Shown: piece after piece, positions 1 to 64,000 of the stretch
Layout of the letters: every line of letters starts with the position of its first letter
Numbering within the stretch: the stretch's first letter is position 1
Origin: Buxus sempervirens
Lineage: Eukaryota; Streptophyta; Magnoliopsida; Buxales; Buxaceae
NCBI GenBank assembly: GCA_947561395.2
Contig: OX387192.1
Span: 12,064,221-12,128,220, forward strand
Direction of reading: 5' to 3'
DNA: 64,000 nucleotides
Translations under genes and position numbers: made by a program
Notes under the pieces: generated by a model
Databases searched by the model: none
Told to the model about the DNA's origin: nothing
What the model saw: only the letters and a program-made list of their open reading frames with translations

Positions 1-1109
1 GCTCCTTGGATATGAGTTAGTAGGATTATTTTATTTATTTAATACTTTATTGGGAATTGTGCGACTCATTTATGGTATTAAAATATTGCAGATAAACAGT
101 AGACCATGTCCCTGTAGTTTCAGAATTTTCAGAAGTACAGAAAACCTTGATTTGGTAAAGTTTGTTTATGAAAAGATATGATTCGTACAGCATAGTATAA
201 GGGAATTGCATAAATGGTCCATAGTGAAGTCCTTAGTGGATTCTACTTGTCAAGTAATAAAAAGTGATTAGGCATTCTATGTATATATATGGGGCATGGA
301 ATCATTGTGAACTAGTGCATGTGTTTGAGTGGTGCAATGCATGGAAATTATTTGTGTGAAGTACAAAATCAAAGTGATATAATGGAGGATAGGTGGTAGA
401 CTAGGATTGGTGGTCTAACATGTTTTTATAAAGGTGAGATGCATGGAGACCAAGTCTTTATGCCACTTATGTTGCAGGCCCCTTTAATCGAACACATGGC
501 TTGGGGTTGCTTGGTGTGTTGACACCTCATCTATGAGGTATCCAACAACCTTTGACAAGTGGCTTGCATGCTTAAGCTTATTTAAGAGATATTTGACAAG
601 TGACTTTCATGCCATTAGACTTAAGTTTGTTTGGGAGATAATTAAGTTGTATTAATTAAACTAATCAATAGTTAAATTAAATGACTTGATTAGACTTAGT
701 GTTAAATTAGTGACATATTAATCTTACTAATACATTTACTTATCACTTACTAATACCTAGTATATAAAGCCTTGTATTTGCAAAAGAGGGGGGTTTTAGA
801 GATTTGGAAGAGTGGGTTTTGCTGGAGAAATTTGGGGGTTTCTTCCTCTTGGAGAAATCTGAAGCTATTTTGGAACTCCACATTCAAATTGAAAGGAGCT
901 GAAATTAATAAAGTGGTTGCAGCAATTTAGAGGTTGAACTTGGTGGTTTGGAGTAGACTTTTGAAGTCAAGTTTGCAATTCAAAGGTAAGTAATACCCTA
1001 GGACCTAAGAAAATGATTTCAAATGATATTCAACTGAATTTAAATTCATGAACATGTCTTCAAGGATTAAATTTTGCTGCTGTATCAAGTTGTAATTTGA
1101 AACTAGAAG

Positions 1110-1838
1110 TTCTCAGATTTGTAGCTCTTCTATTGCACAGTTTTAGAGTTTTACCCATAACTTTCTCATACGAGGTCGAAATGAGACATTCTTAGATGAT
1201 TTAGAAAGCTGATTCAAAGCTTTAAAAACTTGTATTTCATCATAATTTCCTAAATCTGTCGTTTAGGGGTCCAAATTTTCTTGCCTTTATAGCTAACAGT
1301 TTTAACACATGATAACTCAAAGTTGCTATATTTGGAGCATCTCTCTCATACGGTAACGAAATTTAGTCATTCTTGTTTCTGTGGTTTCTTTTGGATGTCT
1401 ATTATGTGCATACCAAATTTCATAATTTTATCATGAGATTTAATAGCTCGTTTATATCCAAGAGTCATAACTGTACAGATATCCCTTTCAAGCATTTAAG
1501 TTACTGTATTTTGACTATATCTTCCTCATACAGTAATTAAATTCAATCATTCTTGTTTCTGAGTATTTCTTAATCGGTTTAGTACTTGTAAAATAAATTT
1601 CATAATGTTATCATTAGAATTGATTGGTCAAATATGTAGGTTAATCAAAGACTGAACAGTTTATTTTCCACGTAGTATAGCTGCTGTGTTTTTGTCATTT
1701 TTCTCTCAAATGTTAACCAAATTTAGTGATTCTTGTTTCTGAGTCATTATTAGGATGTTGTTTATGTGCATACCAAATTTCATGATATTCCAGCACCATA
1801 TGATAGGTCAAATGCTTAAGCAAATCAGGTATATGCAG
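1110..1838 (+). repeat. Four degenerate tandem repeats, period 180 bp
   Basis: The phrase YCTCATACRGTAA followed by ATTCTTGTTTCTG recurs at 1164, 1344, 1524 and 1704, exactly 180 bp apart. Each unit also carries a CAAATTTCATAAT-like segment further on. Units are diverged by tens of percent, so the array is old. It lies inside the long LTR, just downstream of its leader. Confidence 0.75.
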
Positions 1839-2175
1839 TGTTTACAGTTTTGGCCGAAATTTCGTTTTTTTCCAATTAGTGATGCGTTTCCTAGGTGGAA
1901 AATTGCTTATTTGTATTTTAAACGATTTTTTGCGGTGTGCCAGCGAAACGGGGGCAGCGTGCCGAGCAAAACGGGGGGAAACAGGGAAGGAAACAGAAAA
2001 TTTTTGAAATCTTCATTGGAAAAACAGGCAGCGTGCCAGCGAAATTTCCCCAAAATAAAAAATAAAAAAATCCCATGTTTTGTCTAATTTTATTTTTCCA
2101 ACGGCGTGCTAGCGAAATTTCGTTTTAGACTTTAGGGCAATGGACGCCCATCGGCACCAAAACGATAAACCCTGG
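1839..2175. mobile_element. 337-bp Mutator-like MITE with 10-bp target duplication
   Basis: The insert is flanked by perfect GTATATGCAG copies (1829-1838 and 2176-2185). Its ends, TGTTTACAGTTTTGG and the complement of CCAAAACGATAAACC, form an imperfect 15-bp terminal inverted repeat. A 9-10 bp duplication fits the Mutator superfamily. The interior repeats GCGTGCC(A/G)GCGAAA and the palindrome CGAAATTTCG and has no coding capacity. Relatives lie at 18324-18701 and probably 21745-22280, 20455-20515 and 44570-44800. Confidence 0.75.
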
Positions 2176-3127
2176 GTATATGCAGTAGGTTACAGTACAT
2201 ACAAAATTGTGTTAAATTTCAATGTTATATTTATGCAAGGATTTACAATACAAAAAAATTTCATAAACGTATTTTTAGTTCATTCAAAATGCATATATTT
2301 GAGTGAGTGAACTTGTATTTCATCATAGAAAATTTGAATAGCAGTGTATGCTATATTGGTTGAGTATAACCACTGTTTATAAGAGATAATCTCTTTAAAT
2401 GACACAACTTAATTTATGGATCCATAGTTTAAGCATATTGTTTCGTCAGGAAATTTGCAGTTGTGAATCATGCCCAACAATAAGGGGAATCAGCGTTTGG
2501 ATGCCTAACACTATGTGGAATTGGCGTTAGAGGTTGACATGGGTATTATATATTCAAATCATCTGTAACACATAAATAATCTGATATGAATGAGACTAAT
2601 TGGTTTATTGCTTTTGGTTGTGGAATTCAAAAATATATGCATAAATTGTTTTCTATGCATGTGTTACTTACTGAGACCTTGTCTCATAATCGTGTTTTAT
2701 CGGTTTTGTTTTCAGAAACTTCTGGTGTAAGGGGTAGATCTAGGGAGAAGCTTAAGGGTGCAGCTATTGAGTATAGAGAGGAGGACTTCTACCATCCCAT
2801 GTAGGGTTCTCATTATATTATGACTAGATTTGTGTATTTTGGATTATGGTATATCTTTTTCTTTAGAGAGAGAGAGATGTAGTAAACCTTCTCTTTTTGT
2901 ATCAAACTTGTTTATGTTTATATAAGTGAAGTAGTTGGTTTCACACACCTACGCTTATTATGGTGTGTGTTTATTTTGCACTCTGATAGGAAAAGCTTTA
3001 AATTCCTTAGTGTTGTTTGTGCTTTTTGGGCCCATGCCTAGCACTTCGAAACCAGTCTATATCTTTAATGAACAAACACAGGACCAGGGCGCTACACAAT
3101 ATATGCATCTTGTCTCATATCTTATTT

Positions 3128-4735
3128 TTCAACCATGAAACATGGATCATCAAACAAATTTTTGTACCCCTGTGTAGCTTCAATGCATTGGCTGCTTTTC
3201 AAAATTTTTGAAGCATTTGAAATGAATTGAAGCACTTAGGAGATAAGTGTTGCTGATTCTTGGCAAGACAATTAAAGAATGGGTACACAAAAATCTATCG
3301 GATACCTAACCTTTAACGTCTTCTTAAGAGTTTTGATGGCTGACCAGTCAGCCATATAACTAAAGATGTCAATATCTGCACTCATATCTTCCTTTTCAAA
3401 CATGAGACATGGATCATCGAATAGATTTTTGTATCCTTGGGTCGCTTCAATGGATAGGCTACTTTTCCAGATTTTTGAAGCATTTAAAATGGACTGAAGT
3501 ACTTTGGAAATAACTGTTACTGATTCTTGGTGAGACAATTGAAGAAATAGTATGCAAAAATCTTACTGATACCGAACCTTTAAGTCTTCTTAAAAATTTA
3601 AGTGGCTGATTGGTCAGCCATATAACTTCCTATAGTTATTCCCACGTTAATAGCTCCCCCAAAAATAACTCTATACTTAATATGAGTCATATGACATGAT
3701 CAAAAGTAAAGGAAACATCAACATTGCATATGCAAGAGGTGCATGGCAAAAACCATGTTCCCTTCACCTTATCAAAAACTATGTCCTCAAAAGTTAGATC
3801 AAGATGTTAACTTTTAAGTTTTTAATAAAATTCTCACATACCTCAGATGAAGGAACCTGATATGGAATGCTTGTTACATGGCTACAGTTCAGCAATCCTT
3901 AAGTAGATGGGGGTGGAGAAAAAATAAGGGCAGGAGGAACCTGATATGGAATGCTTGTCCAGCGGCAATATTGTGGGTGATATGGGGGGAGAGGAACTGT
4001 AGGATTTTTAGGGGTGAATAGAAATCTGCAGAATATTTGTCCAAGGCAGTCTTGTGCTTAGTATTTAGCTGGACTTCAATTATGCCTAGTGTCTCAGATG
4101 TATCTCTCAAGGAGTTCTTAAAATGTGACTCATTTCTATCTCTTTGAGCTCTAAGAAGATATGTACTCGAGGAGTAGTACCTAGTTTCTCTTTCTTCTAG
4201 GATCACGTGTCCTGAGAAGATATCTGGGAGGTTACACAATTCGTGTTCATCTCCTTTATGTACCATCTTTATCTTAATAAACTTTTTTCTAACTATCAAA
4301 AAAATAATAATATTCTCACTTCCCATCCTTAGATTTCAACCCTTACAATTATATCAAGACATATATGGTATATTTCTCTTTTAATGATCCCATGATCCGG
4401 AATTCTTCGTGATATATGCTTCAAGGCTTCTTCTTCTTTTTATCTGCAGCAGGCAAAGATGCCTATATTTGCATGTTTCTCTTATCTTATTTTCGGAAAA
4501 ATAAAGCGTCAAACACTGGACTGATTTTGTATCCTTGGCCCGTTTCAATTGGTATGTTGCATTTCCAAATTTTTGAAACACTTCAAATAGAACCTAATAC
4601 CTTGGAAAAAACTTTAGATTTTTACTTATTTTTCGTTGATCAGTGGTAATAAGTTTGTAGACAGAGGATACAAAAATCCATCCTCTGCTTAACCTTCAAG
4701 TCTTATTAAAAACTTATATGACTCATCGGCACTAC
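3128..4735 (-). pseudogene. Degenerate tandem copies of an exon-like segment
   Basis: Minus-strand translations of about 3128-3350 and 3400-3625 are clearly homologous. Both contain forms of SHQESVTVISKVLQ and IEATQGYKNLFDDPC, about 270 bp apart. A third, frameshifted copy lies at about 4480-4735. The middle copy is the cleanest (88 codons open, 3272-3538). The first contains stops. I do not recognise the protein. The stretch may be duplicated host-gene exons or the tail of an old element. The 3640-4480 interval between copies holds no convincing gene. Its 4255-4310 part (AATAAACTTTTTTCTAACTATC then A-rich) resembles a transcript 3' end. Confidence 0.4.
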
Positions 4736-5049
4736 ACTTAATTGAAGCTTAGGATCCTCTCCATGCTTAACTTTCAAATCTTCAATCCACACAGCTAATG
4801 GGTTCAAGATTGCCATTATTTCATTCGCATCTCTCCATTGTGATTATTTCAGCCATAGTTTTAAGTTTACCACTATGCCATTCCATCATAAATGATCATA
4901 CCTAAGTGATTTGGATACCCGGTGTTGATGCAAAAGGTTCACTAACTGCCGCTTCAGAAGGAACTTGAGTTCCAGATAATCCACGTTAATCAAAACTGAA
5001 ACCAATAGTTGCACTAATAAGTGGACAAATAAAGAGACTTCTCATTTAG

Positions 5050-5170
5050 GGCTCAACTTAAGAAAGAAATGGATCTTCTATTTTGTGCTAGAATCAAACT
5101 AGTATAAGATGAATTGGCTATTCATAAACTTTTTATCAAAATCCAATAAGGAGAGGATGAATTTCTAGAA
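5050..5170 (-). pseudogene. Ty3/gypsy pol scrap left of the LINE pair
   Basis: Minus-strand reading gives FILSLLDFD and nearby AKGSIVF-like noise. The DNA of 5055-5165 (TCTTCTATTTTGTGCTAGAATC and AAAATCCAATAAGGAGAGGATGAATT) recurs at 16245-16302 on the other side of the two LINEs, where it joins a better preserved RT/RNase H connection fragment. The copy at 5.1 kb has about 38 extra bases between the two blocks. The interval 4735-5050 holds nothing I can assign. Confidence 0.5.
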
Positions 5171-5410
5171 GCTCCAAAGAGACCTCTCATGTCTCATCAT
5201 TGTTTGGGATTTGGATGTTGTTTTTTTTTTATGAATAATGTAGATGTGCGTGTGTGTATAGATATGTGTATGAAAAGTGAATAGTAACAAGTATATAATC
5301 AGAAGCACCAAAAGGTCTCTACAAAAACCTCACAATCCCCATGAGCCCCAAAAACACAAAAAGCAACAACAAAAGACTATGAAACTCCACAGTACAACGG
5401 ACATCCACAA

Positions 5411-5441
<31 letters not shown>

Positions 5442-5741
5442 GTCCCTCTTCCAAAGAGACATTAATCCAAAGCTGAACAAGCCATTCAGCTATCATAAAC
5501 ATACCTCACTTCCAATCTCCTAAATCATGTGAGGGGCCTCTCCTCGCATCATGCCAACCTCAAAAATATACAAGAAACACCACTTTTTCCATTCCTTCAC
5601 AATTTTTGTAGGCCATAACCCCCGGAATTTAGGAAGAACCGAAGCTCATGATGCTACAGCAATCACTATGGAATCAAACACTTCGTCAACCGATAACCGT
5701 GTGTCCTTGAAAATCCTATTGTTTCGTTCCAACCATATGAA

Positions 5742-7070
5742 CTAAACGACTACATGGAATAACATATCATACAGCAATTTGCCCTTCTTCCCCAAGCCCT
5801 TAACTCGCCACTGATTGAACCAAGCCTTAAAAGTATCTAATATCACCCAAGAGACCCCTACCATTTCAAGCAACCGCGTCCAAATAATAGTGGCAAAACG
5901 ACAATGGACAAAAAGATGATCTATGCTCTTTCCAGACTCCATACACATAACGCAAACATGTGGGGACAAGGTATTCCTTTTCCATCTCCTTTGGATTAGA
6001 TCAGCCATATTTATCCTGTATAATATGACAGTCTATAAGAAGGCCTTAATCTTAAGAGGGATCTTAGGCTTCCAAAGCTGAAAAGACGAAAAGAATGCCG
6101 AAGGAAATGAGGAAACCTGTAGCACGGAGTTGAAAAAGGATTTGCAGGAAAACATTCTATTTGATGAAAGGGACCAAGATACCTTATCAAAACCAAAGGG
6201 ATCAAGAATCACATCCTTTAGGCTGTCAATGAGCGAAGATATCTCTTCCAATTTAGAAGGACGAAGATTCCTCCGAAAGGGAAGATTCCAAGAATAGCCA
6301 GAAGGAGACCAGTGTAGAGTATCAGCCACAGAAGCAAAAGGAAGGAGAACAAGGGAGAATAATCGAGGAAATTGGATGGATAATGGCTGATTGCCCCACC
6401 ATAAATCATGCCAAAATCGAGTCCATGAGCCAGATTCAATACTCATCCTAATATCAGGATAAAACAAATGTGCGATTTTCATAATGGCCTTCCACGGGCA
6501 GTTTCCTGGAGGTCATGCCTTCAAGTTAATGGACCATCCATTATCATCACATCCATATTTACTTGTAATCACTTGGTGCCACAAGCTTTCCTTTTCTGTG
6601 CTGAAACGCCACAACCATTTTGCTAGAAGAGAGGAATTTCGATAGTCTATCATACCCACCCCAATACCACATTTTTCCTTTGCCAAACACACCTTATCCC
6701 ACCTTACTAAGTGAATCTTCTTTTTTCCCCCACCCTCCCAAAGAAAGCCCCTTTGGGCTTTCTCAATGATGGCCACAACTCTTCTAGGCATCCTAAACAA
6801 GGACATAAAATAAACCGGAAGATTAGCAAGCACAGCCTTGATAAGGATTATCTTTCCCCCCAAAGACAAATAATTCCTCTTCCAAAGCACCAACCTCTTC
6901 TCCACTCTCTCAATGACTGGCTCCCAAAAATTGACATTACAAGGGGATGCCCCAAGAAGGAGACCTAGATACGACATTGGCCACCGACCCACCTGACACC
7001 CTAAGATCCGACTAAGAGATAAAGACTCATCCTCCGCTAAGTTCAACCTACAATGGAGCTCTTCTCCCAA
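5742..7070 (-). pseudogene. LINE 1: RT C-terminal region and CCHC domain
   Basis: Frames 7070-6513, 6482-6033 and 6008-5742 read in series. YLGLLLGASP and WKRNYLSLGGKIILIKAVL are typical of the post-RT region of plant L1 elements. WSLSSNRMFSCKSFF and WKPKIPLKIKAFL introduce the zf-RVT segment, and CVMCMESGKSIDHLFVHC gives the CX2CX7HX4C cysteine-histidine pattern. Stops at about 6510 and 6031 separate the pieces. Downstream (5500-5740) the last LINE residues fade into the 3' UTR. Confidence 0.85.
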
Positions 7071-8340
7071 TTAACTTTCAGACCTGAAATCATATGGAAA
7101 GTATGCAATATGCTCTTCAACCAGATCATTTGGTCCTTAAAGGCTTCCAAGAAAACCAAGGTATTATCCGCAAACTGGAGGAGGGATATTGTTACCTCAT
7201 CTCTTCCGACTTTAAAGCCTTTGATCAAACCCCGTCTTATACCAATCATGAAGAAGGTATACAAAACCTCAGCTACCAAAGTGAATAAAAAGGGGGACAA
7301 TGGATCCCCCTGCAGAATACCCCTAGAAGAATGAAAAAACCCTTTCACCCCTCCATTTACCAAGATAGAGAAATGGACATTCTTTAAGCACCCATGAATC
7401 CACTTTCTCCACCTTCACCAAAGCCTTTCCATTTCAAAACTGAGTCTATGAATGCCCACTCCACTTTGTCATACGCCTTTTCAATGTCCAATTTACACAC
7501 TACTCCAGGCTCCCTAGAAATCTTCCAACTTTCCACACATTCATTTGCAATTAAAGCAGAATCCATGATTTGGCGACCCTCCACAAAGGCACTTTGATTT
7601 AATGAAATGATCTCTAACAACACCTTCTTCAACCCAACCGACAAAACCTTTGCTATGATCTTATAAACACTAGTGGTCAAACTTATAGGCCTGAAATCCT
7701 TGACCCCAATTGCCCCAACTTTCTTAGGAATTAGAACAAGGAATGTCGCATTTGTGGCCTTATGAATAATGTCATTCATGAAGAATTCTTGAAACACCTT
7801 AAACAAATCATCCTTGACAATCTCCCAATTATATTTGAAAAATTCAATTGTAAATCCATCGGGCCCAAGAGCCTTATCCCCTTCCATCTCCCACAATGAT
7901 TCCTCGATTTCCTCCAACACAAACTCTCTTTCAATCCACTCTTTCATCTCCTCACCCACCTTTGATTGATCACTCTCCTTTAATTTGAAACCAAATTCTT
8001 GCTCCGACTTATAAAGCTTAGCATAATAATGACAAAGAGCCTGACCAATGTCCTCACTATCCTCAATACTTCTTCCATCCACCTCCAATCTCAAGATTGT
8101 ATTTTTTATTCTTCTCCCATTTGTTATTCTATGGAAAAAAGCTGCATTCCCATCTCCCTCCTTTAACCATCTTATTCTTGACTTCTGTCTCCAATGAATT
8201 TCCTCATATTTCAAAATCCTTTCCAAAGACGCTTTGATCTCCAATCTTCTTCCCCTATCTTGGGGCCACCAATCCCCAGTTCCTTCCTTAAGATCCAACT
8301 CGGCTATTTCATCCAAAGCCGTCTTTTTCTGAATCTCCAC
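7043..8340 (-). pseudogene. LINE 1: reverse transcriptase domain
   Basis: Two overlapping frames (8340-7384 and 7363-7043) carry the non-LTR RT blocks in order. These are GDGNAAFFHRI, KALGPDGFTIEFFK, FLVLIPKK, DFRPISLTTSVYKIIAKVL, NQSAFVEGRQI, KLDIEKAYDKVEW, GILQGDPLSPFLFTLVAEVL and LLQFADNT. The catalytic FADD motif reads FADN, so the second aspartate is lost in addition to the frameshift at about 7384. That makes the enzyme dead on two counts. Confidence 0.92.
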
Positions 8341-8368
8341 CCTTCCAAAAGTTTCCTTATTCCACCCC

Positions 8369-9235
8369 TTAATTTGATTCTTGACCTCTTAAAGACAACC
8401 CATAACCTAAAGCCAGCCATCCTAGAGAAGCATTCCTTCCTTCTGCCCACCACCCCAACATAAGATTCTGAAAAGACTGATGGGAGAGCCATATATTTTC
8501 AAAATGAAATGGAGAAGGACCAGCTAGTAAGGGCTCATTAGACAAGAATACAGGAGAATGATCAAAGACTGGTTTGGAGAGAACCAATTGGGCAATTGGC
8601 ATAATGTGATTATCCCAAGAGGCCGACGCTAAACACCTATCCAACCTAGAGCAAATCGGAGGAATTTGGAGATTAGACCACGTGAACTACCCACCCTACA
8701 ATGGATAATCAATGAACTCACTCTGCTGAATCCAATTCGAGAAATCCCTCATACTTCTATTGACTCGATTCCTACCATTATTTGACTCATGAGAAAATCT
8801 ATACACGTTGAAATCCCCCACAACGAGCCAAGGATTGGCATCCCTAGGGTTCCGATTGTCCAACTCCTCCCAAAAAAACTCCCTTCCCCTAGCCCGACAT
8901 GGACCATAAACCGCAGTTAATGTCCACTTGAAGTTGTCACACAGCAACTCAAACCCTATAGTGACAGAGAAAGTGCCCAAGCAACTATCAAGCTTAGTAA
9001 AGCACAAAGAATCCCACAAGACTACAATCCCGCCAGATCTACCCGAAGAAGGCAGAAATGCCCACTCTACTCCCCCTAAACTCCACAACCCTCTAACCAC
9101 TCTCTAATCAACCTCTTCTAACTTAGATTCAACGATAACAACAACATCTGGTTTCCTAATATTACACATCTCCCTTACTGCCCGAATCTTGTCACTTCCC
9201 CCCAGACCTCTAACATTCCAACATAATAACTTCAT
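8369..9235 (-). pseudogene. LINE 1: apurinic-type endonuclease domain
   Basis: The frame opens at 9235 with MKLLCWNVRGLGG, the canonical start of plant LINE ORF2. Then come VVVIVESKLE, the TAVYGP strand and VVGDFNV with the catalytic DFN. After these come FTWSN, SRLDRCL and a FDHSPVFL-type SDH region, here changed to FDHSP. An in-frame TAG at about 9107 breaks the N-terminus and another stop near 8694 splits the domain. The element-encoded nuclease would nick the target site for target-primed reverse transcription. This copy cannot make it. Confidence 0.85.
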
Positions 9236-9629
9236 GGGTCACCAAACAAGCCCCTATCCCTAGACTTTCCTTTAAAGTCTTCCACCGCCGAAGTAATGGG
9301 CACTGGTGCCCCACTTGGAGAGACAGCCTCCTCAAGAACCATCTCTGAGAAAGATGTCACCCTATTCCACATAATCTCTGACTCCGTCCCCACGCATCCA
9401 TCCCTCCTCCTAACATCTTGATCCCCCCCCCCCCCCCCCCCCAATATTCTGGGCCTTAACAGCCCCTAAACTCCCCTCTTCAATACCCAATAGTTGTGGC
9501 ATTTCATCACTTACAATCAAATTACTGTGGCACTTGGTGAAAACAGCATTTGGAAAGGAAGATAATACATGTTCATTCCCAGAAGAACACCCGCCAGAAT
9601 CCTTACCTGCTAAAGAAACATTATGAAAG

Positions 9630-10211
9630 CTAGACGAAACACAAAGAGAGCGGCACATACCGAGAAGGAGCAATAGGAGAAACAATAAGGGGGTCCAAAG
9701 ATAGGGGAATGATTGGAACACCTCTTAAGACCTCCGCCTCTGCCCAGGACTTCCTTCGGTTGATCACTTCCAAAGGTGAAGCAAGAGCCTTCCCATGCAT
9801 CTTCGACCTTCGAGAGTAGACTTTCTGGAGAGAGAAAAGTGTATTATCGTCGCCCATCTCTTCCTGTCGCCCCTCACCAGAACCATGACAACCAGAATCC
9901 TGCCCTTTACAGGTCACCACGTCCCTAGAACAAGCTTTACTTGCTGTTGTTTTTTTTGGAGAAAGATCGATAGAAGAAGGTAGGGTCACTGCTTGCATTA
10001 CCCAACTATCACCATGCCGTGGAGCTGTAGAATACATATATTTCACCATGATCTCCCCCACCCATTGCTCAATCTGCGCCTTCCATCTCTCTTGAGCTAA
10101 TTCGACGTCGCACTGACTGGGACAAACCTTGCTTGCCTCTCGTACAGGTGAAGACACGGCCTCTTCCATTTCTATTTGCCTCAACCGAGCATTCTTACTT
10201 GCACAGTCCAT
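9630..10211 (-). pseudogene. LINE 1: linker upstream of endonuclease (open 193 codons)
   Basis: This 193-codon frame is low in hydrophobic content and has no domain I recognise. Position and strand place it between a lost ORF1 and the endonuclease start at 9235. A second frame (9721-9232) ending in a glycine run encoded by the poly-G tract probably continues it after a frameshift. It could be the C-terminal, zinc-knuckle-adjacent part of ORF1. I saw no CX2CX4HX4C knuckle. Confidence 0.4.
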
Positions 10212-10265
10212 AGCAAAATTGGACAGTTTTCATTATCCATTCTCTTTAGGTGTGTTGAGTCTAGG

Positions 10266-10916
10266 TTCGAGTGGTTGCTTTCACGTGTGTATGGCCCTCC
10301 AAGGGCTCTCAATCGAGGCAATTTCTAGAAGGAACTGGATATGGCGAGGAACCAGTGGAAGCTTCCTTGGTGTATCATGGGGGATTTTAATGTCATAAAG
10401 GAAGTAAAGGAGAAGAAAAGTTGTAATAGGGTCTCTAGAAGTATGAGAGAGTTTCTTGGCTTCACGAATAGACATGAGCTAGTAGACTTATATCTGTTGG
10501 GAGCCAAATATACTTGGTCTAACATGCAAGAAAGTTCAATTTTTAGTCGGTTGGATAGAGCTTTAGTTTCTATAGATTGGGAGGATCAGTTTTCACATGC
10601 CAAGTTGTCCACATTTTCAAGAACGGTTTCAGACCATATCCCTATAGTGCTGTCTACTTCTCCTTGTTCTTGGAACAGTAATCCCCTTTTTAGATTTGCA
10701 AATATGTGGTTGGAAGATAAGTCTTTTAAAGAGTTAGCTATGAAATGGTGGTCAGAGGCTTCCCGTAGTAGAGAGGGATGGGAAGGCTTCATATTTATGA
10801 GCAAACTCAAGTTCTTGAGACATGAAATAAAGGTATGGAATCGGGATGTCTTTGGTTGTGTCATTAAAAAGAAGAAAATGCTGATGGAATCGATTGATAA
10901 GATGGATAGAGAGTAG
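10266..10916 (+). pseudogene. LINE 2: C-terminal half of endonuclease
   Basis: In one frame I read SRFEWLLSRVYGPPRA, then a stop, then WKLPWCIMGDFNVIKEVKEK, SRSMREFLGF, LGAKYTWSN, SRLDRALVS and TVSDHIPIVL. GDFN and SDH are the endonuclease signature residues and both are present. The N-terminal metal-binding part is missing because of 5' truncation at the junction with LINE 1. A TAG ends the frame at 10914. The same frame resumes at 10929 with no shift, so that stop is a single nonsense change. Confidence 0.88.
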
Positions 10917-10928
10917 GAAGTTAGAGAT

Positions 10929-12132
10929 TTGAGGAGTGATGAGTTGAATTGTAGGAAGGATTTTAAAAGGAAGTTGGAGGAGACAATTAGATTAGAGGAA
11001 ATTAATTGGAGGCAAAAATCTCAAATCCAATGGCTTAAAAAGGGTGATGGGAATACTAAGATCTTTCATCGAATAGCGAATGGAAAAAGGAAGAAAAATG
11101 CATTAAGCCAAGTGAGGGTGGACGGAAGATTAGTGGAAAATCAAAATCAGATTGTAGAGGGGTTTAAGTCATTCTATTCAGCCTTGTTCTCCTATGATGA
11201 AATGTCACTTTTAATTTTGATCATTTGGAATGTCCTAAACTGAATGAGGAGAAAAGTTGTTGGATGGAAAGAGGTTTTGAAGTGGAGGAAGTAAAAAAGG
11301 CGGTATTCTTGTTAGGGAAAGATAAAGCACCTGGGTCAGATGGTTTTACCATAGCCTTCTTTCAGGAGTGTTGGGACGTCATAAGTGTGGATCTTGTAAA
11401 AGTTCTTGAGGAATTCCATGAATTTCGTATTATCAATAAGGTGACAAATGCTTCATTCCTATGCCTTATCCCTAAGTGCTAGGGTGCTGTTGATGTCAAG
11501 GATTTTCGTCCAATTAGTTTGACAACTAGCTTATACAAAATCATTGCAAATCTTTTGTCCTTGAGATTGAAAGAGGTGGTGGGCTTGCTCATTTCAGAAA
11601 ACCAAAGTGCATTTGCCAAGGGCAATTAAATTTTAAATAGCGTCCTAATGGCAAATGAGTGCATTGAGGAGTGTTTTAGGTCAGGCATTTCAGGTATATG
11701 TTGCAAATTAGATTTGGAGAAGGCCTATGACCGGGTAGAGTGGAGTTTTTTGGACACGGTGCTCAGATGGAAAGGGTTTGGAGATAGATGGTGCAAATGG
11801 ATAAGGGGGTGTCTTCAGAATGTATCCTTCTCCTTAATAATTAATGGGTCAGTGGAGGGTTTCTTTCTAGCATCTCGTGGACTAAGACAAGGGGATCCAT
11901 TATCCCCATTCTTATTTATCTTGGTTAGTGATGTCCTTAGTCTATTGTTCTCTTTGGGGGAAAGTGTTGGGCTTATTAGTGGTTTAAAAGTTGGAGGTTC
12001 AAAAGTACCTGTCTCCCATTTGCAATTCACATATGATACTATAGTGTTCTTAGAGCCCTCTCAAAAACAAGTGTTTTGGACTAAGTGCTTGTTACATTAT
12101 TTTGAGTTCCTATCTGGCCCTAAAGTGAATCT
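10929..12132 (+). pseudogene. LINE 2: reverse transcriptase, 5' part
   Basis: The RT blocks run KKGDGNTKIFHRIANG, DKAPGSDGFTIAFF, NASFLCLIPK, DFRPISLTTSLYKIIANLL, NQSAFAKGN, CKLDLEKAYDRVEWSFLD, GLRQGDPLSPFLFILVSDVL and LQFTYDTIVF. The catalytic FADD is replaced by FTYD, so it is inactive. There is a frameshift between 11225 and 11243, and in-frame stops follow at about 11480 and 11627. The frame runs directly into the LTR insertion point in the region VNL just after the palm domain. Confidence 0.9.
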
Positions 12133-14540
12133 TGTAAGACCTTGAAATTTTCAAAATTTTTAATTAAATAAATATCTATAATTTTAAATGTGGTCTTTAC
12201 TGAGATTTGTGATAAATCATATAGGTGATCACATGAATGAAGGAGATCTAGAGTATGATGCAAATCTAACCGTTAGATCATGAAATAATGGGGTAAGTAT
12301 AAAGTTAAGAGTTATTTTTAATCTGATTGATTAGTTGTATGGAAGTTGGTAGAGGTGAGAAACAAGGGATAGGATGGATTAAAATAAGGTTTCTTATTGT
12401 TGTGTACGTCTAATCATATACCTATACCCTACGTAGAGTCTCTGGCGGCTGAGAGGAGAGAAGGAGGAACCGAACCGAAAGAGGAGAAGAAGAACTGAAG
12501 AGCTTTGCTTGTCTTGAAGAGAACTGCATTCTAGAAGGAGTTGTGTGGCTGATAGAGTAGAGATTAGATCCCAAACTAAGAAAACAGAAGAGGAAGAAGG
12601 AAACCTTGAGCAATCAGAGGTAGGTAGCACACCCGTTTAGACGTTAATGTTTTTATTGAGGTTTTGATCATCTAGCATGTTTTGAAGTGTTTTATATATG
12701 TTTTGAGAATGATTAGAGTTGATTTTGATGTATAGAAAGTAGTATATTGCATAGAAAACCAGTTTCGGATTTGGCATTAGCCGCTGTATGTCAAACACTT
12801 GACACGATCACCTGAGCGGTCCTGTCTAGCGACTCGCCTGTAAATTTTAGTTAGTTAGTCGCCCAACAGATCGCTTAAGCGACTAAGGTTGAGCGACAGT
12901 TCAAAACCTGAAAAATATTTAGGTCGCCCATCAAATCGCTTGAGCGCCTTTGTTGAACGCCCAGGTTGTTTTTAGTCTAGATTTAGATACACGATCGCCT
13001 AACCATACCGCTTGAACACCTGGGTTGAGCGATCAACACAGATTTCTGATTTTCTGAATTTTGAGATAAATTTCAATATAAAATTACTTTTAATGATATT
13101 AGATCTTTGAACCAACAAATATTAAGTACTTACAAATTGTTTACATAGATCGTTTGCTTTAAAAACAATTTAATGAGTATTTAGGTATGTTTTGCTAAAA
13201 GAATGTCTTACTTTCGATATTTACGGAATTTGGATTCTTTCACAATCTGATTTGAATTGACTTGAATAATTCTTACTCTGTATAGTATATTTTAAAGTTT
13301 CTTGACTACTGAATCATATTAGAAAAACTTCACACCAGATTTAATATGTTGAGTTATTTTTGAATAGAGTATAAGCTTTGTAAAACCCTAGATGCCACTA
13401 GGCACTATTACCAAATTACATTATTTTGAGTGAGTTGTTGTTATTGGTGTCTAGTGGGCATAGCTGCATATGGATCCATTAGGTTAAGCTCGAGTGTGAA
13501 GAAGTTTTTCTTTGGTTGGATACTTCGAATTTGCATTCGCACTTCCTTTGCAAGTTAGTTTGCATTGGAAGGTCTTCATGTCAATAGATTCTCATTTCAG
13601 ATTTGAGTTGCTGGTGAGTACCCTGTATGTGTGGATTAGCGGCCATCCCCATGTTCAAATTCAAGGGCTGCATGCTTGGGTGGTTCATGCCGAACTCTGT
13701 ATTTCAGATATGAGTTGCTGGTACGTGAGTTTCGTGCGCAATAAAACAATGTCTAGGCCTCATATTGTCAGATTCCATTCAGGTGTGAGGATTTTATTAC
13801 TAACTTCGCTCATTAGTCGCATGGTGGCATAGTGGACAGAGAGTTTCTTATTAAAGGCCTGCTTGTCTTCATGAGTCCTACAATGTCATATGTTAGTTGA
13901 GTTTTGGTTTTGCTTATTGCACCTTTGTGTTGAAAATCATGTTGATGGGAAAGATTAACTTGATGAAATGTTTTTAATTGAGTACTGATTTATTTGTCAA
14001 GATTGTATCCTGAATTTTTGTTTACTTTATCGAGAATGAAAGAATGATTATTTTTATGTATATAAACTGTTTATTCATACATAGTGTTACCTACTGGGAT
14101 ATTCGTATCTCATCCGTGTTTTGTTTTGTGTTGTTTTTCAACTGATCCATGTGAGGAAGACTTGGGGGTTGGTTCTCAGGGCGAGTTTGCTGATTTTCTC
14201 TCAGAGGATTATTATTATCCTGAGTAGACATTGATTGGAGGTTGATACAATTGATTGACACATTTGATTCTTATTTTGATAATTTATGGATTGGATGATT
14301 ATGAGAGTGAGAGTAATAGAAACCATTTTACCAGACTTTTGATTATTATTTATGTGACAATTTGGATGATACTTTTACCTACGTTTATTGATTTTTATTG
14401 ATGTTAGACTTCCGCACTCTAATATTAATTGTTGATTGAATTAAATTTGATTGTTTGGTAATTAGATGCTTTAGGCCCAGTAGCACTTCAGATTCGGGTT
14501 GGGTGCTTGTTTTGCATTGACCCGAGTTCGAGGCGTTACA
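12133..14540 (+). mobile_element. Solo LTR inserted in LINE 2 (2,408 bp)
   Basis: The insert starts TGTAAGACC and ends GGCGTTACA. Flanks are AATCT (12128-12132) and AATTT (14541-14545), a 5-bp target duplication with one change. Removing the insert and one flank copy restores the LINE reading frame exactly at this point. No PBS, PPT or pol is present, so this is a solo LTR (or a very short non-autonomous element). It shares the block GTGTCTAGTGGGCATAGC (about 13447-13464) with the LTRs at 57060 and 58604, and a splice-acceptor-like tail near 14100-14220 with the LTR at the start of the window. Region 12780-13020 holds diverged GATCGCTTGAGCG-type short repeats. Confidence 0.88.
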
Positions 14541-16040
14541 AATTTTATTAAGAGCAAAATATTACGAATCTTAGTAGCCTCAGATAGCCTTTTAGAATGC
14601 ACTTCTATGTTGGGTTGTCAGTCACAAGAACGGCCGATTACTTATCTTGGCCTCCCTCTTGGAGCAAGGCCTAATGTGGTCAGTTTTTGGGATCCTATTG
14701 TGGAGAAAATGAAAAAGAGATTAGCCACTTGGAAAAGGAATTACATTTCCTGAGGGAGAAGGTAACTCTTATTAAGGCAGCCCTTATAAATCTGCCAGTG
14801 TACCATCTGTCTCTCTTTCGAGCCCCAAAAACGGTGATAAGTGTGCTAGAGAAATTGCAAAGGGATTTTCTTTGGGAGGGAAAGGAATCAAAAAAGGATC
14901 ATTTAGTTAGATGGAGTAAAGTATGCCTACTCAAACAACAGGGGGTTTAGGCTTGGGTAATCTATATCTTGGAAACTCTGCCCTTCTAGCAAAGTGGCTT
15001 TGATGATTTGGAGGGGAAAAAGAGAAGCTGTGGCGTAAAATCATTGTAAGCAAATATGATACTCATAGAAATGGGCGTGATATCAATCCGAAGGTTAGCA
15101 TCCGCTATGGCAGTCCATCGAAAGTGATTTCCGCTTTTGTGTCTCAATTTTATCCTTTGGTCAGGCATATTCTTCACTTTGGCTCCTCTTTGAGTTTTTG
15201 GGAGGATTGGTGATGGGGCTCGTCAAGCCTCTCCATTACCTATCCCAGGCTGTTTTGAGCTCGTTTGCTATCCTACCCTCTTGTTTCAGATATTCTTTCT
15301 TGCGATTCTATGGATCTATCTTGGAATCTGCAATTCCGTCGTGAGCTGAGTCCTCTAGAAATAAACTCAGCTCCTTGTTAGATCAGTTGAATCATGTCTC
15401 TTTCGATTCAACCATGTAGGACTCACACTCCTGGTTTTTGTCATCCTGTGGGTTTTTTTCTACATGCTCCTTTTTTACCCATCTGTGCTCAGAAAGTAAT
15501 GTTGGCCCCCTTTCTTTCTCTCCATCCTTTATTTGGCACATTCCTGCCCCACCCAAAGTCCTTATTTTCCTTTAGATTGCTCTTCATAACGGTACTAATA
15601 CTCTTGATAATCTTCAAAGAAGAAGGAAGGGTCTTGCTATCTCGCCTAATGTTTGCATACTTTGCTTCAAAGGGGAGGAGTCCATGGATGACATCTTTCT
15701 ACATTGTGAACTGGTTTCAGTTATCTAGTCTTATTTCCTAGGGCAGCTAGAAGTGAGCTGGGTTCAGCCTAAAACAATCTCTGATTTTTCTTATCAGTGG
15801 CGTTTCCCCATCCTCAAAAGAAAGGGAAAGTTGATGTATCAAGTTGTTTTTTGTGCTACCATGTGGCTGGTTTGGAGAGCCCGAAATAGGTGCATCTTCA
15901 ATGGAGGTACTGCTGTAATGCATACAATTCAAGAAGACATCTCTATTTTGGCAGCTGATTGGGTTAGTACCAGAAAGGAGTTCAAATCTGTCCCAACATC
16001 TGACATTTTGCAGGATTGGGATATAGTTTCCTTTTTGGAT
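14541..16040 (+). pseudogene. LINE 2: RT C-terminal region and CCHC domain after the insert
   Basis: The LINE resumes with IKSKILRILVASDS, then CQSQERPITYLGLPLGARP and KRLATWKRNYIS. A frameshift near 14750 follows, then LIKAALINLPVYHLSLFRAP and DFLWEGKESKKDHLVRWSKVCL. After several more shifts the CX2C...H...C segment appears around 15650-15720 (VCILC, then MDDIFLHCEL in mixed frames). The last frame 15753-16043 ends with WLVWRARNRCIFNGG, a common LINE C-terminal motif. The 3' UTR of about 170 bp follows. Confidence 0.8.
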
Positions 16041-16229
16041 TAGCCTATTTCAGTTTCAATTTCCTATTGTTTAGTTACTCCCTAGGGCGTGTTCCTACTA
16101 GCTAGTTTTGGTTTTTTTGTTTTGTCTTTTCTTCTGTTCTTCCATATCTCATGGTTTTGTACTTTTCTCTCCCTCTAAGTTTTAATATATCTTTCATCAT
16201 TCATATCAAAAGACACCTCTGATTCATCA

Positions 16230-16487
16230 GACTTAAGAAAGACAATAGATCTTCTATTTTGTGCTAGAATCAAAATCCAATAAGGAGAGGATGAATTGAC
16301 TATCCATAGCTTGCCTTAGCTTTTTGAATGCCTCCACGGATTTAGGGGTCCAAGAAAATGAGTTCTTTAATATATCATTAATTTTCCATTCAATTTTTCC
16401 ATAATCCTTCACAACCTTTAGGCAATGCCCAGTAAGGCCCAAAAAACAAAGGAAGTGATTTAAATGATATAAAAAGTGTCCATTCAA
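16230..16487 (-). pseudogene. Ty3/gypsy RT-RNase H connection fragment
   Basis: Minus-strand translation gives FLGLTGHCLKVVKDYGKIEW, then FSWTPKSVEAFKKLRQAM and FILSLLDFD. These match the RT to RNase H connection of gypsy polyproteins (FLGLTGYYRRFV... and FxWTxExxxAFxxLKxAM). No other pol domain is attached. The last 70 bases are repeated at 5.1 kb on the far side of the LINE pair. That suggests both LINEs landed in, or were duplicated with, one older gypsy relic. Confidence 0.75.
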
Positions 16488-17640
16488 GCATACATGAGAT
16501 CTTTCAGGATTAGATGCAAACCTATTGCCTCAAAATAATAAAGCCAACATGTTCAATGGTAGAATGTCTAAACCTGCATTTGTTTTTCTTTTCAAACACT
16601 TAGTACAATGTAAAAATGCTTAAAATAATCATGTCATTATTTAGTATGATCCTCCTTGAATGAGGTCGAAAGATTTTCTTTGTGAACCATTAAAAAAAAA
16701 TGGATGGCACATTAATTTATCATATGGCATTTCAAGAAATTTATAGTACCCTTTTTGTGTTTAAAAACCTTCTAGAGGGTGGTTACACTTGCACTAGCCA
16801 TTCAATACTCAAAACTATTAAGAAGAAAGGTGTTAAATCAAGCTATCACATGAACTCCTATTTTGTGGCTATCAACCAGTTTCAGAGTATAACTGTTACT
16901 TTGAGGGTGATTAACCATCTGAGTTGGGGATATAAAGACAGCTTAATTTTTCGGTAATAGTAAATGAAATTTAAATACATCCAACTCTCCTTCTTTAAAA
17001 CTAAAAACCTATGAGTGAGCCACCCTTCTTAAAATAAAGCAACTATTCATACTGGATAGTGGAACCGTCTATAACTAGTTACATATTAACTGCTTCTCAA
17101 AAAAGATGGAAAGGGCTTCTGGTATGGTAGCTAGGCCCATAACATTTGGCATCAAATCAAGCCTCCATGTCTTCAGTTCAAGTCATGGAAAGCTACTTAG
17201 AGCAGAATGTGAGCCACCCAAAGGGGGGTAAAGGACAATTTGTCGCCAGATTGAAAGCTAACTAGAGCAAAAGCCACTGCGAAATGGCTACTTGACTCAA
17301 AGTGTGAGACATCACAAAGAAGGGAAAAGGAATGCCTGCTGCTAGAATGAAAACTACAGAGTGAGAGTTGCTTAAGATGTTGGTTGTGGTAGCCTGATAC
17401 TGTATTATGACCCTAGAGAGTTATATGACTAGATTTGATCTATTCCATCAATCATGAGCCTTTTGGAATATTTGTTAGGTCCATAACAGATGAAAATCCA
17501 TTTACTCTAGAAAACAAACACACACACATAGATAGATAGATAGATAGATAGATATATATATATAGACTGTAGAAAAAAGCAAACTAGAATTTTTACCACC
17601 AAAACTGAAATTGGTCCGAATATAAAACTTAAGGTAATAA
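16488..17640. other. No gene recognised; (GATA)n/(TA)n microsatellite
   Basis: No open frame or repeat here carries a domain I recognise. A CACACATA-(GATA)n-(TA)n tract lies at about 17518-17566. The rest is unassigned, possibly intron or 3' flank of the minus-strand gene start at 17725-18034. Confidence 0.5.
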
Positions 17641-17724
17641 AAAATTAAATCCGAGAAATTCCTCTAAATATTGACGAAGCTAAACAAATTCAAGAGACAA
17701 GGGCTTTAAATTACAAACGCATAC

Positions 17725-18034
17725 TTTCTCTGTAAGAGTTGCTGCTTTCAGCTCCTGTAATGGGACTTCAACCGTATTTTTCACTCTCTTTTTCCTAACA
17801 AAAACGGCAAGCTCTGGTCCAGAAACCCCATGAGAAGATTCAGAACCTGAGAAACGACAAAGGAAAGACTTCATTTCAGAAAATACAAATTACAAATCAA
17901 GCTTACTAAGAAAAAACAAAACATAAAAAGAGATACCCAATGCCGGGTTGGAGATTCTAACCTGCTTTTGATTCTGAAACGGGGTTATCGGGTTTTGATG
18001 GAAGACTTCGCGTAGAAAATCTTGTTTTTGGCAT
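17725..18034 (-). CDS. Probable 5' end of a host gene (two exons), unknown function
   Basis: ATG at 18034 opens MPKTRFSTRSLPSKPDNPVS (exon 1, 18034-17962). A GT-AG intron (17961-17847, GTTAGA...TTTCTCAG) follows, in phase 1. Exon 2 (17846 to about 17725) continues in frame with SESSHGVSGPELAVFVRKKR and VPLQELKAATLTEK, and ends at a donor-like AAA|GTATGC. The basic, serine-rich start and clean splice signals look like a real gene. I do not recognise the protein, and no further exon could be identified downstream. It may be truncated: LINE and gypsy remains begin 1.2 kb downstream. The region upstream of the ATG is AT-rich with TATAAAATATTATAAAA at about 18121-18138. Confidence 0.5.
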
Positions 18035-18323
18035 TTTCAAGTTAATCCGAGCATAAGCGAATGGAATTATCGGATTTCTGACGAAAATGAGAGACATTTG
18101 GACGAGCAGCAAAAATTTTATTATAAAATATTATAAAAAGCATGGATTTGCCTTTTTTTAAAACCCCTCACATGAATGGGATGGGGCCCAAATGAATGGT
18201 GGGGCCCTCCAATGAATGGTGGGACCCCACACTGCATGTGAGAGGCTGTATGCAGCCTCCGCTGCAGAGGATGCCAGTCCAAAGCAGCATTTCGTTTCCC
18301 CTCTTATCATTGTTGTTTGCAAA

Positions 18324-18701
18324 GGTTTTGAGTTTTGGTGCCGATGAGCGTACCGATCCCTAAAAAAATCGACACGCCGCTGACGTGCCGACGAAATGCT
18401 GGAAAAATCAAGAAGGCAAAAAACTAGGAAAAAAATTGATTTTTTTTCTTCTGTCAAAATTTCGCTGACACGCCGCTCTGTTTCGCCAGCACGCCGCAAA
18501 ATTCGCTAATGAAAATTTTAAAAAAATCAATTTTTTCTCTCTTTATCGCCTGTTTAGCTCGTTTTGGCCCGTTTCGTCGGCACGCTGCAAAAAATCGGTC
18601 GATTTGCAAGTAAGTGATTTTCCTGCACTGAAACGCATCGATACCTCTCAAAAAACAAAATTTCGACGACACATCACGATGTACTGCCAAAACTGTAAAC
18701 C
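18324..18701. mobile_element. Second Mutator-like MITE, inverted relative to 1839-2175
   Basis: Ends GGTTTTGAGTTTTGG and the complement of CCAAAACTGTAAACC form a 15-bp inverted repeat with three differences. The interior matches the 1839-2175 element read backwards (TTTTGGTGCCGATG near the left end, CACGCCGC and TTTCGCTGACACGCC inside). Flanks TTGTTTGCA and TACTTTGCA may be a worn 9-bp duplication if two extra A bases are assigned to the element. The interval 18702-19488 holds nothing further. Confidence 0.6.
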
Positions 18702-19488
18702 TACTTTGCACATTTCTTTTTTGTTGTTTTTTCGGTATGAACCGGGTTGGGATAGGGGGACCGGCCCATACGATCCCATGAACTATGCTATGCTAGTCTT
18801 TACCACCGGTGACGCCTCCCTAAATCTCATTCGGGTATGAGCCACACCTCTGTTAAGGGAAAATTGGATTTTAGCCGTGCTTCTTAAAAATAATTACAAT
18901 TCAGTCATATAATCTTCATAACTAACAATTAGTGACACTTTATTTAAATAATTGAGAATAAGTTTTATTTTAATGTTCACATAATTTCTTCCAAAAGTAC
19001 CCTTATCAACCTTTTGTAATCATGATTTCTTGTAAATTTTATAAGTCTTTTAAGGGTATTTCTAGAAAAAATTCTTTATGAACAATAAAACAACACTTGT
19101 TGTTAATTATTTTAGAAAAGCATCCATAATTTTCCAATGAAGAATTGGATGATTGAATTTGAATTATGTTTAAAAAGCACCACTAAAAAGCAATTTTCCG
19201 TTTGTTTAAAGAAATAAAAATAAATAAATAAATAAATAATTAGTAAATGCGCATCCTTTGTTATGTGAACCATAGTCCAACAAGTAGAAACTGGTTGGAA
19301 TCTATTTGAAAGGAGTACGTTGTTTTCTAAAATTCGAAGGCTTTTCTAGAAGTCGAAAGGCAAAATTTTCATGTAATGCAATGATAGTGAATGATCTTGT
19401 AGGAGGGAGAAGAAGAAAAGGCTTGCAAGAGGGAGAAGAAGAAATGTTGTTTTTGCAATACATTTCAACTCAAGTGTTGACTCTACAC

Positions 19489-19903
19489 AGAGCCAGCAAC
19501 GGGTCAGGTTCGGGTTAATCGGTTTGGGTGGGGTTGACACCCCCCCTGCGCCCGATTAATGGCGGGTTGGAAAAACCCCAAACCAAACCCAACCCGCCAA
19601 CCCGATTAAAAAAAATTTTTTTTCTTAAAAAATTTGATTAGAATAGGGTTGGGAGCTTAATCGGGTCATGTCATAATAGGGTTGGGGGTTAAACAGGTCG
19701 TGTCGGATCACTTTTTTCCGATTTCTTTTTTAATCGGATAACCTGTTGGGTTGCCGAGTTATAATCAGGTTGACCCGATTACGGGCGGGTTGAGAAAATC
19801 CCAACCCGCACCCAACCCAATTAATATACAGGTCAACCCAAACCCGTTTAAATCGGGTTGGTTAGGGTTGACCCATCGGGTCGGGCCACTTTTTGCCAAC
19901 TCT
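19489..19903. mobile_element. hAT-like MITE, 415 bp
   Basis: The ends AGAGCCAGCAACGGGTC and the complement of GCCACTTTTTGCCAACTCT form an imperfect inverted repeat of the GGCTGGCAA type seen in many plant hAT MITEs. Flanks CTCTACAC (19481-19488) and ATCTGCAC (19904-19911) agree at 6 of 8 positions, the hAT duplication length. The interior is filled with GGGTTGGG/CCCAACCC and AACCCGATTA repeats. Nothing codes here. The 19912-20450 interval has no feature I can support. Confidence 0.6.
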
Positions 19904-20454
19904 ATCTGCACTTTCCGGTCTCATTATGTTGATTCCATGTGTCGCAAAGTATGCCAGCACTCCTACAAGTGCAATGACTCAAAAAGGTTAAATCACAAGC
20001 ACTTGGTTTGTATAGGAAAAGGAACAATGATCGGTTAGGTTGTAGAACATTTGTCGATTCAGTTGTATTTATGCCACCTATATATTTTGTTACGTGCCAA
20101 GCGAAAGTTTGAAATTTGGGCTCTTCCTTCGGCAAAGGTTCAATGCAATAAACAAAAATGGTACTAAGATAATAAACACACGTGTTATAAAGCTACCAGC
20201 CAATGATGGTTGATCGATATTATGATGATAAGATAAATGTGTGAATTTAATTACAAAAGCCAACGGCCATGTAAGAAATCGGCCAACGATAAAAAGGGAA
20301 TTCATCAAAGTGATCAACTTAAAATGAAAAAGAACTAAACGAAGAAAACCAATATGATAGTGTTGATTGAGTTGTTGCATTCATTCTCCATTCACGTTTT
20401 GTTGCTTTTACACTTGCGCTTTGTTAGTTAATTCGTTCATAACTCCCTACTAAG

Positions 20455-21010
20455 GTTTGCGGCGTGCCGCCGAAATTTCGGATTTTGTAGCCTCAGCAAT
20501 GCATTTCGTCAGGGGAAATCGCCGGGGGTGTTTCCCCGGCGATTTGTTTCGAAATGCCGTCGAAACCCAGCGAAATTTCACTGGGTTTCAAACGAAAAAT
20601 TTTTGCGACTGAATCGCGCGCAGGTGAAGATTCATTTCTCTGCTTCTCTTCTATCTTCGTATTCCTAATCTTGTTTTTCTGCAAATCGCTGGGGGTGTTT
20701 CCCCAGCGATTTGTTTCGAAATGCCGTCGAAACCCAGCGAAATTTTGTTGGGTTTCAAACGAAATTTTTTTGCGACCAAATCGCGCGCAAGTGAAGATTC
20801 ATTTCTCTGCTTCTCTTCTATCTTCGTATTCCTGATCTTGTTTTTCTTCAAATCACCGGGGGTGTTTCCCCGGCGATTTGTTTCGAAATGCCGACGAAAC
20901 CCAGCGAAATTTTGCTGGGTTTCAAACGAAATTTTTTTGCGACCAAATCGCGTGCAAGTGAAGATTCATTTCTCTGCTTCTCTTCTATCTTCATATTCCT
21001 GATCTTGTTT
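20455..21010 (+). repeat. Three 167-bp tandem repeats with strong hairpins
   Basis: Units begin near 20513, 20680 and 20847, spaced 167 bp. Each has a 12-bp stem (AAATCGCCGGGG with CCCCGGCGATTT, for example 20516-20527 with 20534-20545) and a second near-perfect inverted repeat centred on GAAACCCAGCGAAATTT. A T/C-rich tail (CTTCTCTTCTATCTTCGTATTCC) closes each unit. The first 50 bases (GGCGTGCCGCCGAAATTTCG) resemble the MITE interior at 1839-2175, so the array may have grown from a MITE end. Confidence 0.85.
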
Positions 21011-21074
21011 TTTTTCTTCCTACCTTGCTTCGTTCCTCATTTCCACATGTTTGCAATCCGAATCGAAGAGCTCG

Positions 21075-21332
21075 ATGTCCTCATCCGATCTTCGTTCGTT
21101 AGAAGTTACAAACTTAGAACGGAAACATAGCATGAACCGCTGCGGAGACCCTCCAGAGAAAACGAAGATCGTCACTGGATATTACAACCCCAACTGTGGA
21201 CTATATTTGCTTCTTACGTGCCGTGTGGCTTTGATGTTCTTTGGTAAACTTCTGGTTATACTCTGCACCTCGGCATGGTTGTACTTTGCTCGTTGCCGAA
21301 GTATGGCCAAAGATGGCGGGGAAATATGGTGA
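21075..21332 (+). CDS. Small open frame, 85 codons, unknown
   Basis: ATG at 21075 opens MSSSDLRSLEVTNLERKHSM. It continues with VTGYYNPNCGLYLLLTCRVA and a hydrophobic stretch (LMFFGKLLVILCTSAWLYFA) that could span a membrane, and stops at 21330-21332. The composition is protein-like and the frame starts right after the 167-bp repeat array. I do not recognise it. It could be a host gene exon whose partner exons were lost, a short membrane protein or chance. An upstream in-frame ATG at 21051 adds eight residues. Confidence 0.3.
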   Translation: MSSSDLRSLEVTNLERKHSMNRCGDPPEKTKIVTGYYNPNCGLYLLLTCRVALMFFGKLLVILCTSAWLYFARCRSMAKDGGEIW

Positions 21333-21477
21333 AATCGCCTGAAATAAATTCGAAGGAGTACAAGAATAATTTAGATATCGGAAATTCTCATTTTTAGATA
21401 CTTGTCTCTTTGTAATTTAAAGACATCATTCACATATTAATATATTATCCCATAATTTATTAACTTGTACGAAGGAA

Positions 21478-21676
21478 CAACTGTAGAGAGACAGAAGATG
21501 TCTTGCTTGCTTGAGCAACAAGCAAAGAGGCTAATAGTGAAAATAGAAAGTCTTTGGGGGCGTCCTTTTGGCCACGTCAACTGTAGAGAGACAGAAGATG
21601 TCTTGCTTGCTTGAGCAACAAGCAAGGCTAATAGTGAAAACAGAAAAGTCTTTAGGGGCATCCTTTTGGCCACGTT
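21478..21676. repeat. Tandem duplication, period 100 bp
   Basis: CAACTGTAGAGAGACAGAAG starts at 21478 and again at 21578. The two copies differ by a 4-bp deletion and a few substitutions, so the duplication is fairly young. Each copy contains CTTGCTTG...CAAGCAAG, which can fold back on itself. Confidence 0.85.
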
Positions 21677-21744
21677 GAGAACATTTTTTTATAATCCCGA
21701 TGTCTTTGTCTGCAATTTCTGAACATTCCGAATCCTATTGATGG

Positions 21745-22275
21745 TGGTCAAAATTTTGTTGGCACGCCGATGTGTGCTGACGAAATTTCGGCAAAACAGA
21801 AAAAAAATCATTTTTTTAACCAAACAACAATTAAATCGTTTTTCTGCTGTTCCGGCAATTTTTCAATGGACGGCACACTTGTCAATATCGAAACTGTAAT
21901 CCTTGCTCCCCACTACTCTTCATGGTAGTTTGTGGTTTATTTGAATTTTTTTTCCTGCCCATTGTCCTCCTCACGTACCTCTTAGTGCACACTCCTTTAT
22001 TATGTTCCTCACTCTCTCCTTTTATTTTATTGGCTATGTGTCTCTATATGAGTTTGTCTTTTTAAATTCTACACAAGGATTACAGTTTCGGTTTGGAGAA
22101 GCGTGCCGCCCTTTGGGAAAAACGGCACTAGAGAAAAAGCAACGAAACGAAGAAAAAACGGTTTGTTTGAAATTTTGTCGAAATTTCGCCGGCATGCCGA
22201 AAATTTCAGAAACAATTTGTTTTTGAATGCCGTTTGGCTAAAAAATGGGTTTTTTTAAAAGTTTCAACGTGTACC
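21745..22275. mobile_element. MITE-derived sequence in two inverted pieces
   Basis: The left piece (about 21745-21905) ends CGAAACTGTAATCCTTG. The right piece starts with its complement at about 22074 (CAAGGATTACAGTTTCG) and runs to the edge of the 21-kb retrotransposon. Both contain the family motifs GGCACGCCG, GACGAAATTTCG and CGCCGGCATGCCG. Together they form a 17-bp inverted repeat around about 170 bp of AT-rich DNA. Exact element ends are not resolved. The 21-kb element has inserted at or just inside the right edge. Confidence 0.5.
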
Positions 22276-22280
22276 AAAGC
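22276..22280. other. Target site duplication AAAGC, left copy
   Basis: AAAGC here and at 43235-43239 matches perfectly. Five bases is the Ty3/gypsy length. The right copy continues into AAGCAGAGAAG, which is flanking DNA. Confidence 0.95.
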
Positions 22281-24559
22281 TGTGAGACATGGGAAAAAAT
22301 CACCGGAGTGATCATCCCTCCGTCAGCACACGGGCTCAACGCAAAAACGGGAGAGTCGCCACCATTCATGATTTTGGGGTGAGAATGGACACCAAAGAGT
22401 TCAAAAGTAAGCAAAAATAGCCAAAAGACAAGTTCTAGGATAAAAATAATCCTACTTGAAAATCAAATCCAGAGATGGGTAAGGGGATTAGATTATGAAC
22501 GGGGGAAGGTGTTAGGCACCCCCATTCATCCACACGAAGTGGTTGCCAAGTGTATGTTCATGCAAAAAATAAAGTAAGAAAGCTTGCTAAAAATCATAGA
22601 AAACCTTGAAAAAGGATTAATGTATGATATTTTCACATGAAGATCTAAATGGATTTTAGATCCTCTCTTATGTCAATATCATTTCTGGAATATCTCAAAA
22701 GATGGAAATCAAAGTAGAGGTTGCTCAAAACCAAGTTAAATCAAATCCGGAAAATTCGGTAAAAAGTATGCCATTTGCCTTAAAATCATTCAAATCCAAT
22801 TCTGAATTGAACCAAACCAAATCCATTTGAAAGATTAGGGTAAATAAGAGTCTCATGCAAAATTTCACTTCATTCCAATGAAAAATCTAGGAGTTATGCT
22901 CCTTTGAAGTTGCTGTTGGGGATTTTTAAAAGTGGTAAGTGGGCAACTTTGGAAAATTGTCTAGAAAAATCCACTACATAGAAATCCATGAAATTTGGTG
23001 TGATTGAAGTCTGTATGGCCATCTTTTCAGAGAAACTAGCCTCATACAAAAATCCCTTCGGACGTGCCTTGGGTGGTCTCCCGAACAGGCCCCGAAGATC
23101 ACAGATTTACCCAGAAAAATGCAAATGAGCAGTTCTGAGTAAATCGGCTACCAATAATTCAAATGGAATCGAAAAATTATGAAACCAACTGGATTTGAAA
23201 ATAGACTCATAAAGGAGTACTCAGAAACAAAAATCACTCGAATCGGACTTAAAACGAACACATGGCGGTCCGTCGAAGTGACAAGTTCTGTACTTGGACC
23301 TGAACTGTCCACTTAACTTCGACAGAGAAGTGTCAAAAATCGGCTAGATGTAAATTCATGAAATTTGGTGGACATAAACTAGACAGCCTCACCTTTCCCA
23401 TGGTTCTGGAATCGCCCCAAAATTCATCCGGATGATGAAGTTACGGACGTCCGAAGTAAGGGTACAGGTGCTGTCAAGCTAAGCCACTCTTGAAGAAAAC
23501 CAAATCCGAAAATTGACAAAAAGTGTGTGATTCGTGTGAAATGAATCCAAAACCTTTGAAAAACATTTTAAAATACTCCAGAATTTGATTGAGGCCATTT
23601 ATTGGAGATTTATCACAATGAATGTAATAAATCCCCAAATATGAGCCTATCCCGCCAAAGTAGTGATATGTGTGCTAAAGTGAAAAAAACCAAGCAAGAT
23701 CCATACACATGCATATAGATTCAAAAAAATAGGTTCTAGCATAGCCTAGGGTTCCGTTCCATTGTCGTTTCCCTCTGTTCTCTTTAAGATAATCAAGGGT
23801 ACTTTGAATATGGAACGGTTTACAATCAATCAAAAAGGCCTTATGCTACATAGGTTCTAGCACTAGGGTCAATCCCTAGTCTCGTTTCTCCTAGATCCGC
23901 CTTCACGTTTTACGGCTAGGGGAGTCTTGAGATACTTTGAGCCAGGGAAGGATTTCCACATATACAAAACAAGGCTTTACACTACAGAAAGGTAGAAGAA
24001 GAGATCTAGATCTAGGAATGTAAAGACAAAAAATAAAAAGAAAAGTTGAGGTTTACCTGAGTTCTGGAGGCGATTCCACAGCGGTTTTCTTCTTCTCTTG
24101 GAGTTCTTCTTTGCGAGAATTCAAAACAAGAGTTGTGTGCCATTTGCTCAAGGAGGAGGCTCCTATTTATAGGCAAGGGCTAAGGTCATTGGTAGACACA
24201 ACTTAATGTCTAGAACCCCTCCAACCTAAACCCTAAGGTTATTTCCGCGATTTCCCCTCATTTAATGAGGGACATGATGGTAAAAGTGAAAAGCTCTCGG
24301 AAAACCCTAATTTTGAGCAAACTTAAGGTATCCGGTATATCAGACCGGATAACAAAGGGCCTTAAGGTATCCGGTACATGGTACCGGATACGCTAGGGCT
24401 CACATGTATCCGGTATGAGTATCCGGATACGGGAAAAGGTACTTGTATCCGGATTGAGTATCCGGATACAGGTAAAAGTATATTTTCTTCAAATTCTGTG
24501 CTGGCTTTCCAGGAGATAATGATTTTTGATGATTGTTTGTGCAATTTGGGGTGTCTACA
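22281..24559 (-). repeat. LTR (3' LTR in the element's orientation)
   Basis: On the plus strand it begins TGTGAGACAT and ends GTGTCTACA. In the element's own direction it begins TGTAGACACC and ends ATGTCTCACA. It carries four TATCCGG palindromes close to its U3 edge, then a TATA box (complement of TCCTATTTATAGG, 24161-24173). Near the R/U5 end is GGTGGCGACTCTCCCG, a near copy of the PBS, as is common in Tat LTRs. It differs from the other LTR at about six bases over 2,279. Confidence 0.97.
24329..24468. promoter_or_regulatory. Palindrome array 1: four TATCCGG-N9-CCGGATA units, period 39 bp
   Basis: Units start at 24329, 24368, 24407 and 24446. All keep TATCCGG on the left and CCGGATA on the right with exactly nine bases between. 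Spacers of 16 bp differ in sequence. The second unit is a perfect palindrome with a 3-nt centre. The array lies in LTR U3, 156 bp upstream of the LTR TATA box in element orientation. Confidence 0.93.
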
Positions 24560-24572
24560 ACTGCCCCTCTTT
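24560..24572 (-). other. Polypurine tract
   Basis: On the minus strand AAAGAGGGGCAGT abuts the 3' LTR. It is the expected primer for plus-strand DNA synthesis. Confidence 0.85.
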
Positions 24573-24969
24573 GTGGGAGCTGCGAAGCAGTGAGCTGCAA
24601 AGAGTAGACAAGCCCAAATTGCATTCCCTTGAGCATGATTTGCTCGGTTTAATTCAATTTCTGTAGAAAACCATTTTTGAGTGGAGATTTGCCAAAAAGC
24701 CCTCACTTTAAGGGGGGCATCTCTCCAAGAGTTCTTAAATCCCACTGAGCCCTTTGTGGCTGTGAAGTGGATTTTAAGCCCAAAAATAGGATTTTTTTGA
24801 AAAACTGATTTTTTATCAAACCAAGTTGAAAATTGAGTGGATATCATCCTTTTGACCAGGCACATTTCCCAAAGTTGTCTCAAATTCCACAGAGCTCTCG
24901 TGGCTGTGAAGTGGATTTCAAGACAAAAATAGGATTTTTGAGAAAATAGTAAGAATTATAGCACAAGTT

Positions 24970-25145
24970 TGCTTTTTCTCTTTTTTTTCTTCTTTTTTTT
25001 TCTTTTCTCTTTTTTTTTCTTTTTTTCCTTTTCTCTCTTTTTTCTTTTCTTTTTTCTTTTCTTCTTTTTTCTATTTTTCCCTGTTTTTTCCTCTATTTTT
25101 TCTATTTTTTTCTGTTTTTTTTCTATTTTTTTCTTTTTTCTTTGG
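24970..25145 (+). repeat. Homopyrimidine tract upstream of the PMD gene
   Basis: It contains about 175 bases of almost only T and C, broken by a few A and G near the end. It abuts palindrome array 2. Such tracts resist nucleosomes and are common in promoters, so it may help keep this one open. Just upstream, 24690-24790 and 24880-24950 are two diverged copies of a segment containing GTGGCTGTGAAGTGGATTT. Confidence 0.8.
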
Positions 25146-25207
25146 TATCCGGTAGGTATATCCGGATAATCCAAGGCCTGCGGGTATCCGGCCTGAGTAT
25201 CCGGATC
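25146..25207. promoter_or_regulatory. Palindrome array 2: two units, upstream of the PMD gene TATA box
   Basis: Units start at 25146 and 25185 (39 bp apart, spacer 16 bp). The last base of the second unit departs from the consensus (CCGGATC). A TATA-like TTTATAAG lies at 25216-25223, only nine bases beyond the array. Confidence 0.9.
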
Positions 25208-25215
25208 CCCCAGGT

Positions 25216-25543
25216 TTTATAAGTCGCGCGCGACCGCGACTTTTCCTCTTCTTTTCTTCTTGCTCCGATTACTCAGACCGGCCCCAGGCTTTGCTTCTTC
25301 GACGACCGACGATCCTACTTCTTCTCCGGCGATCTCCGACGACTCCGGTGCTCCTTTTGCTGCCGGCGACCACCTGTAACTCCGGCGACTTCTGTTCCTT
25401 GCCGCGACTGAGCCCTAACTCGGCTTTCTTCAAAAATTTTCGATTTCCAGCGACTTTATCAACTCAGTGTGGGGTGTTGATCTTCGGTGATTGCTTGTGC
25501 CTAATTCTTCATCAACCAGATTCCCTTCTTTGCTGCTCAACTG
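25216..25543 (+). promoter_or_regulatory. PMD gene promoter and 5' UTR exon
   Basis: TTTATAAG at 25216 is followed by a pyrimidine-rich leader with a donor CTG|GTAAGT at 25543/25544. The acceptor GTTGTAG|ATG at 26247/26248 would place the start codon right at the beginning of the next exon, giving a 704-bp leader intron. Long leader introns are frequent in plant genes. The upstream exon contains an ATG frame of its own (25291) whose relevance I cannot judge. Confidence 0.6.
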
Positions 25544-26247
25544 GTAAGTGCAATCCGACCCCGTCAAGCATGCTCTCTTTTTTTTTTCTTTGCATGATTC
25601 CATCGAATTCAAGCATGCTTTTGCTTTGATCATGTTGGATTATTGTGGATTGGATTTTTGTCATTGATAATTCACCACTGCATTGTGCCCAGCATGACTT
25701 TTGTATTTCCCATATAACTATTGATAGAATTTTCAGACTTCATGCTATGTGATTTTTTTCAAAATTTGTATTGACTTTCAATTGCCATTTTTTTTTGAGC
25801 TGCCCATGTGACCGTGGCTTGTGCAAGCCTTGACTTGATAGTGTCCAAAACTTAGGACTGCCTTGCTGCTACCTCTTTTGTCTTGATATGCTGGGGTTTA
25901 TTTTTTCTCAATCCGCCCGGTGTTAATGTTGTGCTCTAACTGCCAGGACCATTCTGTGGTTGGTTCTTGTACTCCTTGATTTAGCTCAGACCATTTGTTT
26001 TTTGCACAACTGTAACGATCCTGCAGTAAATTATCAGATATTAGGCCTTGTAAACAAAATGTTTTAGAATAATATAGGAATATTTTCTAAACTTTGAACT
26101 AAAACACAATTCCTGAAAAATCATATAAGATTCCTGATGAACCAGAGTTGGAACCTATACAAAAAATTTTCTTTTCAACTTGAACTGAGCAAAGTAGGAT
26201 TCCAGATAGATTTGAACTGAAATTTATAAAACACTTCCCTGTTGTAG

Positions 26248-28915
26248 ATGGCTAGGAGTCGCTCTCGTGTGCGAGAGGAGGCTGACCCAGCTGATCAGCC
26301 CTCCACTTCGCGGGCTCGGGCGGAGGCGAGTTCCAGTGCCACCTTGTCTGAGCCATTAGGTGGCTCTAGGGAGAGCTCTGCTGAGGTAGGTTTCAAGTTC
26401 TGCTTTCTTTCTTTCTTCCATTCTCCTTTCCCACACAACCTTCACACCTTTCTCTTGAATTTTAGCCCGTGGTTGCACCGGCTCGGGGTCGAGGCAGAGG
26501 CCGAGGCAGAGTTCAGGATCAGGCCCCTGAGGGCGAGAGAGGCCGTGGTAGAGGCTGAGGCAGAGCCAGAGATACGGCTCCGGAGGGGGTTGCTGTAGCT
26601 CTGGCCGGGGTCTCTGAGGAGTTGAGGGCTTCTGTGCATGATACAGAGCTCCTCCATGGCTTGGATAGCCACCCCTCTATGTGCATCAGGGCCGATGTGC
26701 CGCTTCTCTACTACTCTTCCCACTTGCGCGGCAGCTGGGGGAGATTCAGCGAGTTGGCACGGTCACTTTCTCCGGCACTCAGGCGGGAGTTTGGGAGGTG
26801 CCACCTGGATCACTTCCTCAGTATTCCATCGTTCAGAGCCGACCGTCCGCTTATTTTTGCCATGATGGAGAGATATTTCCCTGAGACGCAGTCATTTCAT
26901 TTGCCGGACGTGGAGCTGGGGATCCGCCCCTCGGATTTTGTGATGATCACCGGTATTCCATTGACTGGGCGGACCATCATCTTGGAGCGGCCTTCTGCGG
27001 AGGATATTGGCCTCCTTCTGGGGTATCAGGCCCTGCCACCTACTGCCTGGGTTGGGAGGAGTGGCCGGCTCACCATTAGCTGGCTGCGGGAGAGTCTGGC
27101 TCGCCATTTTGAGAGGAGGCACGAGATCGTTTCTGTGGAGGATGCAGCCTTTGCGCCGATCTTCCGACATGTATTCCTGCTGATGTTGGGGAGCTGCTTC
27201 TTCCCGGAGGATACGACTGGTGTCAGTCCGCTCTTTTTGGACGCCTTGAGAGATTTCCATCAGACCCGCCAGCTAGCATGGGGTCGGCTGATCTATGGGA
27301 CCATCTTGGCCGGGCTGTGCCGAGCGGTTCGAGGCTTAGCATCTCCGAGAGGTGATGGAGTCAGCAGCCGGTTCTTCTGGCAGATTCTACAGGTATTGCA
27401 TTCATCTGTCTGGTTTAATTCCTTCGGCTTTATCTTTTCTTGACTGATTTTTCTTTTGCTAGGTGTTCATGTACACCTATATGACCTTCTTCCGACCCTC
27501 CCCGGTACCTGAGGTCGCAGATTTTCCAGTGGCTTTGCGATGGTCGGCCCAGGTCCGGGATGCCGATAGGAGCCAGCCTCGCACTGCCCGGGTGCACTTA
27601 GACCGTGCCCGCCGATCTGATGTAAGCCTTATTTTTTTTCTTCTATTTTCTTTCCTGTATCTTGACTGTATCTGACCACTTTGCTTCTTTGCAGCTCATT
27701 CTATCCCGTCCAGATGACGTGGATGTCGGAGTTGCCCGTGAGATGGCAGTACAGGATGCTTTTGAGAGAGATCTCCGACGTCAGCCTTACCAGTGCTTCC
27801 TTGGGAGGCTTGGTAGGGTGATGTACTTGGGAGAGCGCCTGTACTACCAGCACACTGGCGCACTTCGCATCCCCGTCCCTCCTCCTCCTGTGGGTCCCGA
27901 TACACTCCTTCCCGGCTTTGACGTGGATCAGTTTGATCATTTTCTGGATGCAGAGGGGCTCACAGTAGCCGGAGATTACGACGAGTGGTTCCAGAGGGTG
28001 TCTATTGGATGCTTGATGGATCGACCCACTCGTGCCGGGGTGACCGAGATCGGCGGGATCCGTATCCGGATCCACGAGGACACCGTAAGTCTTGTACTTT
28101 TCATATCTTCCTCTTTTCTTCCTTTATGTATTTCTGATCCTGCTTCTGTTCTTGCTGGCAGGTACACGAGCTGAATACCATCCGGGACCGGTTTGAGAGT
28201 CAGCGGGCCGCGATTGATGATATGATCGCGGAGCACGATGCGGTCGTGGCCCAGCGGGATGCCCGGATCAGGGAGCTGGAGGCCTTAGTTGCTGAGCTCC
28301 AGGCTAGACAGGTATCTGGCCTTCTCATATGTTCATTTCTTTCATTTTTTCCTGTTTCTGCTATTCTGATATGCTTGTTTGACTTGTGCAGGGCCCGGTC
28401 CATGATCAGGATGCCTTCTTTGAGCATGATTTCCTGATTCCTGACCCATCTCCTGCTCGGGCCTCTGATCCCGAGGATGCCCCAGCGGCTGGTCTTGACG
28501 AGCCGGATCCTCCTGCTCCTTCTGTAGACCTTCCTGGTATGATCTTCTTTTAATTCTCCTCTTTTATTCTTCCTTATATCTGAGTCTTCTGATTTTTCTC
28601 TTTTCTGTGGACTTAGCTACTTCTGATCCTGGCCCCTCTGCTGCTGATGCTGGGCCTTCTGGAGCTGCGGGAGCAGAGGATGCTTTGGATGAGGGCCCAG
28701 TTGGGCCGGTTGTTGCTGAGCCCGAGGCTTCTTCCCCAGATTCTACTCCTGCTCCTCCCCCAAATCTCGAGGATTATTGCTTGGAGTATCATCTTCAGCA
28801 GGTGGTGGGTCGGCATCCTCGCCATGCAGCTGAGCGGATCCTTGCATACTCTAGAGGCCGAGCACTTTGGGGGAGAGGCCGTAGAGGTGGACGCGGCCGA
28901 GGACGCGGGGGATGA
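26248..28915 (+). CDS. Plant mobile domain (PMD) protein gene inside the retrotransposon, seven coding exons
   Basis: Predicted exons are 26248-26385, 26466-27392, 27463-27621, 27695-28084, 28162-28311, 28392-28536 and 28617-28915. All introns are GT-AG and every junction keeps the frame (about 736 codons). Residues about 125-405 read as a PMD: FHLPDVELGIRPSDFVMITG, GLLLGYQ, ISWLRESL, FLLMLGSCFFPEDTTG and LAWGRLIYGTILAGLCRAVRG are family hallmarks. Exon 5 is coiled-coil-like. Short RG repeats lie before the PMD, and the C-terminus is GRGRRGGRGRGRGG. PMD proteins act in host silencing (MAIN/MAIL family) and are often carried by plant transposons. A TGA at 26556 falls where the RG repeat predicts CGA, a CpG-type C-to-T change, so this copy may be truncated or start downstream. 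It is antisense to gag-pol. Confidence 0.85.
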
Positions 28916-29136
28916 TCCTGCATAAGAGTAGATTAGGATTTTTTCATTTTCATGTATTTATCATCATCCCTGTACAAAACTTCCAGATATATATGAAAAA
29001 AACTTTTTATTCATTCTATCATGTCTTGCACATCTTTTGCTCTCAATTTTATGCAATTATGACATGTAAGCAGGTAAAACAGGTAAAAAATTCGGATTTT
29101 TTTTATCCTTAGCTCTTTTTTTGCATTTTTTCTCGG

Positions 29137-29275
29137 TATCCGGTCTGACATATCGGATACATTGATTGGTCTTTGTATCCGGTATGTCATACCGGATATT
29201 CATGGAATCCTCTGTATCCGGTATACTTATCCGGATATTACTAAAGCCTTTGTATCCGGTCTGAGTTACCGGATA
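29137..29275. promoter_or_regulatory. Palindrome array 3: four units, upstream of the DUF7745-like gene TATA box
   Basis: Units start at 29137, 29176, 29215 and 29253 (periods 39, 39, 38). The second unit is a perfect palindrome around GTC. The first has TCGGATA instead of CCGGATA. The array ends 13 bp before the TATA box at 29288-29295. Confidence 0.93.
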
Positions 29276-29287
29276 CGTTAAAAGATG

Positions 29288-29297
29288 CTATAAATGC
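29288..29297 (+). promoter_or_regulatory. TATA box of the DUF7745-like gene
   Basis: CTATAAATGC lies directly after palindrome array 3 and about 118 bp before the first ATG (29406). Confidence 0.7.
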
Positions 29298-29405
29298 AAC
29301 CAGTCTCGGGATTTGAGCATTTTTTACGAGTTTTTGAGTTTAGAAACCCCCTTTTTCGCCTTTTTCTTCCTTCTCTTGAGTTCTAGCTTGCTCCCGTCAA
29401 ATCCA

Positions 29406-31108
29406 ATGGAATCTGGATCATCTTCTGCCCCATTATTGTCTGTCCACACTGCCTCCCCTGCAAAACAGCCTTTTAGATCAAAACCCCCAAATCTCACTAG
29501 GTACAACCCTGTGGATTCCTTTTTCACAAGTGGGTTAACTCTATGACCCTAGATGAGGAGAGGAGATGGGGTTCTACAAATCTAGGCCATACCCTGCTCA
29601 TTCCCAAGGTTCCCTTCAGGTGGGAGATTATAGAGGCCATGATTGGTCATTGGGTTCCTGATCTCAACTTGTTCCGTTTTGGGACCCATGAGATGACCCC
29701 AACCATTGAGGAGGTGGAAACCATCCTGGGCCTGAGGTTTGATGAGAAGGTGGTGAATCCACCTCTTAGGCCCAGTTACAAGAAGGAAGCTTCTACTTTT
29801 TTGGGCATAGGGAAGAAGGACTTGGGGGATTCTGACACCCTTTTGACCCTATCTAAGGCTTTTTTGACTGAGAAGCTTTTGAGGGGAGAAGATAAGGAGG
29901 CCCGATTCAATGCGTTGACCCTGATAGTGGTCAACCAGTTGCTTTTCCCACGGGAGGATGACGAGGTGGACTTGGCCTTGATTTCCGTGATATGCCAGGT
30001 TAGGGAGCGGGAGAGGTTGGCCCCTATGATTTTAGCTGGGATATATCAGGCCTTAACCGACTGCTACAATAGGAAGTCGAAACGCTTCCTAGCAAGTGCC
30101 CAGATCCTGCAGGTAAAAAGTTTTTTCTTTTTTTTTTTCTTTTTTTCTTGCTTTTTGGCTTTCTTTTTGCCTTTTTTGCTTTTTTTTTTTTTATATACAA
30201 TGTGCTGACACCTCTTTCTTCCCTTGCAGCTTTGGCTACTTGATCATTTGAGCCAGATTGAAGAGATCAATCGACACTTCTTCCCGAGTCTGAAAGTCCC
30301 TTTGTTGATGAGCAACAGGGGGTGCCCCGATATTCTAGGGGGCAAACAGGGCTGGTTCACTTTCTTGGGCTCGCTTCAGGATGATCAGGTGAGATGGCCT
30401 GGTACTTATCAGCCCAATGCGGAGACAGTGATTAGCTTCCGAGACCGCAACTTTCTGATTCTAGCGGGCCTGAAGCATGCAATGCTGTATCTTCCTCTGC
30501 GGGTCCTTCGTCAGTTCCGAGCGACCCAGGGGATTATCATCCCATGTGGATATGAGGATCGTCTTGGGCCCCTTTCTATGAAGCTGAATGCCTGGTTGAT
30601 GAAGGAGTGGTCCTATGTCCGCTTCATGCATGGTCTAGTCTTCTCAGAAGCCCATGTGAAGGATTATCTCTTCTGGATCAAGGAACAGATACAGACTCAG
30701 GCCCCAGTACCCGAAGATCCTCCTGTAGTCTTGGCTCCCACCTATGAGGACATTCTAGAGTCTGAGCGGGCTTCTCATAAGCGGCTTCAGCAGATATGGG
30801 TACGGGAGGCCCAGGAGCTCAGGATACAGGGCGCTTATCTGGAGAGGCAGCTTGAGGAGCAGACCTCACGCCGTATTGCCGTGGAAGAGAAGCTGGAGGA
30901 GCAGAGGCAGGCCCGTTGCTTCGAGGTCCGTATGATCCGGCAGAAGTACCAGGCTACTTTGGCCAGCCTCAGGAGTATGAGGATCAAGCAGGCCCTTTCA
31001 GATGAGGTCATTTCCTTCCTGAGTGATCCCGCTGCAGAGGGGGCTTCAGGAGTCATTGCAGCTCAGGTAGCTCGGATTCTGGAGCTTGAGGAGCGGTTAG
31101 GAGATTAG
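29406..31108 (+). CDS. DUF7745-like coiled-coil protein gene inside the retrotransposon
   Basis: The main frame runs 29543-30112, then a GT-AG intron (30113-30229, T-rich, acceptor CCCTTGCAG), then 30230-31108. That gives 482 codons from the ATG at 29543. Residues about 15-70 (LGHTLLIPKVPFRWEIIEAM, FRFGTHEMTPTIEEVETILG) fit the DUF7745/PMD-like group seen in Ogre ORF1-type proteins. Residues 370-480 form a long coiled coil rich in E, R and Q. An upstream ATG at 29406 starts MESGSSSAPLLSVHTA in another frame. The two frames meet near 29530, where the downstream frame reads KWVNSMTLDEERRW, so a 1-bp shift may have cut off the natural N-terminus. The gene is antisense to pol and shares promoter layout with the PMD gene. 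Function is unknown; DNA or chromatin binding is inference. Confidence 0.75.
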
Positions 31109-32056
31109 CTTTATTTCCTGCACATTTTTCATTCCTTTGTACAAAATTGAACTCCAATAGTGGAAATACAAAGGATTTAATTCAAAATAAAGTTTTTATA
31201 TTATTGGCCTCAGAATGCTCAGATGCTTGTAAAAACAAAGGTTTTATGAAAAGTATTTGATTTCTCATCACTGGCCAAAGTATAATTTTTCCTTTTTTCT
31301 TTTTTTTTTTATGTTTTTTTGAAATTTGGTCCATGCACTTAATCACCTATAATTAAAGGAATTAAAACCAGGTTAAATAATGAAAATGGTAGTCCACAAA
31401 ATACTGAGGGATCAGAACCGTCCATCTTAGGACCTTTAGAGTCATCCCCAAAATGCCAAAACTGCCCCATTCTGCTCATGCCAACTTTGCTTGAAGCTCA
31501 GATCCCCATGATCAACTCAACCTTTGATTTTCTTTCCTTTTTCTTATATTTTTTTCTTTTTTGCCTTTTTGCCAATATTGCCCCTAGCGCCAGTTACGGT
31601 TTTCACTAGGGCCGGCTTCTGAATTCCGTCGTCACCCATCTTACTCTGACATTTGAATGAACAAGCTAAGATCACCGAGGGCTTAAAAATAGGACGAAAT
31701 AAAGGCTAGGCTCAGTTTATGAAAGAAAGGGTATTAAAGGCCCAAAAATTTTCAAGTGTGGAAATAGGTCAACCGGATTTACAGTCATGATAGATTTACC
31801 CATTTTTCCCCAAATTGCATTTTTTGCATCTTTTTTCACACTTGGCTTTCATTTGCAATTTCCATTGCTTTTCCTCTCTTTTTCTTTTTCTTTTTCTTTC
31901 CTTACTTTGCCCCAACTTGTTTTGCCCCAATTTGACTGTAAATCCGGTTTGGGTTGATCAAAGAAACGAACCGGCTCAACTTGGCTAGACTAGGGATTAA
32001 AATTTTTGAAGGAAATAAAGAAAAATGGCCTCGGATCATTTCCTAGAAATATTCAC
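31109..32056. other. Convergent intergenic region between antisense genes and pol
   Basis: It is T-rich and has no open frame of note. AATAAAGTTTTTATATTATTGG near 31186 is a plausible 3' end for the plus-strand gene. The end of gag-pol lies at 32057 on the other strand, so the two transcription units converge here. Confidence 0.6.
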
Positions 32057-32610
32057 TCAAGGATAATACCTTTTTACCGCATCAGCGTTAATGGGCTCAG
32101 GAAAATCTGCCCCATCCATTTCTGCTAAGATGAGTGCACCCCCTGACAGGACTTTCTTGATGACATATGGGCCTTCCCAATTGGGCTTGAACTTACCACG
32201 AGGGTCTTCCAAAAATGGTAGAATTTTCTTTAGCACTAAGTTTCCTTCTTGGAAAGTTCTGGGCCTCACTTTCTTATTGTAAGCCCGGGCCATTCTCTTC
32301 TGGTACAACTGTCCATGGCAAAGTGCTTTCAACCGCTTTTCTTCTATCAGGTTAAGTTGATCATGTCTCGACTGGACCCATTCGGCTTCTTCTAGTTCTG
32401 CTTCCATGAGCACTCGGAGTGAGGGGATCTCTACTTCCACGGGCAAGACTGCTTCCATCCCATAAACTAGGGAGTACGGGGTTGCCCCAGTTGAAGTCCG
32501 GATCGAGGTTCTGTATGCATGCAGAGCAAGTGGCAGCATTTCATGCCAATCCTTGTAGCTCACTACCATCTTCTGAATGATTTTCTTTATGTTTTTGTTT
32601 GCTGCATTTC
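32057..32610 (-). pseudogene. Integrase C-terminal fragment
   Basis: The frame reads AANKNIKKIIQKM, then MVVSYKDWHEMLPLALHAYR, TSTGATPYSLVYGMEAVLPV, then RPRTFQEGNLVLKKI and KFKPNWEGPYVIKKVLSGGAL. This is only the end of the integrase core and the C-terminal GPY/F-type domain. The HHCC zinc domain and the catalytic DD35E core up to the last helices are missing. The frame joins the RT end directly near 32600, in a different phase. The reading frame ends at 32057. Confidence 0.9.
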
Positions 32611-33840
32611 AATTATGGCCTTGGCTTTAGCCGGGTCAATTTCAATTCCTCTTCGGCTCACTATAAACCCCAGTAACTTCCCTGATGTAGCCCCAAAGAC
32701 GCATTTAGCCGGGTTAAGCCGTAGACTGTACTTCCTGAGCCGATCAAACACTTTCTTCAGATTGATCAAGTGGTCTTCCTCTTTGCATGATTTGGCAATC
32801 ATATAGTCCACGTAGACCTCCATCTCCTTATGGATCATATCATGGAATAGTGCTGTCATGGCCCGCTGATATGTTGCCCCGGCATTCTTGAGTCCGAATG
32901 GCATGACTGTATAGTGGAATGTGCCCCAAGGTGTGATAAATGCTGTTTTCTCTTGATCTTCCTTAGCCATCTTTATCTGATTATATCCCGAGAAGCCATC
33001 CATGAAGGAAAACAGGCTATGTACCGCCGTATTATTGACCAAAATGTCGATGTGTGGAAGCGGAAAATCGTCCTTTGGGCTTGCCCTGTTTAAGTCTCTA
33101 TAATCCACGCACATTCGGACCTTCCCGTCCTTCTTTGGTACCGGCACTATGTTTGCGAGCCACTCCGGGTACGTAGAGACTGCCAAAAATCCCGCCTGAA
33201 ACTGTTTGACCACTTCATCCTTGACCTTCAGAGTCCACTCAGGTTTCAATCTTCTCAGCTTCTGCTTGATTGGCTTAATCCCTGGCAAAATTGGCAACTT
33301 GTGCACCACCATGTCAGTGTCCAACCCCGGCATGTCCCGATATGACCAAGCAAACACATCCTTGTAATCTGCCAAGAACTGTGACATTTCATTTTTCTGC
33401 ACACCAGACAAGCATGACCCGATTTTTACAATTTTTGGGTCATCTTTGGTCCCAAGGTTTATGGATATGGTCTCCTCAATATTAGGTTGGACCCCCTTTT
33501 CATGACGTTCCAACTGGTATTCAATTTCTTTTGGAACGTCTTCTTCTTCGACCTCGGTCTCTTCTTCGACCCCCATGAGATCAAAGTCGAGCTCAAGGTC
33601 GAAGTTATATTCAACCTGGTCCAATTCGGTCTGATTATATGGTTCATAAGTGGTTTGGACCTTTTTGAAAAAATTAAATTTCCTAGAAAAAATAGAAAAA
33701 TCTTTTTGGGTTTTTTGTGAGCCTTCTAAACATAATCCCCCTGAAGACGAAGGCCCATTAGAACCTTCAGGGAAATGGCATTCCACTATTGGAGTTTTTT
33801 TTGGAAGCCGCGTCAGTTTGCCACACAGACGCTGCTTCAA
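32587..33840 (-). pseudogene. Reverse transcriptase, catalytic motif YVDD changed to YVDY
   Basis: The 417-codon frame overlaps the end of gag-pro by 74 bases in another phase, as in Ogre elements where an intron or shift joins the two. Family motifs are FAWSYRDMPGLDTD, KQKLRRLKPEW, YPEWLANIVPVPKKDGKVRM, FSFMDGFSGYNQIKMA, PFGLKNAGATYQRAM and KLLGFIVSRRGIEIDP. At residues 341-344 (32803-32814) the active site reads YVDY. The second catalytic aspartate codon is now TAT, so the enzyme cannot work. RNase H and the archaeal-type RNase H typical of Tat elements are absent: sequence jumps from the end of RT to the integrase tail. Confidence 0.95.
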
Positions 33841-36800
33841 AAGTAAGGGGAGTTTCCTCCCAATTGTTCAGTACAAAATTTTTGGGAGCAGGGGAAATAG
33901 GGAAAGCCTGCTCCTCAAGCCCAGCATCCGATGCCATCATCACCGGGTGGGTACTGCCCTTTTCTGCTACGGGGCCCAATCCAGAAATGACCTCTTCCGG
34001 AATCTTTACTGCGGCCCAGTCAATAAACGGCAGTTCCATGTCTGCCCCTGTCTTTTCGCCTTCAGTCATGGCGAAGAATGCACCAACATCCTCAGAAAAG
34101 TCCACCTTCTGCTCGGGCTGTGGTCCAGGCCCATCCACTGCTCCCAGTATTGGAGATGGGTTATAGGGTTTTAGGGCCGAAACAGAAGGCTTTTGAAACG
34201 GGTTGATGTTGTAGTAGGGAGGCTTGGACTGGTCCATGGGAGGAGAAATTTGGATTATATAGGAGGGTTTAGGGAAACTTTCCCTTAAATGAGGGAGTTT
34301 TCCTTTGCTTCTGCTCTCCCCTTCTTCGTGCTTCATTCTTCTCCAGCCTCTGGGCTTGAAGCCCAACCCTACCTTGGGGATCAGTTTCTTAGCCGTGATT
34401 GGCTCCACCATCCCCTGCAGATTGATCCCCAGGCCTTTCCCTGGGTGAAAGTGGTATTTCTCCATCACTTTCTTGACCATCTTTTCTGCAGTGGTCCCCT
34501 TTTCCTTCTTTTTCTCACACCCCCCAGGTATGTAATTTACCGCCTCAAATTGAAATGAGTGGAATGCAATCTTGTCGACAGTCAAGTCCACATTGATTAA
34601 TGGTACATCAGGTGACACAATGGGCGGCACCAAGTTTTCGGCTAGGACTGTTATCACCCTTTGCCCTCTTATGTATTTCACCCTCTGGTGGAGCGTGGAT
34701 GGTATTGCCCTAGCCGAATGTATCCACGGCCTTCCGAGGAGCAGATTGAAAGCTGCGGGTATATCCATCACCTCAAATGTGATGTTAAAGATATTCGGCC
34801 CAATTGTGACCGGCAGTTCAATCTCCCCTAGGGAGTGGGTCTTGGAGCTATCAAAAGCCCTTACTATTCGCCCATTTCTTTTGATCCTTGACTGGTCCAG
34901 ACCCAGCTTGGTAAAAGTGATTAACGGGCAAACGTTTAATGCCGACCTGTTGTCAATTAAAACCCGTGCAACCATGCAGCCCTTACAAAGCACAGTGATG
35001 TGCAAAGGGTCCACATGATAACACCCACCTGGGCTGATCTCACCCTCTGAGAAACTTATCACATTATGTGACAAGATTTGACCAACCATTTTACCAAGCT
35101 GGTCCGGATCAATTGTCTGGGATACGTGTGCACTCTGTAGCACCCTTAACAATGCATCCCTATGCTTTTCAGAATTCAGCAAAAGGCCCAGTATTGAAAT
35201 CTGGGCTGGGACCTTGTTTAGCTGATCCACAAGATTGAATTTGCTTTTCTTTATTATTTTAATGAGGTCGGCTGCCTCATTTTCTGCACCCTGGGGGGTG
35301 TCTTCTCCTACTTTATTTTTTCCCTTCTGTTTTCTTTTTTCTTTATTTTCTTTTTTTTCTTTCTCCACTTCTGTCTCCTTTTCTTTCTCTTCATCCCCTG
35401 CACATCTCCCCGATCTCGTCATGAGGTTCACCTCCTCCTGGTTCTGGTTCCTGACCATTGGAACCGTAGCCGTGATTCCCTCGCTATAGTTCCATGGTAC
35501 AGCGGCCTCTGAATAGGCTAGTTTAGGGATGTCAACCACTAGTGGCTGGAGTTTGGACCTGGATGTATGGGCCGGTTTAGGGATAGTTTGGGCTGGCTGC
35601 ACATTTACAACCAGGGGTTGAAGTTTGGATTTGGTGGGGACAGAAGAAGTGATGGAAGCAGTGGTGGGGTCAAGATTGATGACCAGTGGAGCCTTAGACG
35701 GCTTGGATGGGGAATAAGTGGGCGGACTGCAATTGAAGACCAATGGGGGCCTTGCAGTATTCATCTGGGCCATGAGTGAAGAGACCCGGTTTAGAGAGGA
35801 ACTTATGTCCTCAGCAGCAAGATTATTTTTTTGGGAGACCATGTTGATCTCCTCCTCTTCCTCTTCTGGGAAAAATCGGACCTGGACTGTGGTCCCCACA
35901 GGGGCTATTAGCTGTGATGGGTCAAAGGCCCTTCTGGTGGTGGATATGGCCGAGATGGAGTTGGATGGGCCTGCCCCATTGTGGTAAGGCAGAGGGTTCT
36001 GCCCAATATCATTCCCGGACTGGGCCGGTGCAGCAGTGTTGAACACTAAGGCCTTCTGGTCCAACAGGTCCTGGACCGCATGCTTCAATACCCAGCAGGT
36101 ATCGGTAGAATGCCCCGGTGCACCCATGTGGAAATCACAGGTGACCGATGTGTCAAAATTTCTCCCTTTCGGGGCATTTGGGTTAGGCTCCTTCAGAGTC
36201 AAGTATTCCCCTTTCAGCAGGGTTGGCAGTAGTTGGGACAGCGATATGGGTAGAGGGGTGAAAACCCGGTTCTTTCTTGCTGCGAACCAGGCATCCCGCT
36301 CCTCCTTAGAAAAAGTCCTCTTTGTGTTAGCTGGCACGGAAGGAGAGAAGTTGACATTCAGCGGGGTCTGGTACGACTGCTGGGCCTGCTGGGCCTGTTG
36401 GGGTGCCGAGATGTTGACGTGCAGTGGCTTCTTGGCTGGAGGAGCCTGGACCAGGTTCACCTCCCCTTCTTTTCGGGCCCCCGTCTTTTTAAACCCGGCC
36501 CCTTTCTTCTGGGCCATGGAGGCCGAGGAATCAGACTGCCCAGTCAGAGTAGAGTAGTCTATCAGCCGTCCTGACCTGACCCCTTCCTCGATCCGGTCCG
36601 CTACCTGTACCAGGGCTGCAAAGTTGGTGGTGATCTGACCCACCAGATGGTTGTAAAAGGGCTGCCCCAGTGTGCCCATAAATGTGGAGATCATCTCCGG
36701 CTCTTGCATAGGTGGCATGACCTGGGAGGCGGCCTCTCTCCATCTCTTGGCGTACTGCCGTACCGGTTCATCTTTCCCCTTGGTCATCCTCATCATGTCG

Positions 36801-37540
36801 TACCGGTCTGGCACGATCTCCGAGTTGAACTTGTACTGGTCCAAGAAAGCATCGGCCAAGTCCTTCCACTTTCTAATCCTTCCATGGTCCACTGTAGCGA
36901 ACCACCGAAGGGCTGACCCGGTCAGACTCCTCTGGAAGAGCTGGATCAGTATGCCATCATCCCGGCCAAATTGACATAGGGCCCCGCAGTATAATTTCAG
37001 ATGGCTTAATGGGCAGCCCGTGCCATCAAATTTATCGAAGTCTGGGCACCTGAACTTAGTAGGTAGACAGACGTCCGGGTACATGCACAGGTCCTCGAAG
37101 GTGGTGCCTGCATGGCTACCTCCCCCCTTTACTTTCTTCAACTCTGCCTGGATCCTCTCTATCTTGAGCAGCATTTTCTTTTCCATCTCATTCCTAGCCT
37201 TTTCTTTTTCCAGCTCTTTCTCAGACTCTACTGTATTTTCCCTGATCAGAATGGGCTCAGGGACTGGTTCAGAAATGGGCTCAGGCATGGGCTGCGCCGG
37301 AGGCGGAATATAGGCCTGAGGTGGCGGTGCCGGATGAGAAGTCGACGCCTGATTTTGGGCTTGGGCCTGCTGGGCCTGAGCCGCCAGTAGGTCTCCCAGC
37401 ATCTTGGCCAGACCGGCCACTTGCTCCTGCAGCTGAGTAAAGTCCTGAGCAGGGACAGTAGCTTGGGCTTGGTTCTCTTCAGTATTCATGGCTCTTGCTT
37501 TGGATCTGGTCACGGGAGCAATGACTGCAAATAAGTGCAC
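33767..37540 (-). CDS. gag-protease polyprotein with altered protease active site
   Basis: The single 1,257-codon frame starts at 37540. Residues 40-75 are Q/A-rich. Residues about 150-330 are a Retrotrans_gag region (CPDFDKFDGTGCPLSHLKLY, RWFATVDHGRIRKWKDLADA, RWREAASQVMP). A CX2HX5HX4C box is at about 468. A KEKE-rich stretch is at about 730-775. The retropepsin region is at about 845-960 (LHITVLCKGCMVARVLID, LLGRPWIHSA). A G-patch-like GKGLGINLQGM is at about 1030. The protease motif, DNG in relatives, reads DNR at residues 863-865 (34940-34954). That should remove activity, though the long frame itself is intact. Gag may still assemble particles. Confidence 0.92.
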   Translation of the reverse strand: MHLFAVIAPVTRSKARAMNTEENQAQATVPAQDFTQLQEQVAGLAKMLGDLLAAQAQQAQAQNQASTSHPAPPPQAYIPPPAQPMPEPISEPVPEPILIRENTVESEKELEKEKARNEMEKKMLLKIERIQAELKKVKGGGSHAGTTFEDLCMYPDVCLPTKFRCPDFDKFDGTGCPLSHLKLYCGALCQFGRDDGILIQLFQRSLTGSALRWFATVDHGRIRKWKDLADAFLDQYKFNSEIVPDRYDMMRMTKGKDEPVRQYAKRWREAASQVMPPMQEPEMISTFMGTLGQPFYNHLVGQITTNFAALVQVADRIEEGVRSGRLIDYSTLTGQSDSSASMAQKKGAGFKKTGARKEGEVNLVQAPPAKKPLHVNISAPQQAQQAQQSYQTPLNVNFSPSVPANTKRTFSKEERDAWFAARKNRVFTPLPISLSQLLPTLLKGEYLTLKEPNPNAPKGRNFDTSVTCDFHMGAPGHSTDTCWVLKHAVQDLLDQKALVFNTAAPAQSGNDIGQNPLPYHNGAGPSNSISAISTTRRAFDPSQLIAPVGTTVQVRFFPEEEEEEINMVSQKNNLAAEDISSSLNRVSSLMAQMNTARPPLVFNCSPPTYSPSKPSKAPLVINLDPTTASITSSVPTKSKLQPLVVNVQPAQTIPKPAHTSRSKLQPLVVDIPKLAYSEAAVPWNYSEGITATVPMVRNQNQEEVNLMTRSGRCAGDEEKEKETEVEKEKKENKEKRKQKGKNKVGEDTPQGAENEAADLIKIIKKSKFNLVDQLNKVPAQISILGLLLNSEKHRDALLRVLQSAHVSQTIDPDQLGKMVGQILSHNVISFSEGEISPGGCYHVDPLHITVLCKGCMVARVLIDNRSALNVCPLITFTKLGLDQSRIKRNGRIVRAFDSSKTHSLGEIELPVTIGPNIFNITFEVMDIPAAFNLLLGRPWIHSARAIPSTLHQRVKYIRGQRVITVLAENLVPPIVSPDVPLINVDLTVDKIAFHSFQFEAVNYIPGGCEKKKEKGTTAEKMVKKVMEKYHFHPGKGLGINLQGMVEPITAKKLIPKVGLGFKPRGWRRMKHEEGESRSKGKLPHLRESFPKPSYIIQISPPMDQSKPPYYNINPFQKPSVSALKPYNPSPILGAVDGPGPQPEQKVDFSEDVGAFFAMTEGEKTGADMELPFIDWAAVKIPEEVISGLGPVAEKGSTHPVMMASDAGLEEQAFPISPAPKNFVLNNWEETPLTFEAASVWQTDAASKKNSNSGMPFP

Positions 37541-37689
37541 CTGGGTTGAATGTACCTGATGAAAAAAAATGAATAGAACATGTTAGCTTCCATTTAACTT
37601 GAGTCACACCCCTATATATGTAAACCAGTAGGTTAGGTAAACACCAATCCAGATTTTTTTGTTTTTTTGTTTTTTTTTTGTTTTGATTT

Positions 37690-39020
37690 TGTGTTGGAAT
37701 ATTCTAGGGCTTCCAAGGGTCCCATAATTTTTTTTGATTTGATTGATAAAAATAACCAACCAAGGTTTTTATGGAATATTCTAGGGCTTCCAAGGGTCCC
37801 AATTTTTTTTTTGATTTGATTGATAAAAATAATCAACCAAGGTTTTCATGGAATATTCTAGGGCTTCCAAGGGTCCCAATTTTTTTGATTTGATTGATAA
37901 AAATAACCAACCAAGGTGTCTTGGAATATTCTAGGGCTTCCAAGTATCCCACAAATGTTTTGATTTGATTGATAAAAATAACCAACCAAAGGTATCTTGG
38001 AATATTCTATTCAAGTATCCCACAAATGTTTTGATTTGATTGATAAAAATAACCAACCAAAGGTGTCTTGGAATATTCTAGGGCTTCCAAGTATCCCACA
38101 AATGTTTTGATTTGATTGATAAAAATAACCAACCAAAGGTGTCTTGGAATATTCTATCCAAGTATCCCACAAATGTTTTGATTTGATTGATAAAAATAAC
38201 CAACCAAAGGTGTCCTGGAATATTCTATCCAAGTATCCCACAAATGTTTTGATTTGATTGATAAAAATAACCAACCAAAGGTGTCTTGGAATATTCTATC
38301 CAAGTATCCCACAAATGTTTTGATTTGATTGATAAAAATAACCAACCAAAGGTGTCCTGGAATATTCTATCCAAGTATCCCACAAATGTTTTGATTTGAT
38401 TGATAAAAATAACCAACCAAAGGTGTCTTGGAATATTCTAGGGCTTCCAAGTATCCCAATTTTTTGATTTTTTTTTTGATTTGATTTGATTGATAAAAAT
38501 AACCAACCAAGGTTTTCATGGAATATTCTAGGGCTTCCAAGGGTCCCAATTTTTTGATTTTTTTTTGATTTGATTTGATTGATAAAAATAACCAACCAAG
38601 GTTTTCATGGAATATTCTAGGGCTTCCAAGGGTCCCAATTTTTTTGATTTTTTTTGATTTGATTGATAAAAATAACCAACCAAGGTTTTCATGGAATATT
38701 CTAGGGCTTCCAAGGGTCCCAATTTTTTTATTTTTTTTATTTGATTGATAAAAATAACCAACCAAGGTTTTCATGGAATATTCTAGGGCTTCCAAGGGTC
38801 CCAATTTTTTTGATTTTTTTTGATTTGATTGATAAAAATAACCAACCAAGGTTTTCATGGAATATTCTAGGGCTTCCAAGTGTCCCAATTTTTTTGATTT
38901 TTTTTGATTTGATTGATAAAAATAACCAACCAAGGTTTTCATGGAATATTCTAGGGCTTCCAAGTGTCCCACTTTTTTTGATTTGATTGATAAAAATAAC
39001 CAACCAAGGTTTTCATTTTT
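37690..39020 (-). repeat. Tandem repeat array in the gag leader, about 17 units of 71-90 bp
   Basis: Every unit contains GATTTGATTGATAAAAATAA, then CCAACCAAGG and TGGAATATTCTA. Units of 71 bp lie at about 38011-38440 (spacing exactly 71). Longer units with GGGCTTCCAAG and variable T runs flank them. On the minus strand most units are open in one frame (GWLFLSIKS), but lengths are not multiples of three, so this is not a protein repeat. Tandem repeats in non-coding parts of Ogre elements are known as seeds of satellite DNA. These lie upstream of gag. Confidence 0.95.
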
Positions 39021-39315
39021 TTTTTGATTTGAAATCTCATGCATTTTAGAAGATTTTCAAGTTCTAAAGCTGGATTGACATATATTTGAGTTGAGTTGGT
39101 GTCAAAAAATATGACACCTTGGTTTCCTCTTTGATTTTCAAACTTAGGTTAAATCCTGAAAGAATATTTTATTTTATTCTTTTTTCTTTTTTGTTTTTTG
39201 TATTTTGGAACATTTTTTTATGTTCTTTTTGGGGTGCCTAAGGATGATCCACAGTGTTTTAGGCATTTTATTCTGAAAACTTGGGCTGAAAAGCCAATTT
39301 GTGCATTTTTGAACG

Positions 39316-39455
39316 TATCCGGTATAACATTCCGGATAATAATATGCCTTATTGTATCCGGTCACCATAACCGGATTCACACACATGCCTTTGTATCCGG
39401 AAATGTGTACCGGATATGAACAGAGTTGTTATTAACCGGCCTGAGTTACCGGTTT
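39316..39455. promoter_or_regulatory. Palindrome array 4: four units in the leader
   Basis: Units start at 39316, 39355, 39394 and 39433, all 39 bp apart. The fourth is diverged (AACCGG...CCGGTT). Spacers are 16 bp and unlike those of the other arrays, except that several end in GCCTTTG or TTG. No TATA box was found just downstream on the minus strand, so this array may mark a second promoter or act at a distance. Confidence 0.9.
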
Positions 39456-40934
39456 TTGCCGAAATGGCCATTTTTGACTCATTTTTTCACCAGATTAGGT
39501 TTTTTTTTCATTTTCACTTGATGTTCACCTTAATTTAACCTTCAAAACTTGCCCCAAATTGGGCTTGGGCATAATACTTGCAAAATTCCCCAAATTTATG
39601 AAAAGGACATGGCTTTACCTTGCCACCTTGTATTACCTTCATTCAATATGGTATGCACATTATACCTTGGCCTGTAAAACATGCAAACGGCCTTCCCACA
39701 TTTACACCCAATTCCCCAAACGCAATTGTGTGCTTTTAGCCGAAAACGTGTTTCTCCACCTTCAAGCGTATGATTTTTGGGTTTTGGCTTAATTGGCAAC
39801 TTAGAACTCAAGTCTAGTGATGCCCGGAATCGAATCACAGATCCCATTGTCATCACATCATTGACCCAAATTCTAAGGTAAATGTTTTCACTTTCGCTTT
39901 CCGAAGTCACGATCTCGGTGCGCCAAGCTACACACATTCATGGTTCAACTTCCTAATAGGTAAAGGGTAGGCTGTGCAAATTGTTTCAAGTGCTCAAGTG
40001 CAATTTTAAATTGTGGTAACATTCACAACGTCCCAGCCCCTTGCCACTCTTTTTCGTAGCCATGCATTCATTCCAAGCCAAGGCATATATGACAAAATAA
40101 TGAAGCCAAATACAAGCAAGCAAGCACCAAATATGTACAAAAATGTTACATGCCCAAAAAGTAGTATACAAAACATGTTATTTATACAAACAACAATTAA
40201 ACCATGGAAGCATGCTTGACACCCAAAAGCATTCCCTAAAATCCCAGATTTTCATGCTCTTTTTCATGCTCAAAGTGTACCATTTCTACCCCAAATTGGA
40301 GCCTAAAATTTTAGCACTACTTGACATGATACCAAAGTGTTTCAATGAGGTAAAACATGCTTAAAATCTCCAGAAATATACACTAAAATTTTCAGATTTC
40401 TCATGCTCAAAAGTGCATCACTTATACCCCAAATTAATGCCCAAACATTTACCAACTACTTGACATGGTATAAGGAGAGTTTTGATGGTAAAAACATGCT
40501 TGAAAACCCATATGATGGCTACTGAATTTACCGATTTTTGCTCAATGTTTTCATGCTCAAATCATGTCATCATACCCCCAAAATCCCAAGCATGGCATAA
40601 AGCAAACATTGAGCACAAAACAAATTTTATTCATGGGAAACATGCTTGAATAACCAAGACAAACACAAAATTTCCAGATTTCCAATATTGTATATTTTTT
40701 CATGGTATTCTAACCCAAAACCAATGTTAACACATAATATAGCAAAAGTCATATAACAATGTGGGTTTTTCCCTTAAACCAAATCAAGCAACATGACCAT
40801 GCCCTTATCCATGAAAAATTTTAAACATCCCATTCAGATTTAAGATACAACAATATTCACAAAAATCAAAATAGCAAGCATTCAAAAGTAGAGAAAAGCA
40901 TGAACAAATACACAAAAATGGCTTAAATCCACAA
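39456..40934 (-). other. Leader between array 4 and PBS, degenerate repeats
   Basis: There is no protein-like frame. The phrase TTTCATGCTCAAA returns at about 40261, 40401 and 40547 (about 140 bp apart), together with CATGCTTGAAAA and TACTTGACATG, forming a worn tandem repeat. The rest is AC-rich unassigned leader. Confidence 0.6.
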
Positions 40935-40953
40935 GTCCCCAGCAGAGTCGCCA
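40935..40953 (-). other. Primer binding site, Ogre type
   Basis: Two bases inside the 5' LTR the minus strand reads TGGCGACTCTGCTGGGGAC, whose complement ends in CCA as a tRNA 3' end does. From memory this is the tRNA-Arg type PBS typical of Ogre elements. The first half is repeated inside both LTRs. Confidence 0.88.
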
Positions 40954-40955
40954 TT

Positions 40956-43234
40956 TGTGAGACATGGGAAAAAATCACCGGAGTGATCATCCCTCCGTCA
41001 GCACACGGGCTCAACGCAAAAACGGGAGAGTCGCCACCATTCATGATTTTGGGGTGAGAATGGACACCAAAGAGTTCAAAAGTCAGCAAAAATAGCCAAA
41101 AGACAAGTTCTAGGATAAAAATAATCCTACTTGAAAATCAAATCCAGAGATGGGTAAGGGGATTAGATTATGAACGGGGGAAGGTGTTAGGCACCCCCAT
41201 TCATCCACACGAAGTGGTTGCCAAGTGTATGTTCATGCAAAAAATAAAGTAAGAAAGCTTGCTAAAAATCATAGAAAACCTTGAAAAAGGATTAATGTAT
41301 GATATTTTCACATGAAGATCTAAATGGATTTTAGATCCTCTCTTATGTCAATATCATTTCTGGAATATCTCAAAAGATGGAAATCAAAGTAGAGGTTGCT
41401 CAAAACCAAGTTAAATCAAATCCGGAAAATTCGGTAAAAAGTATGCCATTTGCCTTAAAATCATTCAAATCCAATTCTGAATTGAACCAAACCAAATCCA
41501 TTTGAAAGATTAGGGTAAATAAGAGTCTCATGCAAAATTTCACTTCATTCCAATGAAAAATCTAGGAGTTATGCTCCTTTGAAGTTGCTGTTGGGGATTT
41601 TTAAAAGTGGTAAGTGGGCAACTTTGGAAAATTGTCTAGAAAAATCCACTACATAGAAATCCACGAAATTTGGTGTGATTGAAGTCTGTATGGCCATCTT
41701 TTCAGAGAAACTAGCCTCATACAAAAATCCCTTCGGACGTGCCTTGGGTGGTCTCCCGAACAGGCCCCGAAGATCACAGATTTACCCAGAAAAATGCAAA
41801 TGAGCAGTTCTGAATAAATCGGCTACCAATAATTCAAATGGAATCAAAAAATTATGAAACCAACTGGATTTGAAAATAGACTCATAAAGGAGTACTCAGA
41901 AACAAAAATCACTCGAATCGGACTTAAAACGAACACATGGCGGTCCGTCGAAGTGACAAGTTCTGTACTTGGACCTGAACTGTCCACTTAACTTCGACAG
42001 AGAAGTGTCAAAAATCGGCTAGATGTAAATTCATGAAATTTGGTGGACATAAACTAGACAGCCTCACCTTTCCCATGGTTCTAGAATCGCCCCAAAATTC
42101 ATCCGGATGATGAAGTTACGGACGTCCGAAGTAAGGGTACAGGTGCTGTCAAGCTAAGCCACTCTTGAAGAAAACCAAATCCGAAAATTGACAAAAAGTG
42201 TGTGATTCGTGTGAAATGAATCCAAAACCTTTGAAAAACATTTTAAAATACTCCAGAATTTGATTGAGGCCATTTATTGGAGATTTATCACAATGAATGT
42301 AATAAATCCCCAAATATGAGCCTATCCCGCCAAAGTAGTGATATGTGTGCTAAAGTGAAAAAAACCAAGCAAGATCCATACACATGCATATAGATTCAAA
42401 AAAATAGGTTCTAGCATAGCCTAGGGTTCCGTTCCATTGTCGTTTCCCTCTGTTCTCTTTAAGATAATCAAGGGTACTTTGAATATGGAACGGTTTACAA
42501 TCAATCAAAAAGGCCTTATGCTACATAGGTTCTAGCACTAGGGTCAATCCCTAGTCTCGTTTCTCCTAGATCCGCCTTCACGTTTTACGGCTAGGGGAGT
42601 CTTGAGATACTTTGAGCCAGGGAAGGATTTCCACATATACAAAACAAGGCTTTACACTACAGAAAGGTAGAAGAAGAGATCTAGATCTAGGAATGTAAAG
42701 ACAAAAAATAAAAAGAAAAGTTGAGGCTTACCTGAGTTCTGGAGGCGATTCCACAGCGGTTTTCTTCTTCTCTTGGAGTTCTTCTTTGCGAGAATTCAAA
42801 ACAAGAGTTGTGTGCCATTTGCTCAAGGAGGAGGCTCCTATTTATAGGCAAGGGCTAAGGTCATTGGTAGACACAACTTAATGTCTAGAACCCCTCCAAC
42901 CTAAACCCTAAGGTTATTTCCGCGATTTCCCCTCATTTAATGAGGGACATGATGGTAAAAGTGAAAAGCTCTCGGAAAACCCTAATTTTGAGCAAACTTA
43001 AGGTATCCGGTATATCAGACCGGATAACAAAGGGCCTTAAGGTATCCGGTACATGGTACCGGATACGCTAGGGCTCACATGTATCCGGTATGAGTATCCG
43101 GATACGGGAAAAGGTACTTGTATCCGGATTGAGTATCCGGATACAGGTAAAAGTATATTTTCTTCAAATTCTGTGCTGGCTTTCCAGGAGATAATGATTT
43201 TTGATGATTGTTTGTGCAATTTGGGGTGTCTACA
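40956..43234 (-). repeat. LTR (5' LTR in the element's orientation)
   Basis: It is the same length as its partner, with the differences seen at 41084, 41664, 41813, 41847, 42083 and 42727. The transcription start should lie below the TATA box at about 42836-42848, running leftward through the leader to gag. The palindrome array sits at 43004-43143, 156 bp upstream of that TATA box. Confidence 0.97.
43004..43143. promoter_or_regulatory. Palindrome array 1 in the other LTR
   Basis: It is an identical copy of the array in the partner LTR (units at 43004, 43043, 43082, 43121). This is the copy upstream of the promoter that drives gag-pol. Confidence 0.93.
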
Positions 43235-43239
43235 AAAGC
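43235..43239. other. Target site duplication AAAGC, right copy
   Basis: It is identical to 22276-22280 and directly follows the last LTR base. Confidence 0.95.
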
Positions 43240-43966
43240 AAGCAGAGAAGATTTCATGTAACTGATGAATGAGAAGCACGATGTCTTTCTTCAAGCAAGA
43301 TATCTTCGAACGAGCTTCGCAGATTGACCCAATTTGAGTAAACGCCGAATTCTTTCACAACATCTCAAGAACCAGACCCCAGAAAATGCAGATTTCAGTA
43401 GCAAGAATTCAAGTCAATCAAGATTTTCAGCTATCAAGAATCTCCACAAACCATTAAATCCAAACAACGATTCAAATTGGGAAAAAAGAAAGAAAGAAAG
43501 ATTATCACCGGTCGCAAGATTGAAAAGATCCTGCGATAAAGATTCTCTGAAAACTATTAAACAATTAAACCAAAACAACGATACAAAGATTGAAAAGAGG
43601 GAGAGGTAAATTGGTTGCTTGAAGGCTTGCCTTGCAAATGGCGCTTCTGTTCTCTCAGTCTCAGAAGAAACACCAAATAAGAAAAACCCAAGCGCTGTTG
43701 ACGCAGAGAAAAGAAACTCATCTGGCAGCTAGCGTGACATGTATACATAATTTTTGAGTAGTGGATGACAGCTGTCAGTTAAGAGCTGGTGGTTAAGACT
43801 TTTGGGTCACCCTGTCAAGAGTCAAGACCCCTCTAGTCTACTATACAGTGTATGAGAGTTTTTTTTTTTGGTTGAAAACAGTGTATGAGAGTTTATCAGG
43901 GGCACTTTTGTGTCAATTTAAATAAAAAATGGAAAAGGGTACTGACATTAGGGGCCAAAAAAGTCA
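43240..43966. other. Right flank of the 21-kb element, no gene assigned
   Basis: On the minus strand it reads like a transcribed leader (pyrimidine-rich, GTTTTCAG, GATTCTTGATAG). No frame with recognisable protein features was found. The plus-strand 91-codon frame at 43334 is basic and low in complexity and is probably chance. It could be a host promoter and 5' UTR split by the insertion. Confidence 0.35.
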
Positions 43967-43974
43967 TCCCCACC

Positions 43975-44472
43975 TAGGGCTGGCAACGGGTCAAATACGG
44001 TATGGATTTGCCATTATCCGAATCCGAACCGAAAATAAAAATCCGATATCCGAATTCTATCCAAAATCCGACGGATCTTTTATATGTGAATCTAAATTTG
44101 AAACCGAATTTATATACTATATCCGAATTCGAAATTCGACCAAATAAATAACTGAATTCGATCCGAATTAGATCCGATTTGAACTTAAAACTCAAAAATC
44201 AAGTTTAACTATTAAAGCAAATTTTAATTATCAAAACTAATGAGCCATATAAATATTAAAGCAAGACATGAGTAAGACTAGTTCAGCCATGGTTTGTACA
44301 GAGTTTACCAATAGTTTAATGAAAAGTATATGTTGATTTCGGTTCGGATCCTATTCGGATCGAATATGGATAGATTCGAATTCGGATCCAAAATCCGATA
44401 TCCGTATTCGAACCGTGGATCTATATCTTATATCCGAATTTGGGATTTTCGGATCGGATTCGGGTCGGATTC

Positions 44473-44511
<39 letters not shown>

Positions 44512-44528
44512 CCCCATTACCAGCCCTA
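43975..44528. mobile_element. hAT-like MITE, 554 bp, with (AT)n core
   Basis: Ends TAGGGCTGGCAACGGG and the complement of CCCATTACCAGCCCTA form a 16-bp inverted repeat with two differences. TCCCCACC (43967-43974) and TCCCCGCC (44529-44536) are an 8-bp target duplication with one change. The interior is full of ATCCGAATTCG and GGATCGAAT-like repeats and an (AT)n run at about 44475-44508. Confidence 0.85.
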
Positions 44529-44569
44529 TCCCCGCCTTGTCAAGACCCCTCATAATTAAATTAAAAAAA

Positions 44570-44800
44570 AAAGAACTCGGCGTGTCGACAAAATATTTGA
44601 CTTTTTCTCGTGCGTGTGCTTTTTGCCTGCGCGTGAGAACAAAATTTAAAAAACACAAAAGGTTTGGCATGCCAACGAAACAGTCGAATTTTTTGTGGGC
44701 GAATTGAATGAGCGGCACTTGGTTAGCGAAACGTGTCACTAGCTATGCCCGCAGCAACTTTTCGGTGGCACGTCGCGGTGTGCCGCTGAAATTGAAAACC
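44570..44800. repeat. Degenerate MITE-related sequence with GCGTGCC/GGCACG motifs
   Basis: GGCGTGTCGACAAA, GGCATGCCAACGAAA, GAGCGGCACTTGG and GGTGGCACGTCGCGGTGTGCC echo the interior of the MITEs at 1839 and 18324. Ends and target duplication are not visible, so membership is tentative. Confidence 0.4.
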
Positions 44801-44830
44801 ATGATTCTACATGCATCCCTCCACATAGGC

Positions 44831-45695
44831 TGTAACGACCCAGAACTAAGTCTGCCCCTCCAAGGCCCAACCTGTCCCAGACCGTGGCAAGTGGGCCAAT
44901 TACTTGATAAAATGCGGAGAATTTTAAAACTTTTTCCTAACGAGTGCAAGTGTTAAGACAATTTATGCTGTGCATATCAAAAGTGTGTTCTATATATATA
45001 TGAGATGTAATAAGACACATGAGCTTAGTTACCAAATGACGGGTGACTATATCACTCCTCTCAAATATTTAGGACAGGAATAAAACCCAAGACCTACAGA
45101 ATTCCTCTCAATACCCAAAGGCTTTATCTTTGCCTCTATCCCCAGTCTGGTGCTTCACACCGGACTTCGATGGATCTGAAAAATAAGATGAGAAGCAACT
45201 GTGAGACGAATGTCTCAGTAAGAAACATATGCATGATTCGATAAAACGCAGTTTATGCAAATATCTGTCGATAAAACCATGGCATGCGGGTAGTTCTTAA
45301 TAATACAAAATCCACGACATCTTAGTGTCATACAATTTGTGCATACATGTGCCTTGATGTACAGATAATCCATTTAATAGCAATCATGTAATCAATATTA
45401 TCCCTTATTATCTAGGATGTTTACATATATACCCATGGCCACATCTAACTCTATAGGTTTCCCATATAGGTTAGGCATCCAACCCAATTCCCCTTGGTAT
45501 TGGGCATCCTAACGCCGATTCCCCTAGCGTAGGGCATCCAGATGAAGCTTGGGCATCAGCCACCGATTCCCCTTGGTGCTGGAATTCAATACAATCATCG
45601 GCCTCAAGCCGGAATCAATAAAACCTCGGCCTCTAGCCGGAATCAATAGAATCAACATATAGTGAGACAATAGTATCAATAACAACAGGCCATGG

Positions 45696-45727
<32 letters not shown>

Positions 45728-46640
45728 AACATTCCCATTTAAGTCTATGGATCCATAACTTAAGGGTTCATTATGCTGATGTGTTCATTATCCAATTCAC
45801 AACAAGTGTAACAATAAAGAACACAAATATAACATTAAAGTATCCAAGCTTGAGTGAAGGATGCTAGTTCTCTATCTCCAAGTTAAGAGGAATAAGGGTC
45901 CACTACCCCAACTGAGATGAACTGCTCACAACACAACAAGACTTACTAGTTAGTTATTCATATCAATACCTAATGCCACTAGTAGGGAAAATGCTCAAGG
46001 GTAGCCCATGGCCTTACCCGAGTCAATCTTGGGCCACTGCCCTCTGCTTAATACACCTCAATGTCATTGGGGCCACTGCCCTCCTTTCAATTTCAATAAC
46101 CATGGGCCACTGCCCTCTTTGGTTTCATGGTGGTACAAGCCACGGCCCAAGCCCTTATTGTGGTGCAAATGTAATACGGGCCACTTCCCTTCACTCTATG
46201 TGTAAGATACCAGGCCGAAGCCCATTTGGTCATGAGTGGTGTACTCACAGTGATGGTCATATGTAAAGGTTTGGTTTTCTAGCAATTCTACGTTTCATGA
46301 CCCTTTTGACAATCTATGCCTCACTCCTAGCATGTGTAGAAATCTGCTACCCACAAAACCCCTCAACGAAATCCCTCCCATTTGCCCTAGGACTCATTTT
46401 CACAACTCAACCCTAACATTCATCTAAACATGCAATCTTGGCTGAAATTTGAAAACAAGGGAGGGGTGCTGTTGCTTACCTCTTGCAAACACTTAAGCAA
46501 GCCTTTTTTTTGCTTCCAAATCAACCCACGAACAGCACCCTTGGTTGCTCTTTAGTTGGTGCTCCACAAATCTTCTCCTACACATCAAGCTCATTGGTTA
46601 GGGTGTGCTAGGGATATTAGAGCGGGGTTTCACATAGGCT
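44831..46640 (-). mobile_element. Long LTR, minus orientation, far end uncertain
   Basis: TGTAACGACC at 44831 is the complement of a GGTCGTTACA LTR end. The conserved pieces of this LTR family follow in reverse order: CTGAGACATTCGTCTCAC (about 45205-45222, minus), TATGGATCCATAG (about 45743-45755), and a leader with CTTGCAAG|GTAAGCAAC near 46480-46500 (minus). Private short repeats lie at 45470-45640 (GGCATCC...GATTCCCCT) and 46020-46200 (GGGCCACTGCCCTC). A (TA)n run is at about 45701-45727. I could not place the other end; 46640 is a guess. Confidence 0.55.
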
Positions 46641-47099
46641 TTCTTAATTATTTGGATGGCTGGTGTGAATAGGAATTCAATAAATTCGGGAGGTGATGAA
46701 GATTCGAAAAAATATGTGGACTCACATGAAGAAAGTTCATTCAATTAAGAGATATTGTTGAGAAAAGGAAATTTGAAGTTAACTACCTCAATTTCTAATA
46801 AAATGTCTGGTTGAAAGACACCGAAGAAGATAAATTCGATATAACGACACAAAACAAGGTATGTAAGATGTTGAGTTATTTTTATTGCATTAAGTTAAGT
46901 AGCATTTGTCATCCGACTAGATTTTATGTTTTAGGAGTTTTATAGTAGAAAGAAAACTAAAAATTTTAGCGCAAAAATGATTAGTTAAATAACAAAGAAA
47001 TTCTTTACATGATTGATGTACAGTAATTTTGCGAAGAGAGGAGGAAGAATATGTAAAGTGAGAAGAAAGAATGTGTAGTAACTTTAATAGCTTATGTTA

Positions 47100-47600
47100 C
47101 AAAAAGTTGCACCATAATACTATCAATTTTACACCATTATAAGTGTTTAGAACGATCACTAATAGTATTTGGAAAACCTCAGCAATATTTGGAGGTGAAC
47201 CTGTATAATTTGGAAAAAGGTGCAACGTGATAACTCCCTGAGTCCACCAATAACATTATTTTTTTAAAAAGAATACACAATTAGAACTTTTTGTGTCCCA
47301 ACACTATTGGGAACGAACATGTACACTTTCGAAAACGATACACCATTAAAAAGCTTTTGGGTGCACCTTTAATAGCATTTAGGTGCATAATTTTTATGAT
47401 CAAAATGTATACTTTGGAGAAGACTACACCATTAAAGCCTTTTAGGTCAACTATTAACAATATAATTTTGTAAAATGAAGCTTCTTTCGAGTTGAAACAA
47501 CAAGTATGGAAAATGATACATAATTATAATTTTTCCTAGTTTACCACTTAGAATATACATTGAAGATACACAATTAGAACTCTATGTGTCCACTGCTAAC
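47100..47600. repeat. Degenerate tandem repeat, about 90-110 bp
   Basis: GATACACNATTA, CTTTTGTGTCCAC and ACTATTNNNNGTAT recur four to five times with heavy divergence. There are no genes between 46640 and 47834; the remainder is unassigned AT-rich DNA. Confidence 0.5.
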
Positions 47601-47858
47601 AGTATGAGTCTAGCATAGTCAATTGCTATAGACACAACAATAATTGGAACTGAAACTTTTTTTCCTTTTTATAGGAAATAAAATTATTAATATCTCTTAA
47701 ATTGTCTTTCGCAGGTATCAACTAGGAGAAGATTATCAAGAAAAGGAGAAGATTTAATCTAGGTATATGAGAAACTAATGTTTTGAAAGTGGAGACATAG
47801 ATCTAAAAGTTCACCCAAAATTCCTTCTAACTTTTGTAAGCACCTCATTTTTGCACCC

Positions 47859-50007
47859 TGTCAGCACCCAATTTTTGCACCATAAAATTGCCCAAGAACT
47901 ATATCTTAAACCAGCATATATGTGGGCACGTAAATCGAGGTTTTTATAGTTGATCTATCTTTTTTAAATAACAAGTTCATAATAAAGAGAATTCCGAGCC
48001 GATTCCAATGCACCAAGCCGTGCTCAAATCGGATCTCAAACGACTAAGTTATGGATAAAAGAAGTAAAGGGTAGTTTGGGAATTTCTGATGAAACCAGAA
48101 TTGAGTGCCACATGGCAGCCACATGTACGCCATGGTGATTGCTATGTAACCAATGACAAATAAAAAATTTTGGGGTTCTTTTAGTAAATAAGTAAGTTTC
48201 CTAATGGAGTTTGTTATGCAAATAGATAAAAAATTTAATAACAAAGTTAATAAAAGTTTTGAGATTGAAAGAAAATAAAAAAAATATAAACAAAGAGAAA
48301 TGAGTTGGGCGAATTGGTCCAACTCATGCTCTCTTGAGATATTAAGTCTAAGCTTAAAAAAAATATAAGTCTAGAAAATATGGGACAAAATAGACTTTGA
48401 CTAAACCTAAATAAATGATGGTGTTTAAAGAGAAGAAGAAGAAGAGTTAGGGGTTTAGGTGTTTAAAAGAGGAAGAGGAGGAGTTAGGAGTTTAGGTGTT
48501 TAAGAGAGGAAGAGGAGAAGTTAAGGAAATGAGAGGTTTAGAAGAGGAAGAGGAAATGTTAGGGGTTAAGAAGTTGAAGGGGTGAAAATTCTCTATAAAA
48601 AGGCTTGAAGTTGGGAGCAAAAGGAGAGAAGATCAAAAGAAGAAAGTTCTTAAGAAAAAGCAAAGAGGGAAGTGAGAAAAGGAGGTAGAAGGAAGTTGTG
48701 CAAGAGAAAGGAGGGAACATCTGGAGTTGAGCACATCAGTTTCCGGGAAATCGACTCCATACCAGGTTTTTTCATTATTTTGTTTATTGATTCTTTAATC
48801 AAATATTTTTTTTATGTTGTTAGATTGTCAAATGAAAATAATACAAAGCATGCACTATTATGGCCGAATCTGAATTTTTCAGTGTTGTTAAATTGACAAA
48901 TGAAAGTATACAAAGCATGTCTCTTATCTGGCCGAATCTGTTGAATGAATGGATATGTGGGTTGAATTTTGAGAATTTGATAAACTAGGGTGCTTAATTT
49001 GTTATTCTGAAAAGTTAAAGGATTTAAAAAGAGCTTATTTTATTTCATGTTTTAGTCCTTCTTTAAAACCTTTTTAATAACTCTAGCTTTCATTTGTTAT
49101 TTCTTTTATTTCTTTCATGTTATTTCTTTAACTTTTTTTTCTTAATTTCCTTTTGGATAATATGCATAACTAACATGCTTAATTTTTCTTAATTTCTCAA
49201 TTATTTTTAGATAATATGCTTAATTAACATACTTAATTATAATAATAAAATTTTTTATTCTTTTCTTAATTTTTTAGATAATATGCCTAACATATTTATT
49301 TTTTTTCTTAATTATTTTTTAGATCATATGCTTAAACATTTGTCACTTTTATAACACTTTTATAACACCTCTCCTTGCCTCCAAATCCTTGGAAATAAGA
49401 GTAAAAAAAATATATGGAAAATAAAGTGTAATTTTCAATGACCAAATATGATTGAGTTTTTTTAACCCATGCTTTGTGTAAATAAATTATCATAGGAAAA
49501 AACATAAGAAAACAATAAAAAAATAAAAGATTAAATGATGTGGCTAGGTTAAATAAAAAATAATAATAAAAATAAATAAATAAATAATTTTTTTTAAATA
49601 ACCAAGTACATTGCCCCATGTTGAAATATTTGATTTAAATTTCTTTATTTTGGATTTTTTATATATGTATTATATTTTGTATAGGATGTAGCATAGCAAT
49701 CTCCATTCCTCCAATGTTTGTACACATGTGATCATAAAAATAAAAAATATATAAAAGATAAAAGATAAAAAAAATTAAATAATAGTAAATCAACCCAAAT
49801 ATTATCCAACTAATTTAAGGGAATCCACTTCGGTGGGGCAACCCAGGGTGTTCAAGGACTTCCCTGGGTTGTAATCGGGTCACTTATTCGGAATCACTAG
49901 TGCAGATCGAAAATCAACAAGGTGTCTACTTGCACCATTTTAGGTAGTGGCGACTCCATAAAAGATTGTAATTCATGCTTTTTCCGAACGCCCGAGGTGC
50001 GCAAACA
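47859..50007 (+). mobile_element. Solo LTR of Tat-like type, nested in LTR C copy 1
   Basis: It runs from TGTCAGCACC to GGTGCGCAAACA. TATAAAAA at 48594 and a leader with a GTTTCCGGGAAATCG segment mark a promoter. TGGCGACTCC near 49946 is the Tat-type motif found close to the 3' end of such LTRs. CACCC abuts the left edge (47854-47858) and overlaps the right edge (50006-50010), so the exact end or the target duplication is off by two bases. The 48190-49790 stretch is very AT-rich. Confidence 0.65.
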
Positions 50008-50332
50008 CCCCTCTAAAAGCCAGAAGTGAAAAACCCTAAAAGACAGGTCAAACCATAAAGGGGAGGAGTTGAATTTCACCTAAACTTGAATTGACTGCCA
50101 TACCCTATTCCAATGAATAGGAAATCCTGATATGGTTCCAACGCAACTGATTTTGCATAAATTGGAGTCCAGATAAAGAAAATATGAGCAACACAACAGA
50201 AGGGCAGTGAAATGCAGAAAGTCTAAACATGTGGCAAAATGTGCCAAGTGGCAAACTAAAGCACTAAAAGACAAAATATCAAATCAAGTCAAATTAGGGA
50301 TCAAATCAAATCAGATCTCGAAGATCTGATGT

Positions 50333-50731
50333 AACCGCATAGTATATATGGGTTGTGCCAAAACTGTATATACTATACGGTTGCAGGTGATTCTCTGATG
50401 ATTGCAGATCTGTCAGGAGATCTGGCGAAACCGTATACTATATATGGTTATACCTCGACTGTATACTATATACGGTTCCAAGATACGCAAATCTTGTCAG
50501 AAATCTGTCAGAAAATCAAATCAGATCAAATAAATCATAGTTGCAATACAGTTGCATAAGAAATGAGCTAAATAGATCACAACCCCATTGCCAATATGGT
50601 TTTGAATGATTTGATTGAAATCTTATCCTCTGCGCGAATCTAACACGTGGACGAATCTGATCATTGCTGGGTTAACAGCTTTAAGCGCATATTATATACG
50701 GTTTCGCCATAATTATATGTAATATATGGTT
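50333..50731. promoter_or_regulatory. Three pairs of AACCGTATA-N3-TATACGGTT palindromes upstream of a TATA box
   Basis: Units start at 50333 and 50362, 50429 and 50457, and 50683 and 50711. Within a pair they are 28 bp apart (29 in the first because of one extra G). Each unit is about 21 bp. The last pair ends ten bases before TTCTATAAAAAGG at about 50741. The layout parallels the TATCCGG arrays of the 21-kb element but the sequence is different. Confidence 0.85.
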
Positions 50732-52002
50732 TTGGCCTTTTTCTATAAAAAGGGCTTTGAACCACTGTGCAAGGGGTTGGTGAAATTCTCTTTGCATTAT
50801 AAACCTTCTTGCACCTAGAGAACATCCAAAAACCCTTCCTAAGCCTCCATAACCTACCTTAATCCCATTCTTGTCTTAAGAAAGGGCCTTCTAGCCTTAT
50901 TCCTAAGCCATCCCTACATCATCCAAGAGTTGAAACCTGATTCAAGGAAGAGGAGGAGAGACTCACTACTAAAAAGGGACTTCAAGGAACTCAAACCGCC
51001 TCAATAGTCTCCCATTTAACAAGGTAAGTGATCTAGATTCTCATGTATATGATTTCCACCTTAATATGAGTTCTTGAGTCTTGTTGAGCATCCCTCCTTT
51101 CTCTCTTTCATTCTTTTTCTTTCCATATCTATTCCATCTATTCTTTTAATAGTTTGAGTCATGGAGGAAGCAAGCTAGGGCCATGCCTTAGAGAAGGCAT
51201 AGTCATATACACAAAAGAGGGAGAATAAGTATTTATTTTGTCACATACTCACGATGGTTAATATTCAAGTATGTTTGTCATCATAAATAGAAGATTTTGA
51301 AGGTAAAATGGTGAAGCCATAAAGAAGTGTGGTCTAAGGATGGGTTTTTATGTACAAGCTCCCTCTCTTCCCTTATCCGGATTCAAATGTAACCCCTTAA
51401 ACCCCGTTATCCCTTCTTTAATTATTCGCTTTTTTCTTTTATTGGTTCGGTTACCATGAAATGATTTATTGAATCTGAAAGCACGTGTACACTTGGAATG
51501 CACACACATTCATACTAGGAGCATGATTTTGATTGATCTCAAGGCATGAACACTTGCTGTCTCACACACTGATTCACATTTTTCTTTACGAAATATGGAT
51601 TAAGCATGTGTTCCCTTGCTGTTTGCCGGCTTTGCATGCACCCCAATTTGGCCGAGACCCCAAGCATGGCCTCTCGAGCCCTTGAGTTGGTCCCTTTCTA
51701 CGAGGGACCATTTCACTTGCTTAAAACAAAGGTGGGGAACCTCCTCCCCACTCTAATATTTTGAGTTATCACTCAAATGTTGTGAGGGAAGACCCGAGCC
51801 TTCTCTCCTCTCTCTTGGATTTGAAACACTTAGAAAATAGGCTTGCATGTTCTAAAACCAACCTTGGAAAGCCACTGTGGGTTAACAGAGTGGCCCATAG
51901 TTCATTCAGACTCACATGGGAAGGGGGACCCCATAAATCCCTATGAAAAACTAAAACCCTTAGTTTTCAATGAGAACTGTAAACTCAATTCGGTTCTGTT
52001 AC

Positions 52003-52051
52003 AACCGTATAACACATACGGTTATGGCAAAACCGTATTATTATACAGTCG
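52003..52051. promoter_or_regulatory. Isolated pair of AACCGTATA palindromes
   Basis: Units start at 52003 and 52031, again 28 bp apart. The second is worn at its right half. No TATA box is close. Confidence 0.7.
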
Positions 52052-53184
52052 CGTACAGAAACTTGCAGATTTTGGATTTTATTGCTTAAACAAGGTTAAA
52101 ATCAATTTTAAATAAATACCATTAAGTCAAAAAGGTCTTTGGTCATCCTGAGACCTTCTTGGGACTTGGGCTTGTCTCTAAGCCCAAAAATGTACTCATG
52201 CGGGCCTTCCAATAGGGCCCACACCCTCTTTGCTAACGCAAATCTATCCCAAAAGTGGATTTAGACTATTTCGACCATCTGTGAATCATTCCCAAGCCCA
52301 CAAATCCCTTAAAAACTTAAAGAAATCAACCTTAACCCCTTTTTCACTTAAAATCGCTCCTAAATCTAATAAACCTTAAACCAAAAGAGTGGTTGCCCAT
52401 GCAGCAAACTCAAATGGGACTTAGACCTTCGTTAGGCCTATCTTGGCTTCCTGTGGGCTTTCCAATGGGGCCGATACACCTGACAGAGATCATTAAATGA
52501 TTAAAAAGATAAAAATCAAATAAAAAGGACCTACACCATTTAGATGGTCCCACACTTAATAAAACTAAGAATGCTGGAGTAGGACTTGGAGAGCTAATTG
52601 AGTTGACTCGATCAAGTATTAACCAGGATGACCCATGAGACCCATTGTAAGCACCTCATTTTTGCACCTCTTTGAAAGCTAGGAATGAAAACCTTAAAAG
52701 ACAGGTCAAACCCTAAGGAGCAGAAATTGACTTTCTGATCAAGCTTGAATTAATAGCTATACAATGTCCCAATGGATAGGAAATCCTGACACGGTTCCAA
52801 CGCAACTAAGTTTACCAGAATCGGAGTTCAGATGAAGAAGATATGAGCAAAACAACCTTAAGGGCAAAATAGTAAATAAATGTAAAAATTCTATCCACAT
52901 GGCGAATGTGCAAGCCACATTTGCCAAGTGGAAAATTAAAGGGCTAAAGGACAAAATAGGAGTAAAACAAAACATAAAAGAAAATATCTAGATTAAAATA
53001 ATATTATTTCCTAAAACATCTTAATTATTTAAATAATAAAATCAAATGTTGATTCTCTCATTTATGAGAAATCATCTCACATCAAAGCAGACAGCTAGGC
53101 GAGATAAAAAATATCATAATTTTATAGCCTATACGGTTAAAAAAATCTCCTCTAATAATGGTAGATCTGTCAGCGAATCTGATT

Positions 53185-53490
53185 AACCGTATACTATATA
53201 CGGTCATGCTTTGACCGTATACCATATACGGTCAAAAGATTTGAAAATCTTGTCAGAAATCTGTTAGAGAATCAAATCAAATCAAGGGAAATCAAATAAA
53301 CTGTACTAAGCAATACGATTTGAAAAAAATGAACGGAAAATGAGAAAACCACACTTCCAATATGGTTTTGGAAGATTTGATTGAAATCTTATCCTATGTG
53401 CGAATCTGCCACGTGGACAAATGTGATCATTGCAGACAAGACTGGCAAAACCATATAGAGTATACAGTTTTGTCTAAACCGTATACTATA
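53185..53490. promoter_or_regulatory. Two pairs of AACCGTATA palindromes in copy 2
   Basis: Pairs start at 53185/53213 and 53449/53477, both 28 bp apart. The last unit is cut in its centre by the nested LTR: its right half (CTATATATGGTT) resumes at 56804, 15 bp before the TATA box. Confidence 0.85.
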
Positions 53491-54348
53491 CATAAAATCC
53501 TAAATTTTTGAATATAATAATAATATAATAAAATAAATCTAAATATTAGAAAATAAATTAAATAAGCCTAAACATACTAAGAAGTAAAGATTTAATCTAG
53601 GTATTGGGGGATTAACATTATAATCCAAAGATATATTAGTAATTAGATAAATAATATTAATTTTGTGTAATTAGAAATTTAAATAGTAGCTTTAATAAAT
53701 TAAAAGATTAAATATAGATTGACTTCAAGAAGAGTTAAATGATAATTTATAGAAATAGAAAAGTGAAGAATTGATTTAGATGAAATGGGAGAGTAAATCT
53801 AATATGGATGTTTGGAGAAGATAGGTATTAATCCAAGTGTATGTTATGGCTAAGAATAATATGAGCATTTTGGAAGAGATCCAATGGCTAAATGTAAGTT
53901 AGGTAAAGAAAGGGTATTTTAGTCATTTCTCAATTAGCCAAATTAATAAATTGAGTAATTAAATAATTATTAGACTTGAAAATTTGATTAGATATAACTT
54001 GGGTTTAATTGGAATTTAAATATCATGATTTATGACTTAGAAGAAGGAAAAAGGGCTTATTGGTAATTATAATTAATTGGGGGCCTTAATTTGGGGAATA
54101 TGGGAGATAATAAGGTGTTTAGGTAATATTTAAAAATAGGCATTAAAATATGCACAAAAATTCATTAAATTAGGAGATTCTATTCTAGGGAAATTTAAAA
54201 GACAAGGAGAGTTAGGATAAGGTAGGCAAGAGGGATTACTTAGGAAGTTTCCTAAAGGAAGGGATTAGGAGGAATTTAGGGTTTCTTTGTTGGATCAAAT
54301 GTATGAAGAAAAGAGGAGAAAAATGAGTCAATGGCTAGAGGAAATAAA

Positions 54349-54441
<93 letters not shown>

Positions 54442-56803
54442 AGAAACTTTTAGAAGAAAGAGATGCTGTAGAAACTTCCGACCAGCCACCATCAAATTGT
54501 GATCGGGAGACGATGAACCGTTGGATCGACCTCAAATTTGATGGTTTTGTTCTTCACTAGTGGTTCTTCAATTTGAATATTGGAAATGATGTTTAGAAAT
54601 CCCTAGAGTGGTGCGATAATAGCAGAAACATAACTATATTTTCAGGTTCATTGAGAAGATGGATTTCACATTCTTGAGGCAAGTAGCAAACACTTTGAAA
54701 ACTTGAGGAATTGCATGTTTTCTGTATGATTTAGATGTTTTATATTGGTTTGTTTAAATTCATATCTTGGTTTAAAGTGTTGAGAGTTTTCTAAGATGGT
54801 TTTGTTTTCATATACTTTAAGAGAAATCAAGAAAAGTGATGATCATAATAGATTTATTTAGGTAGAAAATTCTAGATCAAAATATAATTGATGGGAATAG
54901 ATTAGGATTGTTTTAGAAGTGATTTAGAATGAAATTATGATGATTAGAAACAATTTAAACTATACAAAATATTTTAGATTTCGGAAAATCAGAAAACCCA
55001 GAAAATATGCTAGATTTTGCCTGAGTGCCCATTGAAGCTTGAGCGCTATTGCAGGCGTCTCGCCTATGTGTTTTTAAAACAAAAATAATAGAAACTGAAA
55101 TCCCAAGCTTGGGAAATGGCTCGAGCGCCATCCCGAGTGGCTAAGAAGGAAAATACCTCAGCAGTGAACGCCTAAATGCCGCTTGAGTGCAATGTCGAGC
55201 GACCATTGTCAAAATTTTATAAATTTTGGAAATTGTGCCCAAATTAGTTTTTAATATTTTTCTAGGAATTTCAAAGTTGTAACACTTGTAATTAGGGTAA
55301 TTTGAGATGTAGGAAGTGGCAGAATTAAATTTATATAAAAGAATATTAATTTGAAACGATGAATGTAAAGATGGACTACAGAGAGGTATTTTGAAAAAAA
55401 TAAGTGGACTTGGCTTATTTATATTTGGTTTTGGTTGATAAAACCTATTCCTAAACTTCACCACAGATCTAAATTGACCTCTATAAGGATTAAATAGCAA
55501 TGTTATTAAGTTTTGACATTTTAGGTTATTAATGAGGAAATTTAGACATTATTGAATGAACTAATAAGATAGTCTTTGACCAAGATATAGGATTTGAGTA
55601 AGACTCATTAAAGTGAATTACTAACTTGTCAAGTAATTAAAGAAGGATAATTTAAGGATGACTACATTAATAAATCACATTCTGAACCTTTGATTAAAAG
55701 AATTGGACATGTTTTTCATACTTATTTTGTTTTAGGACCTGGAATTTCGTTTAAAACCTAATTTTGGTTATTTATATTTCTTTGGGATTTTAGCTGAGAT
55801 TTTTGTGATGAGTGTGGTTATTTGGTTTGACATGTAGGTGTCTCCTCGTATGGGGGTTATTATTAACATGTATATGTCTCCACGTATGTGGGTTTGTTTT
55901 ATCACGTATCTGATTTGGCGTATGCCTGGATTATTGAATTCGCGTATGCGGTTATTTCATGGCGTATGCCTCTTGTTCTCGCGTATGCGGCTATCTCATA
56001 GTGTATGCACTTTTATTTAGTATTAATTGATTAATTATTAAGTTATTAAAGGTTTTTTTATTGTGAAGTTGTGTCTAGCAGGCTTAGCTCTTAATGGATC
56101 CATAGAGTAGTTAGTAAATGGAATTGTTTTCTGGAGTTCTTATTCTGTGTCATAGGCATTCCATCATCTTGAAGATGGTATTGCTCCCGGATTGGTTGGT
56201 TGCTACGTTATTTACTCTGGTATCGGTTGGACCGTACATGCTAACTCACTCCGGTATCGGTTGAATACTTCTGTTGGGTGTCGAATAGCTTGACTGGTAT
56301 CGGCTGGCCCACTTGTAATTCGATTAGATAGCATGTTTGTAGTTAACTCTGTTTAAGATTCTATTAGTCCTGTGATGTCATAGGTGTGGTTTGATAATTT
56401 TTATGATTTATGTTATTATTATTGATTTAGTTTAATCGTATACCTCATTACTTGATTTATAAAATTATGAATTGTTTTATATCATGCATATTGCTACTTG
56501 TTGAGATTTATATCTCACTCCAGTTTTCCCCATTTTTCAGGTATTCTTGGAAAGGTCGACAAGCTTGGGGTGATTGTGAAAGGGGTAGTATTTAGTTAAG
56601 ACCCAAATATGAGTTGATATTGTAAATTGGTTCTTAGTTTATGTTTTCACTTGTAATTCTTGTAAGTTTGATAATGAATTAAAAAGTTCCTTAGTATACT
56701 CTAATTTATCTTCAACCTTTTTAAGCCATATACTTTATTGTTTTGTTATCATTCAAGTAATGCCCTGATCCGTTAAAAAAACACTTAGATCTAGGGCGTT
56801 ACA
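53491..56803 (+). mobile_element. Solo LTR nested in LTR C copy 2 (3,313 bp)
   Basis: Perfect CTATA duplications flank it (53486-53490 and 56804-56808). It ends GGGCGTTACA; the start reads CATAAAATCC where relatives have TGTAAAATCC. It contains (GA)43 at 54353-54438, the family block with GGATCCATAG near 56093, a private repeat CGTATGCGG at 55840-56010, and a second private repeat GGTATCGGTTG at 56220-56310. Nothing codes. Confidence 0.85.
54353..54438 (+). repeat. (GA)43 microsatellite
   Basis: It is an uninterrupted GA run inside the nested LTR, just after the expected transcription start region. Confidence 0.97.
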
Positions 56804-57007
56804 CTATATATGGTTTTGACCTTTGCCTATAAATACAAACCTGCACCTCAGTGCAGGGGTTTGGCATCTTGTTGACCTCATGTAGGTTGCTCTCTCCCTT
56901 CTCCCACGAACCAGCTCCCTCTCCTACCCTTCTTCTCCTTTGTCCAAGCCTTCAAACCTTTCCTAATCACCTCCAATCACTTCCCAATCACCGTTGAAGC
57001 TTCTTGA

Positions 57008-57059
57008 TGTAAAATCCCAAAATTTTTAATTAATGAATCTAAAATTTGTTTTTAGTAAT
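57008..57059 (+). mobile_element. First 52 bp of another LTR, interrupted
   Basis: TGTAAAATCCCAAAATTTTT is the start signature of the LTR at 53491 and of the minus-strand LTR at 58604. After 52 bp another LTR start (TGTAAGACCC) follows. The rest of this LTR must lie beyond the right edge of the window. Confidence 0.55.
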
Positions 57060-60000
57060 TGTAAGACCCCGAATTTTCCTAAATATAAAAGTAAATATAG
57101 TAATTAATATTCTTGAGGATTTTAATTGTTGGAAATATTTTATTAATGTAGGGGATATTATAATTAGTGGAGATCCAAAGTTGGGCGCAGATCTGACTGT
57201 TTGATCGAGAGATATCAAGGTATGATTAATATTTTAATTTTGAGGAGATATGATTGGACGTGTGTGTGGAGTCTTATGCATGTGAGATGCTATATATATA
57301 TGTTAGAATACCCTAATGACATACGGTGGGAAATACGTTGCTTGTATTCGTTTGAGACTCAGCAGCCGCAAGAGAAAAACCAAGAGCTACTGTGCGACCG
57401 GAAGAGAAGAAGAAGGAGGAAGAGAGGACTCGTGTCTTGTGCTCTTCATCGTCTAGAGCATTGCCTTGTATCAGTGAAGAAAAGTAAACGCTGCAGGTTA
57501 TAGGAGAACGCACGATCAAGGTAGGCAACACCGGTTTTTAACGTTCGTTTGGTATTCATGTTTGGTTTAATCCCTACTGCATGTTTTTGTTTTATATAAT
57601 CAGGTATTTAGTTCGATAACAATATTATATGTATGTTAGAATGATCTTGGACGTGAAAAATCAAGTTTTTAAACACTTTATGTTCGTTTTTGGGAGATTG
57701 CCGAGCTTACTGTGCTCAGCGATCCTCGGCGCTCCCAGGAGCTTGTTGAAAAATTGAGACCGCCCGAGACCGCTACCTGGCTCATCATCGGCGACTGAAT
57801 TTGAACTACCGCCTACCCTAGACCGCTTGAGCGATCCTAGGCGATCCTGAGCGCTTTGTGTAGAAAATGCAGATTTTCATATTTTCAAAACCTGATTCAA
57901 TTCTAAGCTATTTTTAACAAATTTTAACCTTCAAATAAGATGTTTTAAGACCAAAATAATTTACCAAATCCCTGTTTTACAAAAGATTAAAAATAGGAAG
58001 GTATTTAGGGTAATTAGTAGCCAAGCTTTGTAAATTGTGAGAAACCCAAGTTTTGAAAGAACTGAACTTGTAAACTTGAGAGAATTAATTAAGTGACATG
58101 TAAATTTCTACTTGTAACCAGAATGTGATATACAGGATTTCCAGATTATACTTTTAATACAGTTAACCCAAAAAAGGAAGGAAATATTACATATAACCAT
58201 TATATGCCGCTAGGCACTATTAATTACAGTAATATTAGTCCTTAGAGATTGTTGGTGTCTAGTGGGCATAGCTAGTTATGGATCAATAGTTTTGGCTAGA
58301 TAGCTAATGGATATTTCATTTGGGTTGGGTTACTCCCTGTTGCGAACGTGTTTCCTTTGCAAGTTGGTTTGCTCTGGAGGATTCTATGTCTGGAGGAACA
58401 CCCCGGTGTTCCGCTGGTGATTCACTGTACATGTGGATAAGCGACCATCTCCATGTATTGATTCTAGAGCTGCATGCTGGTGGTACTTGCCAACTCGGTT
58501 GAGTTCGTGTGCAATAAGTCGATGACTACGGCTCTTATCTAAGGTGATCTTCACGGGTTTGAGTATCATTAGTAACGTTGGCCATAAGCCGCACGGTGGT
58601 ATATGTAACGCTCCGGATCCAAGTTACGTAGGTAAAACCGTAACTTATCTCCGAAGGTTATTATATAACCCAGGATAGCAAATCAGAGTGAAGGAAAAAC
58701 ATGAATTTAACAATAACTATAAAATCAGAGTGCACTATAACCCAAGCTCCAATATAAAAATAACATAATCGAGCTAACTCACATTAACCAAGCCTATACC
58801 CGCTGGTGCCGTCCTTACCAGAATCTGAAAACAAAACAAAACGGAAAAAAGTGAGATACAAATATCCCAGTAAGCAGCACATGCATGCTCAAATACAGTT
58901 CATCCTTTCTAAAATATGATACAGTTGTAAATCATGCAACAGTAGTGATAACACCTCAGTTCCGAATAATCCGAGAAATTCAACAATAATCCAATCAATC
59001 AGTATGAGATACAAGAATAATCTAGTTCGACGAACATATATGTAACCTCAAAAACAACAGTTGATAAGTCACCGCAGGACTCATGAAATAAGACTGCCTT
59101 TAAGTAGTGTAAGACCATGCTCATTATGCCACCTCCCGGCTTATGAGCGAAGCCGAGCTACATGGTCATCGACTTATTATGGGAGAACCCATTCAGATAC
59201 AGTAATGGGTTGGCATGTACTATCCTATCATAGCCGCAGCCAACCAGATACAGAGAAGGCCTCATCGAGATACACAATGGAAACGCATGCGTGAACAAAG
59301 TGTTACGACTAGCAAAGAACAATCCTTCCCACTATCTAGCTCCTAACATGGATCCATATCGAGCTATGCCCACTAGACTCTAAAATCAAAATCAACCGTG
59401 AAATCCTGTAAGCACAACTCATCTCAATCTCAATCATATCATCCCGAGCTACACGGGGCATCTTCGAGATACACGGAGGCAACAGCATCCCGAGATACAC
59501 GGAGCATCTCCGAGATACAAGGAGGTATAACAACAACCCAAGTACATAATCTGTGTCTCCAAGTACATGGAGGACAACCAATTCCAAACAAGAAAAACCA
59601 AACATCCATATTCAATTTAAAATTCTCTTTCCATAGAATCTGCATAAAACAGTACACTGTAAAAATTTCCATCGTCATGACAATTCCGACAATTCCGTGG
59701 TGAGATTCAACTACGTTCACAATATCAGAAATTATGGACACAGCTTTATCCAAATAATAAGTTTTTAAAGCTCTTTCTACTAACTTTCATGAAATCCCTT
59801 TGAGGGTCAGAAATTTATGTACAAGTGTTATTCCAGACTAAAACAATAGTTTCGTATACTAAAAATCAGATTTCAACCTTATAATAATAATTTCAGTTTT
59901 GTTTTACTCATTATAAGTCCACACAAAAGATTTTTCCCAATAATATTTCATAAAGATTTCTTTATAGATAAGAATTTAGCAAAAGTGTACATCTCAGTTA

Positions 60001-63000
60001 AACCAGCATATCCGAATGTTTAAACTAGAATTTAATCCTCTAAATAAAGTCAGATATTGGTTTTACTCTTGTTAAGCTCAAACAGTAGGTTTTACTAGTA
60101 AAGCTATCCTTAATTCCTATGAGGATTAACTTTAGTTCACCCTTAATTAATATAAATCCTTATTGTCTTCCTTTAGTACTCCCAATTCCTTTAAAAGAAA
60201 CTCATTTATTTCCACTACTCAGTTTTCTACAATTTTCTACTAATATGACTCCAACTTATTTTCAGATATGAGATCTCTTAAAGAAAAGTTTATAGAAATT
60301 TTACCTTAATTATCTAATGCTATAGAAATACCTATACATAATCCCTTAATGCTTCCCATTAACACTTCTAATGCCATTATAAGCAAAAACCAGATTTTTA
60401 TCCTTTAATTACTTTAATCTCTGAAATTATTCTCTAATATATTCTCAAGAAAAATCAGTTATAATCTGAACCTAAAATAAACATTCATATAGTCTTTACA
60501 TTATAACTCCAATGCACCTAGATCACCTATGCCAAATCTGAATTATTCACTATGGCTTTTAGACTAAAACTCCTCAATCATACATTTGTTTCAGCATCTC
60601 ATTGCTCACTCTACATCCTTTAATTCATCTCTAACTAATCCTATAAGTAATTTCCACCATTGAGTTTTTACAAATTATAGTGGGTATGTGCTGGAGAATT
60701 TCCAGCACTTTAAGAATACCCACACTCTTATCTAATAGAGGTTCTTGTTTTGTTTACTTGATACTATACTCTTATCTAAAGTGCATAACCCCATCAATAA
60801 ATCTTCAATGGTTAAAATGAAGTGAAACGATTGAAAATAAGATGGATGTTGGAGTTTGGGAAGAAAGGACATAGAAAACAAACGGTAGAAAACAGGAACC
60901 CTAGCATGCATACACAATATACACGCACACATAGAGAGAGGGGCGGGGGAAAGAGAGAGTTCTGTTAGCTCACTGATAAAGTTACTGTAATAGAGAAAGA
61001 CTAATACCATAATATGTATGTTTACTTTGACCAGAACTCATTGGATGTTTAATATGATGTACCAACATGAGTAGACTAAATGCAATAGCTAAGAATGAAT
61101 AAAAAAATAAGTAAGTTTTGATTGAACTTTGTGTGCTATAAGCACTTTGGTGGGCATAGTAGGTGGAAAGGCTATCACTAGGCTATGAGAGCTTAGTGTG
61201 GGGTTGAGTGGTGAAATGTCTTGGATTTGGATATGCTCCGCAAGTCACATGGCACAAATGGCAAGGTGAAGGGGCATCGTTGTGTGGGGATAACTTTTGG
61301 TGTTGATGCTAGGCATGGAGTCTGATGTTGGCTTGATGTTAGTGCTACTAGATGTGAGTTGGGTTATATATAGTACTCAAATAAGACTCAAGGATGGTGT
61401 TGTGCGTTGCCTACCCTCAACACATGACATGTGGAGCTCCTAGGGCTCATTGGCTGTGTTCAATGTGCATGGTAATGACCCAACATATGTGTAGCTCTAT
61501 GAGCAGGCATATTGGATGATCACTTTCGTTGGAATGTATGCTTAAGTGCTCAATGCCAAGGAGAAACCTTATGAGTAGGGCAAGCACATGGTACGATGCT
61601 ATGAAGCTACTTATATGCCGGCTAAGGCAAGTGATAGCTTGTTGATAAATCTCGTGGGCAATGGACACAGGTCAAGAGCACATGAACAGCAAAGCTAGCT
61701 ATGGCTAGATGAGGGCTATAGTGTTGTTTGGCTGATCGGCTGCAAGGGAAAAGATTTGGACTGTGACAGCAGTGTCATGGATAAAAGGGGTTTATAGAGG
61801 TGATAATATGACAATAATGGTGATGGGCCTGGTGGTTTTGACGTGGAAGGTGGTGATAGTGGTAGTGCACTACATCCATGGTGTCAGCTAGGGGATAAAG
61901 GAAGCAGGAAGTAAAAGTATGGGGATTGAGGAATAAGTGGAGAAGTGATAGGCATGTCTCAAAATGCATTGCAATCATAACCCACTCAAATGGTTTCGTA
62001 GTTCTAATATAGTTGCTATTCCTTCATCTTGAAAGGTTAATAACTTCTGTTTTTTTTTTCTTAGAACCTGATGATATGGTTGTAATCTCTGCCAATCTCA
62101 TTTGAATGTTGAAATGAATCAACAGTTGTTTATAACCAGATCTGAACGTCCAGAATTGAATAAAAACAGAGTTATTGCAATATCAGATTTTAAACTAACT
62201 CAAAACCTCAATTAATTGGCTAAACCAGTTTGGATTGTGCTACTTACATATGAATATCAACAAGCTTAAATTGACACAAATCTGATTGACATGATTTACA
62301 GACACATTTCACCAAACAGTAGCCGAGCATGCTTAAATTGAAAACCAATTTCTCCCACAACATTCGTATGACACCCTTACATAGAAAATCTAACCACATT
62401 ATCTCTAATATAACACCTCCAGCAGTGTAAGACATCTAATCAAACAATTATCATGCTGCTACCATGATGTAATTCAGAAATTAACTATTACCAAATCTGA
62501 AACGCCCAATACAGTGTGCATAAAACTTAGTTGTGCTCAGCTTTTAAAACCAAACCAGATCCTTGATCAAAACGGCTAAACTGAATCCTAATTGTGCTAC
62601 AAAAAAAAAACCATCCGAAAATCATAAGAGGACTGCCACTTACTTGATTGAAAGTTAATCCACAGATCAGCACCTCTTAATTCCTTAAACACAAACTCAG
62701 CAACAAAATTTACTCAGCCGCCAGCTCTTGCTTCTGATATTTATCTCAAATAAATCAGAATATTTCAGATCTGAGATCTGATCCGAAATAGCATTAGATT
62801 TGAACGAAAATACCTAAATGCACTGCCTACCTTTTCCAATAGATCTGAATTTCTTATAATTTGACTGGTGACACAACTTCTGGACGGATTGGAGTTTTGC
62901 TGTAGGTGCTCTGCACTTCCACTTGATTAATGATAATTTATCCAACCAGACTTTCTCTGATCACTACGAAAATTCCAGATCACCTCAAACCCTAAATCAA

Positions 63001-63767
63001 CTTCTCTCTGATCTCCAGTTTCATTCGATCAAATGCCAAAATAACCAACAACCAACTCAACATCCGATTATATAATTGCCGCCATACTTCATTTTTAAAG
63101 TCTAATCACATGCGTGCCACTACAGGAAAAACCCATGCACGAGCACTCTAATTCCTTGCATATCTTCTATTTGCCACATCACCAAATAATATTAAACCAA
63201 TCACTAAAATTTCCAGCGATTTCTCATATCTAATTAATTGTAATCATCCCAATCCAGTTCGACCAAAAATCTCCGGTCTAATACCTTGGTCTTTTTTTTT
63301 TCTTTTCTTCAAAAAAAAATTTACTATTTGACCTTAATTTAATTATTAAACTAATAATTTTTATTTTCATTAAAAATTAGGGATTTTACAGTATAGCATA
63401 TGGTTGAGAGTCATCTCAAACGTGTATATTTCTTTGTGAGTCCTACAATGATACTGAGATCACAAACACTTATTTCTGATGTTGTTCACATGTGGGATGC
63501 ATGTATTGGATGCTATGGTTGGATGTGACTGTTTAGTACATCCCGGACTTATATTGAAATCTATTATTGATTTATTAATCATGATCTTGATATACGTTAT
63601 TTGTTCTCAATTACTAAACTGTTTTACATGTTGATTTCTATTCCATGAACGAGATGAATGTTTATATGAGCCTATTATTCGAGACTGCTTATATGTGCAT
63701 GAAACTCCATTTTTTTGATTATGAACTGTTTATAGCATGCATGTGTTGTCTGCTGGGATATTCGTAT
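57060..63767 (+). mobile_element. LTR, split by the insert at 58604-63390 and again at 63768
   Basis: It starts TGTAAGACCCCGAATTTTCC, preceded by GTAAT. The part 57060-58603 aligns with 12133 to about 13825: GTGTCTAGTGGGCATAGC (about 58252-58269) and CTGCATGCT are shared. After the insert, 63391-63767 (GTGAGTCCTACAATG, then CTGCTGGGATATTCGTAT) matches 13860-14110. It is cut again by a Tat-type LTR at 63768, so its end is outside the window. Confidence 0.8.
58604..63390 (-). mobile_element. LTR element in minus orientation (4,787 bp), perfect GTATA duplication
   Basis: GTATA flanks both sides (58599-58603 and 63391-63395). On the minus strand it begins TGTAAAATCC and ends GGAGCGTTACA. It has the family block (complement of GGATCCATATCGAGCTATGC, 59350-59369) and private GTGTATCTCGG repeats at 59440-59560 (minus). 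It is about 2 kb longer than relatives, so 60.7-62.2 kb may hold a further unrecognised insertion. No pol or gag was seen. Confidence 0.8.
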
Positions 63768-64000
63768 TGTGCGCACCCGATTTCGGTCGCACGACGAGGC
63801 GAACGCAAAACGATGCGTGCCTCGGGATTTGTTTGGAGTCGCCACTGCCTGACGGGGTGCAGGCAGACACCTGGGTGCCTAAGTTTGTCTATTAAGGCTT
63901 GGTCTGCGGCTTGAGATTCTAAGTAGGTTCTCGGTTGTGGTCTGGGGAAGTCCGTAGACACCCCAGTCCACCCTGTCAAATGACGGGTCCCATAAGTTTC
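63768..64000 (-). mobile_element. Start of a Tat-type LTR, cut by window edge
   Basis: TGTGCGCACCCGATTTCGG follows CGTAT (63763-63767). GGAGTCGCCACTGCC at about 63834-63848 is the complement of the PBS-like GGCGACTCC motif near the end of Tat LTRs. That gives minus orientation, like the 21-kb element. It breaks the family segment that continues normally at 14100. Confidence 0.6.

What the first reader, a model, noticed from the sequence alone, without database searches (positions are those of the whole stretch)
24329..43143. 39-bp-period arrays of TATCCGG-N9-CCGGATA palindromes repeated in five places of one retrotransposon
Eighteen units share two 7-bp inverted half-sites held exactly nine bases apart, while the nine central bases and the 16-bp spacers vary. 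Period is 39 bp in all but one interval. Arrays of 4, 2, 4, 4 and 4 units lie at 24329, 25146, 29137, 39316 and 43004. Fixed geometry with variable filling implies selection on the half-sites, not simple duplication. The core CCGG is also a CHG methylation site, so binding could be methylation-sensitive. I know of no described element with this layout.
Basis: seen in the sequence. Interest (0 to 1): 0.88.

Follow-up and report, generated by a model that had tools for sequence, protein, structure and literature searches.

The report
Palindromic promoter arrays in a retrotransposon
A plant jumping gene and some of its relatives carry rows of evenly spaced mirror-image DNA sites in front of their promoters, kept unchanged while the DNA between them changes, which looks like a control switch read by one specific protein that is not yet known.

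Summary
In detail: 18 units (14 exact, 3 with one mismatch, 1 with three), 12 of 13 intervals at 39 bp. Two of the five arrays are one array duplicated in the LTRs. The element is a 21-kb, provisionally Tat/Ogre-like retrotransposon on the minus strand with two antisense plant-mobile-domain (PMD) genes. Half-sites vary about 3 to 11 times less than cores and spacers in four arrays and in a second lineage, also in ten copies not chosen by motif. Genome-wide, 28,399 of 28,814 half-site pairs within 30 bp have exactly nine bases between them. New here: arrays lie upstream of transcription units. The last half-site ends 13 bp before a TATA box at antisense gene 2, 12-13 bp in the second LTR lineage ("family B"), 10 bp at gene 1 in 4 of 7 copies, 157 bp in this LTR family. 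I read the arrays as promoter operators for a symmetric trans-acting protein. The binder is unresolved: host factor, or the element's own PMD proteins (pN/pS 0.10), which would parallel VANC anti-silencing. One family B element examined throughout its interior has no PMD gene. Binding and methylation are untested.

The parts
40956..43234 (-). 5' LTR of the element (element 22281-43234, target duplication GCTTT on its strand)
   Evidence: self-BLAST; ends and flanks read
22281..24559 (-). 3' LTR
43004..43143 (-). LTR array, 4 units, 5' copy
42841..42846 (-). LTR TATA box, 157 bp downstream of the array
39316..39455 (-). leader array, 4 units, between 5' LTR and gag; no TATA box 10-13 bp after it
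32057..37582 (-). gag-pol region in overlapping open frames: gag and G-patch, reverse transcriptase; the 32057-32608 frame has no Pfam hit and is taken as integrase end from recall and from its match to family B pol
29137..29275 (+). array upstream of antisense gene 2, 4 units
29289..29294 (+). TATA box 13 bp after the gene 2 array
29501..31107 (+). antisense gene 2: open frames 29501-30112 and 30230-31107 with an intron between; DUF7745/PMD; start codon not settled in this copy
25146..25207 (+). array upstream of antisense gene 1, 2 units
25218..25223 (+). TATA-like TATAAG 10 bp after the gene 1 array
26248..28915 (+). antisense gene 1, seven exons by splice-site reading, PMD; one in-frame stop in this copy
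24329..24468 (-). LTR array, 4 units, 3' copy

Best explanation
The arrays are promoter operators. Each 39-bp unit is one dyad-symmetric binding site: two half-sites, roughly Y-N4-G-TATCCGG, facing each other across nine bases. Units are stacked at a fixed period upstream of the transcription units of the element: the LTR promoter and the two antisense PMD genes. A symmetric, probably dimeric, protein acting in trans binds the half-sites, neighbouring dimers touching at every 39 bp, and controls these promoters together. Shown: geometry, conservation of half-sites, position relative to TATA boxes, sharing between element lineages, and retention in a deletion derivative. Inferred: that a protein binds, that it is a dimer, and that it activates or protects from silencing rather than represses. 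I put a host-encoded binder (about 0.45) a little ahead of an element-encoded PMD binder (about 0.35).
For: Half-site columns vary less than cores and spacers in 4 of 4 arrays and in family B, 19 sequences and the 10 of them fetched without using the motif: 0.037 against 0.356 core, 0.298 spacer, 0.199 flank. CpGs in half-sites are kept at 0.969 (8 columns) against 0.748 (55 other LTR columns). Spacing is fixed genome-wide. The last half-site ends 13 bp before TATA at gene 2 in 6 of 6 copies and 12-13 bp in 12 of 12 family B sequences from 11 elements; 91 of the first 100 listed places of CCGGATA-N(5-35)-TATAAA have a gap of 12 or 13. In the window's LTR family the distance is 156-157 bp in 14 of 16 LTRs. 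Five kinds of altered half-site occur on both sides of one unit. A deletion derivative with 99.5% identical LTRs and its own target duplication keeps three kinds of array while lacking the stretch equivalent to 26370-35568.
Against: No expression, binding or methylation data. The leader array has no TATA box at that place, 3 of 7 gene 1 promoters lack TATAAG, and the window's LTR family has its TATA 157 bp away. Half-sites are not significantly more conserved than flanks in the leader array (p 0.15) and only modestly at gene 2 (p 0.012). Family A loci were mostly found by an exact motif match, which favours conserved half-sites; the 17 LTRs come from 11 insertions, and the column permutations ignore relatedness. 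Four of the 8 units altered alike on both sides are one leader unit in related copies, and 46 of 61 altered units are altered on one side only.
Confidence: 0.72

Rival explanations
1. Version A of the operator model: a host transcription factor is the binder. The element borrows it for its LTR and uses the same sites for its internal antisense genes.
For: Family B has the arrays and, in one element examined throughout its interior, no PMD gene. Position just upstream of TATA is ordinary for an activator, and plant LTRs often recruit host factors (PMC12786077, passages). GGATA resembles known MYB-related and other plant motifs only from recall.
Against: No lone exact site among the 90 listed places, whereas host targets would be expected to include some. 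Five or four stacked 25-bit sites are more specific than usual for a host factor (from, inflated by how units were chosen).
Confidence: 0.45
2. Version B: the binder is an antisense-encoded PMD protein. It activates the element's promoters or protects them from silencing, and serves related lineages in trans, as VANC proteins do for VANDAL elements.
For: Both antisense genes have an array in front. Their exons are under purifying selection, pooled pN/pS 0.10, per exon 0.06-0.17. 120 of the 133 listed gene 1 exon copies show no stop (my count; capped to the best candidates). MAIN, MAIL1 and PP7L depend on a promoter motif in Arabidopsis (PMC7156037, passages). VANC6 motifs occur in unrelated AT9TSD1 (PMC5735166).
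Against: The family B element without PMD genes. No DNA-binding domain was recognised in the exon pieces and AlphaFold models were too poor to use, mean pLDDT 39 and 38. No DUF1985 or Transposase_28 match.
Confidence: 0.35
3. The units work as hairpins or cruciforms in RNA or DNA, for example in packaging, reverse transcription or recombination.
For: Symmetric variants, cores inverted in place in L032/L033 and L050, and a small excess of self-complementarity in cores, 0.435 against 0.351, reached by 11 of 5000 re-dealt sets.
Against: The half-site letters themselves are conserved, not only pairing; the outer bases at 0 and -5 are also constrained; arrays stand upstream of TATA boxes, outside the antisense transcripts.
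Confidence: 0.08
4. Neutral tandem repeats without function.
For: Tandem repeats are frequent in Tat-group elements (PMC11963269); similar cores recur in different arrays, so duplication took part.
Against: Cores and spacers vary more than flanks in 3 of 4 arrays and in family B, while half-sites vary less. Unit number and place are constant in 5 of 5 full-length copies whose array regions were fetched.
Confidence: 0.04

Closest known systems
VANC21/VANDAL21 and VANC6 anti-silencing systems of Arabidopsis (PMC5735166, PMC10398659)
   Same: Short motifs repeated in non-coding regions of a transposable element, including upstream of genes, with a family-encoded protein as candidate reader and unrelated elements sharing a motif.
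   Different: Here an LTR retrotransposon; dyad-symmetric sites at a fixed 39-bp period instead of same-orientation motifs at high density; candidate proteins are PMD, no DUF1985 match; no binding or demethylation shown.
Ogre and Retand (Tat) retrotransposons with extra ORFs (PMC6317226, PMC11963269)
   Same: Large Ty3/gypsy element with extra ORFs; [quoted passage not shown]
   Different: Two antisense PMD genes each with its own array; same array in LTR and leader; the passages I read describe tandem arrays as variable in sequence and number and assign them no promoter role.
Host-factor sites in plant LTRs, such as the heat-responsive element of ONSEN (PMC12786077)
   Same: Cis motifs upstream of the LTR transcription start.
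   Different: Strictly phased dyad array, also used at internal antisense promoters; the binder is unknown.
Arabidopsis MAIN/MAIL1/PP7L and the DOWN promoter motif (PMC7156037)
   Same: PMD proteins linked with a promoter DNA motif.
   Different: Host genes, a motif in unrelated promoters, and direct binding not shown there.

Membership tests
VANC-type anti-silencing system | Motif arrays in non-coding regions of the element | tested here: met
VANC-type anti-silencing system | Reader related to VANC (DUF1985/DUF287) | tested here: not met
   No such Pfam match at E up to 10 in nine exon pieces
VANC-type anti-silencing system | Reader binds the motif and removes methylation | not testable with these tools
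   no expression, binding or methylation data
Ogre/Tat lineage | Ty3/gypsy polyprotein with extra ORF carrying PMD, 5-bp target duplication | tested here: met
   gag, G-patch, RT, PMD; GCTTT duplication
Ogre/Tat lineage | Second (archaeal-type) RNase H, primer type and place in the RT tree | not tested
   Primer site TGGCGACTCTGCTGGGGAC was read but its tRNA is recalled, not checked; no tree made
Retand lineage | Antisense Transposase_28 ORF between pol and 3' LTR | tested here: not met
   No PF04195 match in the exon pieces
Retand lineage | LTR length in the published range 315-1194 bp | tested here: not met
   2279 bp; range from PMC11963269
LTR enhancer repeats | Repeated motif upstream of the LTR TATA box | tested here: met
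LTR enhancer repeats | Bound by a host factor and needed for transcription | not testable with these tools
   no expression or binding data

The most novel reading that the evidence does not exclude
A VANC-like self-activation or anti-silencing system in LTR retrotransposons: antisense-encoded PMD proteins read 39-bp dyad operator arrays set at the promoters of the element, including their own, and other retrotransposon lineages in the genome have come under the same operator code.
Probability: 0.3. Interest if true: 0.88.

Novelty: new variant of a known kind. Interest (0 to 1): 0.62.

Why it matters
PMD ORFs are reported in 57% of surveyed Ogre elements (PMC6317226) and have no known function there. 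A conserved operator of defined geometry at their own promoters gives them a concrete DNA target to test. If instead a host factor reads the arrays, it is an unusually strict regulatory code repeated at 28,399 exact units in one genome. Either way a 39-bp unit is small enough to test directly.

Tried and rejected
Neutral repeats: contradicted by column conservation and CpG retention. Hairpin-only reading: weak support, kept as a rival at low odds. AlphaFold models of two PMD exon pieces were too poor (mean pLDDT 38.9 and 38.3), so no fold search was made. A protein search with gene 1 exon 2 scored none of 6718 candidates at E 0.001. PDB search with the same piece gave three matches at E 0.23-0.44, taken as chance. 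Common descent of the promoter stretch after the array: 8 pairs were compared by shuffling; 3 stood out (gene 2 with B L036, 0 of 300; gene 2 with B L044, 3 of 300; LTR-A with B L044, 0 of 300) and 5 did not (23, 61, 84, 153 and 278 of 300 shuffles reached the score), so shared origin is suggested for gene 2 and LTR, not shown for gene 1 or leader. The genome-wide count of the symmetric variant TAACCGG-N9-CCGGTTA did not complete. Text searches: TATCCGG with retrotransposon, 27 papers, 20 listed, none seen to fit from titles; 39 bp with gypsy, tandem and LTR promoter, 0 papers; palindrome and LTR terms, 21 papers, 12 listed, none seen to fit.
Full report
WHAT IS THERE. The window lies in a 676.5-Mb genome, a plant by its content (PMD genes, element types). 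The five arrays belong to one retrotransposon on the minus strand, 22281-43234, with 2.28-kb LTRs that are 99.7% identical and a GCTTT target duplication. Pfam finds gag, G-patch and reverse transcriptase; the last pol frame has no Pfam hit and is taken as integrase from recall and from its match to a related pol. In antisense between pol and the 3' LTR are two intron-containing genes: gene 1 with the plant mobile domain, gene 2 with DUF7745/PMD. In this copy gene 1 has an in-frame stop and the start of gene 2 is not settled. The name Tat/Ogre-like is provisional: no tree was made.

OBSERVATION. The 18 units are at the reported places: 14 exact, 3 with one mismatch, 1 with three; 12 of 13 intervals are 39 bp. 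The two LTR arrays are one array duplicated. In 5 of 5 full-length copies on contig C1 whose two ends were fetched, all five arrays are present in the same order.

GENOME SCALE. The exact unit occurs 28,399 times (reversed control 5); the half-sites with any gap of 1-30 occur 28,814 times (control 58). Units join with N16 in 17,900 of 20,412 cases with gaps of 1-30; the listing shows that part of the rest are pairings of a chance CCGGATA inside a unit with the next unit, or 38-bp periods. Of the 90 exact places listed, all on the first 5.9 Mb of C1, 90 have a neighbouring unit at 39 (85) or 38 bp (5). Among all fetched array loci up to L051, intervals under 130 bp are 39 (134), 38 (5), 103 (9), 104 (2) and 92 (1).

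SELECTION. Mean pairwise difference per column, half-site / core / spacer / flank: LTR array, 17 LTRs from 11 insertions, 0.023 / 0.257 / 0.227 / 0.124; gene 2, 6 copies, 0.018 / 0.081 / 0.130 / 0.063; gene 1, 7 copies, 0.020 / 0.167 / 0.167 / 0.209; leader, 7 copies, 0.038 / 0.155 / 0.108 / 0.060. Against core plus spacer the permutation p is 0.00075 or less in 4 of 4; against flanks it is 0.00005 (LTR, gene 1), 0.012 (gene 2) and 0.15 (leader). Most of these loci were found through an exact motif match, which biases towards intact half-sites. Ten family B promoters fetched by similarity to the sequence next to the array, not by the motif, give 0.037 / 0.356 / 0.298 / 0.199; 19 family B sequences give 0.070 / 0.399 / 0.371 / 0.227, eight of them chosen with CCGGATA before TATAAA. 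CpGs in half-sites are kept at 0.969 (8 columns) against 0.748 (55 columns) elsewhere in the LTR. A symmetrised count of 113 distinct 39-mers adds a G before TATCCGG and a pyrimidine five bases further out.

SYMMETRY. Of 117 distinct units, 56 are exact, 46 have one half altered, 8 have both altered alike (five kinds: TAACCGG in four, TAGCCGG, TATCCAA, TATCCGA, GATCCGG) and 7 have both altered differently. The four TAACCGG units are the same leader unit in related copies. Cores can be inverted in place: ATTGAGTAT against ATACTCAAT in L032 and L033, CCTGAGTTG against CAACTCAGG in L050. Self-complementarity of cores is slightly raised (0.435 against 0.351, 11 of 5000).

PROMOTERS. The last half-site ends 13 bp before TATAAATG at gene 2 in 6 of 6 copies (the script printed 12 for the window because of its 38-bp interval; 13 by the sequence) and 10 bp before TATAAG at gene 1 in 4 of 7; the other three have no TATA there, nor has the leader array. 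In the LTR family of the window a TATA box lies 157 bp downstream in 13 of 16 LTRs, 156 in one, 167-168 in two. A second LTR lineage, my family B, gave no blastn match of 60 bp or more to the element (L036) and only array matches to it in a laxer search, while its reverse transcriptase part is 72-74% identical, the last pol frame 75% and gag about 40%. Its LTRs carry five units, with a 92-104-bp gap between two of them, and TATA 12-13 bp after the last unit in 12 of 12 sequences from 11 elements. Of eight more promoters, picked through the CCGGATA-TATAAA pattern for variety, five have the same five units and three have four, one of these with a unit too degenerate to score. Genome-wide CCGGATA-N(5-35)-TATAAA occurs 1,900 + 1,947 times against 490 + 477 in the control; 91 of the 100 places listed, all on the first 22.8 Mb of C1, have a gap of 12 or 13; copies of the same family are not independent. 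Similarity of the stretch after the array was seen in 3 of 8 pairs compared.

WHO READS THEM. The antisense exons are under purifying selection (pooled pN/pS 0.10, 5-6 copies). Gene 1 exon 2 has at least 133 close copies, 95-100% identical, 120 without a stop by my count of the listing (133 of 3167 candidates were scored). A deletion derivative with 99.5% identical LTRs and a CTATG duplication lacks the stretch equivalent to 26370-35568, that is gene 2, most of gene 1 and reverse transcriptase, and keeps its LTR, gene 1 and leader arrays; this fits cis sites served in trans. In family B, one element examined throughout its interior shows no match to the PMD exons and a second was examined for 4 kb, which leaves more than 1.8 kb before its 3' LTR unseen. 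That weakens version B without excluding it; VANC6 motifs in the unrelated AT9TSD1 are a precedent for sharing.

LITERATURE. PMC11963269: parts 1-3 of 5 and passages. PMC5735166: parts 1-2 of 6 and passages. Passages only: PMC6317226, PMC9289625, PMC10398659, PMC7264820, PMC7156037, PMC12786077. None of what I read describes this layout; searches were made, open-access PMC only.

VERDICT. A real, selected, promoter-linked operator array of unusual strictness in one retrotransposon family and at least one related lineage. Its role as an operator is likely; its reader and any link to methylation are untested.

Noticed in passing
window 37732-39016: Two interleaved tandem arrays of 71- and 84-bp repeats in the leader between the leader array and gag; copy number differs between copies.
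   Followed up: no
L022 and L023 (C1 about 3.384-3.396 Mb): A deletion derivative without reverse transcriptase or gene 2, with its own 5-bp target duplication and 99.5% identical LTRs, keeps its arrays.
   Followed up: partly
L032/L033 LTR unit 4; L050 last unit: The nine-base core is inverted in place while the half-sites stay, as if the palindrome arms let the centre flip.
   Followed up: partly
window 43004 to 42846: The array-to-TATA distance of 157 bp exceeds that of family B by about 144 bp, close to one nucleosome core; possibly chance.
   Followed up: no
window 20516-21012: Three copies of a 167-bp tandem repeat, 94% alike, beside the element.
   Followed up: no
window 6033-12145: Open frames on both strands that read like LINE-type reverse transcriptase pieces, by eye only.
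   Followed up: no
L056-L058: Family B promoters in which half-sites drift towards TATCCGA, with cores of the CATNNNATG type; possibly a diverged recognition code.
   Followed up: no
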